A DNA stretch of 64,000 nt, taken from Streptomyces sp. NBC_01445 (lineage in GTDB: Bacteria; Actinomycetota; Actinomycetes; Streptomycetales; Streptomycetaceae). A program made the position numbers and the translations under genes. Under the pieces are notes generated by a model, which saw nothing but the letters and a program-made list of their open reading frames with translations, ran no database searches and was not told the DNA's origin. Where the stretch lies: NCBI RefSeq assembly GCF_035918235.1, contig NZ_CP109486.1:868001-932000 (forward strand), read 5' to 3'. Within the stretch, counting starts at the first letter, position 1. Each line of letters starts with the position of its first letter. Below, piece after piece: positions 1-64,000 of the stretch.

Positions 1-483
1 TTGCCCTTCAAGGGCGCTTTTCCCTCGGCCATCACCGCGGGGCCCGACCAGGCGCTGTGGTTCACGCTGAACCGGGCGGACGCCGTGGGGCGCATGGATC
101 TCGGCGGAGAGGTCACGGTCCACCCGCTGCCCACCGAGCACGCGGCACCGGTCGGCATCACCGTCGGCACGGACGGCGCGCTGTGGTTCGTCGAGATCGG
201 CGCCGGTCAGGTCGGACGGGTGGGCACCGACGGCGTAGTCCGGGAGTTCCCTCTCCCGGACCGCGCGTGCCGGCCGCACGCGATCACCGCCGACCCCGCC
301 AGGGGCGTCTGCTGGTTCACCGAGTGGGCCGCCGGCCGCATCGGATCGATCACGCCCGACGGCCACATCGAGGAGTACGAACTCCCGGACCGCGGCGCGG
401 AACCGCACGGCCTCACAGTGGCGCCGGACGGTGCGCTGTACGTCGCACTGGAGACGGGGCGGATACTGCGCATGGAGCTCTAG
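1..483 (+). CDS. vgb: Streptogramin B lyase (Vgb), C-terminal part
   Basis: This is the C-terminal 160 residues of a virginiamycin B lyase; the 5' end lies outside the window. The family linearises streptogramin B by an Mg-dependent elimination at the lactone, without water. It is a seven-bladed beta-propeller of about 290-300 residues. Seen here are propeller repeats of the type ALWFT..VGRM, ALWFVEI..QVGRV and CWFTEW..RIGSI. The motifs RPHAIT, AEPHG and YVALE carry the His and Glu residues of the Vgb active site, so the visible catalytic part looks intact. It converges with the ABC-F gene across a hairpin. At the edge of a streptogramin cluster it is a plausible self-protection or turnover enzyme. 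Vgb-like genes also occur in streptomycetes that make no streptogramin, so that role is inferred. Confidence 0.88.
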   Translation: MPFKGAFPSAITAGPDQALWFTLNRADAVGRMDLGGEVTVHPLPTEHAAPVGITVGTDGALWFVEIGAGQVGRVGTDGVVREFPLPDRACRPHAITADPARGVCWFTEWAAGRIGSITPDGHIEEYELPDRGAEPHGLTVAPDGALYVALETGRILRMEL

Positions 484-535
484 GACCGGCTTGTCCGGCG
501 GGTCGTGCCCACGGCCAGTCCTTCCCGCGAACGCT

Positions 536-567
536 CTTCGCCCCCGGCCGACGGCGCGGGGGCGAAG
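536..567. terminator. Bidirectional hairpin terminator between vgb and the ABC-F gene
   Basis: A perfect 11-bp inverted repeat, CTTCGCCCCCG (536-546) and CGGGGGCGAAG (557-567), is separated by a 10-nt loop. It sits between the stop codons of two convergent genes, so it can end transcription from both sides. No long T-run follows, which is usual for GC-rich actinobacteria. Confidence 0.75.
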
Positions 568-599
568 CTCTGTTCACAGGGTCTTTCCATCAGGGCTCT

Positions 600-2255
600 T
601 CACGGTGTCACCGCTTCACCACGGACCTCCTCCGGTGTGGTGTCGCGCAGTTCACCGTCGAGCAGGACCCAGCGGGTGATCCCGATCGACTCCAGGAACG
701 GCACGTCGTGGCTGGCCACGATCAGGGCTCCCTCGTAGGACGACAGGGCCGAGGTCAGCTGGCGCACGCTCGCCATGTCCAGGTTGTTCGTCGGCTCGTC
801 CAGCATCAGGAGCTGGGGCGCCGGCTCGGCGAGCATCAGCGCGGCCAGGGTCGCGCGGAAGCGTTCGCCGCCGGACAGGGTCGCGGCCTGCTGGTCGGCG
901 CGTGCCCCCTTGAACAGGAAGCGGGCGAGGCGGGACCGGATGCGGTTGTTGGTCGCCTGCGGTGCGAATCGCGCCACGTTCTCGGCGACGCTCAGGGCCT
1001 CGTCGAGTACGTCGAGCCGCTGGGGAAGGAAGCGCAGCGGCACGTGCGCCACGGCCTCCCCCTCCACGGGTTCGAGTTCACCGGTGATGGTGCGCAGGAG
1101 CGTCGTCTTGCCCGCCCCGTTGCGCCCCACGAGCGCGATCCTCTCGGGCCCGCGCAGCTCGAACTCGCCCTGTACCCGGGCGCCATGGGCGAGGTGCAGT
1201 TCGCGCAGGGTCAGTACGGTGCGCCCGGGCGGCACCGCGGTGTACGGGAGGTCGACATGGATCTCGTCGTCGTCGCGTACCGCGTCTACCGCCTCGTCGA
1301 GCCGGTCCTTCGCCTCGGCGAGTTTCTCCTCGTGCATGATGCGGTGCTTGCCGGCGGCGACCTGGGCCTGTCGTTTGCGCTCGCCCATGACGACCTTGGG
1401 CTCGCGCTTGGTGTCCCACATCTTCTGTCCGTAGCGCTTGCGCCGCGCCAACTTGATTTGTGCGTCGGCCAGTTCGCGCTTCTGCTTCTTCAGGTCGGAC
1501 TCGGCGACCCGCACCATCCGCTGTGCCGCCTCCTGTTCGGCGGCCAGGGCCTCCTCGTACGCGGACAGATTGCCTCCGTACCAGGTGACCTCACCGCCTC
1601 GCAGGTCGGCGATCTGGTCGACGCGTTCCAGGAGTTCACGGTCGTGGCTGACCAGGACCATCACACCGGACCACGCCTCGACCGTGGCGTACAGCCGCCG
1701 CCGGGCCCGGAGGTCGAGGTTGTTGGTGGGCTCGTCCAGGAGCAGTACGTCGGGCCTGCTGAGGAGCAGCGCGGCGAGGCGCAGGAGCACCGACTCGCCG
1801 CCGGACACCTCGCCGATGGTGCGGTCCAGGCCGATGTGGCCGAGGCCGAGCCCGGACAGCATGGCGACGGCGCGCTCCTCGACGTCCCAGTCGTCGCCGA
1901 CTGCGGTGAAGTGTTCCTCGCTCGCGTCGCCCGCCTCGATGGCGTGCAGTGCGGCGCGGGCCTCGGCGATGCCGAGGGCCACGTCGACACGCAGGGACGT
2001 GTCGAGCGTGACGTTCTGCGGGAGATAGCCGACCTCTCCGGTCACCCGGACGGTGCCGGAGGCCGGGGTCAGCTCCCCGGCGATCAGCTTCAACAGGGTT
2101 GATTTCCCTGACCCGTTGAGGCCGATGAGCCCGGTGCGGCCGGGCCCGACGGCGACCTGCAGGTCCTCGAAGACGGGCGTGCCGTCCGGCCAGGCGTAGG
2201 TGAGGCCGGCGCAGGTGATGGAGGTGGGGCCGGAGAAGTTCGGGTGGGTGGTCAT
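600..2255 (-). CDS. ABC-F family ATPase, probable ribosome-protection factor
   Basis: The protein is 551 aa with two ATP-binding cassettes in one chain and no membrane segments, the ABC-F layout. The first cassette has Walker A GLNGSGKST, signature VSGGE and Walker B LLLDEPTNNLD. The second has GRNGAGKTT, LSGGE and LMLDEPTNNLD. They are joined by a long charged linker (roughly residues 240-330, rich in KRE and LARRKRYGQK), the region that reaches toward the tRNA and drug site in ribosome-protecting members. Some ABC-F proteins confer resistance to streptogramins, lincosamides or pleuromutilins, while others are housekeeping translation factors; sequence alone does not say which this is. The start chosen is the ATG before TTHPNFSGP; the frame stays open upstream, with only a weak SD before this ATG. 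The promoter region upstream has an operator, which favours an inducible resistance role. Confidence 0.85.
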   Translation of the reverse strand: MTTHPNFSGPTSITCAGLTYAWPDGTPVFEDLQVAVGPGRTGLIGLNGSGKSTLLKLIAGELTPASGTVRVTGEVGYLPQNVTLDTSLRVDVALGIAEARAALHAIEAGDASEEHFTAVGDDWDVEERAVAMLSGLGLGHIGLDRTIGEVSGGESVLLRLAALLLSRPDVLLLDEPTNNLDLRARRRLYATVEAWSGVMVLVSHDRELLERVDQIADLRGGEVTWYGGNLSAYEEALAAEQEAAQRMVRVAESDLKKQKRELADAQIKLARRKRYGQKMWDTKREPKVVMGERKRQAQVAAGKHRIMHEEKLAEAKDRLDEAVDAVRDDDEIHVDLPYTAVPPGRTVLTLRELHLAHGARVQGEFELRGPERIALVGRNGAGKTTLLRTITGELEPVEGEAVAHVPLRFLPQRLDVLDEALSVAENVARFAPQATNNRIRSRLARFLFKGARADQQAATLSGGERFRATLAALMLAEPAPQLLMLDEPTNNLDMASVRQLTSALSSYEGALIVASHDVPFLESIGITRWVLLDGELRDTTPEEVRGEAVTP

Positions 2256-2476
2256 GGGGCCTCGCGGTTGCTCGGTGCGAACGGTGGTGGGGGTGCAACG
2301 CGTTCGAGACACCGTGGGCGCGGCGACGACGGGAGGAGATGCCGGATTCCGGACCGCGGCCTGATGGGCGGCGGCGCGGGGAGGGGACGGCTCGTGACGT
2401 CGAGGTCGCACACAGGAGCGTCCGCAGTGCCGGGATGTACGGCGTGAGCTGCGTGACGCGACGGTGACTCGGGACC

Positions 2477-2488
2477 TCAGACGAGCAA
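2477..2488 (-). promoter_or_regulatory. Possible leader peptide (Met-Leu-Val) in the ABC-F mRNA leader
   Basis: A good Shine-Dalgarno sequence (AGGAGAAGG on the minus strand, 2492-2500) stands at proper spacing before TTG CTC GTC TGA. This would encode a three-residue peptide about 30 nt after the predicted transcription start. Leader peptides on which drug-bound ribosomes stall are known for several ABC-F and erm genes. I see no clear alternative hairpin pair between here and the ABC-F start, so attenuation is only a suggestion. Confidence 0.25.
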
Positions 2489-2515
2489 CGTCCTTCTCCT
2501 ATCGACGGCAGCAGA

Positions 2516-2554
2516 ATCGCTATACAGCGTATAGCGATGGGTGGGGGATGTCAA
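2516..2554 (-). promoter_or_regulatory. Promoter with inverted-repeat operator for the ABC-F gene
   Basis: On the minus strand a perfect -35 box TTGACA (2549-2554) is followed after 17 nt by TACGCT (2526-2531). The -10 box lies in the middle of a perfect inverted repeat: ATCGCTATAC (2516-2525), spacer of 3, GTATAGCGAT (2529-2538). A dimeric repressor of TetR or GntR type bound here would cover the -10 box. The rest of the 345-bp gap between ahcY and the ABC-F gene (2256-2600) holds the mRNA leader of roughly 260 nt and no other gene that I can support. Confidence 0.7.
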
Positions 2555-2600
2555 CGACTCGCTCTCGACGATGCACTCCATGGCTCTGCGCTCCATGCGC

Positions 2601-4895
<2,295 letters not shown>

Positions 4896-4899
<4 letters not shown>

Positions 4900-7800
4900 T
4901 TGCGGCCTCCGGCGTTGAAGTAGCTCGCTTCGGGGTGGTGCAGGACGATCGCGTCGGTGGACTGCTCGGGGTGCAGCTGGAACTCCTCGGACAGGACGAC
5001 GCCGATGCGTTCCGGTGCGAGAAGCGTGGCGATCTTGGCCCGGTCGGCGAGGTCGGGACAGGCCGGATAGCCGAGCGAGTAGCGGCAGCCCTGGTACTCG
5101 GTTCGGAACATGCCGTCGAGCAGGTCGGGGTCACCGCCGCCGATACCCAGCTCGGAGCGGACGCGTGCGTGCCAGTACTCGGCGAGCGCCTCGGCCAACT
5201 GGACCGACAGGCCGTGCAGTTCCAGGTAGTCGCGGTACGAGTTCGACTCGAAGAGCTTGGCCGTCTCCTCGCCGATCCGGGAGCCGACGGTGACGACCTG
5301 GAGGCCGACGACATCGGTCTCGCCCGACTCCTCCGGGCGGAAGAAGTCGGCAAGACACAGGTGCCGGCCGCGGCCCTGGCGGGGGAAGGAGAACCGGGAC
5401 AGCTCCGAGCCCGCCTCGTCGAGGAGGATGAGGTCGTCGCCCTTGGACACGCACCGGAAGTAGCCGTGGACCACGGCCGCTTCCAGCAGGTTGTCCGTCT
5501 GCAGCCGGTCGAGCCAGCCGCGCAGGCGGGGACGGCCTTCCGTCTCGACGAGTTCCTCGTAGGTGGGCCCGTCGCCGGTGCGTGCCTGCTTGAGGCCCCA
5601 CTGGCCCTTGAACAGCGCGTCCTCGTCGAGCCAGGAGGCGTACTCCTTGAGCTGGATGCCCTTGATGACGCGGGTGCCCCAGAAGGGCGGCTCGGGGACC
5701 GGGTTGTCGGTGGACGTGTCGGAGCGTGCGGGCCCCTCTTCGGGCCGCTCCTCGATCTGTACGTTGCCCGCCTTCACCCGGCGCTGCTTGAGCTCCGGCA
5801 GTGTCGCACCCGGCACGCCCCGCTTGACGGCGATCAGGGCATCCATCAGACGCAGGCCCTCGAACGCGTCGCGCGCGTAACGGACTTCGCCCTCATAGAT
5901 CTCGTGGAGGTCCTGCTCGACATACGCCCTCGTCAGCGCCGCGCCACCCAGAATGACGGGGAAGTCGGCGGCCATCTTGCGCTGGTTGAGCTCCTCCAGG
6001 TTCTCCTTCATGATCACCGTCGACTTGACGAGGAGTCCGGACATACCGATGACGTCGGCCCGGTGCTCCTCGGCGGCCTCCAGGATCGCGGAGACGGGCT
6101 GCTTGATGCCCAGATTCACCACGTTGTAGCCGTTGTTCGACAGGATGATGTCGACGAGGTTCTTGCCGATGTCGTGAACGTCGCCACGCACGGTGGCCAG
6201 GACGATGGTCCCCTTGCCCTCGGCATCGGACTTCTCCATGTGCGGCTCCAGATACGCCACCGCGTTCTTCATGACCTCGGCGGACTGGAGAACGAACGGC
6301 AACTGCATCTGGCCCGACCCGAAGAGCTCGCCGACAACCTTCATACCGTCCAGAAGCGTCTCGTTGACGATTTCCAACGCCGGGCGGGACTGCAAGGCCT
6401 CGTCGAGATCGGCCTCCAGGCCGTTCTTCTCACCGTCGATGATGCGGCGCTTGAGGCGCTCGTCCAGCGGCAGCGCGGCCAGCTCCTCCGCCTTGCCGGC
6501 CTTGAGAGACTTCGCGGTGGCGCCCTCGAACAGCGCCATCAACTTCTGCAGCGGGTCGTAACCCTCGGCACGACGGTCATGGATCAGGTCGAGCGCCGTC
6601 TGCACCTCCTCCTCGCTGAACCGCGCGATCGGCAAGATCTTCGACGCGTGCACGATCGCCGAGTCCAGGCCCGCCTTCACACACTCGTCCAGGAACACCG
6701 AGTTGAGGAGGATACGGGCGGCCGGATTGAGACCGAAGGAGATGTTCGACAGACCGAGCGTCGTCTGCACGTCCGGATGGCGCTTCTTCAGCTCACGGAT
6801 CGCGCCAATGGTCGCGATACCGTCCTTGCGGGACTCCTCCTGACCCGTACAGATCGTGAAGGTCAGGCAGTCGATGAGGATGTCCGACTCATGGATGCCC
6901 CAATTGCCGGTCAGGTCGTCGATCAGACGCTCGGCGATGGCGACCTTGTGCTCGACGGTGCGAGCCTGACCCTCCTCGTCGATCGTCAGCGCGATCAGCG
7001 CCGCGCCGTGCTCCTGCGCGAGCCGGGTGACCTTCGCGAAACGGGACTCGGGACCGTCACCGTCCTCGTAGTTCACCGAGTTGATGACCGCGCGACCACC
7101 GAGCTTCTCCAACCCGGCCCGCAGGACCTCGACCTCCGTGGAGTCCAGGACGATCGGCAGCGTCGACGCCGTCGCGAAGCGGCCGGCCAACTCCTCCATG
7201 TCGGCGACGCCGTCACGGCCCACATAGTCCACGCACAGATCCAGCATGTGCGCGCCCTCGCGGATCTGGTCGCGAGCCATCTCCACGCAGTCGTCCCAAC
7301 GGGCCTCCAGCATCGCCTCGCGGAACTTCTTCGAGCCGTTCGCGTTCGTCCGCTCCCCGATCGCCATGTACGCGGTGTCCTGACGGAACGGGACCGTCTG
7401 GTACAGCGAGGCGGCACCCGGCTCGGGACGCGGCTCGCGAACGGCGGGCTGTACGCCCCGCATCCGCTCGACGAGCCGGCGCAGGTGCTCCGGGGTGGTG
7501 CCGCAGCAGCCGCCCACCAGGGACAAGCCGTAGCTGTTGACGAAGTTCTCCTGCGCGTCCGCCAGTTCGGGCGCGGTCAGCGGGAAGTAGGCGCCGTCCT
7601 TGGTCAGCACCGGCAGTCCCGCATTCGGCATACACATCAACGGCGTCGTCGAGTGCTGCGCGAGATGGCGCAGGTGCTCGCTCATCTCGGCGGGGCCGGT
7701 CGAACAGTTGAGGCCGATCAGGTCGATGCCCAGCGGCTCCAGGGCCGTCAGGGCCGCCCCGATCTCCGAGCCGAGCAGCATCGTGCCGGTCGTCTCGAAG

Positions 7801-8411
7801 GCCAGGGAGCAGATCAGGGGCAGTCCGACGCCCAGTGCCTCCATGGCCCGGCGGGCGCCGAGCAGACCGGCCTTGGTCTGCAGCAGATCCTGTGTCGTCT
7901 CGACGATCAGTGCGTCGGCGCCGCCCGCGATCAGGCCCTCGGCGTTCTGCTGGAAGCCGTCGCGCAGGATGTCGTAGGTGATGTGCCCGAGCGTGGGCAG
8001 CTTGGTGCCGGGGCCCATCGAGCCGAGGACCCAGCGCTGCTGCCCGGTCTTCGCGGCGAACTCGTCGGCGACCTCGCGCGCCACCCGGGCGCCGGCCTCG
8101 GAGAGCTCGACGATGCGGTCGGCGATCTCGTACTCGCCGAGGGCCGAGGAATTCGCGCCGAACGTGTTGGTCTCGACGCAGTCCACGCCCACCGAGAAGT
8201 ACGCCTCGTGGACGGAGCGCACGATGTCGGGGCGAGTGACGTTCAGGACCTCGTTGCAGCCTTCGAGGTCCTGGAAATCCTCCAGGGTGGGGTCCTGCTC
8301 CTGCAGCATGGTGCCCATCGCGCCGTCGGCCACGACCACACGGGTGGCCAGGGCCTCGCGGAGGGCGGCCACGCGGGCGCGGTCGGACAGGGGCGGGAAT
8401 GTGTCGGTCAT
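4896..8411 (-). CDS. metH: Cobalamin-dependent methionine synthase
   Basis: MetH (1171 aa) transfers the methyl group of 5-methyl-THF to homocysteine through cobalamin. All four modules are visible: the homocysteine domain with zinc cysteines in GLNCSTG and GGCCGTT (about 1-330), the pterin domain (about 350-620), the cap and B12 domain with the cobalamin motif DVHDIGKN (about 650-890), and a C-terminal reactivation domain containing [11 protein letters not shown] and ending near LHHPEASYF. The length is slightly below the E. coli enzyme. It begins with ATG, overlapping the stop of the kinase gene by 4 bp. No B12 riboswitch is visible just upstream, as expected inside an operon. In this context it closes the methyl cycle together with metF, ahcY and metK. 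Confidence 0.97.
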
Positions 8412-9391
8412 GCCGTGTCCCCGAGGCAGCCCGCGAGCGGCTGTGCCGCTTCGGTTCCGTACGCCTGCGCCACCGTGTCGAACAGAGCGGCCTTGTCCAC
8501 GCGGTAGGTCTGCGAGCCGACCGTGGCCAGCGCCCGCGCGGCCAGGGCGCAGCCGAGCCGGGCCGCCGTCACCAGGGACAGGTCCCGGGCCACGGCGCCG
8601 AGGAAGCCGGCCCGGAAGGCGTCACCCACGCCCGTCGGGTCGGCCACCGGCACCCCGGCGACGGCGGGCACGGTCAGCGGGGGCCGTCCCTCGCTCTCGA
8701 CGAGGGCGCCGCGGTCGCCGAGCGTGGTGATCCAGGTGCCCACCCGGGACAGGACCTCCTCACGCGACCACCCCGTGCGCTCAAGGAGCAGCGCGGCCTC
8801 GTACTCGTTGGTGAAGAGCCAACGGGCGCCGGACACCAGCTCCCTGACCTGCGGGCCGTCCAGACGGGCGAGCTGCTGGGACGGGTCGGCCGCGAAGGCG
8901 ACCCCGAGTTCGCGGCACTGCCGGGTGTGGCGCAACATCGCCTCCGGGTCGTTGGGGGCGACCACGACCAGGTCGAGTCCGGCGACCGGTACGGGCAGCC
9001 GGGTGAGGTCGATCTCGCGGGCCTCCGCCATCGCGCCGGTGTAGAAGGACGCGATCTGGTTGGAGTCGCGGTCGGTGGTGCACATGAAGCGGGCGGTCTG
9101 CCGCTCGTCGGACACGTGGACTCCACCGGTGTCGACGCCGTTCTCCTTGAGCCACACCTCGTACTCGGCGAAGTCGGCGCCGACGGCACCGACCAGCAGG
9201 GGTGCGAGGCCGAGGCCGCCGAGGCCGAAGGCGATGTTGGCGGCGACCCCGCCGCGCCGTACGTCGAGGCTGTCGACGAGGAACGACAGTGAGACATGGT
9301 CCAGTTGATCGGGGATCAGCTGGTCCGCGAACCGGCCGGGGAAGACGGTCAGATGGTCGGTGGCGATCGAGCCTGTCACCGCTGTACGCAC
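8408..9391 (-). CDS. PfkB-family kinase, probable adenosine kinase
   Basis: This 327-aa sugar kinase of the PfkB/ribokinase family most likely phosphorylates adenosine to AMP. That would pull the reversible AhcY reaction forward by removing adenosine. Seen are the N-terminal GSIATDHLTVFPG, the glycine motif RRGGVAANIAFGLGGLG, and the C-terminal PfkB signature VADPTGVGDAFRAGFL, whose DPTGVGDA segment holds the catalytic Asp and anion hole. The start is GTG at 9389-9391. The adenosine assignment rests on the operon partners (metK, metH, metF, ahcY) and general resemblance to actinobacterial adenosine kinases; another nucleoside or sugar is possible. Confidence 0.8.
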   Translation of the reverse strand: MRTAVTGSIATDHLTVFPGRFADQLIPDQLDHVSLSFLVDSLDVRRGGVAANIAFGLGGLGLAPLLVGAVGADFAEYEVWLKENGVDTGGVHVSDERQTARFMCTTDRDSNQIASFYTGAMAEAREIDLTRLPVPVAGLDLVVVAPNDPEAMLRHTRQCRELGVAFAADPSQQLARLDGPQVRELVSGARWLFTNEYEAALLLERTGWSREEVLSRVGTWITTLGDRGALVESEGRPPLTVPAVAGVPVADPTGVGDAFRAGFLGAVARDLSLVTAARLGCALAARALATVGSQTYRVDKAALFDTVAQAYGTEAAQPLAGCLGDTA

Positions 9392-9422
9392 GTTGGCACT
9401 CCCGTCGGGGCGACGTGACCGG

Positions 9423-10637
9423 TCAGATACCGGCCGCGGCCCTGAGTTGGGGGGCGCGGTCGGTCCGCTCCCAGGTGAAGTCGGACAGTTCGCGGCCGAA
9501 GTGGCCGTACGCGGCGGTCTGCGCGTAGATCGGGCGCAGCAGGTCGAGGTCGCGGATGATCGCGGCGGGGCGCAGGTCGAAGACCTCCCTGACGGCCTGC
9601 TCGATGCGCGTCTGGGCCACCCTGCCGGTGCCGAAGGTCTCGATGAACAGGCCGACGGGCTCGGCCTTGCCGATCGCGTACGCGACCTGGACCTCGCACC
9701 GGTCGGCGAGTCCGGCCGCGACGACGTTCTTGGCGACCCAGCGCATCGCGTACGCGGCGGAGCGGTCGACCTTGGACGGGTCCTTGCCGGAGAAGGCGCC
9801 GCCGCCGTGGCGGGCCATTCCGCCGTACGTGTCGATGATGATCTTGCGGCCGGTGAGGCCGGCGTCGCCCATCGGGCCGCCGATCTCGAAGCGGCCGGTC
9901 GGGTTGACCAGCAGACGGTACTCGTCCGTCTCCAGCTTGATCCCGTCCTCCGCGAGCCGGGCGAGAACGTGCTCGACCACGTGCTCCTTGATGTCGGGGG
10001 CGAGCAGGGTGTCGAGGTCGATGTCGGGCGCGTGCTGCGAGGAGACGACGACCGTGTCGAGGCGCACCGGCCGGCTGCCCCGGTACTCGATGGTGACCTG
10101 GGTCTTGCCGTCGGGGCGCAGGTACGGGAGCGTGCCGTTCTTGCGGACCTCGGTGAGGCGGCGCGACAGGCGGTGGGCCAGTTCGATGGGCAGCGGCATC
10201 AGCGTCGGCGTCTCGTTGGTCGCGTAGCCGAACATCAGCCCCTGGTCGCCCGCGCCCTGCCGGTCGAGCTCGTCGCCGTCGGCGGCGCCCTCGGCGCGGG
10301 CCTCGTAGGCGACGTCGACGCCCTGTGCGATGTCCGGCGACTGGGCGCCGATCGACACGGAGACGCCGCAGGACTCGCCGTCGAATCCCTTGGCCGAGGA
10401 GTCGTACCCGATGCCGAGGATGGTGTCGCGCACCAGCTGGGCGATCGGCGCGTACGCCTTGGTGGTGACCTCGCCCGCGATGTGCACCTGGCCGGTCGTG
10501 ATCAGGGTCTCGACGGCGACGCGTGAGGTCGGGTCCTCGCGCAGCAGGGCGTCCAGAATCGTGTCGCTGATCTGGTCGGCGATCTTGTCGGGGTGGCCCT
10601 CGGTGACGGACTCCGAGGTGAACAGATAGGAGGACAT
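9423..10637 (-). CDS. metK: S-adenosylmethionine synthetase
   Basis: MetK (404 aa) makes SAM from methionine and ATP. Clear motifs are [31 protein letters not shown], the signature [12 protein letters not shown], and the P-loop-like [19 protein letters not shown]; the C-terminus ends in the usual family pattern. The ATG start has a GGAG at correct spacing. In S. pristinaespiralis a samS gene lies beside snaA and snaB, and the same arrangement is seen here: snaB ends 32 bp upstream. The enzyme supplies methyl groups for the N-methyltransferase in the streptogramin B synthetase and, by inference, for dimethylation of the aminophenylalanine residue by enzymes outside the window. Confidence 0.97.
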
Positions 10638-10669
10638 GTTTCTCCAAAGAGTCTCGGGCGGACGGTGCG

Positions 10670-11515
10670 TCAGACCGTGCCGGTGGCGTACCGGCTCGCG
10701 GGGCGGCTCAGTCCGAGCCGGGCCCGCAGGGTGGTGTCCGCCGGCTGCGGCGCGCCGGAGCGGCGCAGCGTGGGGGCGGTCGTGGTGAGGAACGGGTCGT
10801 GCGCGCCGCTCAGCGCGACGGTGAGACCGTCGGCGCCCGAGGCGGCCAGCAGGCCCTCAGCGTCGGCGTGGTCGAGCAGGGGGACGAGGACCTTGGCCCC
10901 GGGCGCCGACGACCGTACGGCGGGAACGTCCGCGGGGTCGTCGAGCAGTACGAGGTCGGCGTCCGCGGCGAGGGCGGGGCCCCGCACGGCGACGACGGGG
11001 TGCCCCTGGGGCGGGCGGGCGACGTTGAGCGGGCCGGCCACGTCGAAGTGGCGTCCGCGGTGGTCGAGTCGGTGGATCGTGTCGAGGCGCCAGTACTGGC
11101 CGTCGGCGCGGTCGTGGACGTACGCGTCGTCGTCGAAGCTGTCCCACAGCCCGCGGGCGACCTCGATCAGTTCGGCCGTACGGCCCTCGGCATCGGCGGC
11201 GCCCGCCAGCCAGCCGGTGCGGCCCCGGCCCAGGTGGTCGAGCGAGGCGACGATCCGGGCCACGTGGTAGGGCGCCTGGTCGTCGGGGAGCGGGGAGACG
11301 ATCAGGCCGATGCGGTCGGTGCGCGCGGCGAGGGCCGCGGCCAGCGTGGTCGTCTCGAACGGGGCCTGGCGGCCGGGCGACCCGGCCGCGTCGTCGAGGA
11401 TCAGCGCGTCGAGACCGGCGGCCTCCGCGGCGCGTGCCACGGCGGTGAGCCCGTCGAGTGTCGGTGCGTCCGTGCCGTGCGTGGCGATCCGGCCGACCAG
11501 AAGAGGGGTGGTCAT
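10670..11515 (-). CDS. snaB: Streptogramin A (PIIA) synthase subunit B, luciferase-like
   Basis: A 281-aa member of the luciferase-like flavin monooxygenase fold, with an N-terminal barrel motif [15 protein letters not shown] and the family block [21 protein letters not shown]. In S. pristinaespiralis, SnaA and SnaB form a heterodimer that uses FMNH2 supplied by SnaC to convert pristinamycin IIB (proline) to IIA (dehydroproline). Size and order fit that pair: the ATG overlaps the snaA stop by 4 bp and metK follows. The protein is shorter and less conserved than SnaA, as expected for the non-catalytic-like partner. The reductase gene snaC is not in the window. Confidence 0.85.
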
Positions 11516-12804
11516 GCGGTGGCTCCTGCCGTGGTGCGGTCGGCCGGCTGCCCCGGCACGGGGGCGTCGAGGCCGAGGTTCTCGCGCAGCGTGCTGCCTT
11601 CGTACGAGGTGCGGTACAGGCCGCGGCGCTGGAGCTCGGGGATCACGTGGTCGACGAAGTCGTCGGCGGAGCCCGGCAGATACGGGAAGTCGATGTTGAA
11701 GCCGTCGGCGCCGCGCCCGGTGAACCAGCTCTCCATGTGGTCGGCGAGCTGCTCGGGCGTGCCGACGACGATGTCGCCCATCAGCCGCAGGGCGAGCTGC
11801 CGGATGGACAGGTTCTCGCTGCGGGCGAGCCCCACCAGGCGCTCGGTCGTCGACTGGGACTGGTTGGTGTACGGGATGTCGGGCACGGGGCCGTCGATCG
11901 GGTACGCGCTCAGGTCGACGTCGCCGAGGAAGTCCTGCAGGGTGCGCAGCGCGACATGGTCGTGGGTGAGGTCCTGGAGCTCCTGCAGGCGCGCCTCGGC
12001 CTCGGCCTCGGTGGCGGCGACGATCGGTGCGAGGGTCGGCCACACGAGGACCTTCTCCGGGTCGCGCCCCTGGGCGGACACGCGCTTCTTGAGGTCGGTG
12101 TAGAAGCTCTGGGCGTCGGGGAGCGTGTTGTGCCTGGTGAAGATCACCTCGGCGTGGCGGGCGGCGAACTCCCGCCCCACGGGCGACGATCCGGCCTGGA
12201 TGATGACGGGGCGGCCCTGCGGCGGGCGGGCGATGTCGAGCGGGCCTTCGACGGTGAAGTGCTCTCCGTGGTGGCCGATGGGGTGCTCGCCGCTGTCCCA
12301 GAGCTGCTTGACGACGTCGATGAACTCCTCGGCGCGCTGGTAGCGCAGGCCGTGTTCCAGGTGCTCGGGGAAGCCGAAGTTCGCGGACTCCCAGGGGGCG
12401 GCGGAGGTGACGACGTTCCAGCCGGCACGGCCGCCGCTGAGGTGGTCGAGGGAGGCGAACCGGCGGGCGATGTGGGCCGGTTCGTTGTAGGTCGTCGTCG
12501 CGGTGGCGCACAGTCCGATGTGCTCGGTGGCGGCGGCGTACGCGGCGAGCAGCGTCAGCGGCTCGAAGTGCTCGGTGCGCGAGGTGCGGCACAGCGAGTC
12601 GAGGCGGGTGCCCCACACGGCGACGATGTCGGCGATGAACACCGCGTCGAACAGGCCGCGTTCCAGGGTCCGGGCGTTCTTCTTGTGGAACTCGAAGTCG
12701 AGCTGGGCGTCCGCCTGGGTCGACGGATGGCGCCAGGCGGCGACGTGACCGCCGGGGCCGTCGATGATGCCGGCGAGGGTGATGCGCCGACGGGGCGTGG
12801 TCAT
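11512..12804 (-). CDS. snaA: Streptogramin A (PIIA) synthase subunit A, luciferase-like
   Basis: This 430-aa protein belongs to the NtaA/SnaA/DszA branch of FMN-dependent luciferase-like monooxygenases. Typical blocks are NARTLERGLFDAVFIAD, the TATTTYNEPAHIARRFASLD segment, GRAGWNVVTS, RPPQGRPVIIQAGSS and the LADHMESWF region near the C-terminus. It probably oxidises the proline of streptogramin A together with SnaB; sequence alone does not exclude another sulfonate- or polyamine-type substrate, but the paired gene and neighbours support this. The ATG has a GGAGG Shine-Dalgarno 7 nt upstream (near 12811-12815). The left hairpin of an IS element begins about 20 bp upstream of the start codon, so any original promoter or operon link with the upstream NRPS gene has been altered. 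Confidence 0.87.
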   Translation of the reverse strand: MTTPRRRITLAGIIDGPGGHVAAWRHPSTQADAQLDFEFHKKNARTLERGLFDAVFIADIVAVWGTRLDSLCRTSRTEHFEPLTLLAAYAAATEHIGLCATATTTYNEPAHIARRFASLDHLSGGRAGWNVVTSAAPWESANFGFPEHLEHGLRYQRAEEFIDVVKQLWDSGEHPIGHHGEHFTVEGPLDIARPPQGRPVIIQAGSSPVGREFAARHAEVIFTRHNTLPDAQSFYTDLKKRVSAQGRDPEKVLVWPTLAPIVAATEAEAEARLQELQDLTHDHVALRTLQDFLGDVDLSAYPIDGPVPDIPYTNQSQSTTERLVGLARSENLSIRQLALRLMGDIVVGTPEQLADHMESWFTGRGADGFNIDFPYLPGSADDFVDHVIPELQRRGLYRTSYEGSTLRENLGLDAPVPGQPADRTTAGATA

Positions 12805-12824
12805 CGGATACCTCCGTGGATATT

Positions 12825-12840
12825 CCGCCCTTCAGGGCGG
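12825..12840. repeat. Left-end hairpin of the tnpB element
   Basis: Perfect 6-bp stem CCGCCC / GGGCGG around the loop TTCA. Subterminal hairpins of this kind are recognised by the single-strand transposase of IS200/IS605 elements. It begins 20 bp from the snaA start codon and leaves the snaA ribosome binding site intact. Confidence 0.6.
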
Positions 12841-12950
12841 CGAGGAATCGGTTTCCTGCGGGGCAGGGCAACGGGCTGCGATTTGCCGTCTGGGCGGATC
12901 GCAGTGCTCTGACCCGCAGGTTTGGCCGTAAGTAGTGGGGCGGCTACTTT

Positions 12951-14177
12951 GTGAGCGTGACCGGGGGCCAGGTGAAGCGGGCGTTCAAGTACCGCTTCTA
13001 TCCGAGTGATGCGCAGGCAGCGGAGCTGTCGCGCACGTTCGGATGTGTGCGCAAGGTCTACAACATGGCCCTGGCGGCCCGTGCCGAAGCCTGGGCGCGG
13101 CAGGAGCGGATCAACTACAACCAGACGTCCGCACTGCTCACCGAGTGGAAGAAGACCGAGGAACTCGCCTACCTCGGCGAGGTGTCCTCGGTGCCGCTCC
13201 AGCAGACGCTGCGGCACCTGCAGACGGCATTCGCGCACTTCTTCGCCAAACGGGCCCGGTACCCGCGGTTCAAGTCCCGGAAGAAGTCGCGTAAGTCCGC
13301 CGAGTACACCACGTCGGGGTTCCGCTTCCGGGACGGCGAGGTCACGCTCGCCAAGATGACGGAGCCCCTGTCGATCGTGTGGTCGCGGCCTCTGCCTCAC
13401 GGGGCGGCCCCGTCCACGGTGACCGTGTCCCAGGACGCGGCCGGCCGCTGGTTCATCTCGATGCTCTGCGAGGACGCGACTGTTCAGCCCCTGCCCACCT
13501 CCGGCACGGCGGTGGGCATCGATGCGGGACTCACCCATCTGCTCACCCTGTCCACCGGCGAAAAGATCGCCAACCCCCGGCACGAGCGGCGGGACCGGAC
13601 CCGGCTCGCCAGGGCCCAGCGGGAACTGTCCCGCAAGACGCCGGGCAGCAACAACCGGGCCAGGGCCCGCCGCAAGGTTGCCAAAGTGCACGCGAAGATC
13701 GCCGACCGGCGCCGGGACCACCTGCACAAGCTGACCACTCGACTCGTGCGTGAAAACCAAACGCTCGTGATCGAGGACCTGACCGTGAGAAACATGGTCA
13801 AGAACCACACCCTGGCGCGCGCGATCAGTGACGCGTCCTGGGCCGAGTTCCGGAGCATGCTGGAGTACAAGGCAGCCTGGTACGGGCGGGATGTGGTCGC
13901 AGTAGACCGCTTCTTCCCCTCCTCCAAGCTGTGCTCCGCCTGCGGTGCACTCGCCGGGCGCATGCCGCTCAACATCCGCACCTGGACGTGCGAGAACTGC
14001 GGAACGACCCACGACCGGGACGAGAACGCAGCGAACAACCTTCTGGCCGCCGGGCTGGCGGCAACGGCCTGTGGAGCCGGTGTAAGACCTCAACGGAGAA
14101 CTCCGGGCGGGCAATCGACGATGAAGCAGGAAACTCCACGGCGCGAGCCGCAGGAACCCTCTCCCCTCAGGGAGTAG
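12951..14177 (+). CDS. tnpB: TnpB RNA-guided nuclease-like protein (IS605 OrfB family)
   Basis: The 408-aa protein has the TnpB plan: an N-terminal helix-turn-helix region (KYRFYPSDAQAAELSRTFGCVRKVYN), a RuvC-like nuclease core with the three acidic sites GIDAGL, VIEDLTV and DRDENAANN, and a C-terminal zinc ribbon with cysteines in CSACG and CENCG. All three acidic residues and the four cysteines are present, so it may be active. TnpB is the ancestor of Cas12 and cuts DNA guided by an RNA from the element's right end. The start is GTG at 12951, since no ATG lies nearby; slightly later GTG codons are possible. It is transcribed opposite to the surrounding streptogramin genes. Confidence 0.9.
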   Translation: MSVTGGQVKRAFKYRFYPSDAQAAELSRTFGCVRKVYNMALAARAEAWARQERINYNQTSALLTEWKKTEELAYLGEVSSVPLQQTLRHLQTAFAHFFAKRARYPRFKSRKKSRKSAEYTTSGFRFRDGEVTLAKMTEPLSIVWSRPLPHGAAPSTVTVSQDAAGRWFISMLCEDATVQPLPTSGTAVGIDAGLTHLLTLSTGEKIANPRHERRDRTRLARAQRELSRKTPGSNNRARARRKVAKVHAKIADRRRDHLHKLTTRLVRENQTLVIEDLTVRNMVKNHTLARAISDASWAEFRSMLEYKAAWYGRDVVAVDRFFPSSKLCSACGALAGRMPLNIRTWTCENCGTTHDRDENAANNLLAAGLAATACGAGVRPQRRTPGGQSTMKQETPRREPQEPSPLRE

Positions 14178-14188
14178 TGGGAAGTCAA
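14161..14188 (+). ncRNA. Right end and probable 3' scaffold of the TnpB guide RNA
   Basis: A hairpin CTCCC-CTCA-GGGAG (14161-14174) overlaps the last codons of tnpB and is followed by GAAGTCAA. In IS200/IS605 systems the right end encodes the omega RNA, whose guide is copied from the DNA just outside the element. The guide here would be about the 20 nt after 14188. This is inferred from family knowledge; the RNA start is not visible. Confidence 0.4.
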
Positions 14189-14229
14189 GTTTCGGTTCTC
14201 TCCCTAGGTAAGGTTCGGTGCGCTCGGCG

Positions 14230-17200
14230 TCAGTTCCTGACGGCGGACGCCAGGATCCGCGCGAGGGCGCGGACGTTGTCGCCGGTCAGCATCGTCACGT
14301 GGTTGCCCGGGACGACCCGGATGGCCAGGTCCTCGACGTGGTCCTCCCAGCCGAGGCCGGCCCGCGCGTGGAAGCGGTCGCTCTCGTCGTAGTCGGTGCC
14401 CTTGCCGAATCCGGTGTCCCCGGCGCGCAGCACGGCGACGGGGCCGGCGTACGGGCCCGGCCGGTAGCGCTGGACCGCCTCGACGCTGTCGCGCATCAGC
14501 GCGACCGGGTCGCCGCCGCCGTCGCCGCGCATCCACTCGGCGATCTGGGCGAGTTCGGTCAGATAGGAGGCGGAGCCGTCGGGTTCGGCGGTCCGCGCGT
14601 CGTGTTCGCCGTCCGGGTCCGAGGGCCGTGCGCCGGGGCCTTCCGCGTCCGGGGCCGGGGCGCGGCCCTCGGCGACGGCGCGCAGCTGGTTGGCGAAGGA
14701 GCCGTCGGCGTCGGCGTCGGTGAGTTCGCCGTCGGGGGCGCCGGCGTCGACCATCACCACCAGCGGCGGGCGGCCGCCCTCCTCGGTGATCCGCCGGGCG
14801 ATCTCGTAGGCGATGACACCGCCGCCGGAGAAGCCGCCCAGAACGATCCGCTCCCCCGAGTCCAGGGCGGGGCGCAACGCTTCGAGATAGAGCTCGGCGA
14901 GCTGCTCGGCCGACAGGTGCTCCGGCTCGGGGTCGTCCACGCGCGGGTCACGGATGCCGACCAGCGCCTCGGGGCCCTCGTAGCAGTGGGCGAGCTGCGC
15001 GTAGCAGGCGACCTGGCCGCCGGGCGGGTGGACGAGGTGGACGGTTCCCGCGCCGGGCCGCTCGGCGGGGCGCAGTGGTACGAGGACATCGGCGGGACCG
15101 GAGCCGGTGGTGTCCCGCGGCTCCTGGGTGAGCAGATGGGCGAGCTCACCGGCCCTGGGGTGGGCGAGGAGTTCGTCCAGGCGCAGGGTGCGTCCGGAGC
15201 GCAGGTTGAGCTCCCGCAGCAGCCGCATCGCCAGGAGCGAGTGACCGCCCGCCTGGAAGAAGTGCACACCGGGGTCGGCGACGGGGGTGCCGAAGACGGC
15301 CTGCCATGCCTCCTTCACCACCTGGGTCTGCGGTCCCTCGGGCCAGGTCACCGCCTCACCGGCGGCGTCGGCCACGGGCTCGGTGCGGTCCGCCATCCTC
15401 GGCAGGTCCGCCGGGGACAGCCCGGCGAGGATGTCGGCCACGGTCGTCGACTCGTCGGCCGTGTCGGGCAGCTCACGCAGCAGCCCGGCGCACTGGTCGA
15501 CAAGCAGGGCGGCGTCGGCGTCGGCGATCCGGCCGCGGTCGTACACGGTGGTGAGGACCAGGCTGCCGTCCACGTCGCGGAAGGCGAGGAGGGTGACCGG
15601 GAAAGCGGTCTGGGAACCGGCGGCCTCCGGGAGTTCCACGCGGATGCCGTGCGCGGCGAGCGTGGACTCCAGGTCGTCGGAGGAGCGCGGGTAGTTCTCG
15701 AAGACGATCAGGCTCTCGACGAGTTTCTCGTCCGCCCTGCGCCCGCTCCACTCGTGGATCTGTCCGGTCGACACCCACTCGTACGCGGCCATGTCGAGCG
15801 CCTGGTCGCGCAGTTCGGTCAGCAGTTGGGGCACGGTGTGCGCCGGGTCGACCTGGATGGTCATGGGCAGCGAGTTCATCAGCAGTCCCGGGAGCCGCTC
15901 GACGGAGTCGAGGGCGATACCGCGGCCCGAGACGGTGACGCCGAAACCGACCGGGGACGGCCCGTGGCCGCCGCCCGCCCGGTACAGCAGCAGCGCCCAC
16001 ACGGCCTGCAGCGCGCTGGACTCGGTCGCGGCGCGGGCGGCCGCCCAGGAACGCAGCCGGTCGGCCTCCGGGCGGCTGAGCCGGACCTCCGCGCGGCTCC
16101 AGCCGCTCTGGCCGGTCGCGGGGCCGGGGAGCGCGGGCCGCACCAGCGGAGCGGCCGCCGGCACCGCCGCCGACCAGAACTCCCGCGCCGGAGCGGTGTC
16201 CTGCTCGGCGAGCCAGCGCGCGTAGTCGCGGATGTCGGGGCGTCGCTCGCCGCCCGGCAGGGTGCCGTCGGCGAAGTAGGCCCGGTAGAACTCCTGGAGC
16301 AGGACCGACACACTCCAGCCGTCCAGCAGTACGTGATGGAACGTGATCAGCACGCGGGTCGACGGGGTCCCGGCGCCGTCCGGGTCGTCGACGAGCGTGG
16401 CCCGCAGGAGCCCCGGCACGCGCAGGTCGAAGCCGCGCACGCGGTCCTGCTCCATCAGCTCGTCCCAGTCGACGCTGCCGGCCGGGTGCCGGACGACGTC
16501 GGCGGTGACCCGGTCGTGCAGGACCAGGCACGGCGCGTCGTCCCAGTCGAACGCGGCCCGCAGCACGGTCTCGCGGTCGAAGACGGACTGCCAGGCGGCG
16601 GTGAACCGCTCGGTGTCCAGGGGGCCGTACCAGCGCCAGAACAGCTGCTCCACATAGCGGCCGCTGCCGGAGTGGGCGAGCGCGTCGAGGAGCAGGCCGT
16701 GCTGCTGAGGGGTGACGGGCACCGTCTCCGGCGGGTCCACGGCGGACGGGCCGGCGGCGATGGAGTCGGTCAGCGCCTCGGCACGGGACGGCTCGGCCGC
16801 GCCCGGGAGAGCGGCCGGGAGGCCCGGAGCCGTGATCTCGCCAGCGGACACGGCGTCCGGGTCGGCGCCCGCGAGGGTGGCCAGGACCCAGCGCATCTGG
16901 TCCACGAGCGCCTTGACGCCCGCCTCGTCGACACCGTCGGCGGGGCTGGGCACCCAGGTGAGCCCCATGCGCAGCCGGCCGCCGTGGACGATGCCGTACA
17001 CCTCGACGCCGTACACCCGCTCGCAGCGCGCGGAGTGCTCGCGCGGGATGGGGCGGCCGGACATGGTGAAGCCGCCGTCCGCACTCAACTGGTCGGCCTG
17101 ACCGTAGTAGTTGAAGCAGACGAGGGCGGGCGGCAGAGCACGCAGCTGGGTGCGAAGCGCGGGATCGGAGGAGAACTCGCGGCAGGCGCCGAAGCCGACG

Positions 17201-20200
17201 CCGCCGTCCGGCACGCCGGTCAGGCCGTCGGCGACCTGGGCGAGCCAGCGCTCCGGGTCCGTGGCGCGCTCGGCGGCGAGGACGACCGGGTGGATGGAGG
17301 TGAACCAGCCGACCGTGCGGAACAGGTCGTCGCGGCCGTGCCTGCCATGGGTCTCGACGTCGAAGGTCACCTCACGGGTACCCCGCCACCGGGCGAGTGC
17401 CTGGGCGAAGGCGCCGGTCATCACCTGGTGGACCTGCAGGCCGAGCTTACGGGGCAATGGTCCGATGAGGCGGGTGGTGGCCTCGGGGTCGAGGGAGAAC
17501 TCGACGCGGCGGATGTCCTGCTCGTCGGGCGCCGGGGTGGTGAGCAGCAGGCTCTGGGCCTCGCCGCGGGCGGCGGCCAGGGCGCGCCAGTAGTCGGCCT
17601 CGCCGGGGCGTGCGGCGACGGCGGGGAGGGAGGCGACCCACTCCTCGTAGCGGCACGCCTCGTCGGGCAGGGCGGGCAGTGTGCCGTCGGACAGGGACGC
17701 CAGTGCGTGCTCCAGGTCCTCCAGGAGGATGCGCCAGGAGACGCCGTCGACGACCAGGTGGTGGATGGCGACGAGCAGCAGGCCGTTGTCCTCGGGCCGA
17801 CGCCGGTCGTGGGCGAGGAGAGCGCGGACGTGGACGCCCTTGAGCGGGTCGAGGCTGCGCTCGATCTCTTCGAGGGCCGCGTCGAGTTCGCCGTCGTCGG
17901 TGACGTCGCGCTCGCGCAGGACGTCACGTGGGTCGTAGGCGGAGAACGGCGCGGCCCCGGTCATGTGGCCCTCGGAGAAGTCGCCGTGTGCGTCCGCCGT
18001 GAAGCGGGCGCTGAGCGCGGGGTGTGCCGCGACGACGGCCTGCAGCGCGAGGCGCAGCACGGTGGGGTCGACGGGGCGGTTGAGTTCCAGGAGCACCGAC
18101 TGGTTCCACTGGTGCAGGTCCGTCCTGATGTGCCGGAAGAACCAGGACTGCACCGGTGCGAGCGGGGAGACACTGCTGCCGCGGGTGCGGTCCGCGACCG
18201 CCGGTACGTCGGCGGCCGCCCCGGCGGTGGCGGGTTCGCCGGTGGGCTGCGGTGCGGCGTCGGCGTCCAGGTGTGCGGCGAGATCGGCCAGCACGGGATG
18301 GCGGTAGATCTCGCGCATGGCGAGGGTGAAGCCCTCGCGGCGCAGCCGGGAGACCATCTGCATGGCGAGGATCGAGTCGCCTCCGGCTTCGAAGAACTGC
18401 GCGTCGTCGCGCACGTCCCCGAGGAGCTCTCGCCAGACGCTACGGACGGCCGGCAGCGAGCTCCTGACGTCGGCACGCGGCGCGGGAGCGGCCGGCGCGG
18501 GAGCGGCCTCGGGCGATACGGCGGGCTCGACCGGCCCGGCGGGCTCGGCCTCGACGGCCGGCTCGCCCTGCGTCGCCAGCTGGTCGAGGGCCCGGCGGTC
18601 GGTCTTGCCGTTCGGCAGGACGGGGATGCGGGGCACCCGGTGGAAGTGGGCCGGGACCATGTGGGACGGCAGCAGCGGCCCGAGAGCCGCGCGCACGTCC
18701 GTGACCTCGGCCCGCGTCACCACATGGGCCACGATCTGGAGGCTGCCCCGGGCGTGGCGGGAGACCTGGACCGAGGCGTCCTGGACGGCGGGCAGCGACA
18801 TCAACGCCGCGCGGACCTCGCCCAGTTCGACCCGGTTTCCGTTGATCTTGACCTGGTCGTCGAGGCGGCCCAGGTGGGTGAGAGCGCCGCCCGGCAGGAG
18901 CCGGACCAGGTCCCCCGTGCGGTACACGGTGTCCGTGCGGCCGCCCACCTGCAGGGCGCGGTAGCGGTCCGCGGTGCGCTCGGGGTCCCCTACGTAGCCG
19001 TCGGAGACGGTGCCGCCCCCGATCCACAGCTCGCCCGGTGCGCCCGGCGGCAGTTCGCGCAGGGACTCGTCGAGCACGTAGGCGCGGATGTTGTCGAAGG
19101 GCACTCCGATCGGCACCTCGCCGCGGCGTGTCCAGAAGGAGTCGTCCCCGCGGCCCCAGGAGAAGACCGTGGAGTACGACGTCTCGGTCGGCCCGTAGGC
19201 GTTGTGCAGCCGGGCCGGGTGCGCCGCCTCGAAGGCGATGCGGAGCTCGTTGGGCAGTGACTCGCCGGTGGAGACGACCGTGCGCAGGGTGCGGTTGGCC
19301 GTGAACGCCTCCGCCTCCAGCAGCAGGCGCAGTTGGGAGGGGACGGCGTGCAGCAGCGTGACGCCGTGCCGCTCGATGGCCTCGGCCAGCAGGTCCGGAT
19401 CGCGTTCGGCGTCCGGTGGCGCGACGACCAGGCGGGCGCCCGACACGAGGGCGACGAGCATCTCGTGGGCGCTGACGTCGAAGGTGAAGGGCGCCTTGAG
19501 GAGCATCGCGTCGTCGGAGCCGATGCCGAAGTGCCGGACGGCGGCGAGGACGTCGGTGACCAGGGCGCGATGGCTGAGCTGGACGCCCTTGGGGGTGCCG
19601 GTGGAGCCGGAGGTGTAGAGGACGTGCAGCGCGTCGGCGGGCGCCGGTCCCTGCACGGCCGCCACGCCGGACCTGGCCAGTTCGGCCAGCGGCACCTGCT
19701 GCGGGCCCGCCGGGCAGGCCCCGGCGGTGTCGGGGGCGACGATCGCGAGCCGGATCCCGCTGCTGTCGACGATGTGGCGGCGCCGCGCCTCGGGGTGGGC
19801 GGCGTCCAGAGGCACGTATGCGGCACCGGTGCGCAGGATCCCGAGCATCGCGGCGACGGCCTCGTCGCTGCGGGGCAGCAGGACGCCGACCCGGTCGCCG
19901 GCGCGCACGCCGCGGGCGACGAGTCCGGCGGCGTACCCCTCGATACGGGCGTCCAGTTCGCGACGGGTCCAGCGGCGGTCGCCGAACTCGACGGCCACCG
20001 CGTCCGGGCGTGCCTGCGCGGCGGCGCGGATCAGTGTGTCGATGTCCGTGTCGTCGAGGGGGTGGTCGGTGGCGTTGAGGTGGTCGAGGGTGGCGCGGGC
20101 GCGCGGCCCGATCCCGTCGAGCTCGGCGACGGCACGGTCCGGCCCGCGCACCAGCTGCCGGGCGAGCTCGCAGACGTGCTCGGTGAAGGCCTCGGCGGTC

Positions 20201-21483
20201 GCGGTCTCGATGCGGGCGGCGTCGTACTTGAGCCGGCCGCGCAGCGTGCCCCCGCCCTCGTACAGCTCGAGGGTGAGCAGACCGAGGCCGGGGGTGGGGA
20301 CGTCCTGGCGCCAGCGGGCGCGCAGTCCGCCGCGCAGCTCGACGCCCTCGTCGGCGGCGGCGCCCGGGTCGGCCCAACTGTGCAGCACGAACGTGCAGTT
20401 GAACGGGTCGGCCGCGGCGCCGCCCGGGGCGAGCTTCGCGATGCGCGGGAACGGAAGGCGCGAGTGGTCCACGGCGCGGGCCAGTTCCCGCTGCACGCCG
20501 CCGACGAACGCGGCGGCCGTCAGGTCCGGGTCCTGGGCGGGGGCGCGCACCAGGAGGGTACGGACGAAGTAGCCGACGGTGCGGTCGAAGCGCGGGTCGG
20601 TACGGGCGCCCAGCGGGACACCGACGGTGGGTGCCTGCTGGCGGCCGTACGTGCCCAGGGCCTTGAGGTAGGCGGCGAGCAGCACGGCGGCGGCACCGGC
20701 CCGGTGCTTCCGCGAGAACGCGGTGATCTCGCCCCACAGCCCGGCGTCCAGGTCCAGCGGCACCATCGCCTCGCGGGGCGCGTCGGCGCCCGGGGTGTCC
20801 AGCGGGAAGTCGACGGTGAGGTCGGCGCCGTCGAGCCGGCCGCGCCAGTACTCCTCGGCGGCGGCGGTGTCCTGCCCGGCCTCGTGGGCGCGGGCGGTGA
20901 CGTAGGCGCCGAATCCGGCGGGGGCGGCACCGGGCACCTCGCCGTATTCGTACGCGCCGAGCAGGTCGGCGAGGAGGAGGCCGGTGGACTCTCCGTCGAC
21001 GACGAGGTGGTGCACGACGAGCAGCAGCGTGTGGTGATCGGGTGCGTGCGCGATCAGCACGGCGCGCAGCACGCCGTCGCGTTCCAGGTCGAGTTCCCGG
21101 CGGGCTTCGGCGAGCAGGGCCCGGGCCGGAGCGTGACCGGTGTCGGGGGCGGCGCCGCGGCGCTCGATGCGCGGGGCGCGGGCCGGGTCGACGTCGAGGA
21201 AGGGCAGTCCGTCGCCGCTGCCGGTGTCGTCGTCGCAAACGCGCGCCGAGAGCAGCGGGTGGCGGGCGACGAGAGCGGCCAGGGCGGCCTCCAGCGCGGC
21301 GTCGTCGAGCGGGCCGCGCAGGTCGATGGCGAGCGGCACGTTGTACGGCGAGTTCTGCGGGTCGGCCCGGTGCTGGAGCAGCAGCCCGAGCTGGTCCTCG
21401 GTCAGGGGTACGGTGCCCGCCTCGGCCGCCCCTGGGCCGGCGGTCGCGGCGGTCTGCGCGCCTGAGCGCTGGAGCATGGTCAT
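14230..21483 (-). CDS. snaD: NRPS, C-A-T-E-C-T-TE, SnaD-like terminal synthetase
   Basis: 2417 aa. Domains by motif: C (HHLVVDG near 161), A (YTSGSTG near 624), T (FFEAGGDSI near 1034), E ([10 protein letters not shown] near 1244 and VGWFTSIHP), C (HHVLLDG near 1719), T (FFQAGGHSLL near 2081) and TE (GFSGGG near 2221). The second C begins VPVTPQQHGLLL, like C domains that accept a D-residue, which fits the E before it. The final C-T has no A domain. The A-domain pocket reads about D-V-H-H-V-T-A-Y-S-K, which I cannot match to a known amino acid. Its position between pglE and snaA/snaB resembles snaD of the pristinamycin cluster, thought to add the last residue (D-proline) of streptogramin A and release it. 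The symbol is given on that basis. The ATG follows AGGAG at good spacing, and a SARP-type promoter lies upstream. Confidence 0.8.
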   Translation of the reverse strand: MTMLQRSGAQTAATAGPGAAEAGTVPLTEDQLGLLLQHRADPQNSPYNVPLAIDLRGPLDDAALEAALAALVARHPLLSARVCDDDTGSGDGLPFLDVDPARAPRIERRGAAPDTGHAPARALLAEARRELDLERDGVLRAVLIAHAPDHHTLLLVVHHLVVDGESTGLLLADLLGAYEYGEVPGAAPAGFGAYVTARAHEAGQDTAAAEEYWRGRLDGADLTVDFPLDTPGADAPREAMVPLDLDAGLWGEITAFSRKHRAGAAAVLLAAYLKALGTYGRQQAPTVGVPLGARTDPRFDRTVGYFVRTLLVRAPAQDPDLTAAAFVGGVQRELARAVDHSRLPFPRIAKLAPGGAAADPFNCTFVLHSWADPGAAADEGVELRGGLRARWRQDVPTPGLGLLTLELYEGGGTLRGRLKYDAARIETATAEAFTEHVCELARQLVRGPDRAVAELDGIGPRARATLDHLNATDHPLDDTDIDTLIRAAAQARPDAVAVEFGDRRWTRRELDARIEGYAAGLVARGVRAGDRVGVLLPRSDEAVAAMLGILRTGAAYVPLDAAHPEARRRHIVDSSGIRLAIVAPDTAGACPAGPQQVPLAELARSGVAAVQGPAPADALHVLYTSGSTGTPKGVQLSHRALVTDVLAAVRHFGIGSDDAMLLKAPFTFDVSAHEMLVALVSGARLVVAPPDAERDPDLLAEAIERHGVTLLHAVPSQLRLLLEAEAFTANRTLRTVVSTGESLPNELRIAFEAAHPARLHNAYGPTETSYSTVFSWGRGDDSFWTRRGEVPIGVPFDNIRAYVLDESLRELPPGAPGELWIGGGTVSDGYVGDPERTADRYRALQVGGRTDTVYRTGDLVRLLPGGALTHLGRLDDQVKINGNRVELGEVRAALMSLPAVQDASVQVSRHARGSLQIVAHVVTRAEVTDVRAALGPLLPSHMVPAHFHRVPRIPVLPNGKTDRRALDQLATQGEPAVEAEPAGPVEPAVSPEAAPAPAAPAPRADVRSSLPAVRSVWRELLGDVRDDAQFFEAGGDSILAMQMVSRLRREGFTLAMREIYRHPVLADLAAHLDADAAPQPTGEPATAGAAADVPAVADRTRGSSVSPLAPVQSWFFRHIRTDLHQWNQSVLLELNRPVDPTVLRLALQAVVAAHPALSARFTADAHGDFSEGHMTGAAPFSAYDPRDVLRERDVTDDGELDAALEEIERSLDPLKGVHVRALLAHDRRRPEDNGLLLVAIHHLVVDGVSWRILLEDLEHALASLSDGTLPALPDEACRYEEWVASLPAVAARPGEADYWRALAAARGEAQSLLLTTPAPDEQDIRRVEFSLDPEATTRLIGPLPRKLGLQVHQVMTGAFAQALARWRGTREVTFDVETHGRHGRDDLFRTVGWFTSIHPVVLAAERATDPERWLAQVADGLTGVPDGGVGFGACREFSSDPALRTQLRALPPALVCFNYYGQADQLSADGGFTMSGRPIPREHSARCERVYGVEVYGIVHGGRLRMGLTWVPSPADGVDEAGVKALVDQMRWVLATLAGADPDAVSAGEITAPGLPAALPGAAEPSRAEALTDSIAAGPSAVDPPETVPVTPQQHGLLLDALAHSGSGRYVEQLFWRWYGPLDTERFTAAWQSVFDRETVLRAAFDWDDAPCLVLHDRVTADVVRHPAGSVDWDELMEQDRVRGFDLRVPGLLRATLVDDPDGAGTPSTRVLITFHHVLLDGWSVSVLLQEFYRAYFADGTLPGGERRPDIRDYARWLAEQDTAPAREFWSAAVPAAAPLVRPALPGPATGQSGWSRAEVRLSRPEADRLRSWAAARAATESSALQAVWALLLYRAGGGHGPSPVGFGVTVSGRGIALDSVERLPGLLMNSLPMTIQVDPAHTVPQLLTELRDQALDMAAYEWVSTGQIHEWSGRRADEKLVESLIVFENYPRSSDDLESTLAAHGIRVELPEAAGSQTAFPVTLLAFRDVDGSLVLTTVYDRGRIADADAALLVDQCAGLLRELPDTADESTTVADILAGLSPADLPRMADRTEPVADAAGEAVTWPEGPQTQVVKEAWQAVFGTPVADPGVHFFQAGGHSLLAMRLLRELNLRSGRTLRLDELLAHPRAGELAHLLTQEPRDTTGSGPADVLVPLRPAERPGAGTVHLVHPPGGQVACYAQLAHCYEGPEALVGIRDPRVDDPEPEHLSAEQLAELYLEALRPALDSGERIVLGGFSGGGVIAYEIARRITEEGGRPPLVVMVDAGAPDGELTDADADGSFANQLRAVAEGRAPAPDAEGPGARPSDPDGEHDARTAEPDGSASYLTELAQIAEWMRGDGGGDPVALMRDSVEAVQRYRPGPYAGPVAVLRAGDTGFGKGTDYDESDRFHARAGLGWEDHVEDLAIRVVPGNHVTMLTGDNVRALARILASAVRN

Positions 21484-21564
21484 CAGGTGTCTCCTGAGTC
21501 GGAATCCGAGGCTTGGGTTCGTCCGGGCACACCTCGGCCCGGTGGTCCGCACGGTCCGGGCACG

Positions 21565-21607
21565 AGTGTGGTGCGCGCCGCCGACACGTCGCTGACGTGC
21601 GGCTGAT
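21565..21607 (-). promoter_or_regulatory. SARP-type promoter of the snaD-like NRPS gene
   Basis: On the minus strand three heptamers with 11-bp phasing occur: ATCAGCC (21601-21607), GTCAGCG (21590-21596) and GTCGGCG (21579-21585). Eight bp later comes CACACT (21565-21570), a fair -10 box, and the start codon is about 80 nt on. SARP activators bind such repeats 8 bp before the -10 box. The same GTCAG dialect is seen before the snbC-like gene. The rest of the 170-bp gap (21484-21653) shows no gene. Confidence 0.6.
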
Positions 21608-21653
21608 GCGGCGCGCGACGGCGGACCGCCCGCCGTGCCGGACGGGCGGGGTG

Positions 21654-22976
21654 TCAGCTGCGGCCCGAGCGGGCCTCGACCAGGGCCGCGAGGCGGTCCA
21701 GGCCGACGTCGATGTCCTGGGCGGTCAGCACGGAGTACGACAGCCGCAGCTGGCGCAGTCCGCCGGTGCCCGCGTAGAAGTGGTACATCGGGGTCCACAG
21801 CACGCCGAAGCGCCGGGCGGACTCCTCCAGTGCCTCCTCGTCGGCGGTGAACGGCACGGTGACCACGGCGAACAGGCCGCCGGTGGGCACGTTCCAGCTC
21901 ACCCCGCTGCCCCCGCCCTGCGGGAAGCGCGCGGCGAGGCCGTCGAGCAGGGTGCGCAGGTTGCGGCGGTAGACGGCGGCCTCGCGGGCGCAGGCCCGTT
22001 CCATGCTGCAGCCGTGCTCGAGGAGCAGTCCGCCGATCGCCGCCTGCGCGAGCGCCGAGGTGTTGAGCGTGAACATGCTCTTGAGCTTGGCGAGCTGATC
22101 GGCGAAGAAGCCGCCCTGCGCGACCGGCTGGTCGGCGACGACGTACCCGATGCGGGCGCCGGGGTAGGCGGTCTTGGAGTACGAGCCGATGTAGACGACC
22201 CGTCCCGCGCTGTCCAGGGACTTGAGGGTGGGCAGCCGGCCCTGGCCGTCGTGGAACATCGAGTACGGGTTGTCCTCGATCAGCAGGATGTCCTGCTCCT
22301 CGGCGACGCGCAGCAGGCGCCTGCGGTCGTCGAGGGACATCCGGGAGCCGCCGGGGTTGGCGAAGTCGGGGATGACGTAACAGGCCCGCGGGTGCAGGCC
22401 GTCGGCCCGGGCCCGGGTGATGCTGCGCGCCACGTCGTCGGGGTCGAGGCCGCCGGGGCCCTCGGGCACCAGGTGGACCGCGGTCTCGGTGAGGCGGGCG
22501 GCGCCGGTGAAGCCGACGTAGGTCGGCGCGGCGGCGAGCACGACGTCGCGTTCGTCGCGGCGCAGTGCACGCAGCAGCAGGACCATGGCCTCCTGGCAGC
22601 CGGTGGTGACGAGCACCGCGTCCGGGTCGGCCGGGATCCCTTCGTCCACCTCCAGCTGACGGACGATCAGCTCGTTGATGATGCCTTTGGTGGGGCCGTA
22701 CTGGAACAGGGCCCGGCGCACCTGTTCCTCGCCGAGTCCGCGCTCCTGCTCCAGGTACCGGGTGAACCGCCGCAGATGCCGGTGCAGCGCCTCGGTGCGG
22801 TAGTGGCCCTCGAAGGGGCGGCCCGCCGCGAACGACACGGCGTCGGGGTAGTTCCCGGTGACCTCGTTGAGCAGCGTCATCGAGGTCAGCGCGGGGTCGG
22901 CGAGGCTGGTGTGCAGGTCGGCGACGGCCAACAGGGGCGCGGCCCGGGGTGCTTCGAGCAGCGCGGCCGCTTTCAT
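21654..22976 (-). CDS. pglE: PLP aminotransferase forming L-phenylglycine
   Basis: A 440-aa fold-type I aminotransferase of the MocR/2-aminoadipate class without a DNA-binding domain. The PLP lysine lies in [14 protein letters not shown]; other marks are [27 protein letters not shown] and EDNPYSMF. In the pristinamycin pathway PglE turns phenylglyoxylate into L-phenylglycine, the last residue of streptogramin B. It is the last of a run of genes joined by ATGA overlaps (pglA-B-C-D-mbtH-pglE), which supports the role. Similar enzymes (HpgT) make hydroxyphenylglycines, but no hydroxymandelate synthase gene is present here. The ATG of [10 protein letters not shown] overlaps the mbtH stop codon; the frame is open upstream but that part is the mbtH shadow. 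Confidence 0.87.
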
Positions 22977-23191
22977 GCGGCGGCCTCGTCCATGGCGTCC
23001 ACGAGGCTCTTGGGCCGCATGTCGGTCCAGTTCTCGCTGATGTGGGCGAGCGCGCTCTCGCGGTCGGTGGCCGGCAGGGCGATGCTCCAGCCGGCGGGGA
23101 CCTCGGCGAAGGACGGCCACAGCGAGTACTGGCCCTCGTGGTTGACCAGGACGAGATACGTGCCTTCGGCGTCCTCGAAGGGGTTGCTCAT
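22973..23191 (-). CDS. mbtY: MbtH-like NRPS chaperone
   Basis: A 72-aa protein with the full MbtH signature: [10 protein letters not shown], the tryptophan in VPAGWS and SENWTDMRP. Such proteins bind A domains and help them fold and adenylate. It sits between pglD and pglE with ATGA overlaps on both sides, as the mbtY gene does in the pristinamycin cluster. One or more A domains of the three NRPSs probably depend on it. Confidence 0.93.
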
Positions 23192-24033
23192 GACGGTCTC
23201 CCGGTTCCTTGTGCTAGGCGTGGTGGGACAGCGGTTGCAGTGGTCCCCATCCAGGCTGGCCGGGAGGGCCGACGCGGGGCTGACATGTCGCTGACGAGGT
23301 CGTCGACCAGCTCGAGCAGTACGGGAGCGGGCTCGTCGGCCAGGTGGAAGTGGCCGCCGGAGAAGGTCCGGTGGCGTACGGGACCGGTGGTGGCGGCGGT
23401 CCAGTCGGCGGCTTCGTCCGCGGTGAGTTCGGGGTCGCCGGTGGCCCGGTGCACGGTGAGGGGCAGGTCCGGGGCGGGCCCGGCGGGCTGTACGTAGGTC
23501 TCGGCGAGCGCGTAGTCGGCGCGCGCGGTGCGCAGCACCAGGTCGAGCAGGTCGGGGTGGGCGAGGACCTCGTCGGGAACGCCCTCGAGACGCCGCAGTT
23601 CGGCGATGAGTTCCCGGTCGCTGCCGAGGTGGACCCGGCCCGGCCTGACCCGGTGCGGCGGGGGCATACCGGAGACGATCAGCCTCAGCGGCGGGTGGCC
23701 CGCGGCCAGCAGGCGCCGGGCTGTCTCGTAGGCGGCGAGGGCGCCGAGGCTGTGCCCGTACAAGACGACGGGGCGGTCGAGCAGGGGCCGGGCCGCGTCG
23801 GCGGCGGCGTCGGCCAGCGCGTGCAGATCGGTGTGCAGCGGTTCGGCGATGCGGTCGGTGTGGCCGGGGTACTGGACGGCGTGCAGCTCGACGGTCTCGG
23901 GCAGCAGGGCGGGCCAGTTCCAGTAGGCGGTGGCCGAGCCGCCGCCGTGCGGGAAGCACACCAGCCGCACCTGGGCGGCCGGCCGGGGCACGGGGCAGCG
24001 GTACCAGGCGGCGGTGACACCGGTGGTGCTCAT
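23188..24033 (-). CDS. pglD: Type II thioesterase (phenylglyoxylyl-CoA hydrolase candidate)
   Basis: A 281-aa alpha/beta hydrolase of the GrsT/type II thioesterase family. It has the N-terminal [15 protein letters not shown], the nucleophile motif [12 protein letters not shown] and the C-terminal FSGGHFHL with the catalytic His. Such enzymes usually clear misprimed carrier proteins. In the phenylglycine pathway PglD is assigned to hydrolysis of benzoylformyl-CoA to phenylglyoxylate. The gene overlaps both neighbours by 4 bp (pglC upstream, mbtH downstream). The ATG before STTGVTAAW is chosen because it overlaps the pglC stop. Both roles remain possible. Confidence 0.85.
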
Positions 24034-25034
24034 GCGGCCGCTCCTGGCCGCGCGGGCCATTCAAGGCGGGCCACGGCGTCGAGGACGCGCTGGACGTCCG
24101 GGAGGTAGTGGGCTTCGAGCAGCGGGGCGGGGTAGGGCACGTCGAAGCCGGTGACGCGGCGCACCGGGGCCTCCAGGTGGTAGAAGCAGCGCTCGGTGAT
24201 CCGTGCCGCGATCTCGGCGCCGGGCCCGGCGAAGCCGTGGGCCTCGTGGATGACGACGGCACGCCCGGTGCGGCGGACGGCGGCGCACACGGTCTCCTCG
24301 TCGAACGGCGACAGGGTGCGCAGGTCGACGACCTCCAGGCTGATGCCCGCTTCGGCCGCGGCCTCGGCGGCCGCCATGGCCACGGGCAGCGAGGGCCCGT
24401 AGGTGACGAGGGTGGCGTCGGTGCCGGGCCTGCGGACGGCGGCCCAGCCGAGCGGCCCGGTGTCGACGGGGAGCGTGACCTCCTCCTTGTGCCAGTACAG
24501 GCGCTTGGGTTCGAGGAAGACGACCGGGTCGGGCGAGGCGATGGCGCGGCGCAGCAGCGAGTACGCGTCGGCGACGGTGGCGGGCGTGACGACGGTGAGG
24601 CCGGGGGTGGCCATGTAGTAGATCTCGGAGGAGTCGCTGTGGTGCTCGACGCCGCCGATGCCTCCGCCGTAGGGGATGCGCACGGTGATGGGCAGCGGCA
24701 GGGAGCCGCGGGTGCGGGAGCGGAACTTGGCGACGTGGCTGACGAGCTGCTCGAAGGCCGGATAGGCGAAGGCGTCGAACTGCATCTCCACGACGGGGCG
24801 GTAGCCGTACATCGCCATGCCCACGGCGGCGCCGATGATGGCGGACTCCGCGAGCGGTGTGTCGAAGCAGCGTTCGTCGCCGAACTCGCGGGCCAGGCCG
24901 TCGGTGACCCGGAAGACGCCGCCGAGGGTGCCGACGTCCTCGCCGAAGACCAGGGTGCGCTCGTCCTCGCGCATCGCGTGCCGCAGCGCCGAGTTGAGGG
25001 CCTTGGCCAGGGTGACCTCGGTGGCCGGGGTCAT
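24030..25034 (-). CDS. pglC: Pyruvate dehydrogenase E1-beta-like subunit of phenylglycine pathway
   Basis: A 334-aa E1-beta subunit of the 2-oxoacid dehydrogenase family. Seen are [59 protein letters not shown] and the C-terminal transketolase domain motif [11 protein letters not shown]. With PglB it is thought to decarboxylate phenylpyruvate and yield phenylacetyl-CoA. No E2 acyltransferase gene is nearby, so it must borrow E2/E3 from another complex or work differently. It overlaps pglB and pglD by 4 bp each. Confidence 0.88.
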
Positions 25035-26089
25035 CGCCGGGCTCCTTCTGCCGCGGGACCGGTGTCCGCGGCCCGTTCGTCCGCGAGCAGTGCCGACTGT
25101 TCGCGCAGGTGGTGCGGCGGGTGGTGGTAGACGTGCTGGAACATCTCCATCGGGTCGCGCCGCGGCGGCTCGGCGAAGTCCCGGCGCAGCGCGGCGCTCA
25201 GCTCCTCGGCCGCCCGCGCTGTTTCGGCGATCCCCGCCCGGTCGAGGACGCCGTCGTCGACGAGGGTGTGCTCCAGGCGGGCGACCGGGTCCTTGTCGGC
25301 CCAGGCGGCGACCTCGTCCGCGGAGCGGTAGCGGGTGTCGTCGTCGGCGTTGGTGTGGGCCTCCATGCGATAGGTGAGGGCCTCGACGAGGGTGGGGCCG
25401 CCGCCGGTACGGGCCCGGTGGGCGGCCTCGGCGACGACGGCGTGCACGGCGAGGGCGTCGTTGCCGTCGACGACGGCTCCGGTGGCTCCGTAGCCCTCGG
25501 CCTTGTCGGCGAGGGAGCGGGCCGCGGTCTGCTTGCTCAGGGGGACGCTGATCGCGTACTGGTTGTTCTGGATGAAGAACACGACGGGTGCCCGGCGTAC
25601 GGCCGCGTAGTTGACGGCCTCGTGGAAGTCGCCCTCGCTGGTCGCTCCGTCGCCGATGTAGGCGAGGGCCACCACGTCGTCGCCGCGCATCCGGGCCGCG
25701 TCGGCGAGGCCGGCCGCGTGCAGGCACTGGGTCGCGAGCGGGGTGCACTGGGGCGCCGCCCGGTGGGCGGCCGGGTCGTAGCCGCAGTGGCGGTCCCCAC
25801 GGAACAGGGTGAGCACGTCCTCGGCGGGGATGCCCCGCGTCAGCAGGGCGACGCTCTCGCGGTAGGTCGGGAAGATCCAGTCGGTGGGGCGCAGGGCGAG
25901 CACCGAGGCGGTCTGGCACGCCTCCTGGCCGCGCGAGGACGGATAGACCGCGAGCCTGCCCTGCCGGGTGAAGGTGGTGGCCGTCCGGTCGAAGGCACGG
26001 CCGACGACCATCGCCCGGTACAGCTGGAGCCCGGTCAGGGCCGCGGCCGTGCCGGGTGCGGCCGGTGCGGGCGCGTCGAGCACCGTCAT
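25031..26089 (-). CDS. pglB: Pyruvate dehydrogenase E1-alpha-like subunit of phenylglycine pathway
   Basis: A 352-aa thiamine-diphosphate E1-alpha subunit. The ThDP motif is GDGATSEGDFHEAVNYAAV followed by FFIQNNQYAIS; other family marks are SSRGQEACQTAS, TYRESVALLTRGI and YRMEAHTNADDDTRYR. It pairs with PglC on phenylpyruvate in the proposed phenylglycine route; branched-chain or pyruvate substrates cannot be excluded from sequence. The ATG overlaps the pglA stop codon. Confidence 0.88.
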   Translation of the reverse strand: MTVLDAPAPAAPGTAAALTGLQLYRAMVVGRAFDRTATTFTRQGRLAVYPSSRGQEACQTASVLALRPTDWIFPTYRESVALLTRGIPAEDVLTLFRGDRHCGYDPAAHRAAPQCTPLATQCLHAAGLADAARMRGDDVVALAYIGDGATSEGDFHEAVNYAAVRRAPVVFFIQNNQYAISVPLSKQTAARSLADKAEGYGATGAVVDGNDALAVHAVVAEAAHRARTGGGPTLVEALTYRMEAHTNADDDTRYRSADEVAAWADKDPVARLEHTLVDDGVLDRAGIAETARAAEELSAALRRDFAEPPRRDPMEMFQHVYHHPPHHLREQSALLADERAADTGPAAEGARR

Positions 26090-27486
26090 CGCTTCTCGCC
26101 GCCGCTCGCGCCGGCGTCGGCCCCGCCCCGGTTCCGGTTGATCCAGGTGTTCTCCAGGGTGGTGATGAGGCCGGGGCTGTGCAGCTGGCGGGCCTGCTCG
26201 TACGCGTACTGGGCCAGGTAGCGGCGGAACAGTTCGAGGGGCTCCTCGACGAGGTTGAGCATGCGCCGGTTGGCTCCGACGGCCGGGTGGTCGAGGTGCC
26301 CGGCGGCCGCGCGGACGGCGCCGTCCATGGCGTCCGCGGGCACGGTCTCGTCGACGAAGAGGGACGCCTCGGGGTCGGTGGCCCGCAGTTTCCTGCCCCA
26401 GAAGATCAGGCGCCGCGTCAGGCGCGAGCCCGTCAGGTGCAGCAGGCGCATGTTGGCGACGCCCGGGACCAGTCCCTCCTCCATGGCCGGCAGGCTGAAC
26501 CAGGAGTCGTCGGCGGCGACGACCCGGTCCATGGTGGGCAGGATCTGCATGCCGCCGCCGATGGCGAAGGCGTCGACGGCGGCGACCCACGGCTTGTCGG
26601 CGTCCGGCCACCAGCCGTCGCCCGCCGTGTCGTCCAGGCACAGGCCGCGCACGAACTTGGCGATGTATCCGGCCTCGCGGCGCAGCAGGAAGCCGAGCAG
26701 CGAGATGTCGCCGTGGTAGAGGTGCGTGAGGTTGATGCCCGCGCTGAAGACGCGCCGGCCCGCGTAGGCGGGGTGGGACTGGGGGGCGCCGCGCAGCACG
26801 CCGACGTGGCTGGCGGGGTCGAGCAGCACCAGGTCGGTGCCGGTCTCCAGGGCCTCGACGGCTGCGTCGTCCTCGGCGTTGAGGAACTCGGCGTTGCACA
26901 GCTCCAGTTGGGCGATGCCGTCCTCACGGGTGACGGTGGCGATGCCCAGGTCGGCGTGGCCGGTGAGCTGGTAGTCGAGGAGGGCGGCACGGGCGCGCGC
27001 GGTAGGGCGGAGCATGGAGCGCAGCAGGTGGTTGCCTGCGATGGGGGCGTTCAGGACGGCCTGGAGGAAGATGCCGACGGCGATCTCCCAGCCCTCCTTG
27101 TTGCGCTGCGTGTGCCGTGACTCCGCGGCGAGCTGGGCGCGGGTGGGCACCAGGCCCGGGAAGTGCGCGGCGGCCAGGCCGGTCAGTTCCTCCAGGCGCG
27201 GGCTGCGGGTGAGGCCGTCCGTGAGCTCGGCGTAGATCCGCTCGGCGTACGCCGCGAGGAACCGGCGGCGCAGGCTGCTCGCCTCGTCGTGGAGGGCCGC
27301 GGCGTCGCGCTGTTCGGCGGCGGTGCGCTCGGTGCGCGGCGGCATCGCCTCGACGATCCGCACGACGGATTCGAGATGGGCGGTGACCGGGCCGCAGTCC
27401 TTGGCGAAGTCACCGCTGAGGTTGGGTGGGTGGCCGGGTGCCGTCCGCAGCAGCACGGCGGGGGCGGCGAGCGTGGGTGAGCGCAC
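26086..27486 (-). CDS. pglA: DpgC-like phenylacetyl-CoA dioxygenase
   Basis: A 466-aa enoyl-CoA hydratase superfamily protein of the DpgC type, with the long N-terminal helical domain absent from ordinary crotonases. The crotonase core shows GRRVFSAGINLTHLYHGD, AVDAFAIGGGMQILPTMD and FSLPAMEEGLVPGVANMR. DpgC is a cofactor-free dioxygenase that turns 3,5-dihydroxyphenylacetyl-CoA into the glyoxylate. Here the DpgA/B/D polyketide genes are absent and E1-alpha/beta genes stand beside it, so phenylacetyl-CoA is the likely substrate, as for PglA of pristinamycin. The start is GTG at 27484-27486 with GGAG upstream; it lies 17 bp after the large NRPS. Confidence 0.88.
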   Translation of the reverse strand: MRSPTLAAPAVLLRTAPGHPPNLSGDFAKDCGPVTAHLESVVRIVEAMPPRTERTAAEQRDAAALHDEASSLRRRFLAAYAERIYAELTDGLTRSPRLEELTGLAAAHFPGLVPTRAQLAAESRHTQRNKEGWEIAVGIFLQAVLNAPIAGNHLLRSMLRPTARARAALLDYQLTGHADLGIATVTREDGIAQLELCNAEFLNAEDDAAVEALETGTDLVLLDPASHVGVLRGAPQSHPAYAGRRVFSAGINLTHLYHGDISLLGFLLRREAGYIAKFVRGLCLDDTAGDGWWPDADKPWVAAVDAFAIGGGMQILPTMDRVVAADDSWFSLPAMEEGLVPGVANMRLLHLTGSRLTRRLIFWGRKLRATDPEASLFVDETVPADAMDGAVRAAAGHLDHPAVGANRRMLNLVEEPLELFRRYLAQYAYEQARQLHSPGLITTLENTWINRNRGGADAGASGGEKR

Positions 27487-27503
27487 GGTGTGTCTCCGAT
27501 CGT

Positions 27504-30500
27504 TCAGTTGCCGGCCCGCGTGGCGCCGCGGTCCGCCAGGGTGCGGGCGATCACGCCCAGGGCCTCGGGCCGGGCAAGACCCGCGTGGTCGGTGTCCAGG
27601 TGGTGCTCCTCGACCCGGCCGCTGACGTAGGGCCGCCAGCTGTCCGGGGTGAGCGCCGGGTCGGTGCGTCCGACGGTGGCCCCGAAGAAGACGAGGTCTC
27701 CGGCGAACGGCTGCGGCCTGAAGTCCGTGATGAGCCGCGTGTTGTTGAGGAAGACCGTGACCATGCGGCCCACGGACGCGTCGTCGAGGTTGGCCAGTGC
27801 GCTGCCGCTCTCGCCGAGGCGCTCCAGGACGGCGGCCCGCTCCAGGGGCGCGTCGCCGAAGGTCTCGGCGCGGTCGATGCCGGCGGCGTTGAGCAGGATC
27901 GCGAGGACCTGTTCCTCGCCGACCTCGTGCTCGGTGCCGTCGTAGGCGTCGGGATAGCCGTCGAGGACGGCGAGCAGCGTCACTTCGGCGCCTTCCGCCT
28001 GGAGGCGGGTGGCGACGGCGTGGGCGACCAGACCGCCGAAGGACCAGCCGAGGATCTCGTACGGGCCCTCGGGCACCGTCTTGCGGATCTGCTCCGCGTA
28101 GTCGCGGGCCATGGCGTCGATGTCGGCGGGCAGCGGCTCCTCGTGGCTCAGGCCGCGTGCCTGGAGCGCGTACAGGGGCTGGTCACGGTCGATGTGCCGC
28201 AGGAGCCCGGAGTAGATCCAGCCGAAGCCGCCGGCCGGGTGGACACAGAACAGCGGGGTGCCGCTGCCCGTGGCGCGCAGGGGGAGCACCACGCCGAACG
28301 GGTCGTGCTGGGCCGGTGAGCCGCCGTCGATGCGGGCGGCGAGCGCGGCGACGGTGGGTGCCTCGAAGAGGGTGCGGACGCCGACCTCGGTGCCGAGCCG
28401 GGCCCTGATGCGGCCGACGAGCCGGGTGGCCAGCATGGAGTGTCCGCCGAGTTCGAAGAAGTTGTCGTCGATGCCGACCCGCTCGGCGTCGAGGACCTCC
28501 GCGAACAGGCCGCACAGCAGTTCCTCGCGCGGCCCGCGCGGCAGTCGTCCGGCGCCGCCGCCCCACTCGGGCTCCGGCAGCGCCGCACGGTCGAGCTTGC
28601 CGTTGGGGGTCACCGGCAGGGCGGTCATCGGCACGAACGCGGCCGGGACCATGTAGTCGGGCAGCAACTGCTCCAGTTCGGCGCGCAGTTCCGCGGGGCG
28701 GACGTCCTGGCCGACGACGTAGGCGACCAGCACCTTGTCCCCGCCGCGCGGGCGGGCGACGACCACGGCACGGGTGACGCCCGGGTGGGTGGCGAGCGCG
28801 GTTTCGATCTCGCCGGGTTCGATGCGGAAGCCGCGGACCTTCACCTGCTGGTCGGCGCGCCCGAGGAACTCCAGGGCCCCGTCGGCATTGCGCCGGGCGA
28901 TGTCGCCGGTGCGGTACATCCGGCCGCCCGCGTCGTCGAAGAGCTCTGCGTAGGGGTCGGCCGTGAAGCGCTCGGCGGTACGGGCCGCCTGGGCCAGGTA
29001 GCCGCGGGCGAGGCCGGCGCCCGCGATGTAGAGCTCGCCGGGGACGCCGGGCGGCACCGGCCGCAGCTTCTCGTCGAGGACGTAGGCGCGGGTCTCGTCC
29101 AGGGGGCGGCCGATCGGCACGGCGGCGGGCACCTGCCCGGCCTCGGTGAACCGGTGCCAGGTGCAGCCGAGGGTGATCTCGGTGGGCCCGTACAGGGCCT
29201 TGACCGTGGTGCCGGGGCAGGCCTGAAGGACCCGGCGGACGGCGGTGGGCGGGACCACGTCGCCACCGGTCCACACGTCCTTGACGCCCGCGAAGACCTC
29301 GGGGGCCTCGTCGGCGACGGCGCCGAGCAGGCCTGCGGTCAGCAGCAGCGAGGTGACGCCCTGTCCGGGCAGGACGCGGCGCAGCATGGTCGCGTCGACG
29401 TCCCCGCGGGGGGCGACGACGATGCGGCCGCCCGCGAGCAGCGGACTCCACAGCTCGTAGGTGGAGATGTCGAAGGCGTACGGGGAGTGCATGAGGACCC
29501 GCGACTCGGCGGCGGTCTCCCAGCAGCGGTCCACGGCGAGGGCGATGGCGTCGCGGTGGGTGATGCCGATGCCCTTGGGCAGGCCGGTGGAGCCGGAGGT
29601 GTACATGATGTACGCCAACTGGTCCGGCTGAACGGTGACTTCGGGGGCGGTGGCCGGCTCCCCCGTGAGCGGCCCGTCGTCCACGGCGAGGGTCCGGGTG
29701 CCCAGGCGGGCAGCGGTCTCCTCGTGGAAGGCGTCGGTGAGCAGCAGCGCCGCGCCGGTGTCCGTGAGGACGTGCCGCATCCGGTCCTCGGGATAGCCGG
29801 TGTGCAGCGGCACGTACACGCCACCCGCCTTGAGGACGGCGAGCGTGCTGACGACGAGGTGCGCGGAGCGTTCCTGGAGGACGGCGACCGGTGTCTCCGT
29901 CCGCACGCCCTCGGCGACGAGACGGTGCGCCAACTGGTTTGCCCGTGCCTCGAGTTGGGCGTAGGTGAGCGTGGTGGCGCCGGGTTCGGTGACGGCGATC
30001 GCGTGCGGGGTGCGGGCGGCGCGTTCGGCGACGCGCTGCGGGAGCGAGGCGTCGGCGGCGGCCCGGCCTGGGCGGTGCGCCGTGTCGTTCCAGCCGGTCA
30101 GCACCAGGTTCCGCTCGCCGGTGCCCAGGATCGGCACATCGGTGACGGTGGCGTCGGGGTCGGCGGCGACGTACCGCAGGAAGGCCACGAGGCGGTCCGT
30201 GAGTGCCTGCGCGGTGGCCGCGTCGAACAGGTCGGTGCTGTATTCGAGGACGGCGTCGATCCCCCGGGGTTCGCCGCTCGCGCCGTGCCGTTCGGCCAGG
30301 TTGAACGTCAGGTCGAACTTGGCGGCGCCGAGAGCGACGACCTCGGGCCGTGCGGTGAGCCCGGGCAGTTCGAGGACGGCCTCGGGGGTGTTCTGGAGGG
30401 CGAGCAGCACCTGGAAGAGCGGGTGGCGTGCCAGGGAGCGCCCGGGACTCAGCTCCTCGACGAGTTTGTCGAACGGCACGTCCTGGTTGGCGTACGCGGC

Positions 30501-33500
30501 GAGGTCGGACTCCCGTACCCGGTCCAGGAGTTCACGGAAGGTGGGGTCGCCGGAGGTGTCGGTGCGCAGGACGAGCGTGTTGACGAAGAAGCCGACGAGA
30601 TCGTCGAGCGCGTCGTCGGTGCGGCCCGCGACGGGGCTGCCGACCGGGATGTCGGTGCCCGCGCCGTGCCGGGTCAGGACCGCGGACAGCGCGGCCTGCA
30701 GCACCATGAACAGGCTGCCGCCGCTGGAGCGGGCGAGCGCGAGGAGCTGCCGGTGCAGGTCGGCGTCGAGGGTACGGAAGACCGCCTCGCCGCGGTGCGC
30801 GGGAACGGCCGGGCGGGGCCGGGCGGCGGGGAGTTGCAGTTCGTCGGGCAGCCCGGCCAGGGCCTCCTTCCAGTACGCGCTCTGCCGGGCGATCGTGCTC
30901 GCCGGGTCGGACTCGTCGCCGAGCACCTCGCGCTGCCACAGCGTGTAGTCGGCGTACTGGACCGGCAGCGGCGCGAACTCGGGGGCGCGGCCCTTTCCGC
31001 GGGCCTCGTAGGCGGTGACCAGGTCGCGGGTGAGCGGGGCGAGGGACCAGCCGTCACCCGCGATGTGGTGCAGCAGGAGCAGCAGTACGTGCTCCCGCTC
31101 GTCGAGGCGGAACAGGACCGCCTTGAGCGGGAGGTCTGCCGTGAGGTCGAAGGAGTGCCGTGCCGCCGCGGCCAGGTCGGCTGCCAGGTCGTCCTCGGTG
31201 GTGTCGCGCCGGTGCAGGGCGGGGCGCGCGTCGGCCGGGGCGAGGATGTGCTGGCGGGGGCTGCCGTCCTCGCCCTCGGGGAAGACGGTGCGCAGCGTCT
31301 CGTGCCGGGCGCTCACGTCGGCGAGGGCCGCGGTGAGTGCGTCGGCGTCGAGGGTTCCGGTCAGGCGCAGGCCCACGGGCATGTTGTAGCCGGGGTCGTC
31401 GCCGGTGAGGCGGCCGAGGAACCACAGGCGGCGCTGGGCGGGCGAGAGCGGCAGCTCGGCCGGCCGTTCCATGGGGCGCAGTGCGGGGCGGCTGCCGCGC
31501 CCGGCGGCGTCGACGGCCTCACCGAGCCGGGCCACGGTGGGTCCCTCGAACAGGTCGCGCAGCGAGACCTCGGCGCCCAGGACCGTCCGGATGCGGCTGA
31601 GCAGCCGGGTCGCGAGGAGCGAGTGTCCCCCGAGGTCGAAGAAGTTGTCGTCGATGGAGATCTGTCCGGTGCCGAGGACTTCCGCGAACAGGCCGCACAG
31701 GATCTCCTCCCGCGGGCTGCGCGGGGCGCGGCCCGCTGCGTCGGGGGCCTCCGGCGCCGGCAGCGCGGCCCGGTCGAGCTTGCCGTTCGGGGTGAGCGGC
31801 AGCGCGTCAAGGACGGTGTACGCGGCGGGGACCATGAAGTCCGGCAGCCGTGCGGCCAGGTGGGCCCGTACGTCGCCGAGGTCGGCGCCCTCTCGGGTGA
31901 CGAGGTAGGCCACGAGCCGGTCGCCGTGCGGCAGGGCCGCTGCCTGGACGATGTGCGGGTGCGCGGTGAGCGCCGCCTCGACCTCGCCGGGCTCGACGCG
32001 GAAGCCGCGGATCTTGACCTGGTGGTCGATACGCCCCGCGAACTCCAGCTGTCCGTCCGCGTTCCAGCGGCCGAGGTCACCGGTGCGGTACATACGGGTG
32101 CCTTCGGCGCCGTACGGGTCGGCGACGAAGCGGGCGGAGGTCAGGGCGGGCTGTCCCAGATAGCCACGGGCGACGCCCGCGCCGGCGAGGTACAGCTCGC
32201 CGGTGACGCCCGGCGGCACCGGGCGCAGCGCGCTGTCGAGGACGTACACCCGGTCGTGGTCGACGGGGCGTCCGATCGGTACGGCCTGCGGCCAGTCAGC
32301 GGGGTCGGCGGGCAGGGTGTGGGTGGTGACGGCGTGGGTCTCGGCGGGGCCGTACACGTTGTGCAGGCGCCGCCCCGGAACCGCGTACGCGAAGTCACGC
32401 ATCCGCTCGGTCGGGGTGAGCGCCTCGCCGCCCTGGAGGATGTCCGTGAGGTGGGGCAGGGTGCGGCCCGCTTCGGCAGCGGCCTCGGCGACCGCCTCGA
32501 CGACCAGGTTCGGCGCGAACAGCTCGGACACGTGGTGCTCGTCGAGCCAGCCGGCGAGCAGCTCAGCGCTGTGCCGGACCTCGTCGGACGGCACGAGGAG
32601 CGTCTTGCCCATGACGAGCGGGGAGAGGATCTCCTGGACGGAGAAGTCGAAGCCGATCGCGGTGAACTGGGCGGTGCGCACGCCCTGCCCGCCGGGGAAA
32701 CGGCGGGCGTGCCAGGTCAGCAGGTTGACCAGGGCGCTGCCCGGCATGACGACGGCCTTGGGGGTGCCGGTGGACCCGGAGGTATAGATGACGTACGCCG
32801 GGTGCTGGGGCAGCAGCGGCGTGGTCCGGTCGGCGTCGGTGAGGTCCGTGTCGGAGTAGGCGGACAGGCCCTGTGGCATCGAGTCGAGCACGATCGCGGG
32901 ACGGGCGTCGTCGATCATGAAGGCGATGCGTTCGGCGGGGTAGGACACGTCGACGGGCAGGTACGCCGCGCCGGTCTTGAGGACGGCGGCCATCGCCACG
33001 TACAGGTCCGGGCAGCGCGGCATCCGCAGCGCCACGATCCGTTCGGGCCCGGCGCCCAGCTCCACGAGGCGGCGTGCCAGCCGGTTGGCCCGGGCGTTGA
33101 ACTGGGCGTACGTCAGCGACTCATTGCCGTGCACCAGTGCCAGAGCATCCGGCGTACGCGCCACTTGGCGTTCGAGAAGGTGGGGTACGCGCGCATCGGT
33201 GTCGCTCTCCGTTCCATCGGTCTCGTTCCACTCGTCCAGAACCCGGCGGCGTTCGGCGGGGTGCAGCAGTTCGACGCTGCCGACGGTGGTGTCGGGGTCG
33301 TCCGCGACGGCGTCGAGGAGTCGTTCGAGCCGGGTGACGAGCGCCTCGGCGGTGGCCCGCTCGAACAGGTCCGTGCTGTATTCCAGGGCGGCCTGGATGC
33401 CGCCGGGACCGCCGTCCCCCGCGCGCAGTTCGACCATGCTCAGGTGCAGGTCGAACTTGGCGACGCCGACGCCGACCGGCAGTGCCTCGGCCTCGAGGCC

Positions 33501-36500
33501 GGGCAGCGCGAGGCGGGCCTCCCCGCTGTTCTGGAAGGCCAGCATGACCTGGAACAGGGGGTGGCGGGCGAGGGAGCGCTGCGGGCGCAGCCGCTCCACG
33601 AGCTTCTCGAACGGCACGTCCTGGTTGGCGTATGCGGCGAGGTCTGACTCCCGTACCCGGTCCAGGAGTTCGCGGAAGGTGGGGTCGCCGGAGGTGTCGG
33701 TGCGCAGGACGAGCGTGTTGACGAAGAAGCCGACGAGGTCGTCGAGCGCGTCGTCGGTGCGGCCCGCGATGGGGCTGCCGACGGTGATGTCGGTGCCCGC
33801 GCCGTGCCGTGTGAGCAGCGCCGCGAACGCGGCCTGCAGCACCATGAACAGGCTCGCGCGGCTGGTGCCGGCGAGCGCGGCCAGGCGCTGGTGCAGTTCG
33901 GGTGTGATCCGGAACGGCACGGTGTCGCCGCGGTGGGTGGCGACGGCGGGCCGGGGCCGGTCGGTGGGCAGCTCCAGTTCCTCGGTGATGCCGTCGAGCC
34001 GGCCGGTCCAGTAGGCGAGCTGGTGTGCGTAGCGGCTGTCGGGGTCGTGCTCGTCACCGAGCAGTTCGCGCTGCCACAGCGTGTAGTCGGCGTACTGGAC
34101 CGGCAGCGGCGCGAAGTCGGGGGCGCGGCCGGCGCGACGCGCGGCGTAGGCCTCGGTCAGGTCGCGGGCGAGCGGCGGCCAGGACCAGCCGTCTCCCGCG
34201 ATGTGGTGCATGAGCAGCAGCAGGACGTGTTCCTGCTCGCCGAGCCGGAACAGGGTGGCGCGCAGCGGGAGTTCACCGGCGAGGTCGAAGCCGCGGCGGG
34301 CCGCCTCGGTGAGCTCCGCGCCGAGGCGCTCGGCGGTGGTGGACACGGTCTCGAAGGAGGGCCGCTCGGCGTCCAGGACCTGCTGGCGGGGGACGCCGCC
34401 GCGCTCCGGATAGACGGTGCGCAGCGTCTCGTGACGCCGCATCAGGTCGGTGAGGGCGGCGCGCAGGGCGTCCTGGTCGAGGTCGCCGGTGAGCCGCAGA
34501 CTCATCGGGATGTTGTAGGTGGCGCTCGGGCCTTCCATGCGGTGCAGGAACCAGAGGCGGTACTGGGCGAAGGACAGCGGCATCTCGTCGGGACGGGTGC
34601 GTACGGTCAGTGCCGGGCGCGCGTCGTGCGCGCCGTCGACGCGCTCGGCGAGCGCGGCGACGGTCGGCGCCTGGAACAGGTCGCGGACGGCGAGTTCGGC
34701 GCCGAGGACGGTGCGGATGCGGCTGAGCAGCCGCGTCGCGAGGAGCGAGTGCCCGCCCAGGTCGAAGAAGCTGCGGTCGATGCCCACCTTGGGCAGCCCG
34801 AGCACCTCGGCGAACAGGGTGGACAGGATCTCCTCGCGGCGGGTGCGCGGGGCCTGCCCGGTGGCTTCGGTGCCCCAGTCGGGGGCGGGCAGCGCGTCCC
34901 GGTCGAGCTTGCCGTTGGCTGTCAGCGGCAGCGCGTCCAGCAGCACGTAGGCGGCGGGGGCCATGTGGGCGGGCAGCCGCTCGGCGACGAGGTCGCGCAG
35001 CTCGCCGGTGAGGCGGGAGTCCTCGTGGCCGCGGGCGGGATCGTTGGCGAGAGGGCGGTCGCCGCCGCGCGGGGTGTAGGCGGGGCCGTCGCCGGTGTAC
35101 GCGTCGAAGGTGTCGTCGTGCGCGCCCCAGGTGCACACGGCGCCGAGGCCGCGCACCGCGTCGGGGTCGACGGCCCCCTCGGGCACGGGTCCGTCGAGGA
35201 GGCCGGCGGCCTCGGCGGCCCCGCCGCCGGTGAGCGCGGCGCGCGCCGCGCCTTCGCGCACGAGCCGGGCGTTGGGGATGCCGGTGACGCGCACGTGGCG
35301 CTCGCCCAGTGCCTCGGCCAGGCCCTCGAAGGTGTTCACGTCGGCGTTCCAGCGCAGGGTCCGCTCCGGCGCCACGGCTGCCGTGGGCCCGGCGGAACGG
35401 CGCAGGGTGACGTCGTAGCGGTGGCGGCTCATCTCGTTGTGGTGGGCGGCGTCGCGCAGGGTGACGTCCGCCGAGGCGAACAGCGGCTCCCGCGCGGCGA
35501 GGTCCGTGAAGAAGTCCGGGTCGAGGAGGAGTTCCTTCTCGGTGACCAGGGACTGCTCGACGGCGCGGCGCACCGCCGACGGGTCGGCGAAGGCGCCCGC
35601 GCGGCGCAGTTCGACGGCCGTGCGGAAGGTGCGCAGGGTCCGCAGGTTACGGAGGTCGCCGAGGAAGACGGTGCCGCCCGGGGCGAGCAGTCGCGCGGCC
35701 GCGCGAAGGACGTCGGCGAGGTAGCCGGCGTTCGGGAAGTACTGGACCACCGAGTTGACGACGACGGTGTCGAACCGGCCCTCGGGCAGGCCCTCCGTCT
35801 CGTGCGCGGCCCGCGCGCGGACGGTGACCTTCGCGGACAGTTCGGGCCGGGCGTCCAGGTGGGTCCGGAGCTGGGCGACGACGCTCGTCGACAGGTCCGT
35901 GCCCCAGTACTCCTCCACGTGCGGGGCCACCTGCGAGAGGATCAGGCCGGTGCCGCAGCCGATCTCCAGGACCCGGCGCGGACGCAGCGCGAGGACCCGC
36001 TCGACGGTCGCGGACCGCCACTCCCGCATCTCGTCCAGGGGGATCTCCTCGCCGGTGTAGCTGCTGTTCCAGCCGGAGAAGTCCTCGCCGAACACGCGGC
36101 CGGGCTCGGCCTCGTAGAGCTGCTCGTACGTCTCCTGCCACATGCCGACCTGTTCGGTGCCGCGCGCCTCGTCCTCGGTGCCGCCCTGGGTGTCGCGCAC
36201 CAGGTAGGCGACGAGCCGCTTGTCGCCGCTTGTGGCGGGGCCGTCCTCGCGGGCGACGACGGCGGCCGTGGCGACGGACGGGTGCGCGGTGAGCGCCGCC
36301 TCGACCTCGCCGGGCTCGACGCGGAAGCCGCGGATCTTGAGCTGCCGGTCGGCGCGGCCGGCGAACTCGAGCTGCCCGTCGGTCCGCAGCCGCGCGAGGT
36401 CGCCGGTGCGGTACATGCGGGCGCCGGTCTCACCGAACAGGAGCGCGTACGGGTCGGGGACGAACCGCTCGGCGGTCAGTTCCTGGCGGCCCAGATAGCC

Positions 36501-39500
36501 GCGGGCGAGGCCGGCGCCGGCGACGTACATCTCGCCGGTGACGCCGGGCGGCACGGGCCGCAGCCGCTCGTCGAGGACATACACGCGCGCGCCGTCGACG
36601 GGGCGGCCGATCGGCGGGACGACGGCCCCGGCCAACGGTGCGCTCAAGGTGGCGCACACGGTCGTCTCGGTGAGGCCGTACGCGTTGACCATGCGGCGGT
36701 CGGGGGCGAACCGCTCGCTCTGGTCGGCGGCCGTGGTGTCGCCCGCGACGATCAGGTCCGTGCCGGGCGGCAGCGCACCGTCGGGCAGGGCGGGAAGAGC
36801 GCTCGGCGGGAGGGCGATCAGCGTGACGCCCTGGTCGCGTACGAGGCGTGCGAGGCCGGGGCCCGGCAGGAGTTCGTCCGGCGTGGCGATGACCAGACCG
36901 GCGCCGGTGAGCAGGGCGGAGGTGAGCTCCCACAGGGCCGCGTCGAAGCTGATCGAGGCGAAGTTGAGGACGCGGCTGTGCGGGCCGAGACCGAAGGCGG
37001 CGGCCTGCGCGGGGAGCGTCGCCGCGGCGGCGCGGTGCGGCACCACGACGCCCTTGGGCAGACCGGTGGAGCCGGAGGTGTAGATGACGTACGCCGGGTG
37101 CTGGGGCAGCAGCGGGGTGAGTCGGTCGGCATCGGTGAGGGCCGTGTCCGGGTACTCGCTCAGGTCCTGCGGGAGCGATTCGAGGACCAGCGCCGGGCGG
37201 GCGTCGGCGCGCATGTGCGCGATGCGGTCGGCCGGATAGTCCGGGTCGATGGGGAGATAGGCGGCGCCGGACTTCCACACGGCGAGCACCGCGGTGAACA
37301 GGTCGAGGGAGCGGGGCAGTTGGAGGGCGACGATGCGCTCCGGTCCCGCGCCCTGTGCGACGAGGTGGCGGGCGAGCCGGTTGGCGCGGGCGTCGGCCTG
37401 CCCGTACGTGAGCGACCGGGTCCCCATGACCAGCGCGGTGGCGTCGGGGGTGCGGGCGGCCTGTTCCTCGAAGAGCGCGGTGAGGGTGCGCTCCGTCCTG
37501 TCGGGCGCGCCGGCGGGGAGGTTGAAGTCGACGAGCACGTGGTGGCGCTCGGCGGGGCCGAGCAGGTCGACGGAGCCGATGGTGCGCTGCGGGTCGTCGG
37601 CGACGGCGTCGAGGAACCGCACCAGTCGCTCGCCGAGGGCCTCCACGGTGGCGCGCTCGAAGAGTTCGGTGCTGAACTCCCAGTCGCCGCGGATGCCGGC
37701 GCGGACGCCGTCGGCGGTGTGCTCCTCGACGACGGCGAGGCCGAGGTCGAACTTGGCGAAGCCGACGCGGACGGGCTCCGCGGCGACCTCAAGGCCGGGC
37801 AGGGCGAGGTCGGCGGCGGGCATGGACTGCAGGGCGAGGACGACCTGGAAGAGCGGGTTGCGCGCGAGGGTGCGCTCCGGGTTGACCTCCTCGACGAGCT
37901 TCTCGAACGGCAGGTCCTGGTGCGTGTACGCGGCGAGGTCGAACTGCCGCACACGCTTGACCAGTTCGGCGAACGACGGGTCGCCGGAGGTGTCGGTGCG
38001 CAGGACGAGCGTGTTGACGAAGAAGCCGACGAGGTCGTCGAGCGCGTCGTCGGTGCGGCCCGCGATGGGGCTGCCGACGGGGATGTCGGTGCCCGCGCCG
38101 TGCCGTGTGAGCAGCGCCGCGAACGCGGCCTGCAGCACCATGAACAGGCTGCTGTCCGAGGCCTTCGCGAGCGCGGTCAGCTTCTCGTGGAGCTCGGCGG
38201 CGATGCGGAACGGCACGGTCTCGCCCCGGTGGCTCGCGACGACGGGCCGCGCGTGGTCGGTGGGCAGCTCCAGATGTGCGGGAGCCCCCTTCAGCGCCTC
38301 GCGCCAGTGGGCCAGCTGAGCACCGTGCAGCGACCCGTCGTCGTCCGCGTCACCGAGCAGCTCGCGCTGCCACAGCGTGTAGTCGGCGTACTGGACCGGC
38401 AGCGGCGCGAAGTCGGGGGCGCGTCCGGCGCACCGCGCGGCGTAGGCGCGTCCGAGGTCACGGGCGAGCGGGGCCAGGGACCAGCCGTCGCCCGCGATGT
38501 GATGCAGCAGCAGGAACAGCACGTGCTCGCGCTCGCCGAGCTCGAACAGCGTGGCGCGCAGCGGGAGTTCGTGGGTGAGGTCGTAGGGCTGCGCGGTGGC
38601 CCCGGAGAGCCGCTCGCCGAGTGTGGCCTCCTCGGCGGGTACGACGTCCAGGGCGGGGGCGGCCTCACCGGGCGGCAGGATGTGCTGGTAGGGCTCGCCC
38701 TCGTGGCTCGGGTAGACGGTGCGCAGTGTCTCGTGGCGGGTGGTCAGGTCGGCGAGGGCGGCTCGCAGCGCGGCCCGGTCCACGTCGCCGCGCAGCCGCA
38801 GCGTCAGCGGGATGTTGTAGGTGCTGTTGGGGCCGTCGAGGCGGCCCAGGAACCACAGCCGGCGCTGGGCGTGCGACAGCGGCAGCCGCTCGGGGCGCTC
38901 GGCCGGGGCCAGGGCGGGGCGGGCCCCCGACGCCTGGTCGAGGCGGCCGCCCAGGCCCGCGACGGTCGGCGCGTCGAACAGGTCGCGCAGGGAGACCTCG
39001 GTGCCGAGGACGGTGCGGATGCGGCTGATCAGCCGGGTGGCGAGCAGCGAGTGCCCGCCCAGGTCGAAGAAGTTGTCGTCGATGCCGACCTGCGGGACCT
39101 TGAGCACGGCCGCGAAGAGGGTGCACAGGATCTCCTCGCGGGGCGAGCGCGGCCCGCGCCGGACCGTGGTCACCTGGGGTGCGGGCAGTGCGGCCCGGTC
39201 GAGCTTGCCGTTGGGGGTGAGCGGCAGCTCGGGCAGGGTGACGATCGCGGCGGGGACCATGAACTCCGGCAGCGAGCGGGCGAGTTCGGTGCGCAGGGCC
39301 GTCGTGTCGAGGAGGCTGCCGGGGCCGTTCGCCGGGACGACGTAGGCGACCAGACGCTTGTCACTGCTTCCGGCGGGACCGTCCTCGCGGGCGAGTACGG
39401 CGGCACGGGCGACGGCCGGGAGCGCGGTGAGCGCGGACTCGATCTCGCCGGGCTCGATGCGGAAGCCGCGGATCTTGACCTGGTGGTCGGCGCGGCCCGC

Positions 39501-42053
39501 GAACTCCAGCTGTCCGTCCGCGTTCCAGCGGCCGAGGTCGCCGGTGCGGTACATACGGGTGCCCGCGGCGCCGTACGGGTCGGCGACGAACCGCTCGGCG
39601 GTCAGCACGGGCCGGTTCAGATAGCCGCGTGAGACGCCCGCGCCGGCCAGGTACAGCTCGCCGACGGCGCCGGGCGCCACCGGGCGCAGCGCGCTGTCGA
39701 GGACGTAGACGCGGGCCCCGGAGACGGGGCGGCCGATCGGGGCGGGCTCGGTCCAGGCCATCGGGTCGTCGGGCAGGGCGGTACCGGTCATCACATGGGT
39801 CTCGGCGGGCCCGTAGTGGTTGTGCAGCCGCCGCCCCGGCACGGCGGCGACGAAGTCGCGCACGGCGGGGCCGAGCGACAGGGCCTCACCCGCCTGGGCG
39901 ATGTGGCGCAGGGCGGGCAGGGTGCGGCCCGCTTCGGCGGCGGCCTCGGCGACGGCCTCGATGACGAGGCTGGGCGCGTACAGCTCGGCGACGTCGTGCT
40001 CGTCGAGCCAGGCGGTGAGCTGCTCCGCGCTGCGCCGCACGTCCTCGGCCGGGACGGCGAGGGTCTTGCCGTGCAGCAGGGTGGCGAGGATCTCCTGGGC
40101 GGCCACGTCGAAGCCGATGGTGGTGAACTGTGCGACGGCGGTGCCCGGTTCGCCGGGTATCTCCCGCTGGTGCCAGGCGAGCAGGTTGACCAGGGCGCTG
40201 CCCGGCATGACGACGGCCTTGGGGGTGCCCGTGGAACCGGACGTGTAGATGACGTACGCCGGGTGCTGGGGCAGCAGCGGCGTGGTCCGTTCGGCGTCGG
40301 TGAGGTCCGTGTCCGCGTAGGCGAGCAGGTCCTGGCCGCTCTCCTCGCCGGTGAGGACCACGGCGGGCCGGGCGTCGTCCATCATGAAGGCGATGCGCTC
40401 GGCCGGGTAGGCGACGTCCACCGGGAGGTAGGCGGCGCCGGTCTTGAGGACGGCGAGCAGCGCCACGTACAGGTCGAGGGAGCGCGGCAGCCGCAGCGCG
40501 ACGGTCTCCTCGGGGCCCGCGCCCTGCTCGACGAGTCGGCGCGCCAGCCGGTTGGCGCGCGCGTTCAGCTCGGCGTACGTCAGCGACTCGTCGCCCACGG
40601 CCAGGGCGGTGACGCCGGGGGTGCGGGCGGCCTGTTCCTCGAACAGTGCGGCCAGGGTGCGCTCGGGTGCCGGGGCGCCGCTCGCGTTGAACTCCTCGAC
40701 GACCAGGCGGCGTTCGTCGCCGGACAGCAGGTCGAAGCGGCCCACGGGCAGGTCGGCGCCGTGCTCGGCGATGTCGGACAGCAGCGCGTCGAGCCGCCCG
40801 AGCAGCCTGCGCGCGCCCGCCTCGTCCACCACGTCGCCCCGGTGGTCGAGGCGGAAGCGGATGGTGTCGCCGGGGATGGCGAGCAGGCTCAGCGGGTAGT
40901 GGGTGGCGTCGCCGACCTCGAAGCCCGCGAGGCGCAGGCCCCGGGACTCGGCGCGCAGGACGGCCGGGTCGAGGGGATAGTTCTCGAACACCACGACGGT
41001 GTCGAAGAGTTCGCCGGTGCCGGCCGCCGCCTGCACCTCGGTGAGGGACAGGTGCCGGTGCTCGATCAGAGCGGCCTGCTCCTGCTGGACGCGGCCGAGG
41101 AGCTCGCCGAGGGTCTCGGACGGGCGGACGCGGACGCGGACCGGCAGGGTGTTGATGAACATGCCGATCGTCGACTCGATGCCGGGTATCTCCGGCGGGC
41201 GGTGGGCGACGGTCGCGCCGAACACGACGTCGTCGCGGCCCAGTTCACGGCCGAGCAGCAGCGCCCAGGCACCCTGCACCAGCGTGTTGGGGGTGATGTT
41301 GCGGGAGCGGGCGAGCGCCGTGAGCCGAGTGGTGGTCGCGGCGTCGATCTCGTGCCAGATCTGGCCGGGCAGGGCGGACCCGCCGGCCGCGCCCCGGCCG
41401 GCTCCGGCGCCCGCGACCAGGCTCGGTCCCTCGAGATCCGCGAAGGCGGCGCGCCAGGCGGCGCGCGCCGCGTCGTCGTCGCGCCCGGCGAGCCAGCCCA
41501 GGTAGGCGCGGTAGGGGGTGACGGGCGGCAGGCCCGCGTCATCGCCGAACTGCCCGTAAAGCGTGAACAGTTCGCGTACGAGCAGCGGCATCGACCAGCC
41601 GTCGAGGAGCAGGTGGTGCGTGGTGAGGACGAGCTTGTGGTGCTCGGGGGCGAGGGCGAGCAGCCCGAAGCGGATCAGTGGCGGGGCGCCCGGGTCGAAG
41701 CGCTCGGCGCGGTCGTCGGCGACGTACGCCGCGACGGCGCGCTCGCGCTCCTCGTCGCCGAGCCCGGTGAGGTCGCGGGTCCGCCAGGGCAGCGGCACCT
41801 CGTGGGGCACGAACTGGACGGGCCGTTCGACGTTCTGCTGCCAGAAGCCCGCGCGCAGGTTGGGGTGGCGGCGCAGCAGGGTGCGGGCGGCCGCCAACAG
41901 GTCGTCCTCTGCGAGCGGGCCGCGCAGCTCGAAGACCATCTGGACGGTGTAGACGTCCGTGCCCTCGGCCTCGGCGCCGTAGGTGACCTGGAAGAGGAGA
42001 CCTTCCTGGAGCGGGGACAGGGGCAGAACGTCGGCGAGTCCGGACTGCGTCAT
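27504..42053 (-). CDS. snbDE: Four-module NRPS for streptogramin B (Pro, N-Me-Phe-like, Pip, Phg) with TE
   Basis: 4849 aa. Modules: C-A-T (about 1-1045), C-A-NMT-T (1055-2475), C-A-T (2490-3520) and C-A-T-TE (3535-4849). The first C ([10 protein letters not shown]) is of the type that accepts a D-residue and follows an E domain on the partner protein. A-pocket readings by eye are A3 D-V-Q-Y-A-A-H-V-M-K (Pro), A4 D-A-W-A-I-A-A-V-C-K (Phe/Tyr-like), A5 D-F-Q-F-L-G-V-A-V-K (pipecolate, close to D-F-Q-L-L-G-V-A-V-K) and A6 D-I-Y-L-W-G-L-L-G-K (no match recalled; phenylglycine by context). A4 has an N-methyltransferase (EIGCGTG near 2033) inserted before its end. TE has GWSFGG near 4669 and a His late in the domain, fit for lactone closure onto Thr. 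The ATG overlaps the snbC stop. The residue order equals pristinamycin I / virginiamycin S residues 3-6. Confidence 0.93.
30470..30680. repeat. Near-identical C-domain segment, copy in module 6
   Basis: About 200 nt encoding the C-domain stretch around [14 protein letters not shown] are almost identical to 33605-33860 and, in the second half, to 37980-38155. Only scattered changes are seen. This points to recent duplication or gene conversion between modules. Confidence 0.75.
33605..33860. repeat. Near-identical C-domain segment, copy in module 5
   Basis: Matches the module 6 copy at 30470-30680 over about 200 nt, and the module 4 copy at 37980-38155 through the segment that ends in the sequence for NRPS residues [20 protein letters not shown]. 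Confidence 0.75.
37980..38155. repeat. Near-identical C-domain segment, copy in module 4
   Basis: About 175 nt are nearly the same as the matching part of 33605-33860. It covers the region for [11 protein letters not shown] back to the [11 protein letters not shown] block of the C domain. Confidence 0.7.
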
Positions 42054-45000
42054 CGGGCTACCTTCCAGGCGGCTTCGAGCTGGTCGATCTGGTCCTGGCT
42101 GAGTGAGACCAGGGACAGGTCGGAGGGAGTGATGCCGCCCGCGTCGGGACGTTCGGCATGGGTGACGAGGGCCTTGAGGGCGCGGAACCAGGTCTCGCCG
42201 AGGTCGCGCACGGCGGCCTCGTCGAGGAGCCGGCCCGCCCAGGTCCACACGGCCTGCAGCCGGGGGCCCGAACTCCCGTCACGGGTGAGGGCGTTGACCT
42301 CGACGGCGTGCGCCAGGGGCAGATCGGCGTCGGTGCCGTCGCCGATCGCGTCGGCGTCGGGGGCGGCGGTCCACAGACCGCCCTCCTCACCGAGGAACCG
42401 GCCCAGGTAGTTGAACCCGAGGTCGGGCGTGCCGTGCGGGGCGAGCGCGGCGAGGCTGCGGCCGGTGCGGGCGTCGAGGTGACGGAGCAGGCCGTGGCCG
42501 ATGCCGCCGTCGGAGATCTCGCGCAGCTGCTCCTTGATCCGCTTGACGGCCTGCCCTGCGGCGGGGCCGCCCGCGAGGGCGTCGGCGCGGTCGAGGGCGC
42601 CGGGGGCCAGCCGTACGGGGTACATGCTGGTGAACCAGCCGACGGTGCGGGAGAGCTCGGCGCCGCTGCCGCCGGGCTCGCGGCCGTGCCCTTCGAGGTC
42701 GATGAGGACGGCGTCGACGTCACCGAGGCCCCGGCGGCGGCGCCAGTCGGCGACGGCGAGCGCGAACGCGGTGAGCAGGACGTCGTCGACGCGCCCGTTG
42801 AACGCGGCGGTGACGGTGGTGAGCAGCGCGGAGGTGGTCGCGCCGTCCAGGTCGATGCTCAGGCTGCGGGCGGTGGCGGCGGTGTCCAGCCCCGGGTCGA
42901 GCGGCTGCGCGGTCACGGGCGCGGCGCCACCGGCCAGCGTCCTGGTCCACAGGGCGAGTTCGGCCGTCCGTTCGGGCCGCGCGGCCTCTTCGGCGAGGTA
43001 GCGCGCCCAGGCGCGGAAGGGCGTGCCGACGGGCGGCAGGGACCCGGTGACGCCCGGCTCCGTGGCCTCCCAGGCCGCCTTCAGGTCGGGCAGCAGGATG
43101 CGCCAGGAGACGCCGTCGACGACCAGGTGGTGGAGGGTCAGCAGGAGGCGGCCAGGCCGGCCCGGGCCCGCGTCCAGCCAGACGGCCCGGCCGTTGCGCC
43201 CGGCGAACGGGTCGAGGCGGTCCCGGGCGGCCGCGGCTTCCTCGGCGGCCAGGGCGCGCAGCGCCGCGTCGTCGAGTCCGGCGGCGTCCACGCGGCGCAC
43301 CCAGTCCTCGGCGTGTGCGCCGCCGGGGGCGTCGATCCGCATCGACCAGCTGTCGCCGTCGCGCGTGAACACCGCGCGCAGCACGTCGTGGTGGTCGATG
43401 AGGGTGCGCAGCGCGGCGACGAGCCGGGCCTCGTCGAGCTCCGCGGGGACCGCGACCACCATCGACTGGCTGAACGCCTCGACGGGGCCGCCGCGTTCGC
43501 GCAGCCAGTGCATGATCGGGGTGAGCGGTACATCGCCCGTCGCCGCCGACGCGAGGGCTCCCTGCCGGGGTGGGGCGGGCTCCTCGGCGAGGGTCTCGGC
43601 GACGCCGGCGAGCGCGGCGACCGTCTTGTGCTCGAAGACCTGCGTGGCGGTCAGCGAGAGCCCTGCGCGCCGGGCCTTGCCGACGAGCTGGATGACCATG
43701 ATGCTGTCGCCGCCGCGGTCGAAGAAGCTGTCGTCGATCGAGACGCCGTCGGCGCCGAGCACCTCGGCGAACAGCACCGCGAGCAGCTCCTCGCGCGGGG
43801 TTCGCGGGGCGCGCCCGGCCGATTCGGCGGCGCCGAAGTCGGGGGCGGGCAGGGCCCGCCGGTCGAGCTTGCCGTTGGCGGTGAGCGGCAGCGCGTCCAG
43901 GCCCACGAACGCGGCGGGCACCATGTAGTCGGGCAGCGCCGCCGCGACGTGCCGGCGCAGCACGGCGGTGTCGACGTCGGCGCCGGGCGCGGCGACGACG
44001 TAGGCGACGAGCCGCTTGGCGTTGTTCGCGAGGGACCCGTCCTCGCGGACGAGGACGGCGCACTGGGCGACGCGCGGGTGGGCGCCGAGCACGGACTCGA
44101 TCTCGCCGAGCTCGATCCGGAAGCCGCGCACCTTGACCTGGTGGTCGGCGCGGCCGAGGAACTCCAGGATGCCGTCGGGGCGGCGGCGCACCAGGTCGCC
44201 GGTGCGGTACATGCGGGCGCCCGGCGCGGCCGCGAACGGGTCGGCGACGAACCGCTCCGAGGTGGCGTCGGGCCGCTTGAGGTAGCCGCGGGCGAGCCGG
44301 GCGCCGCCGATGTACAGCTCGCCGCTCACGCCGGGCGGTACGGGGCGCAGCAGGTCGTCGAGGACGTGGCAGGTGGTGTTGTCCAGGGGGGTGCCGATGG
44401 GGACGGTGCTCTCCTGCTCCCAGGGGGCCCGCATGAAGTGGTGGGTGGCGAAGGTGGTGGCCTCGGTGGGTCCGTAGCCGTCGACGACCATCGTCGTCGG
44501 GGACGCCGCGAGCACCCGGCTGACGGCGGCCGGGGAGACGACGTCGCCGCCGGTCCACACCTCGCGTACGCCGGTGAAGCAGCCGGGGGACTCCTCGGCG
44601 AGCAGGTTGAACAGGCCGGACGTGAGCCACATGCCGGTGACCCTGCCGTCCACGATCGCCCGTTCCAGGGCCCGGGTGTCCAGGTCCCCGGGGGGCGCGA
44701 CGACGACGGCGCCGCCGGACAGCAGGGGCACCCACAGCTCGTACTGGGAGGTGTCGAAGGAGTACGGGGAGTGGAGCAGCACGCGCTCCTGGTTGCCGGT
44801 GCGCCAGCAGTGGTCGGCGGCGAGGACGCCGACGTCGCCGTGTGTGATGGCGACGCCCTTGGGGTTGCCGGTGGAGCCCGACGTGTACATCACGTAGGCG
44901 AGCTGGTGCGGGTGGGCGGGGACGACGGGCAGCGCGTCGCCCTCGTCCGGGAGCGCGTCGACCACGAGTACTTCGGCGTCGCCCGCCCAGGACGCGCAGG

Positions 45001-48000
45001 CGTGTTCGGCGTCGGTGACACGGTCGGTGAGCAGGACGCGCGCGCCGACGTCGCCGGTGATCAGGCCCATCCGGGCGGCCGGGTAGCGGGTGTTGAGCGG
45101 CACGTAGAACCCGCCGGTGCGCAGCACTGCGAGCAGGGACACGACCAGGTCGGCCGAGCGCTGCTGAAGGACGGCGACGGCCGACTCGCGGCCGATGCCG
45201 GACTCGGCGAGCCGCCGCGCGAGCCGCCCGGACCTCAGGTCGAGCTCGGCGTAAGTGAGTTCGGTGCCGTCGTCGCCGACCACGGCGACGGCGTCGGGGG
45301 TGCGGGCGGCCTGCGCGGCGAACTGCTCGGCGAGCCCGGTGGCCGGGACGGGCCTCGCGGTGTCGTTGTAGTGGGCGAGCAGGGCGCTCTCGGTGGCGTC
45401 GAGGAGCTCGTGGGCGCCGACGGGCGTGTCGGGGGCGGCGACGGCCGCGTCGAGCAGGGCGAGGAAGCGGCGTACGACGGTCTCGGCGGTGGCCCGGTCG
45501 TACAGCGCGACGTCGTACTCGAGATCGCCGTCGATTCCCGCGAACTCCCCCGCGCCGGTGCGGTGCTCGACCACGTTGAAGGTGAGGTCGAACTTGGCGA
45601 CGCCGAAGTCGACCGGCTCGCGCCGGACCTCGACGCCCCGCAGCTCGGCGGGGGCCTCGAAGTCCTGGTAGGAGAGGACCACTTGGAACAGCGGATGGCG
45701 GGCGGCCGAGCGTTCGGGCTGGAGCCGCTCCACGACGCGGTCGAAGGGCACGTCCTGGTGGGCGTACGCGGCCAGGGCGGCGGTGCGGACGCGGGCGAGC
45801 AGTTCGGTGAAGGAGGGATCGCCCGAGGTGTCGGTGCGCAGCACGACGGGGTTGACGAAGAAGCCCACGAGGGCGTCGAGGGCGCTGTCGGGGCGTGAGG
45901 CGGTGGGGCAGCCGATGGAGATGTCGGTGCCCGCGCCCAGACGGCTGAGCAGCGCGGTCAGCGTGGCCTGGAGCACCATGTGGCAGGTGGATCCGTGAGT
46001 GCGGGCGAACGCGTCGATGCGGGCGTGCAGGGCGGGCGCGATGTCGAGAGGGACGGAGCCGCCGCGGTGCTCGGCCACCGGCGGGCGGGGCCGGTCGGCG
46101 AGCAGTTCCAGCTGGTCGGGCGCGCCGGCCAGGTTCCGCTCCCAGTGGGCGAGCTGGCGTCCGGCGAGGCTGCCCGGGTCCCGCTCGTCGCCGAGCAGGT
46201 CGCGCTGCCACAGGGCGAAGTCGGCGTAGCCGACCGGCAGCGGCGGGAGGTCGGGCGCGTGCCCGGCCAGCCGGGACGCGTACGCGGCGGACAGGTCGCC
46301 GAGCAGGGGGCGCAGCGACCAGCCGTCGCCGGCCACGTGGTGCATCAGCAGCAGCAGTACGTTGTCCCCGTCGGGCAGCGTGAACAGGTAGGCCCGGATG
46401 GGGAGTTGGCAGTCGAGGTTGAACGGGGTGCGGGCCGCGGCGGTGAGTTCGTCCGGCAGCCTCTCGGGCTCGATCCGGGACTCGATGACCCAGGGCCTGG
46501 CCTCCTCGGGCGGCAGCAGCCGCGGGGCGGCGCCGCGCTCCCCGCGGGGGTAGACCGTACGCAGGCTCTCGTGGCGGGTGACCAGGTCGTGCAGGGCCTC
46601 GCGCAGGGCGATCCGGTTGAGGGCGCCGGTGATCCGCAGGGCGATCGGCATGTTGTAGGTGGGTGCGGCCCCCTCCACCTCGCGCAGGACCCACATGCGG
46701 TGCTGGGCGTACGACATGGGGGGCTCGTCACCGTGCGCCGCGGGGCGCAGCGGGGGCCGGGCGGCCCTCGCTGCCCCGGCCACGCGTGCGGCGAGGCCGG
46801 CCGGCGTCGGCGCCTCGAAGAGGTCCTGGATGGTGATCTCGGCGCCGAGCGCCTCGCGCACGGCGCCGGTGAGCCGCCCGGCGAGCAGGGAGTGGCCGCC
46901 GAGGGTGAAGAAGTCGCTGTCGCCGCCGACGCGGGCGGTGTCGCCGACGCCCAGGACGTCGGCGAAGATCCGGCGCAGTGCCTCCTCCTCGGGTCCTGCG
47001 GCGGGCGCGGCGGCCTCGCGGGGCTCGTCGGGAGCGGCGGGCGCGGGCAGCACGGCCCGGTCGAGTTTGCCGTTGGCGGTCAGCGGCAGCGCGTCGAGCG
47101 GGGTGAAGGAGGCGGGCACGCAGTGTGCGGGCAGCGTCGCGGCGAGCAGGCGGCGCCAGTCGGCAGGGTCGGGGGTGTGTCCGGTGACGGGCACCGCGTA
47201 GGCGGCGAGCCGCTTGTCGCCCGGCCGGTCCTCCCGGACCACGACCGCGGCCTCGGCGACGCCGGGGTGCGCGACGAGCGCGGACTCGATCTCGCCGAGT
47301 TCGATGCGGAACCCGCGGATCTTCACCTGGTGGTCGCCGCGGCCCAGATAGTCGAAGGTGCCGTCGTCCAGGAGCCGCACCAGGTCACCGGTGCGGTACA
47401 TGCGGGTGCCGGGCGGGCCGTAGGGGTCGGCGACGAAACGGTCGGCGGTCAGGTCGGGGCGGCCGAGGTAGCCGCGGGCGAGGCCGGGGCCGGACACGTA
47501 CAACTCGCCCGTGAATCCGGCGGGAACGGGGCGCAGCGCGGAGTCGAGGACGCGGGTGCGCAGGTCGGTGAGGGGGCCGCCGACGAAGGACCGGGCACCG
47601 GGAACGGCGTGTTCCGGGCCGAGGGGCGCGCAGGTGACGTGCACGGTCGTCTCGGTGATGCCGTACATGTTGACCAGCCGGGCCGCGTCGGCGCCGCGCC
47701 GCGCGTACCAGTTCGCCAGCCGCGCGGGCTCCAGTGCCTCGCCGCCGAACACCACCTGGCGCAGGGCGAGTTCGGGGGCGTCGGCGCCGCGTTCACGGTC
47801 GGCGGTGTCGAGCTGGTGGAAGGCGGTCGGGGTCTGGCTGAGGACGGTGACCCGTTCGCGGGCGAGCAGGTCGAGGAAGCGGTCGGGCGAGCGGCTGACC
47901 GTGTACGGCACGACGACGAGACGACCCCCGTGGAGCAGCGCTCCCCAGATCTCCCAGACGGAGAAGTCGAAGGCGTAGGAGTGGAACAGGGTCCACACGT

Positions 48001-49840
48001 CGTCGGCGCCGAAGTCGAACCAGCGGCCGGTGGCGGAGAACAGCCGCAGCACGTTGGCGTGCGGGATCACGACACCCTTGGGCCGGCCGGTCGAGCCGGA
48101 GGTGTAGATGACGTACGCGGGGTGCGAGGCGTCCGCCCGGACCCCCGGGTCGGTGTCCGGGTACGCGCTCAGGTCCTGGCGCATCGCCTCGGGGTCGAGC
48201 ACGAGGACGGGCCGCGCGTCCTCGAGCATCCAGGCGCGCCGGTCCGCGGGGTAGTCGGGGTCCACCGGCAGGTAGGCGGCGCCGGACTTCAGAACGGCGA
48301 GCAGCGCGACGACCAGGTCGGGCGAGCGTGGAAGGGTGAGGGCGACGAGCCGCTCGGGTCCGGCGCCGGCCGCGACGAGGCGGTGGGCCAGGCGGTTGGC
48401 GCGGGCGTCGAGTTCGGCGTACGTGAGGTGGTCGCCCTCGTGGCTGACGGCGACCGCGTCGGGGGTGGCGGCGGCGCGGGCCACGAACCGTGCGTGCAGG
48501 GTGCCGGTCGCGGCCGCCTCCTGCGGGTCGCCGTCGGTCGGCGTCTCCCCGGCGTGCAGTCGGGCCAGGGGCGTGTCGGGGTCCGCGGCGGCGAGGGCGC
48601 GCAGGAAGCGGGTGAAGCGCTCCAGGTGCGCGGCGGTCTCCGCCTCGCCGTACAGGTCCGGGTTGGCCTCGACATCGATGCGCAGCCCGGTGTCGCCCGG
48701 CTCCTCGTACACGGAGAACTTCAGGTCGTCGACGGGTCCCGTGGACACCGGGTGCACGGAGGCGGCCGCCTCGCCGAAGTCCAGGGCCCGCTGATAGGGC
48801 ATCACATTGACGACCGGCCCGTAGCCGCGCTCACCGACCAGACCGAGGTCGCGGCGCGCCTCCTCGTACGGGTAGCGCTGGTGCCGCAGCACGGGGACGA
48901 GGGCGTCACGGACGTCGGCGACCAGCTCGGCGAGCGGGGCGGCGGGGCGCGGTGCGACGTACAGCGGGAGGACGTTGGCGACCATGCCGGGGGTGCGGCG
49001 GGCGGCGGCGGTGAGGCGCGCGGTGACCGGCATTCCCAGGGTGATGCCCGGCTCTCCTGTCAGCCACTGGACGTACGCGGCGACAGCGGCGGGCGCGACG
49101 ACCTGCCAGCCGGTCTCGGCGGCGGCGGCGACGGCGGTGAGACCCGCCAGCACGTCACGGCCCAGGAAGGCGGTGTGCCGCCGGGCGTGCGGCGCGGCGG
49201 GCGCGGTGGACCCGGCGAGAGTGACGGGAGTGCGGCGCGGGGCGGCGAGCCAGTGTGCGCGGTCCCGGTCGTGGGCGGGCGAGTCGCGCCACGCGGCCTC
49301 GGCGTCGGTCAGCTCGCGTGCGGAGCAGTCGGGTCCGGCGACGGCACCGGTGTAGGCGCGGGCGACGCGTTCGGCGACGAGCCGGAACCCGTAGCCGTCG
49401 ATGAGGAGGTGGTGGACGTGGCTGAACCAGCGGTGGGACCCCTCCCCCAGTGTGAACAGCGCCTGGGTGAACAGGGGCCCGCCGCCGGCGGCGTCGAGGG
49501 GGCGCGCGATGACGTCCCGCATCCAGGCGTCGGCGGCGGCCGCCGGGTCGGGCGAGTTGCTGACGTCGATCCGGTGGACCGTGAAGGAGGGGTCCGCGTC
49601 GGCGCTCTGTGTGACGGTCCCGTCGGCTTCGGGGTGGAAGCGCAGCCGCAGCGCGTCGGTGCGGGCGATGACGTCGCGCAGCGCCCTCTCGAAGCGGTCC
49701 GCGTCCAGCGGGCCGGTGAGTTCGACGTACTCGCCGGTGTTGTAGACGGGGCTGTGCGGGTCCCGGGCCTGGGCGAACCAGATGCCGAGCTGGGCCGCCG
49801 TCAGTGGCAGACGCGTGCCGTCAGGAACGGGAACAGACAC
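42050..49840 (-). CDS. snbC: Two-module NRPS for streptogramin B (Thr, D-Abu/Val-like)
   Basis: 2596 aa, order C-A-T-C-A-T-E. The first C ([10 protein letters not shown] near 145) resembles the starter C of EntF-type synthetases, which takes an aryl acid from a separate carrier; in streptogramin B this would be 3-hydroxypicolinate. A1 pocket reads D-F-W-S-V-G-M-V-H-K, close to the threonine code D-F-W-N-I-G-M-V-H-K. A2 reads D-T-Y-W-W-G-G-T-F-K, close to valine-type codes and fitting 2-aminobutyrate. T domains are at GGHSLL (near 983) and GGDSIM (near 2045). The E domain ([10 protein letters not shown] near 2243, VGWFTSMYP) makes the second residue D. This equals SnbC of pristinamycin I. Start is GTG with a GGGGGAAGA SD-like stretch; a SARP-type promoter lies just upstream. 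The stop overlaps the snbDE ATG. Confidence 0.92.
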
Positions 49841-49891
49841 TCTTCCCCCAAAGTCCGGGCCGTCCGCTGCTGGTCGGCGCAGTACCGGTTC

Positions 49892-49934
49892 AGCCTCACG
49901 CGGCGGGTTGACGGCACGCTGACCCGGACCTGAT
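49892..49934 (-). promoter_or_regulatory. SARP-type promoter of the snbC gene
   Basis: Minus-strand heptamers with exact 11-bp phasing: ATCAGGT (49928-49934), GTCAGCG (49917-49923) and GTCAACC (49906-49912). After 8 bp comes GAGGCT (49892-49897), a possible -10 box; the GTG start is about 50 nt further. The arrangement matches SARP-activated promoters and uses the same heptamer type as before the snaD-like gene. It probably drives the whole NRPS-pgl run. Confidence 0.65.
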
Positions 49935-49944
49935 GCGGGGCGTG

Positions 49945-50646
49945 TCAGCGCAGGCCGGCCTCGAAGGCGTAGATCGCCACATGGACGCGGTTGCGCAGGT
50001 GGAGCTTGTGCAGCAGGTTCTGCACATGGGTCTTGACCGTGTGCTCGGACAGCGTCAGTGACTGCGCTATCTCCGTGTTGGACAGCCCCCGCGAGACCAG
50101 GTCGAGCACCTGTCCCTCGCGGCCGGTCAGCGCGTCCGGCGGCACGTCGGAGACGGAGGTGGTGCCCCGCGGTCGGGCGGGAGCGCCCGCCGCGGCCGGC
50201 AGCGGACCGCGGGCCAGGGCATAGCCGGCCGCGGCCAGGGACACGGCGGCGGCGAGCTGCCGCGCCGTGGTGGTGGCGGGCAGGTGGCCGTGCAGGGCGG
50301 ACGCGGTGCGCGCGTCGGGTTCGCAGCCGCCGACGGTGAGGACGGGCAGCGCCGGGTCGACGTCCTCAAGGACTGCGGCGACCTCGCGGGCTTCCCGCAG
50401 GCCGTGCAGGACGAGCACATCGGGGCGGTGCGCGCGCAGCGACGCCACGGCACGGGGCCCCGGTTCGTCGTCGCCGACGAACGTGATGTCGTCATGGCTG
50501 TCGAGCAGCGACCTCACCCCCGCCCGCGCGAGGGCGTCGCCGCCCACGAGGAAGAGCCGCACCCCGCCGGGCGCGGACGCCGCGGCACCGCCGGGCAGCA
50601 CCCGCAGCTTGGCGGACGGTACGAAGTCGATTCCCGCTTCCGGCAT
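49945..50646 (-). CDS. Atypical NarL/LuxR-family response regulator
   Basis: 233 aa with a C-terminal LuxR-type helix-turn-helix (LTGREGQVLDLVSRGLSNTEIAQSL and HTVKTHVQNLLHKL). The N-terminal half has the receiver fold pattern, but key residues are lost. The acidic pair near the start reads VGGD instead of a DD pair. The phosphorylated Asp position reads VLVLHGL, with His in place of Asp. The usual LLK motif is LPAT. It is thus unlikely to be phosphorylated and may respond to a ligand or act constitutively. An atypical NarL-type regulator, PapR6, is known to activate pristinamycin II genes; whether this is the same gene cannot be told here. It is upstream of snbC in the same direction. The ATG before PEAGIDFVPS is preferred; an upstream start is possible. 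Confidence 0.82.
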   Translation of the reverse strand: MPEAGIDFVPSAKLRVLPGGAAASAPGGVRLFLVGGDALARAGVRSLLDSHDDITFVGDDEPGPRAVASLRAHRPDVLVLHGLREAREVAAVLEDVDPALPVLTVGGCEPDARTASALHGHLPATTTARQLAAAVSLAAAGYALARGPLPAAAGAPARPRGTTSVSDVPPDALTGREGQVLDLVSRGLSNTEIAQSLTLSEHTVKTHVQNLLHKLHLRNRVHVAIYAFEAGLR

Positions 50647-50732
50647 GACGCGCCCCCTCACGCACTCGTGGACGCCGAGCACGCTATCCGGCGCGCGGCA
50701 CGCTGCCGCCCTCTCTCCAGCCGGATTCAAGG

Positions 50733-50759
50733 GCCCGGCAAGTGCTTCCGGAGCCGGGC
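50733..50759 (-). terminator. Possible terminator after the PPTase gene
   Basis: Inverted repeat GCCCGGC (50733-50739) and GCCGGGC (50753-50759) with a 13-nt loop, 17 bp past the stop of the PPTase gene in its reading direction. It could separate the polyketide transcript from the regulator gene, but it is short and lacks a T-run. Confidence 0.35.
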
Positions 50760-50775
50760 ACGCCGCGCGCCGGCC

Positions 50776-51594
50776 TCACCCGGGCTCCGGCACGGGGTCC
50801 GCCATGGCCGCCGCGAAGCCCGGGTCGAGCATGGTGCGCGCCGAGGTGTCGTTCGCCGCGTCGAGTCCCGTGTCGTGGCAGGCGGTGCTGAGGAGATAGC
50901 GGCCGAGCGCCCGGTGCGTGGCGAAGGACCACTCGTCGCGCGAGGCGAGGGTGCCGTCGGGGGCGAGGAGACGGCCCGTGCCAAGACCGAACCCGAACTC
51001 CGTGAATCCCAGCCGCATCCCCTGGCCGAGCGCCTTGGTGTAGGCCTCCTTCAGCGTCCACAGCCTCAGTGTCTGTGCGGTCTGTTCGCCCTCCGGCAGC
51101 GGGGCCAGCTCCGCCGCCTCCGTCGGCGTGCACATCTGGGCCTGCAGCAGGTCGAAGCGCATGCGGCGGTCGGCGGGCTCCGCGTCGACACCGATCCGGC
51201 CGTCCCTGCTGAGCCCGACCGCCATCAGGTCACCGGTGTGCGTGAGGCTCACGTCGATCTGGTCGAAGCCGCGCAGATACGGGCGTCCACCAAGGCGGTA
51301 GGACAGATCCAGCGACTCCGCCTCCGTGCGCAGCGCGGCGGCCGCCGTGTACTTCATCAGCAGCCGCGAGGCGACGAAGCGGTAGCGGACCGTCGGGTCG
51401 GTCATACGGCGGTAGCGCGTCCAGTCCCGGCCGAGCAGATGGCGCAGCCGGGTGTGGGTGAGGGCGGTGGGCAGCCATTCGCCCCAGGTCGTGAACGCCA
51501 CCGCGTTGCCGTACTCCGTCAGATTCTCGTGCACCTTCCGCCACGGCCCGCTGGGCAGGACATGGATGGGTGCGCCGATCCCCGGATGGTCCAT
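50776..51594 (-). CDS. Sfp-type 4'-phosphopantetheinyl transferase
   Basis: A 272-aa PPTase that transfers phosphopantetheine from CoA to the serine of carrier proteins. The paired motifs are IGVDAEP (metal and CoA binding) and LWTLKEAYTKALG; upstream is the RYRFVASRLLMKYTAAAAL helix typical of Sfp-like enzymes. The length is right for the Sfp class. It follows the acyl-CoA dehydrogenase gene by 16 bp in the same direction. It could serve the type II ACP, the NRPS carrier domains, or both. Confidence 0.9.
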   Translation of the reverse strand: MDHPGIGAPIHVLPSGPWRKVHENLTEYGNAVAFTTWGEWLPTALTHTRLRHLLGRDWTRYRRMTDPTVRYRFVASRLLMKYTAAAALRTEAESLDLSYRLGGRPYLRGFDQIDVSLTHTGDLMAVGLSRDGRIGVDAEPADRRMRFDLLQAQMCTPTEAAELAPLPEGEQTAQTLRLWTLKEAYTKALGQGMRLGFTEFGFGLGTGRLLAPDGTLASRDEWSFATHRALGRYLLSTACHDTGLDAANDTSARTMLDPGFAAAMADPVPEPG

Positions 51595-51610
51595 GGTGTC
51601 TCCCCTCCCT

Positions 51611-53404
51611 CTAGCCCGCGATCCGTGTGTCGTACACGTCGAGACTGCGGCCCTCGCGGAACCGCAGGAGCACCTCCGACAGGACCGACTCCGTCACCCC
51701 GTCGGGCAGTTCGGGGACGGGCACGCCGAGCCTGCGGCCGATCCGGGACAGGGCGAGAACCGCCCAGGCGGGCTGCGAAAGGAACGAGTCGGTGCCGTCC
51801 TGGCCCTGCCACACCCCGAGGCAGGCGGCGGCGGCGAGCACCAGGGCGTACCGGTCGGCGAGCGCGCAGGCGCGCGGGTCGGCGAGTGTGGCGCGTACGG
51901 ACTCCGGGAGCGCGGCGCACTGTTCGCGCAGCGCCCGCATCTCCTGGACGAACGCGTCCGCGAGGTCGGCGAGTGCCGCCCACTGGGGCCCGGCCGGGCG
52001 CAGCGCGCCGAGTCGCTCGCCGGCCCCGACCAGGGTCGCGGTCAGCACGTCGTCGCTGCCCGACAGGGTCAGCTTGCGGTAGTCGAGGGCCGGGACGGGC
52101 GCGGACAGCAGGAAGAGCCGCGCGGTGGGCTCCTCGGTGCGGAACCACGACGTCCGGGCGAGCGCGCGCAGTTGGGGTATCAGCACGGCCTGGCAGGCCG
52201 CGCTCCCGGCGTGACCGAGTCCGGCGACAGGCAGGTCCCGTACGAGTTTCTGGAAGCCGCCGTAGAGCGGGCCCCGGTCATAGCCGTGGAAGCCGAGCAC
52301 GGTGGCGAGTTCCTCCAGGTCCTCGCGCAGCAGGTCCGGCATGGTCAGCTTGACGGCGGCGGCCATCAGGTGGGCGCTGTCGGGCAGCAGGCTCAGCGCG
52401 CGCAGCCCGGTGACGGCCATGCTGTCGCAGGCCAGCAGGTCCGCGAAGACACCGGCGAGCACCGTGTGGTGACGGCGCGCCGGCTGCCCGGCGGGGCGTC
52501 CCGCGGTGGCGGCCCGCACCGCGAACCGCAGCGCGCTGTCCACCCCGGCGACAACGGTGCCGGGGATCAGACAGCGGTTGACCATGAAGGTGCGCAGGGC
52601 GAGGGACACCCCGTCGCCGACCTCGCCGACGAGGGTGTCGGCCCGAACGCGGCTGTCGGTGAACTCCAGCCCCGCGAACCGGCTGCCGCGCATTCCGGGG
52701 GTGGGAACGCGCTGCAGCCGGCGCAGACCGCCCGGCGGGAGCCGCTCGGGATCGAGCAGCAGCACGGAGTGGCTTCTTGGGCCTGCCGAGGTCGCCGTGC
52801 GGGCGTACATGACGAACGCGTCCGCCCGGTCGGCGTTGATGACGACGTCCTTGCGGCCGCCGAGAACGAAGCCGCCGGGCACTGAGCGCGCGGTGAACTC
52901 GTCCCGCAGGATGGCGTTCGCGTGGGCGAGTTCGTGGTGCAGGATCGTGACGCGGCCACCGCCCCCGTCGAGCAGCAACGCGGCCGTACGGGCACGCTGT
53001 CGGTCGTCGCCCGCCGCCCAGACGGCGGACGCGCCGAACAGGGACGTGATCCCGTAGCCGAAGCCGAGGGCCACGTCGCGCCGGAACACCGGCCGCAGGA
53101 CGCGGGCGAGCACATCCGGGCGGGCGAGCCGGCCGCCGAGCTCCCGGGGGACGAACTCGGCGGTGAGACGGGCGTCGGTGAGCAGTTCCTCGGTGGCTTC
53201 CGGTACGCGGCGCCGGTCGTCGGCGTCGAGCAGACTGCGGTAGCCGTGCGGGTTGTGCGGATCGTCGGGGTCGCCGAGGAGCGCCTCGATCCAGGCGGCG
53301 CGCTCGGCGCCGTCCAGCGGCGCTTCGCCGGCCGCGGTCCGGGGCGGGGCGGGCGGCCCCGCCCCGGCGGCCTCGGGTGCCGGTGGCGTCAGCGTCTCGG
53401 TCAC
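51611..53404 (-). CDS. Acyl-CoA dehydrogenase-like flavoprotein
   Basis: 597 aa, larger than the usual 380-400 aa, with an acyl-CoA dehydrogenase core: the N-terminal helical part with FVPRELGGRLARPDVL, the middle beta domain with VLGGRKDVVINADRADAFVMYART and FTDSRVRADTLVGEVGDG, and the C-terminal helical domain with VLGFHGYDRGPLYGGFQKLVRDL. About 170 further residues at the C-terminus form an extra helical region. The role in the aromatic pathway is unknown; oxidation of a carrier- or CoA-bound intermediate is possible. The start is GTG, overlapping the aromatase/cyclase stop (GTGA), so it belongs to the polyketide operon. Confidence 0.75.
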   Translation of the reverse strand: MTETLTPPAPEAAGAGPPAPPRTAAGEAPLDGAERAAWIEALLGDPDDPHNPHGYRSLLDADDRRRVPEATEELLTDARLTAEFVPRELGGRLARPDVLARVLRPVFRRDVALGFGYGITSLFGASAVWAAGDDRQRARTAALLLDGGGGRVTILHHELAHANAILRDEFTARSVPGGFVLGGRKDVVINADRADAFVMYARTATSAGPRSHSVLLLDPERLPPGGLRRLQRVPTPGMRGSRFAGLEFTDSRVRADTLVGEVGDGVSLALRTFMVNRCLIPGTVVAGVDSALRFAVRAATAGRPAGQPARRHHTVLAGVFADLLACDSMAVTGLRALSLLPDSAHLMAAAVKLTMPDLLREDLEELATVLGFHGYDRGPLYGGFQKLVRDLPVAGLGHAGSAACQAVLIPQLRALARTSWFRTEEPTARLFLLSAPVPALDYRKLTLSGSDDVLTATLVGAGERLGALRPAGPQWAALADLADAFVQEMRALREQCAALPESVRATLADPRACALADRYALVLAAAACLGVWQGQDGTDSFLSQPAWAVLALSRIGRRLGVPVPELPDGVTESVLSEVLLRFREGRSLDVYDTRIAG

Positions 53405-54357
53405 AGGACAGTGACCGCACTCTCCGCGTGCTTCTTGGCCAGGTTGAGCGTCGCCGTGCTGTTGCGGCCCAGGGCATCGCGGACGTAGCGGCGGGCCCGC
53501 GCGATGTCCGCGTCCTCGCCGAGCACCTTCGCGATGTTCTCCTCGCGCAGCACCACGCTGTGCTGCGAGATGACCGTGGTGCCCGTCTCGTCGGGCACCA
53601 CGGACCACTCACCGGTGTGCGCCGCCATCAGCGCCGGCGTGGCCGTCTGCTTGTAGACGATGCGACCGGCGTGCGGGAAGCACACCCGGACGGACTCGGT
53701 CGTGTGCGACGAGCCGTCGGCGGTACGGGTGTCCATCGACATGACCTGTACGCCCGGCTCGTCCTCGGTGAAGTCGAGCCGGGAGACGTGGGGCACCAGC
53801 TCCGGCCAGTCGCCGATCCGGTAGAGGAAGTCGTAGACCAGCTCGGCGGGACCGTGGACGCGCACCGAGTCCTCGAACGACAGGACCAGCTCGTCGAGCC
53901 GGGCCCAGCGCTCGGCGAGCCGGCTCAGATTGTCCAGCTCGGCACGGCTGTTGGTGGCGGTGGCCCGCTCGACCCACGCCACCTCGTCCGGGTCGTCGTC
54001 GGCGACCGTGAAGTCGTGCAGCAGCGTCAGCCGCGACCGGTCGGCCCCGAGCGAGTCGACGATCCAGGTGCCGCCCATGGACTGGACGGGGGCGGCGGGC
54101 AGCTCCTGACGGAACTCGACGCGGCGCCGCTCGGGGTCCAGAGTGCGGCGTGATGTCCACGACTTGACCTGGTCGTTGGCGGTCGCCCACATGCGCAGCC
54201 GCTCGTGTCCGCCGTCGAACTCGAGCTGCTCCACGTGCACGCTGGGCGGAAAGTACAGCGGCCACTTGACCGCGTCGGCGATCAGGCCGTAGACGACGCC
54301 CGCGGGCGCGCCCACGTTCACCTCGTGCGTCGTGCGGTGCACTCGCTCAGCGGACAT
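53401..54357 (-). CDS. Didomain aromatase/cyclase (ActVII type)
   Basis: 318 aa made of two START/SRPBCC domains: VHRTTHEVNVGAPAGVVYGL begins the first, and SVRVHGPAELVYDFLYRIGDWPEL the second. Two-domain ARO/CYCs of about 315 aa aromatise the first ring of polyketides already reduced at C9 by an ActIII-type ketoreductase. The ketoreductase gene lies 44 bp upstream in the same operon, which supports the same role. The ATG overlaps no other gene; the stop overlaps the acyl-CoA dehydrogenase start. Confidence 0.88.
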   Translation of the reverse strand: MSAERVHRTTHEVNVGAPAGVVYGLIADAVKWPLYFPPSVHVEQLEFDGGHERLRMWATANDQVKSWTSRRTLDPERRRVEFRQELPAAPVQSMGGTWIVDSLGADRSRLTLLHDFTVADDDPDEVAWVERATATNSRAELDNLSRLAERWARLDELVLSFEDSVRVHGPAELVYDFLYRIGDWPELVPHVSRLDFTEDEPGVQVMSMDTRTADGSSHTTESVRVCFPHAGRIVYKQTATPALMAAHTGEWSVVPDETGTTVISQHSVVLREENIAKVLGEDADIARARRYVRDALGRNSTATLNLAKKHAESAVTVL

Positions 54358-54401
54358 GTCCAGTTCCTCACTTCCGGATCAGGAGGCGGCTTGGGCGGCG
54401 G

Positions 54402-55223
54402 TCAGAAGTTGCCGAGGCCACCGCAGACGTTGAGCGCCTGTGCGGTGATGGACGCGGCGTGCTCGGTGGTCAGGTAGCCGACGAGTCCCGCGACCTCCTG
54501 CGGTGTGGAGTAACGGCCGAGCGGGATCTTCGCCTCGAACTGTTCCTGCACGTGGTCCTCCGTGGTGCCCCAGGCGTCTGCGTAGCCCTGGCGGACCCGC
54601 TCGGCCATGGGCGTCTCGACGTAGCCGGGGCAGACCGCGTTGACGGTGACACCCCGGGGGGCGAGCTCCTTGCCGAGCGCCTTGGTGAAGCCGACGACGC
54701 CGTGCTTGGAGGCGGAGTAGGGGGCACCGAGCAGGACGCCCTGCTTGCCGGCGGTCGAGGCGATGTTGATGATGCGGCCGCCCTGGGCGTCGGCCAGGCC
54801 GCCGTTGTTGAGCACCTCGCGCGTCAGCAGGAAGACTCCGTTGAGGTTGGTGTCGATGACGTCGTACCAGAGGTCGTCGGTGATGCCGGCGGTGGGGCCG
54901 CCGCCGCTGCGTCCGGCGTTGTTGACGAGGACGGTGATCGGGCCGAACGCGTCGACCGCGGCGCGGACCAGGGCTGCCATGGACTCGGCGGAACGCACGT
55001 CGGCGGCGGTGCCGTCGACCTCCAGGCCCTCCTCGCGCAGGTCCTCCACGGTCTGCTTGACCTGCTGGGCGGTCCGCGCGCAGATGAAGACGCGGTGGCC
55101 GAGACGGCCCAGTTCACGGGCGACGGCCAGGCCGATGCCGCTCGTGGCGCCCGTGACCAGGGCGACCGGCTTCGCGGGCGACGGTGAAGACGGCGGTGAC
55201 GGCTGTGACTCCTGCGTCGTCAT
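54402..55223 (-). CDS. C9-ketoreductase, ActIII type
   Basis: A 273-aa short-chain dehydrogenase very like ActIII of the actinorhodin pathway: cofactor motif VTGATSGIGLAVA, NNAGRSGGG, the catalytic Ser in NIASTAGKQG, PYSASKHG with Tyr and Lys, VNAVCPGYVETPMA, and the tail AQALNVCGGLGNF that is nearly the ActIII ending. It reduces the C9 carbonyl of the nascent polyketide with NADPH. An N-terminal Ser/Pro-rich extension of about 15 residues is unusual. The ATG overlaps the stop of the upstream FAD monooxygenase by 4 bp. Confidence 0.93.
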   Translation of the reverse strand: MTTQESQPSPPSSPSPAKPVALVTGATSGIGLAVARELGRLGHRVFICARTAQQVKQTVEDLREEGLEVDGTAADVRSAESMAALVRAAVDAFGPITVLVNNAGRSGGGPTAGITDDLWYDVIDTNLNGVFLLTREVLNNGGLADAQGGRIINIASTAGKQGVLLGAPYSASKHGVVGFTKALGKELAPRGVTVNAVCPGYVETPMAERVRQGYADAWGTTEDHVQEQFEAKIPLGRYSTPQEVAGLVGYLTTEHAASITAQALNVCGGLGNF

Positions 55224-57043
55224 CGTGTTCTCTCCATTTCCATGGCGCCGGTGATGGTCTCGGTCTCGACCGTGTCCTGAACGGCTCGAAGGCCACCTGA
55301 GCGGCGCTTGAGAGGTGCTGCACGATCACCGGCACGGGGACGTACGGGGGCGAGCGCCTCGGCGAGCGCGCCGGCGGTCAGGAAGTCGCCCCGCGCGGCG
55401 AGGTAGCCGTCGGGCCGGACGAGCGCCCAGGAGCCCGCCGCCAGGCCCAGGGCGGCACACAGGGCGCCGTCCGGGTCGGGCAGCGGCCGGGGCCCGGCGC
55501 CGCTGCCGCCGACGGAGCGCACGGACAGCCACGCGCCGTGCTGCCCGGCCGCGTCGCGGGCGGCGCGCACGGGGACGCCGTCGGCGTCGTGGCCGCCGGG
55601 GGCGACGAGCAGGGTCCAGCGCACGTCGCGCAGTTCACGCACCAGCGCGTCGCTGACCGTCGCCGCCCCGGACACGCGCTCGCCGGGCGCGGGCACGTGC
55701 CCCCGGCGCGGGACCATGACGGGCGAGGCGACGGGCGTCACGATGGGCACGGGTTCGGGCCCGCCGCCGGTGGTCAGGGAGGACCGGGCGTAGCCGAGGC
55801 GCAGCCCCGACATACCGCCGAGGACCTTGCGCTGGATGGCGCGCCGCAGCGGGGGCAGGTTGCGTACCACGGAGAAGACGACGGGCAGGGCCACCGCGGC
55901 CAGGGCGTTCTTGAACTGGACCAGCGAGGTGGCGGTGCGGGTCGAGCCGAGCAGGGCTTTGCCGACCGGGACACGCTCCTCCCCGTACGTGTCGAGCAAC
56001 GGCCGCTCCGCGTAGCCCCGGTGGACCATGGCGAGCTTCCAGGCGAGGTTGTACGCCTCCTGGACGCCGGTGTTCATGCCCTGCCCGGAGGCCGGGCTGT
56101 GCACGTGGGCGGCGTCCCCCGCGACGAACACGCGGCCCTCGTGCATCCGCGGAACCATGCGCTGCTGGAAGGTGAACACGGACGTCCACTCGGGTTCGCC
56201 GACCCGTACCGCGCTGCCGAGGCCCCGGGAGAGCTTCGCGGTGAACCGCTCGGCGGCGCCGGTCGCGTCGGGCCTGTCCGGGGCCGTGTCGAGCAGGCGC
56301 CAGTGGCCCTCGCGGGCGTAGGGGACCATCATCAGGGCCTGGCCGCCGGTGTGGACCCAGTAGATGCTGTCGGGCGGCAGGTCGGTGCTGACGGGGGCGT
56401 CGGCGAGCATCCAGGTGTCGCGGCTCTCGCCGAGCAGCGGCAGGCCGAGGGCCTTGCGCACGGTGCTGTGGCCGCCGTCGCAGCCCACGAGCCAGGGCAC
56501 CGTGCAGATCTCCTCGGTCTCCCCGGTCTCCCCGGTCTCGCCCCTCTCCCCCGTCTGCCCCGTCTGCCCTGTCTCTCTGGTGCCGTCGGCGCGGGTCAGT
56601 CGCGCTCGTACGCCGGTCCCGTCCTGCTCGAACCCGGCCAGCCGGACGCCCCACTCGACCTCCACGCCGAGCCGGGCCACGGCCTCGCGCAGCACGGCTT
56701 CGGTGCGGGTCTGCTCGATGATGACGCTGTAGGGGTGGCGGGTGGGCATCGACGTGTAGTCGGCGTCGAGGCGGACCAGGCGGCGGCCACCGGCGTACAT
56801 GGTGAACGCCCTGTTCCTGCGGCCGTGCCGAAGGATGCCGTCGACCGTTCCCATCTGGTCGAAGGTCTCCAGAGTGCGCGGGTGGACGGCGACGGCGCGG
56901 CTGGTGCGGGAGGGCCCGGACGCCGCGTCGACGAGCCGGACGCGCAGGCCCCTGCGGGCCAGTTCGTGGGCGGCGGTCAGGCCGACCGGACCGGCGCCGA
57001 CGACGAGGACCGCCGGGCCGGGTGCCACGGGCCCGGTGCTCAT
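55220..57043 (-). CDS. FAD-dependent aromatic hydroxylase (PheA/RdmE class)
   Basis: 607 aa. The FAD fold shows VVGAGPVGLTAAHELARRG, the second FAD motif VPWLVGCDGGHSTVRKALG and GRVFVAGDAAHVHSPASGQGMNTGVQEA. A C-terminal thioredoxin-like domain (about 460-585) is typical of hydroxylases acting on aromatic polyketides. Near residues 165-185 it carries a Glu/Thr/Gly-rich insert coded by a 9-bp tandem repeat. It probably hydroxylates a ring of the polyketide. The ATG at 57041-57043 touches the stop of the ABM gene; a GTG one codon earlier is also possible. Confidence 0.88.
   Translation of the reverse strand: MSTGPVAPGPAVLVVGAGPVGLTAAHELARRGLRVRLVDAASGPSRTSRAVAVHPRTLETFDQMGTVDGILRHGRRNRAFTMYAGGRRLVRLDADYTSMPTRHPYSVIIEQTRTEAVLREAVARLGVEVEWGVRLAGFEQDGTGVRARLTRADGTRETGQTGQTGERGETGETGETEEICTVPWLVGCDGGHSTVRKALGLPLLGESRDTWMLADAPVSTDLPPDSIYWVHTGGQALMMVPYAREGHWRLLDTAPDRPDATGAAERFTAKLSRGLGSAVRVGEPEWTSVFTFQQRMVPRMHEGRVFVAGDAAHVHSPASGQGMNTGVQEAYNLAWKLAMVHRGYAERPLLDTYGEERVPVGKALLGSTRTATSLVQFKNALAAVALPVVFSVVRNLPPLRRAIQRKVLGGMSGLRLGYARSSLTTGGGPEPVPIVTPVASPVMVPRRGHVPAPGERVSGAATVSDALVRELRDVRWTLLVAPGGHDADGVPVRAARDAAGQHGAWLSVRSVGGSGAGPRPLPDPDGALCAALGLAAGSWALVRPDGYLAARGDFLTAGALAEALAPVRPRAGDRAAPLKRRSGGLRAVQDTVETETITGAMEMERTR
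56512..56574. repeat. 9-bp tandem repeat inside the FAD hydroxylase gene
   Basis: Seven 9-nt units, variants of CCCCGGTCT, run head to tail in frame. On the coding strand they encode repeated Gly-Glu-Thr / Gly-Gln-Thr triplets in a loop ahead of the VPWLVGCDGG motif. Unit changes keep the reading frame. Confidence 0.8.
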
Positions 57044-57366
57044 CACAGGCCGGACGCGATCGGCACGGCGGCCGTGCCGGCGCTGCGCTCGGGCACGGTT
57101 TCGTACAGGGCGGGCTCCGGGGTGGCCAGTTGCTTGAGGCCGCCGACGAGCGCCCCGAAGGCCGGGCTCGTGACAGCGGCGCGGTGGGCCGCGGCGTCCT
57201 GCCAGTCGGCGAGTTCCAGGAACACCGGCTCGCCGCCGGCCAGACGCAGCGTCCGGTGGCCGAGGTATCCGGGCTGGGCGCTCATGTAGGCGGTGACACG
57301 GTCCTTGGCGGCGAGGAACTCCTCGACATCGCCGTGGACGGTCAGCTTGTTCACGAAGGTCACCAT
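57043..57366 (-). CDS. Antibiotic biosynthesis monooxygenase (ABM) family protein
   Basis: A 107-aa small protein of the ABM/ActVA-ORF6 fold (dimeric ferredoxin-like). Typical are the start FVNKLTVHGDVEEFLAAKDRVTAYM, QPGYLGHRTLR, and PVFLELADWQDAAAHRAAVTSPAF. ActVA-ORF6 oxidises an anthrone-type intermediate to a quinone without cofactors. The same role is likely here given the ActIII/ActVII-like partners, though some members act as heme oxygenases or cyclases. The gene overlaps the FAD hydroxylase start. Confidence 0.83.
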   Translation of the reverse strand: MVTFVNKLTVHGDVEEFLAAKDRVTAYMSAQPGYLGHRTLRLAGGEPVFLELADWQDAAAHRAAVTSPAFGALVGGLKQLATPEPALYETVPERSAGTAAVPIASGL

Positions 57367-57410
57367 GGCGGGTCTCCTGTCGGGGGGCGGTGCGTGGTCG
57401 GTGGTTGGGT

Positions 57411-59036
57411 TCAGGCGGCGGCTTCGGCGGCGGCGAGGGCGCGCACCTTCTGCCTCAGCGCCTGCCGTTCGGGTTTGCCTGTGGGGGTGCGGGGCACGGC
57501 GTCGAGGGCCTCGACCCTGCGGATGCGCTCGAAGGGGGCGAGCCGCCGGTTGGCCTCCTCGGCGACCGCGTCCAGCGTGTCCAGCGTGTCGAGGCCGGTG
57601 TACGCGGCGCGGCGCGCTGTGCCGGTCGGGTCACGCAGGACGATGCCCGCCCAGACGACGGCTCCGTGCACCGCGTCGGGCCAGCCGACGACGACGCATT
57701 CGGCGACCCTCGGGTCCTCGGCGATGATCCGTTCGACGCCGGTAGGTGACACGAGTTCGTTGTCGTACTTGAAGACGTCGCCGAGCCTGTCCACCAGGAA
57801 CAGGCGGCCGTCCTCGTCGAGCCAGCCGGCGTCACCGGTGGAGAACCAGCCGTCGGCGTCGATCCGGGACGGCTCGTCGTCGTTCAGGTAACCGGCCATC
57901 ACCTGCGGCCCGCGCACCTGCACCTCACCGGTGGCCCACACGGCGACGGGCTCCCGCGAGCCGAGGTCCACGACACGGCATTCGGTACCGGGCAGGACTG
58001 CGCCGACGGCGCCGCGCACCGCGGGGTCGGCCGGGCGCTGCATGTGGGAGAGCGGGGAGAGTTCGGCGAGGCCGTACCCCTGGACGACGGGCACACCGAG
58101 CGCCTGCCGCAGGCGGTGGGCCGCCGCCGGCGCCAGGGCGGTGCCGCCGGACATGACCGCGGTCAGCCGCGGGCCCGCCGGAACGCCCTCACAGGCGGTG
58201 GTCAGCCGCGGGTCGTCGGCGAGCCGGTGCAGCCGGGCAGGGAGCCCGTAGTAGTGGGTGGCGCCCTCGCGGGCGGCCAGGGCGAGCGAGGCCACCGGGT
58301 CCGGGTCGTGGCACAGGATCTGTGAAGCGCCCGCGCACACGGCCGAGTTGAGGTGCATCACATGGAACAGCGGCAGGTGGTTGAGGGTGACCGAACCGGG
58401 GCCGAGGCCCTGGGCCAGGGCGGTCTGCGTGGCGTTGGCGACGAGGTTGCGGTGGGTGAGGCGGACGCCCTTGGGGCGTCCGGTGGTCCCGGTCGTGAAC
58501 TGGATGCACACCACCGAGGACGGATCGACGTCCGCCGGTTCGTCCCGCTCGTACGGCCCGTCGGGTGTCTCGTCGAGGGCCACGTGAAGGGGGACGGTGT
58601 CACCGGGGACCACCGCGTCGTCGGCGTCGGTGACGACGATGGTGTGCAGCAGCGGCAGCCGGTCGCGCATCTTCATCAGCTGCTCGCCGGTGGCTGCCGG
58701 TACCAGGGCGATCTCGACGCCGGCGGCGGCACAGACGTGGTGCAGCGCGTGCTCGTTCACCAGCGGATTAATCAGCGCGACGGTGTTGCCGCTGCGGCTG
58801 GTGCCGTAGTAGGCGGCGGGGAAGACCGGGTCGAGCGTGTTGGCCACGCCGACCACGGCGCCCCGGCGGCCGACGGCGCGCGCGAGGAAGCGGGCGATCC
58901 GGTCGGCGTGGGCGTCGAGCTGCCCGTAGGTGACGGTGCCTCGCCCGGTGGTGAGGGCGGGCGCGTGGGGGTCGCGTGCGGCGGCGCGACGCAGAAGGCC
59001 GTCCAGTGGCAGTTCCGGGTACGTGAAGTGCGGCAC
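57411..59036 (-). CDS. Acyl/aryl-CoA ligase (ANL superfamily)
   Basis: 541 aa. The AMP-binding signature is FTTGTTGRPKGV, followed by GYGLAELSP, GWFSTGDAGWLDEDGRLF, and the catalytic lysine in PRTPTGKPERQ. Closest in style to 4-coumarate/fatty acyl-CoA ligases. Its substrate is unknown: a starter acid, a released polyketide acid or a linked side chain are all possible. The start is GTG at 59034-59036 (VPHFTYPELP) with a GAAGGGGG upstream; the longer open frame runs into the promoter region. It is the first gene of the minus-strand operon that runs to the PPTase, and a SARP site lies upstream. Confidence 0.85.
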   Translation of the reverse strand: MPHFTYPELPLDGLLRRAAARDPHAPALTTGRGTVTYGQLDAHADRIARFLARAVGRRGAVVGVANTLDPVFPAAYYGTSRSGNTVALINPLVNEHALHHVCAAAGVEIALVPAATGEQLMKMRDRLPLLHTIVVTDADDAVVPGDTVPLHVALDETPDGPYERDEPADVDPSSVVCIQFTTGTTGRPKGVRLTHRNLVANATQTALAQGLGPGSVTLNHLPLFHVMHLNSAVCAGASQILCHDPDPVASLALAAREGATHYYGLPARLHRLADDPRLTTACEGVPAGPRLTAVMSGGTALAPAAAHRLRQALGVPVVQGYGLAELSPLSHMQRPADPAVRGAVGAVLPGTECRVVDLGSREPVAVWATGEVQVRGPQVMAGYLNDDEPSRIDADGWFSTGDAGWLDEDGRLFLVDRLGDVFKYDNELVSPTGVERIIAEDPRVAECVVVGWPDAVHGAVVWAGIVLRDPTGTARRAAYTGLDTLDTLDAVAEEANRRLAPFERIRRVEALDAVPRTPTGKPERQALRQKVRALAAAEAAA

Positions 59037-59098
59037 GGCGTGCGGCCCCCTTCGACGGGCTGACTGGTTGACGTGCTGTGTGCGTGCGGTTGCGCACC

Positions 59099-59158
59099 AC
59101 GCTCGGCGCGTGGGCTCGAGAAATGTTCGAAAGCCGCTCAACCCCGGCCTCAGAAGGT
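59099..59158. promoter_or_regulatory. Bidirectional SARP-type promoter region
   Basis: Three heptamers with 11-bp phasing: TCGAGAA (59116-59122), TCGAAAG (59127-59133) and TCAACCC (59138-59144). Eight bp to the right is GAAGGT (59153-59158), a possible -10 for the plus-strand NTF2-like gene. Because TCGA is palindromic, the minus strand shows the same phasing and ends 8 bp before GAGCGT (59099-59104), a possible -10 for the ligase operon. TCGAG-type repeats are the ActII-ORF4 class of SARP sites. Confidence 0.65.
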
Positions 59159-59202
59159 GGGGGGACCCGGCGGAGTCCACCGCCGCACCGAACGGAGTGG
59201 CC

Positions 59203-59655
59203 ATGACCGCGCAGCTCGAAACCGCCCCGCACTCAACGGCGTTCGGCGCCCTGTACGCGCAGGTGCAGCAGTTCTACGCGCACCAGATGCAGCTCCTCGA
59301 CGGCGCCGAGTCACAGCGGTGGGCGGACACCTTCACCGAGGACGCCGTCTTCGACGTGCCGACACTCGCGGAGCCCGTGCGCGGCCGTCCCGGTCTGGTC
59401 GCGGCCAACCGCGGCGCCGCGGCGCGGCTCGCGGAGGCGGGCGAGCGGCACCGGCACTTCATGGGCATGTTCGATGTGGTGGAGCGCCCGGACGGCGCCC
59501 TGGACGTGCGGTCGTACACGACCGTCTACGCCTCGGTGATCGGCGGCGTCTCCCGCGTGCACCGGGTGTGCGTGTGCGAGGACGTGCTGGTGCGCGGCGC
59601 GGACGGGCGGTTGCTCGTGGCGACGCGCAAGGTCACCCGCGACGACCTCGGGTGA
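59203..59655 (+). CDS. NTF2/SnoaL-like protein
   Basis: A 150-aa cone-shaped NTF2-fold protein: FYAHQMQLLDGAESQRWADTFTEDAVFDVPT is the typical start of SnoaL-type proteins, followed by a segment GERHRHFMGMFDVVE and a VRSYTTVYASVIGG strand. Members act as cyclases, hydroxylases or dehydratases in aromatic pathways; no specific role can be given. It has a GGAG at good spacing before ATG and its own SARP-type promoter. It converges with the metallo-beta-lactamase-fold gene, 25 bp away. Confidence 0.78.
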   Translation: MTAQLETAPHSTAFGALYAQVQQFYAHQMQLLDGAESQRWADTFTEDAVFDVPTLAEPVRGRPGLVAANRGAAARLAEAGERHRHFMGMFDVVERPDGALDVRSYTTVYASVIGGVSRVHRVCVCEDVLVRGADGRLLVATRKVTRDDLG

Positions 59656-59680
59656 GCCGGTTCGTCCCGGTGGTGCCGGT

Positions 59681-60631
59681 TCAGGCGAGGCAGCAGGGCG
59701 GTCCGCCGTTGAACTCGATCATCTCGCCCAGTGCGGCCTGCCTTTCGGACATGGGCAGCGGGGCGTCGGCGGGCAGGCCCTCCAGTTCCGCGTACGCGCG
59801 GCGGAGGTTGGGGGCCAGCCGCTCCGGGTCGAGGAGGTCCGCGTAGCGCCCCAGGTGTGCGCCGCGCGCCGTCCGGATCGGTGTCAGGCCTGCCCGCAGG
59901 CCCTCCTGGGCGAGCCGCTGCACCAGGCGCAGATAGCCCTCGACGGCGTCGAACGTCTCGGGGCCGCCGACCGGTCCGTGTCCGGGTACGACGGTGGTGT
60001 CACCGAACGCGCGCAGCCGCCCCAGGGCTGCCAGCGATCCGGCGATCGAGCCCATCAGGCAGAAGGGCGTCACGCCGTTCATGACGAGATCGCCGGTGAA
60101 CAGGACCCGCTGCCCGGGCAGCCAGACCACGGTGTCGTTCGAGGTGTGGGCGGGCCCTGTGTGTTCCAGCTCGGCACGGATCGCGCCGACGTGCAGGGTG
60201 AGGCGGTCGCGGTAGGTCACGGTGGGCGGCGCGAGCTCGATGCCGCCCCACACCACGTCCGGCCACAGGCCCGTCAGGTGCAGCCCGGCCGCCATCATCT
60301 CCGTACGCGTGCGCTCGTGGCCGATGACGACGGCCTCGGGGAAGACGAAGTTGCCGAAGGCGTGGTCGCCGTGGAAGTGCGTGGTGACGACGGCGCGCGG
60401 CGCCACGGGGTTCAACTCCAGTGCGGTGGCCCGCAGATGACGGGCCCGGGCCTCGGTCGCCGTGGTGTCGACGAGGGCGCTCTCACCGCCGGACACGATG
60501 ATGCCCGCGTTGTTCAGGCACCACCCGCCGGGCGGCTGGAGATACGCGTGGACACCTTCGCCGACCTCGACGGCGCGGCCGAGCGGAGCGACGGCGGGCA
60601 CCGGGGGACGGTCGGTGGTAGTGGGCTGCAC
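59681..60631 (-). CDS. Metallo-beta-lactamase-fold cyclase (ActIV-like)
   Basis: 316 aa with the zinc motif TTHFHGDHAFG, further ligands in GPAHTSNDTVVWLP, FTGDLVMNG and VPGHGPVGG, and a helical C-terminal part ending in a CC pair. ActIV, the second-ring cyclase of actinorhodin, belongs to this fold and size class, so this protein is a good candidate for second-ring cyclisation or thioester release. Plain hydrolase function is the alternative. The start is GTG at 60629-60631 with GAGGAG 8 nt upstream. Confidence 0.8.
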   Translation of the reverse strand: MQPTTTDRPPVPAVAPLGRAVEVGEGVHAYLQPPGGWCLNNAGIIVSGGESALVDTTATEARARHLRATALELNPVAPRAVVTTHFHGDHAFGNFVFPEAVVIGHERTRTEMMAAGLHLTGLWPDVVWGGIELAPPTVTYRDRLTLHVGAIRAELEHTGPAHTSNDTVVWLPGQRVLFTGDLVMNGVTPFCLMGSIAGSLAALGRLRAFGDTTVVPGHGPVGGPETFDAVEGYLRLVQRLAQEGLRAGLTPIRTARGAHLGRYADLLDPERLAPNLRRAYAELEGLPADAPLPMSERQAALGEMIEFNGGPPCCLA

Positions 60632-60751
60632 GGCCGGTCTCCTCACACAGTTCTCGGTCCCACCGAGCGTGCTGCGCACGCCTCGCATCGCGGTGGACAG
60701 CGGGCCGCACCAGAGGCTGCGCGACGGGGCCGGGCCCGGCGCGAGCCGGTC

Positions 60752-60783
60752 TCGAGCGGTCGTCGACCGTTTCCCCGGACCGT
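60752..60783 (+). promoter_or_regulatory. SARP-type promoter before a small plus-strand gene
   Basis: TCGAGCG (60752-60758) and TCGACCG (60763-60769) are 11 bp apart, and GACCGT (60778-60783) follows after 8 bp. The start codon of the small gene is about 35 nt further on. The remaining intergenic DNA (60632-60751) must hold the promoter of the metallo-beta-lactamase-fold gene; weak TCGA-like repeats run that way but I see no good -10. Confidence 0.55.
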
Positions 60784-60818
60784 TGCGGCCTACGGGTCCA
60801 CCGAGCGAGGGAGCCAGC

Positions 60819-61037
60819 ATGGCCGAGCGGCGTCGATGGTCGTCCCTACTGTTGCGGGAGGTCTGGTCCGGGCTTGTCGCCCTCGGCGCGGTGTACGTGA
60901 CCGGTGAGACGAGCCGCTCGCGCACACCGCGCGTACTCCTGGCGCAGCCTCCCGCCGGCCATCCCGAGCGGCTGCGCCCGGACGTGCCGCTGACGTCGCT
61001 GGAGCTGGCCCTGATACGGGAGTTGGAGACCCGCTGA
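60819..61037 (+). CDS. Small conserved-looking protein of unknown function
   Basis: 72 aa: an N-terminal half with a short apolar stretch (SGLVALGAVYVTG) and a C-terminal half with GHPERLRPDVPLTSLELALIRELE. I do not know its function. Small proteins with the GHPERLRPDVPLT-like segment recur, as I recall, in streptomycete secondary-metabolite clusters. Good signs that it is real are the GAGGGAG ribosome site, the SARP-type promoter upstream and its place between two polyketide genes. It converges with the second FAD monooxygenase gene, 38 bp away, where a weak TCCGG/CCGGA hairpin lies. Confidence 0.65.
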   Translation: MAERRRWSSLLLREVWSGLVALGAVYVTGETSRSRTPRVLLAQPPAGHPERLRPDVPLTSLELALIRELETR

Positions 61038-61075
61038 CGTTCTGCCGCAGCCGCTCCGGTGCCGCCGGACACGCG

Positions 61076-62365
61076 CTAGGACCGGTCGAAGAGATCCGTT
61101 CGTACGTGGACGGGGACTCGGCCGTGGGCGATTCGGGACGTGATGCGCGGGCCGATCGGAGTCCGGGTGACCAGCTTCGCGGCGCCCGCCCTGGCGAGCG
61201 TCGCGACGCGTCCGGACGTGCCCAGGAACGCCTTGGCCTGCAGGCGCTGGACTCGGGTCACCGCGTCGGCGGCGGGCCCACGCAGTTCCTGGAAGCGGGC
61301 GAGGCGTGCGCGGCTCACGTCGCCCGCGCGCAGCGCCTCGACGAGAATGGGGTGGAGCACGGCGGCGTCCTGCAGCGCGAGGTTGATGCCCTGGGCGCCG
61401 AGGGGCCCGTGGGTGTGCCCGCTGTCCCCGACCAGGACGAGCCCGTCGTCGGCCCACGACGGGGCACGCGCCGCGAACACGTCGAGCAGCTTCAGATCCG
61501 CCCGGCTCGTCAGGTGCCGGTCGATGAGGTCGGCGAACTGCGGTACGGCGACGGCAAGTTGGTTCTTGATCGCGGTGAGGCCGGCGTCGGCGACCTCGGG
61601 CCAGGCGCGGTGCGGCAGCGTCCAGCCCACGCGGATCCGGTCGGGGTAGGTGTCGTGGACGAGGACAGCCGTGCCGGCCGCGCGGTGGATGCGCACGAGC
61701 CCGGTGGCCCGGCCGGGCGCGGGCAGCGAGAACCACACCACGTCCTGGTCGAACGCCTCGGTGCGCCCGGCGTCGATCCCGGCCAGCGCGCGGGTCTTGG
61801 AGAACCTCCCGTCGGCGGCGACGACCACCCGGGCGGGCACAGCCACCCGGCGCCCGCCGGGTCCGCTCGCCACCGCCCCCGTGTACCGGCCGCGCTCCTG
61901 GAGCAGCTCCTTGACCCGGTGCCCGTCGAGACAGGTGAAACCGGGCAGCCGGCGGCAGGCCGCGAGCAGGGCGTCGAGCAGGTGGCGCTGCGGCAGCGCC
62001 AGGAGCCGGTCGTACGGTGCGTCCAGGCGCCGGTAGTCGATGTCGAGCAGCAGGCGGTCGCGCTCGAGGACCTGGAAGCCGCGCAGGGTGCGGTCCCCGC
62101 GGGAGCGCGCGGCGGCCAGCACCCCGAGTTCGTCCAGGATCCGCTGGCCACCGGGCTGGAGTATCTCGCCGTGGAAGTCGCGTGCGAAGGCCCGTGACTT
62201 CTCCAGGAGCGTGACGCGCACGCCGGAGCGCAGCAGCATCAGGCTCAGGGCGAGGCCGGCCGGGCCCGCGCCGACGACGCAGACATCGGTGCGGTGCGTG
62301 GCGGGGGTGGTGGCGGCGCGCTCCGCCTGCTCCGTCTGCGCGGCTCGCCCCGTCTGCCCGGACAT
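61076..62365 (-). CDS. FAD-dependent monooxygenase (UbiH/PHBH-like)
   Basis: 429 aa with the FAD motif VCVVGAGPAGLALSLMLLRSG, the central RVVVAADGRFSKTRALAG and the second FAD motif VLVGDSGHTHGPLGAQGINLALQDA. It lacks the thioredoxin-like C-terminus of the other FAD hydroxylase. The first 25 residues are a Gln/Thr/Ala-rich extension before the FAD motif. It is probably a ring hydroxylase or oxidase in the aromatic pathway. It lies directly after the ACP gene, 2 bp from its stop, so it belongs to the minimal PKS operon. Confidence 0.85.
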   Translation of the reverse strand: MSGQTGRAAQTEQAERAATTPATHRTDVCVVGAGPAGLALSLMLLRSGVRVTLLEKSRAFARDFHGEILQPGGQRILDELGVLAAARSRGDRTLRGFQVLERDRLLLDIDYRRLDAPYDRLLALPQRHLLDALLAACRRLPGFTCLDGHRVKELLQERGRYTGAVASGPGGRRVAVPARVVVAADGRFSKTRALAGIDAGRTEAFDQDVVWFSLPAPGRATGLVRIHRAAGTAVLVHDTYPDRIRVGWTLPHRAWPEVADAGLTAIKNQLAVAVPQFADLIDRHLTSRADLKLLDVFAARAPSWADDGLVLVGDSGHTHGPLGAQGINLALQDAAVLHPILVEALRAGDVSRARLARFQELRGPAADAVTRVQRLQAKAFLGTSGRVATLARAGAAKLVTRTPIGPRITSRIAHGRVPVHVRTDLFDRS

Positions 62366-62367
62366 GC

Positions 62368-62634
62368 TCAGGCCACGGCCCTGGCGGCAGCCAGCGCCCG
62401 GTCGACCAGGGCGAGGAGGGCGCGCGGGGTCTCGGCCTCGTCGAGGCCGTCCTCGTCCAGGCTGATCCCGTATTCGCGCTCGATGCGTCCGGTGGTCTGC
62501 AGGAGTGCGAGCGAGTCGTAGCCGAGTTCCGTGAACGTGACGTCGATGACGTCGCCGTCCAGGTCGACGCCCTCCTCCTCGCCGGCGCACTCGCGCAGCA
62601 GGGTCTTCAGGTCGCTCAGTTCGAGGCGGTCCAT
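62368..62634 (-). CDS. Type II PKS acyl carrier protein
   Basis: 88 aa. The phosphopantetheine serine lies in FTELGYDSLALLQTTGRIE, the usual ACP helix II motif. The order KS-alpha, chain-length factor, ACP is the classic minimal PKS. It carries the growing polyketide chain after priming by a PPTase, for which the gene at 50776-51594 is a candidate. Confidence 0.95.
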   Translation of the reverse strand: MDRLELSDLKTLLRECAGEEEGVDLDGDVIDVTFTELGYDSLALLQTTGRIEREYGISLDEDGLDEAETPRALLALVDRALAAARAVA

Positions 62635-62693
62635 GGTCTCTCCGTTCGGGTCGCGAAGCTGCGGGTCGGGCGGGGTGCGAGGGCGGACGGGGC

Positions 62694-63947
62694 TTACGCG
62701 GGGGCGCTGACGACGGCCGCCGAGTTGAACCCGCCACGGCCGCGCGCGAGGACCAGCGCGTGCCGCAGCCGGATCCCGGTGCGGGTGACGGTGACCAGGT
62801 CGACGGGGCAGTCGTCCGCGGGCCGCGCCGTGCCGGTGGTCGGCGGGATCACCTGGTCGCGCACGGCGAACAGGGCGGCTGCCAGGTCGAGCGAGGCGCC
62901 GCCCGCAAGGAGACGGCCGGTCATCGACTTGGGGGCGGTGACCGGTACGCCGCAGGCGCCGAACACCTCGGTGAGCGCGGCCGCTTCGGCCCGGTCCGCG
63001 GAACGCTCGCCGGCCGCGTCGGCGAACACGACGTCGATCTCGTCGGGCCGCACGCCAGCGTCGGCGAGCGCGATCCGTGCGGCGTCCACGAGGCGGGGCG
63101 TGCCGGGGCCGTCGAACGTGGCGGCGTATCCGGCGATGGTGCCGTACGCGGCGGCGCCGCGCGCGCGGGCGGCCGCGGCGTCCTCCAGGACGAACAGCGC
63201 CCCGCCCTCGCCGACGACGTGTCCGGTGGCGTCGGCGGCGAACGGCAGATACGCGGCGGCCGGGTCCTCGACGGTGCTCAGGCCACCGCCGGCCAGATGG
63301 GCGGCCCAGCCCCACGGGCACAGGCCGGAGTCGACCCCGCCGGTGATCATCACGCGGGCGCCCTTGCGGATCTGGCGGCGGGCGTGCGCGACCGCGTCGA
63401 GGCCGCCCGCCTGTTCGGACACGACGACTCCGCTGGAGCCGCGCAGTCCGTGCCGGATGGAGATCTGGCCGGTGTTGACGGCGTAGAACCAGGCGAAGGA
63501 CTGGTAGGCGCTGACGTACTGACCGCCCTTGCTCCACAGCTCTTGAAGCTCACGCTGGCCGAACTCGAAGCCGCCCGCGGAACTGGCGGTGACCACGCCC
63601 GCGCTGTAGGCGGGCAGGTCGGCGGGATCGGTTCCGGAGTCGTCCAGAGCTTCCTTGGCGGCGACCAGCGACAGTCGGGTGACCCGGTCGGTCTGTCTCA
63701 GGAGCCGGCTGGGCAGATGTTCCTCGTCGAGGAAGCCGGGGACCTCGCCCGCGATGCGCACCGGGTAGCCGCTCGCGTCGAAGCGGGTCAGGCGGCGGAT
63801 CCCGCTCTCGCCGCGCAGCACGGCGGCCCACCAGGCCTCGGCGCCCAGGCCGTTGGGGGCGGCGACGCCGATGCCGGTGACGACGGTGCCCGTGGTGGAC
63901 GGGGCGAGGGCCGGAGCAGCCGGCGCCTCCATGGTCGCTGTGCTCAT
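62694..63947 (-). CDS. Ketosynthase chain-length factor (KS-beta)
   Basis: 417 aa, thiolase fold. The active-site Cys of ketosynthases is replaced by Gln in VVSEQAGGLDAVAHA, the mark of a chain-length factor. Other blocks (TGIGVAAPNGLGAEAWW, YQSFAWFYAVNTGQISIRHG, RGRGGFNSAAV) are close to the actinorhodin CLF as I recall it. It pairs with KS-alpha, starts chains by decarboxylation and sets chain length. The ATG overlaps the KS-alpha stop by 4 bp. Confidence 0.95.
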   Translation of the reverse strand: MSTATMEAPAAPALAPSTTGTVVTGIGVAAPNGLGAEAWWAAVLRGESGIRRLTRFDASGYPVRIAGEVPGFLDEEHLPSRLLRQTDRVTRLSLVAAKEALDDSGTDPADLPAYSAGVVTASSAGGFEFGQRELQELWSKGGQYVSAYQSFAWFYAVNTGQISIRHGLRGSSGVVVSEQAGGLDAVAHARRQIRKGARVMITGGVDSGLCPWGWAAHLAGGGLSTVEDPAAAYLPFAADATGHVVGEGGALFVLEDAAAARARGAAAYGTIAGYAATFDGPGTPRLVDAARIALADAGVRPDEIDVVFADAAGERSADRAEAAALTEVFGACGVPVTAPKSMTGRLLAGGASLDLAAALFAVRDQVIPPTTGTARPADDCPVDLVTVTRTGIRLRHALVLARGRGGFNSAAVVSAPA

Positions 63948-64000
63948 GCTGCCTCCTGCAGTCGCGGCCGGGTCAGGACGATGGCGCTCTGGAAGCCGCC
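63944..64000 (-). CDS. Ketosynthase KS-alpha, last 18 codons
   Basis: Only the C-terminal tail GGFQSAIVLTRPRLQEAA is in the window. GGFQSAIVL is the typical end of type II KS-alpha subunits, and the ATGA overlap with the chain-length factor gene is the normal arrangement. The rest lies beyond the right edge. Confidence 0.9.
   Translation of the reverse strand, partial: GGFQSAIVLTRPRLQEAA

Follow-up and report, generated by a model that had tools for sequence, protein, structure and literature searches.

The closest described relatives of the locus presented here are the gene clusters of two-part streptogramins. Virginiamycin S carries N-methyl-Phe in place of the dimethylamino-Phe of pristinamycin I, with the same order of the ring, and its cluster has a fourth module for Phe and is not known to hold pap genes. 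According to published descriptions, the pristinamycin supercluster of Streptomyces pristinaespiralis comprises snbA, snbC, snbDE, pglA-E, papA-C/M and the sna genes. PMC7089894 gives the order of pglA-E in this supercluster and places phenylglycine (Phg) in virginiamycin S. Pristinamycin production by Streptomyces sp. SW4 was confirmed by LC-MS/MS, according to PMC6256442, and the closely related locus of YIM 130001 (nearest match CB01635) is already in print as a streptogramin locus.

Results

We analysed a window of 64,000 nucleotides from Streptomyces sp. NBC_01445 (NZ_CP109486.1, positions 868,001 to 932,000), which, judging from its genes and their orthology, is very probably the centre of a pristinamycin-type two-part streptogramin gene cluster with pristinamycin I as product. 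The contig is a linear replicon of 1.04 Mb, a megaplasmid, that also carries a leinamycin-like cluster. The streptogramin cluster extends far past both window ends, and the interval annotated initially (10670-49840) starts at snaB. Chance resemblance is not a serious rival because the matched proteins are 96-100% identical to those of plasmid NZ_CP109590.1 of strain NBC_01361 and the second synthetase is 80% identical to that of S. pristinaespiralis.

Two synthetases, both with intact genes, hold the six modules of the predicted peptide:

42050..49840, minus strand: NRPS1, SnbC-like, 2596 aa, C-A(Thr)-PCP-C-A(Abu)-PCP-E (Pfam, motifs, codes)
27504..42053, minus strand: NRPS2, SnbDE-like, 4849 aa, C-A(Pro)-PCP-C-A(aryl-Ala)-MT-PCP-C-A(Pip)-PCP-C-A(Phg)-PCP-TE (Pfam, codes, P0211 match)

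Pocket residues were extracted using motif anchors, at positions that we take to be those of GrsA numbering, and relatives were read at the first nine positions only. Modules 1 to 3 carry DFWSVGMVHK (Thr), DTYWWGGTFK (Abu) and DVQLAAHVMK (Pro), and modules 4 to 6 DAWAIAAVCK (aryl-Ala), DFQLLGVAVK (Pip) and DIYLWGLLGK (Phg), the final K being the A10 lysine, present in all six domains. Pfam places an N-methyltransferase within module 4 and a TE at the close of module 6; the stretch after module 2 is scored by Pfam as a third Condensation domain and is of E type by its place and motif. With substrates assigned from pocket and orthology, the modules would yield Thr, D-Abu, Pro, NMe-aryl-Ala, Pip and Phg. 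The first-pass annotation had read the same order (Thr, Abu/Val-like followed by E, Pro, N-methyl Phe-like, Pip), and its reading agrees with SW4, which has the same pocket in five of six modules and a Pro pocket alike at 7/9 positions. It had left the last pocket unmatched and proposed Phg from the neighbouring cassette; DIYLWGLLG is, by its identity with the SW4 pocket and by orthology to S. pristinaespiralis, the phenylglycine pocket. A dihydroxyphenylglycine end residue, an idea raised by the DpgC-like PglA, was rejected on the same identity with SW4 and because no type III polyketide synthase family was seen among the window proteins scanned (26 of 32 frames, in part with the best 25 families each).

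The sequence comparison with S. pristinaespiralis concerns its second synthetase alone, P0211 (4848 aa), to which NRPS2 is 80% identical over 100% of its length, and SW4 served as the proven producer. P0211, named "amino acid adenylation domain-containing protein", is probably SnbDE in view of its organism, length and codes. Three of its four pockets (Pro, aryl-Ala, Pip) equal those of NRPS2, and the Phg pocket shows one Y/F change. Pockets were aligned for 12 of the 120 proteins listed (1118 scored), with 57-99% identity, full coverage and lengths of 4656-4896 aa, the other listed ones being longer. For NRPS2, the protein comparison proposed at the outset gave S. pristinaespiralis among the best full-length matches. 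The streptogramin genes, the pap and pgl genes and those of the SAM cycle have matches in the SW4 cluster (QKWM01000002.1), whose best segments are roughly 62-92% identical. For NRPS1 the printed SW4 segment fell on a paralogous stretch (48%), and its two A domains are 80% and 92% identical to their SW4 matches.

Downstream of the SnbDE-like NRPS2 lies the pglA-E operon, in the gene order of PMC7089894:

26086..27486, minus strand: pglA, DpgC-like dioxygenase, predicted phenylacetyl-CoA oxidation (NCBIfam DpgC, PDB DpgC match)
25031..26089, minus strand: pglB, E1 alpha, predicted phenylpyruvate to phenylacetyl-CoA (family match; 81% in SW4)
24030..25034, minus strand: pglC, E1 beta (family match, relatives)
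23188..24033, minus strand: pglD, alpha/beta hydrolase, thioesterase by analogy (NBC_01361 annotation; NCBIfam matches weak)
22973..23191, minus strand: mbtH-like helper of A domains (annotation of a 100% identical NBC_01361 gene)
21654..22976, minus strand: pglE, PLP aminotransferase, predicted phenylglyoxylate to L-Phg (family match, relatives)

All five pgl genes are present, in agreement with the complete cassette claimed initially. The mbtH gene, which the initial reading had not mentioned, sits inside this operon. PglA scores 497.2 bits against the NCBIfam equivalog DpgC ((3,5-dihydroxyphenyl)acetyl-CoA 1,2-dioxygenase), below the cut-off of 530, and would work like DpgC without being filed as DpgC. 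In CB01635, which genome comparison places in the same species, the pgl genes are 99-100% identical. In YIM 130001, pglB and pglC are gone, as is most of pglD. By analogy with DpgC, PglA may both oxidise phenylacetyl-CoA and free phenylglyoxylate; if it releases phenylglyoxylate itself, PglD would be helpful but dispensable. The remnant operon of YIM 130001 suggests, if Phg is still made there, that E1 copies elsewhere in the genome may replace PglB/C.

The streptogramin A side is represented in the window by the following genes, with a TnpB gene among them:

14230..21483, minus strand: NRPS3, SnaD-like last module of streptogramin A, C-A-PCP-C-C-PCP-TE (Pfam, motifs)
12951..14177, plus strand: TnpB, IS605-type, outside the pathway (Pfam)
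11512..12804, minus strand: snaA, pristinamycin IIA synthase subunit A (92% to SW4; 94% to the YIM 130001 protein so named)
10670..11515, minus strand: snaB, second flavin monooxygenase subunit (family match and SW4 match)

Two of these observations add to the earlier reading: NRPS3 holds a seventh A domain with the code DVHHVTAYSK, common to SW4, and the TnpB gene lies between snaA and NRPS3. In NBC_01361 these two are neighbours 36 bases apart, and another transposase gene, without counterpart here, is found elsewhere. At window +72 to +114 kb are a trans-AT PKS/NRPS, an HMGS, two ECH-like genes (one annotated "polyketide synthase"), an AT and a flavin reductase. From NBC_01361 annotation and protein matches, the streptogramin A set includes trans-AT PKS/NRPS, beta-branching genes, a separate AT, SnaD, SnaA/B and a flavin reductase. 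The initial reading, that snaA/snaB and the adjacent metK tie in streptogramin A, is borne out by orthology to SW4 and S. pristinaespiralis.

The remaining genes of the window are as follows:

1..483, plus strand: vgb-like streptogramin B lyase, 3' part, with the gene start left of the window (frame; NBC_01361 match)
600..2255, minus strand: ABC-F ribosome-protection-like ATPase, first of two (NCBIfam 343.8 bits against a cut-off of 380; annotation)
2601..4010, minus strand: ahcY, SAH hydrolase (NBC_01361 annotation/match)
3988..4899, minus strand: metF (NBC_01361 annotation/match)
4896..8411, minus strand: metH (NBC_01361 annotation/match)
8408..9391, minus strand: PfkB-type kinase, adenosine kinase by context (Pfam)
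9423..10637, minus strand: metK, SAM synthetase (NBC_01361 annotation/match)
49945..50646, minus strand: response regulator adjoining NRPS1 (NCBIfam and NBC_01361 annotation)
50776..51594, minus strand: 4'-phosphopantetheinyl transferase (NBC_01361 annotation, NCBIfam)
53401..64000, minus strand, with two small genes on the plus strand: type II PKS genes (aromatase, KR, oxygenases, ligase, ACP, CLF)

The vgb-like family tests were run on the NBC_01361 copy (98.8% identical). The first ABC-F gene has an orthologue of 92% in YIM 130001 and none in the SW4 stretch.

Right of the window, papA/B/C/M-like genes (PabB-type, chorismate mutase, prephenate dehydrogenase, PrmC-like methyltransferase) lie at window +117774 to +122093, 54-58 kb past the right edge. 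They are followed at +122113 to +127543 by a DegT aminotransferase, a DHB-AMP-ligase-like enzyme, an OCD-type cyclodeaminase and a P450, which are hpaA/snbA/pipA/snbF-type genes with putative substrates (SW4 76-83%; cyclodeaminase family tested on the 100% identical NBC_01361 copy). Over +118 to +128 kb, SW4 matches of the pap-, pipA-, snbA-, hpaA- and P450-type genes range from 69 to 83%. Counterparts of the NBC_01361 genes annotated as ScbR, ScbA and SARP, of the gamma-butyrolactone receptor/SARP kind, are also present (97-99.7% identical).

Discussion

The chemistry proposed here is drawn from the pristinamycin literature, the DNA itself contributing gene presence and orthology. The free-standing ligase right of the window would load 3-hydroxypicolinate, NRPS1 would add Thr and Abu and epimerise the latter, and NRPS2 would add Pro, 4-dimethylamino-Phe (N-methylated), pipecolate (oxidised to 4-oxo) and Phg before its TE closes the ring of pristinamycin I. 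For Phg, PglB/C would convert phenylpyruvate to phenylacetyl-CoA, PglA would oxidise it in the manner of DpgC, PglD (perhaps PglA too) would free phenylglyoxylate and PglE would transaminate it. For streptogramin A, the trans-AT PKS/NRPS would have NRPS3 as its last module, and SnaA/SnaB presumably oxidise PIIB to PIIA. The metK-kinase-metH-metF-ahcY block may regenerate the SAM consumed by the three methylation steps towards pristinamycin I.

That the product is virginiamycin S, with N-methyl-Phe at position 4, is very unlikely, even if the backbone is, as we take it, the same and the module-4 pocket is Phe-like. The pap genes sit on the same replicon. The pocket found here, DAWAIAAVC, is also that of S. 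pristinaespiralis and SW4, and DAWTVAAVC is the pocket of both genomes (2/2) in which module 4 is matched and papM is lacking. In all ten genomes having both tests, the Ala pocket occurs with papM and the Thr pocket without it. Four further genomes were left out of this count: two whose best match to module 4 was 53% and 63%, one with no match at the limit and one outside the module-4 search. They speak neither for nor against the rule because their papM matches reach only 41-44%. The combination expected of a virginiamycin S cluster is therefore not found here, and pap genes and pocket together point to pristinamycin I. The module-4 pocket is a testable signature that may tell the two kinds of synthetase apart. 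More tentatively, and with the balance somewhat against it, we propose jointly that residue 278 of module 4 (Ala/Thr, with Ile/Val at 299) separates dimethylamino-Phe from Phe synthetases and co-varies with papM, and that DpgC-like release by PglA and E1 stand-ins for PglB/C operate in Phg supply.

The type II PKS genes abut the NRPS1 side, and in SW4 about 25 kb separate the CLF and KS orthologs from pglA, all on one contig, so a part in streptogramin formation, such as supplying a different acyl starter, might be imagined. We give this hardly any credence: the YIM 130001 genome has no CLF above 32% identity and its cluster contig no KS/ACP ortholog, no KS, CLF or ACP pair is annotated in S. 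xanthii over the stretch 135000-184999, other plasmids carry similar sets of genes, and the genes for the usual precursors are present. S. albogriseolus JCM 4616 is uninformative, since its CLF ortholog lies on a different contig from the streptogramin genes. The novel starter was rejected, and these genes probably form a separate, interspersed pathway. A decayed or silent supercluster, making little or nothing, is improbable as well. Transcription might be disturbed where the TnpB gene separates NRPS3 from snaA, and the relative YIM 130001 lacks pglB, pglC and most of pglD; against decay, the frames read (29 on the minus strand, 3 on the plus strand) are free of internal stops, and matched proteins stay 96-100% like those of NBC_01361.

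Among titles and abstracts searched, most subscription journals lying outside the search, we found none reporting plasmid-borne streptogramin clusters, stating terminal repeats in S. pristinaespiralis or stating the module-4 pocket rule. The practical gain is dereplication, as a pair of antibiotics already known should be expected from the strain, and the locus adds a plasmid-borne example of the pristinamycin type.

The locus belongs to an established kind and is no new system, as the first-pass annotation had stated; its recognition of a streptogramin supercluster from raw sequence, with the backbone of pristinamycin I / virginiamycin S, agrees with orthology to the proven producer SW4 and to S. 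pristinaespiralis. The SW4 stretch read lacks the vgb-like gene and the first ABC-F ortholog and has its type II PKS genes placed differently. Compared with virginiamycin S / VisG-type clusters, pap genes and the Ala pocket are present here. By published descriptions, the same kinds of genes make up the S. pristinaespiralis supercluster, from which this locus differs in its vgb-like lyase and in its place on a linear megaplasmid that it shares with a leinamycin-like cluster.

Synthetases and binding pockets

The first-pass annotation recognised a streptogramin supercluster in the window; this observation is confirmed, and the evidence supports its interpretation, limiting it further to a cluster of pristinamycin type. 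By Pfam, NRPS1 (SnbC-like) contains two A, two PCP and three Condensation-type domains, and NRPS2 (SnbDE-like) four C, four A and four PCP domains, a methyltransferase in module 4 and a TE, while NRPS3 (SnaD-like) has the architecture C-A-PCP-C-C-PCP-TE. Across the three synthetases, each of the ten Condensation-type domains carries HHxxxDG, and each of the eight PCP domains has its carrier serine. The opening C domain of NRPS2 reads HHLLLDG, compared with HHIAGDG in modules 4-6, a motif that would fit acceptance of a D-residue from the preceding E domain.

Pockets of NRPS1 and NRPS2 were extracted via motif anchors, their positions placed by GrsA numbering: DFWSVGMVHK (module 1), DTYWWGGTFK (2), DVQLAAHVMK (3), DAWAIAAVCK (4), DFQLLGVAVK (5) and DIYLWGLLGK (6). 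In this order they resemble codes assigned to Thr, Val-like/Abu, Pro, Phe, Pip and arylglycine. The same extraction from Streptomyces sp. SW4 gave nine pocket positions equal to those of the window in five of six modules, the Pro pocket (DVQLVAHVV) differing at two of nine. SW4 pristinamycins were verified by LC-MS/MS and HR-MS, according to part of PMC6256442. All six pockets are as in the window in NBC_01361, S. xanthii and YIM 130001, and five of six in S. albogriseolus LBX-2, where the Pro pocket again differs. Aligned end to end, NRPS2 and a 4848-aa protein of S. pristinaespiralis share 80% identity; the Pro, aryl-Ala and Pip pockets of that protein equal those of NRPS2, and its Phg pocket reads DIFLWGLLG. 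The matches with SW4 and S. pristinaespiralis support the residue order first proposed and identify the last pocket, initially left unmatched, as the Phg pocket.

Gene content and the streptogramin A side

Gene calls were set by protein matching to plasmid NZ_CP109590.1 of Streptomyces sp. NBC_01361, whose counterparts share 96-100% protein identity in the window and its surroundings. The 29 minus-strand and three plus-strand frames read contain no internal stops.

Features of the window, right to left
53401 onward, minus: type II PKS group, rightmost in the window
Between this group and NRPS1, minus: acyl-CoA dehydrogenase, then phosphopantetheinyl transferase, then response regulator
42050-49840, then 27504-42053, minus: NRPS1, then NRPS2, left of the response regulator
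Between NRPS2 and NRPS3, minus: pglA-pglB-pglC-pglD-mbtH-pglE
14230-21483, minus: NRPS3, left of pglE
12951-14177, plus (opposite): TnpB/IS605-type gene, between snaA and NRPS3
Left of the TnpB gene, minus: snaA, snaB, metK, PfkB kinase, metH, metF, ahcY, ABC-F gene
1-483, extending left to about -485, plus: vgb-like lyase gene, spanning the left window edge

By its place and its TE, NRPS3 is the counterpart of SnaD; its pocket, DVHHVTAYSK, is common to the window and SW4. SnaD is the last PII module in the portion of a review cited here (PMC6963833). SnaA is 92% identical to an SW4 protein and 94% to a protein named pristinamycin IIA synthase subunit A. The stretch from window +72 to +114 kb holds trans-AT PKS/NRPS genes together with an HMGS, an AT, a flavin reductase and two ECH-like genes, one of them annotated 'polyketide synthase'; these genes have matches in SW4.

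The S. xanthii cluster also has a TnpB gene, at a different place. The type II PKS genes (53401-64000, continuing to about 66000) are mixed in among those of the supercluster. In YIM 130001 and S. xanthii, the aromatase and acyl-CoA dehydrogenase genes still adjoin NRPS1, at loci where KS, CLF and ACP were not found. The ahcY-metF-metH-kinase-metK block (2601-10637) looks like a portable SAM-recycling cassette: among the best eight of 129 matching plasmid records, five carry it at 83-85% identity with no snaA/snaB in the match. The vgb-like streptogramin B lyase gene adjoins a second ABC-F gene within the producer's cluster and may serve self-resistance; it is also on the S. xanthii plasmid (73%), but neither the stretch compared in SW4 nor the contig of YIM 130001 gave a match.

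The phenylglycine operon

The published route, as given in part of PMC7089894, runs from phenylpyruvate to phenylacetyl-CoA (PglB/C), then through PglA, PglD and PglE; there PglA is a dioxygenase in the introduction versus a dehydrogenase in Table 1. Against the DpgC model PglA scores 497 bits (cut-off 530), and it aligns with solved DpgC structures along its length. Glu189, Ile235, Arg254, Gly296 and Gln299, which are catalytic in DpgC, are all kept in this alignment, and together with this likeness they favour the dioxygenase name.

With a threshold of E 1e-145, PglA was detected in 8 of 392 genomes sampled from the genus and in 1 of 394 sampled from the class, the window's own genome counted in both; in one of the eight (G031, PglA 59%) neither a module-4 match nor papM was found. 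In YIM 130001 (G002:C14, about 100476-102371) the operon is without pglB and pglC, and pglD is reduced to its last 38 codons, ahead of mbtH. Further E1 beta genes lie elsewhere in that genome (75% and 58%), as in all eight genomes searched. Because hpaA-, P450- and SAM-cycle genes are missing from its cluster contig, the YIM 130001 locus may be decayed, and for that reason its remnant operon is only a hint.

On the single 8.5 Mb contig of genome G137, pglA (224962-226329 / 8306264-8307631) and papM (393455-394315 / 8138278-8139138) each occur twice, inverted. Since both pairs of coordinates give the same sum, 8,532,593, the supercluster seems to be present near each end of the chromosome, in a terminal inverted repeat that would span at least about 390 kb should it reach the ends.

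Pristinamycin I versus virginiamycin S

PabB-type, chorismate mutase, prephenate dehydrogenase and PrmC-like methyltransferase genes lie on the same contig at window +117774 to +122093, adjoined by genes for a P450, an OCD-type cyclodeaminase, a DHB-ligase-like enzyme and a DegT aminotransferase. In the review sections cited (PMC6963833), papA/B/C/M lead to DMAPA, pipA and snbF to oxo-pipecolate, and hpaA to 3-hydroxypicolinate. The module 4 pocket is DAWAIAAVC in nine of 13 aligned synthetases and DAWTVAAVC in four. Counting genomes with a result in both tests (four more fall outside), a papM ortholog (73-100% identity) accompanies the Ala pocket in 8/8: the window genome, CB01635 (G169), YIM 130001 (G029), SW4, G111, G137, G182 and G003. 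Both genomes with the Thr pocket, S. durbertensis (G006, its module-4 match and pglA on different contigs) and G339, have a PrmC-type match of 43-45% only. As the genomes are related, this is a correlation rather than ten independent events. The pap genes and the module-4 pocket support pristinamycin I rather than virginiamycin S as the probable product type.

Replicon and relation to known loci

The genome (11.47 Mb, two contigs) carries the window on C2 (1,036,854 bases), at positions 868001-932000. Inverted repeats of ~2.48 kb at both C2 ends, 90% identical to each other, also resemble the start of C1 (91%) and the NBC_01361 plasmid ends (82-83%). These repeats, with all three 16S matches found on C1, argue strongly that C2 is a linear megaplasmid. 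A set comprising an LnmK-annotated gene, an HMGS and two large synthetases (~98-100% protein identity to the NBC_01361 plasmid), found to the left of the window at about C2:798-851 kb, resembles the leinamycin cluster.

CB01635, whose genome is assigned to the same species, is called an LNM-producing strain in part of PMC8479088. In a portion of PMC6306032, a YIM 130001 cluster is tabulated as streptogramin and its nearest hit given as CB01635, so loci of this type have been published before. The window locus adds another example, of pristinamycin type, to a kind that is known.
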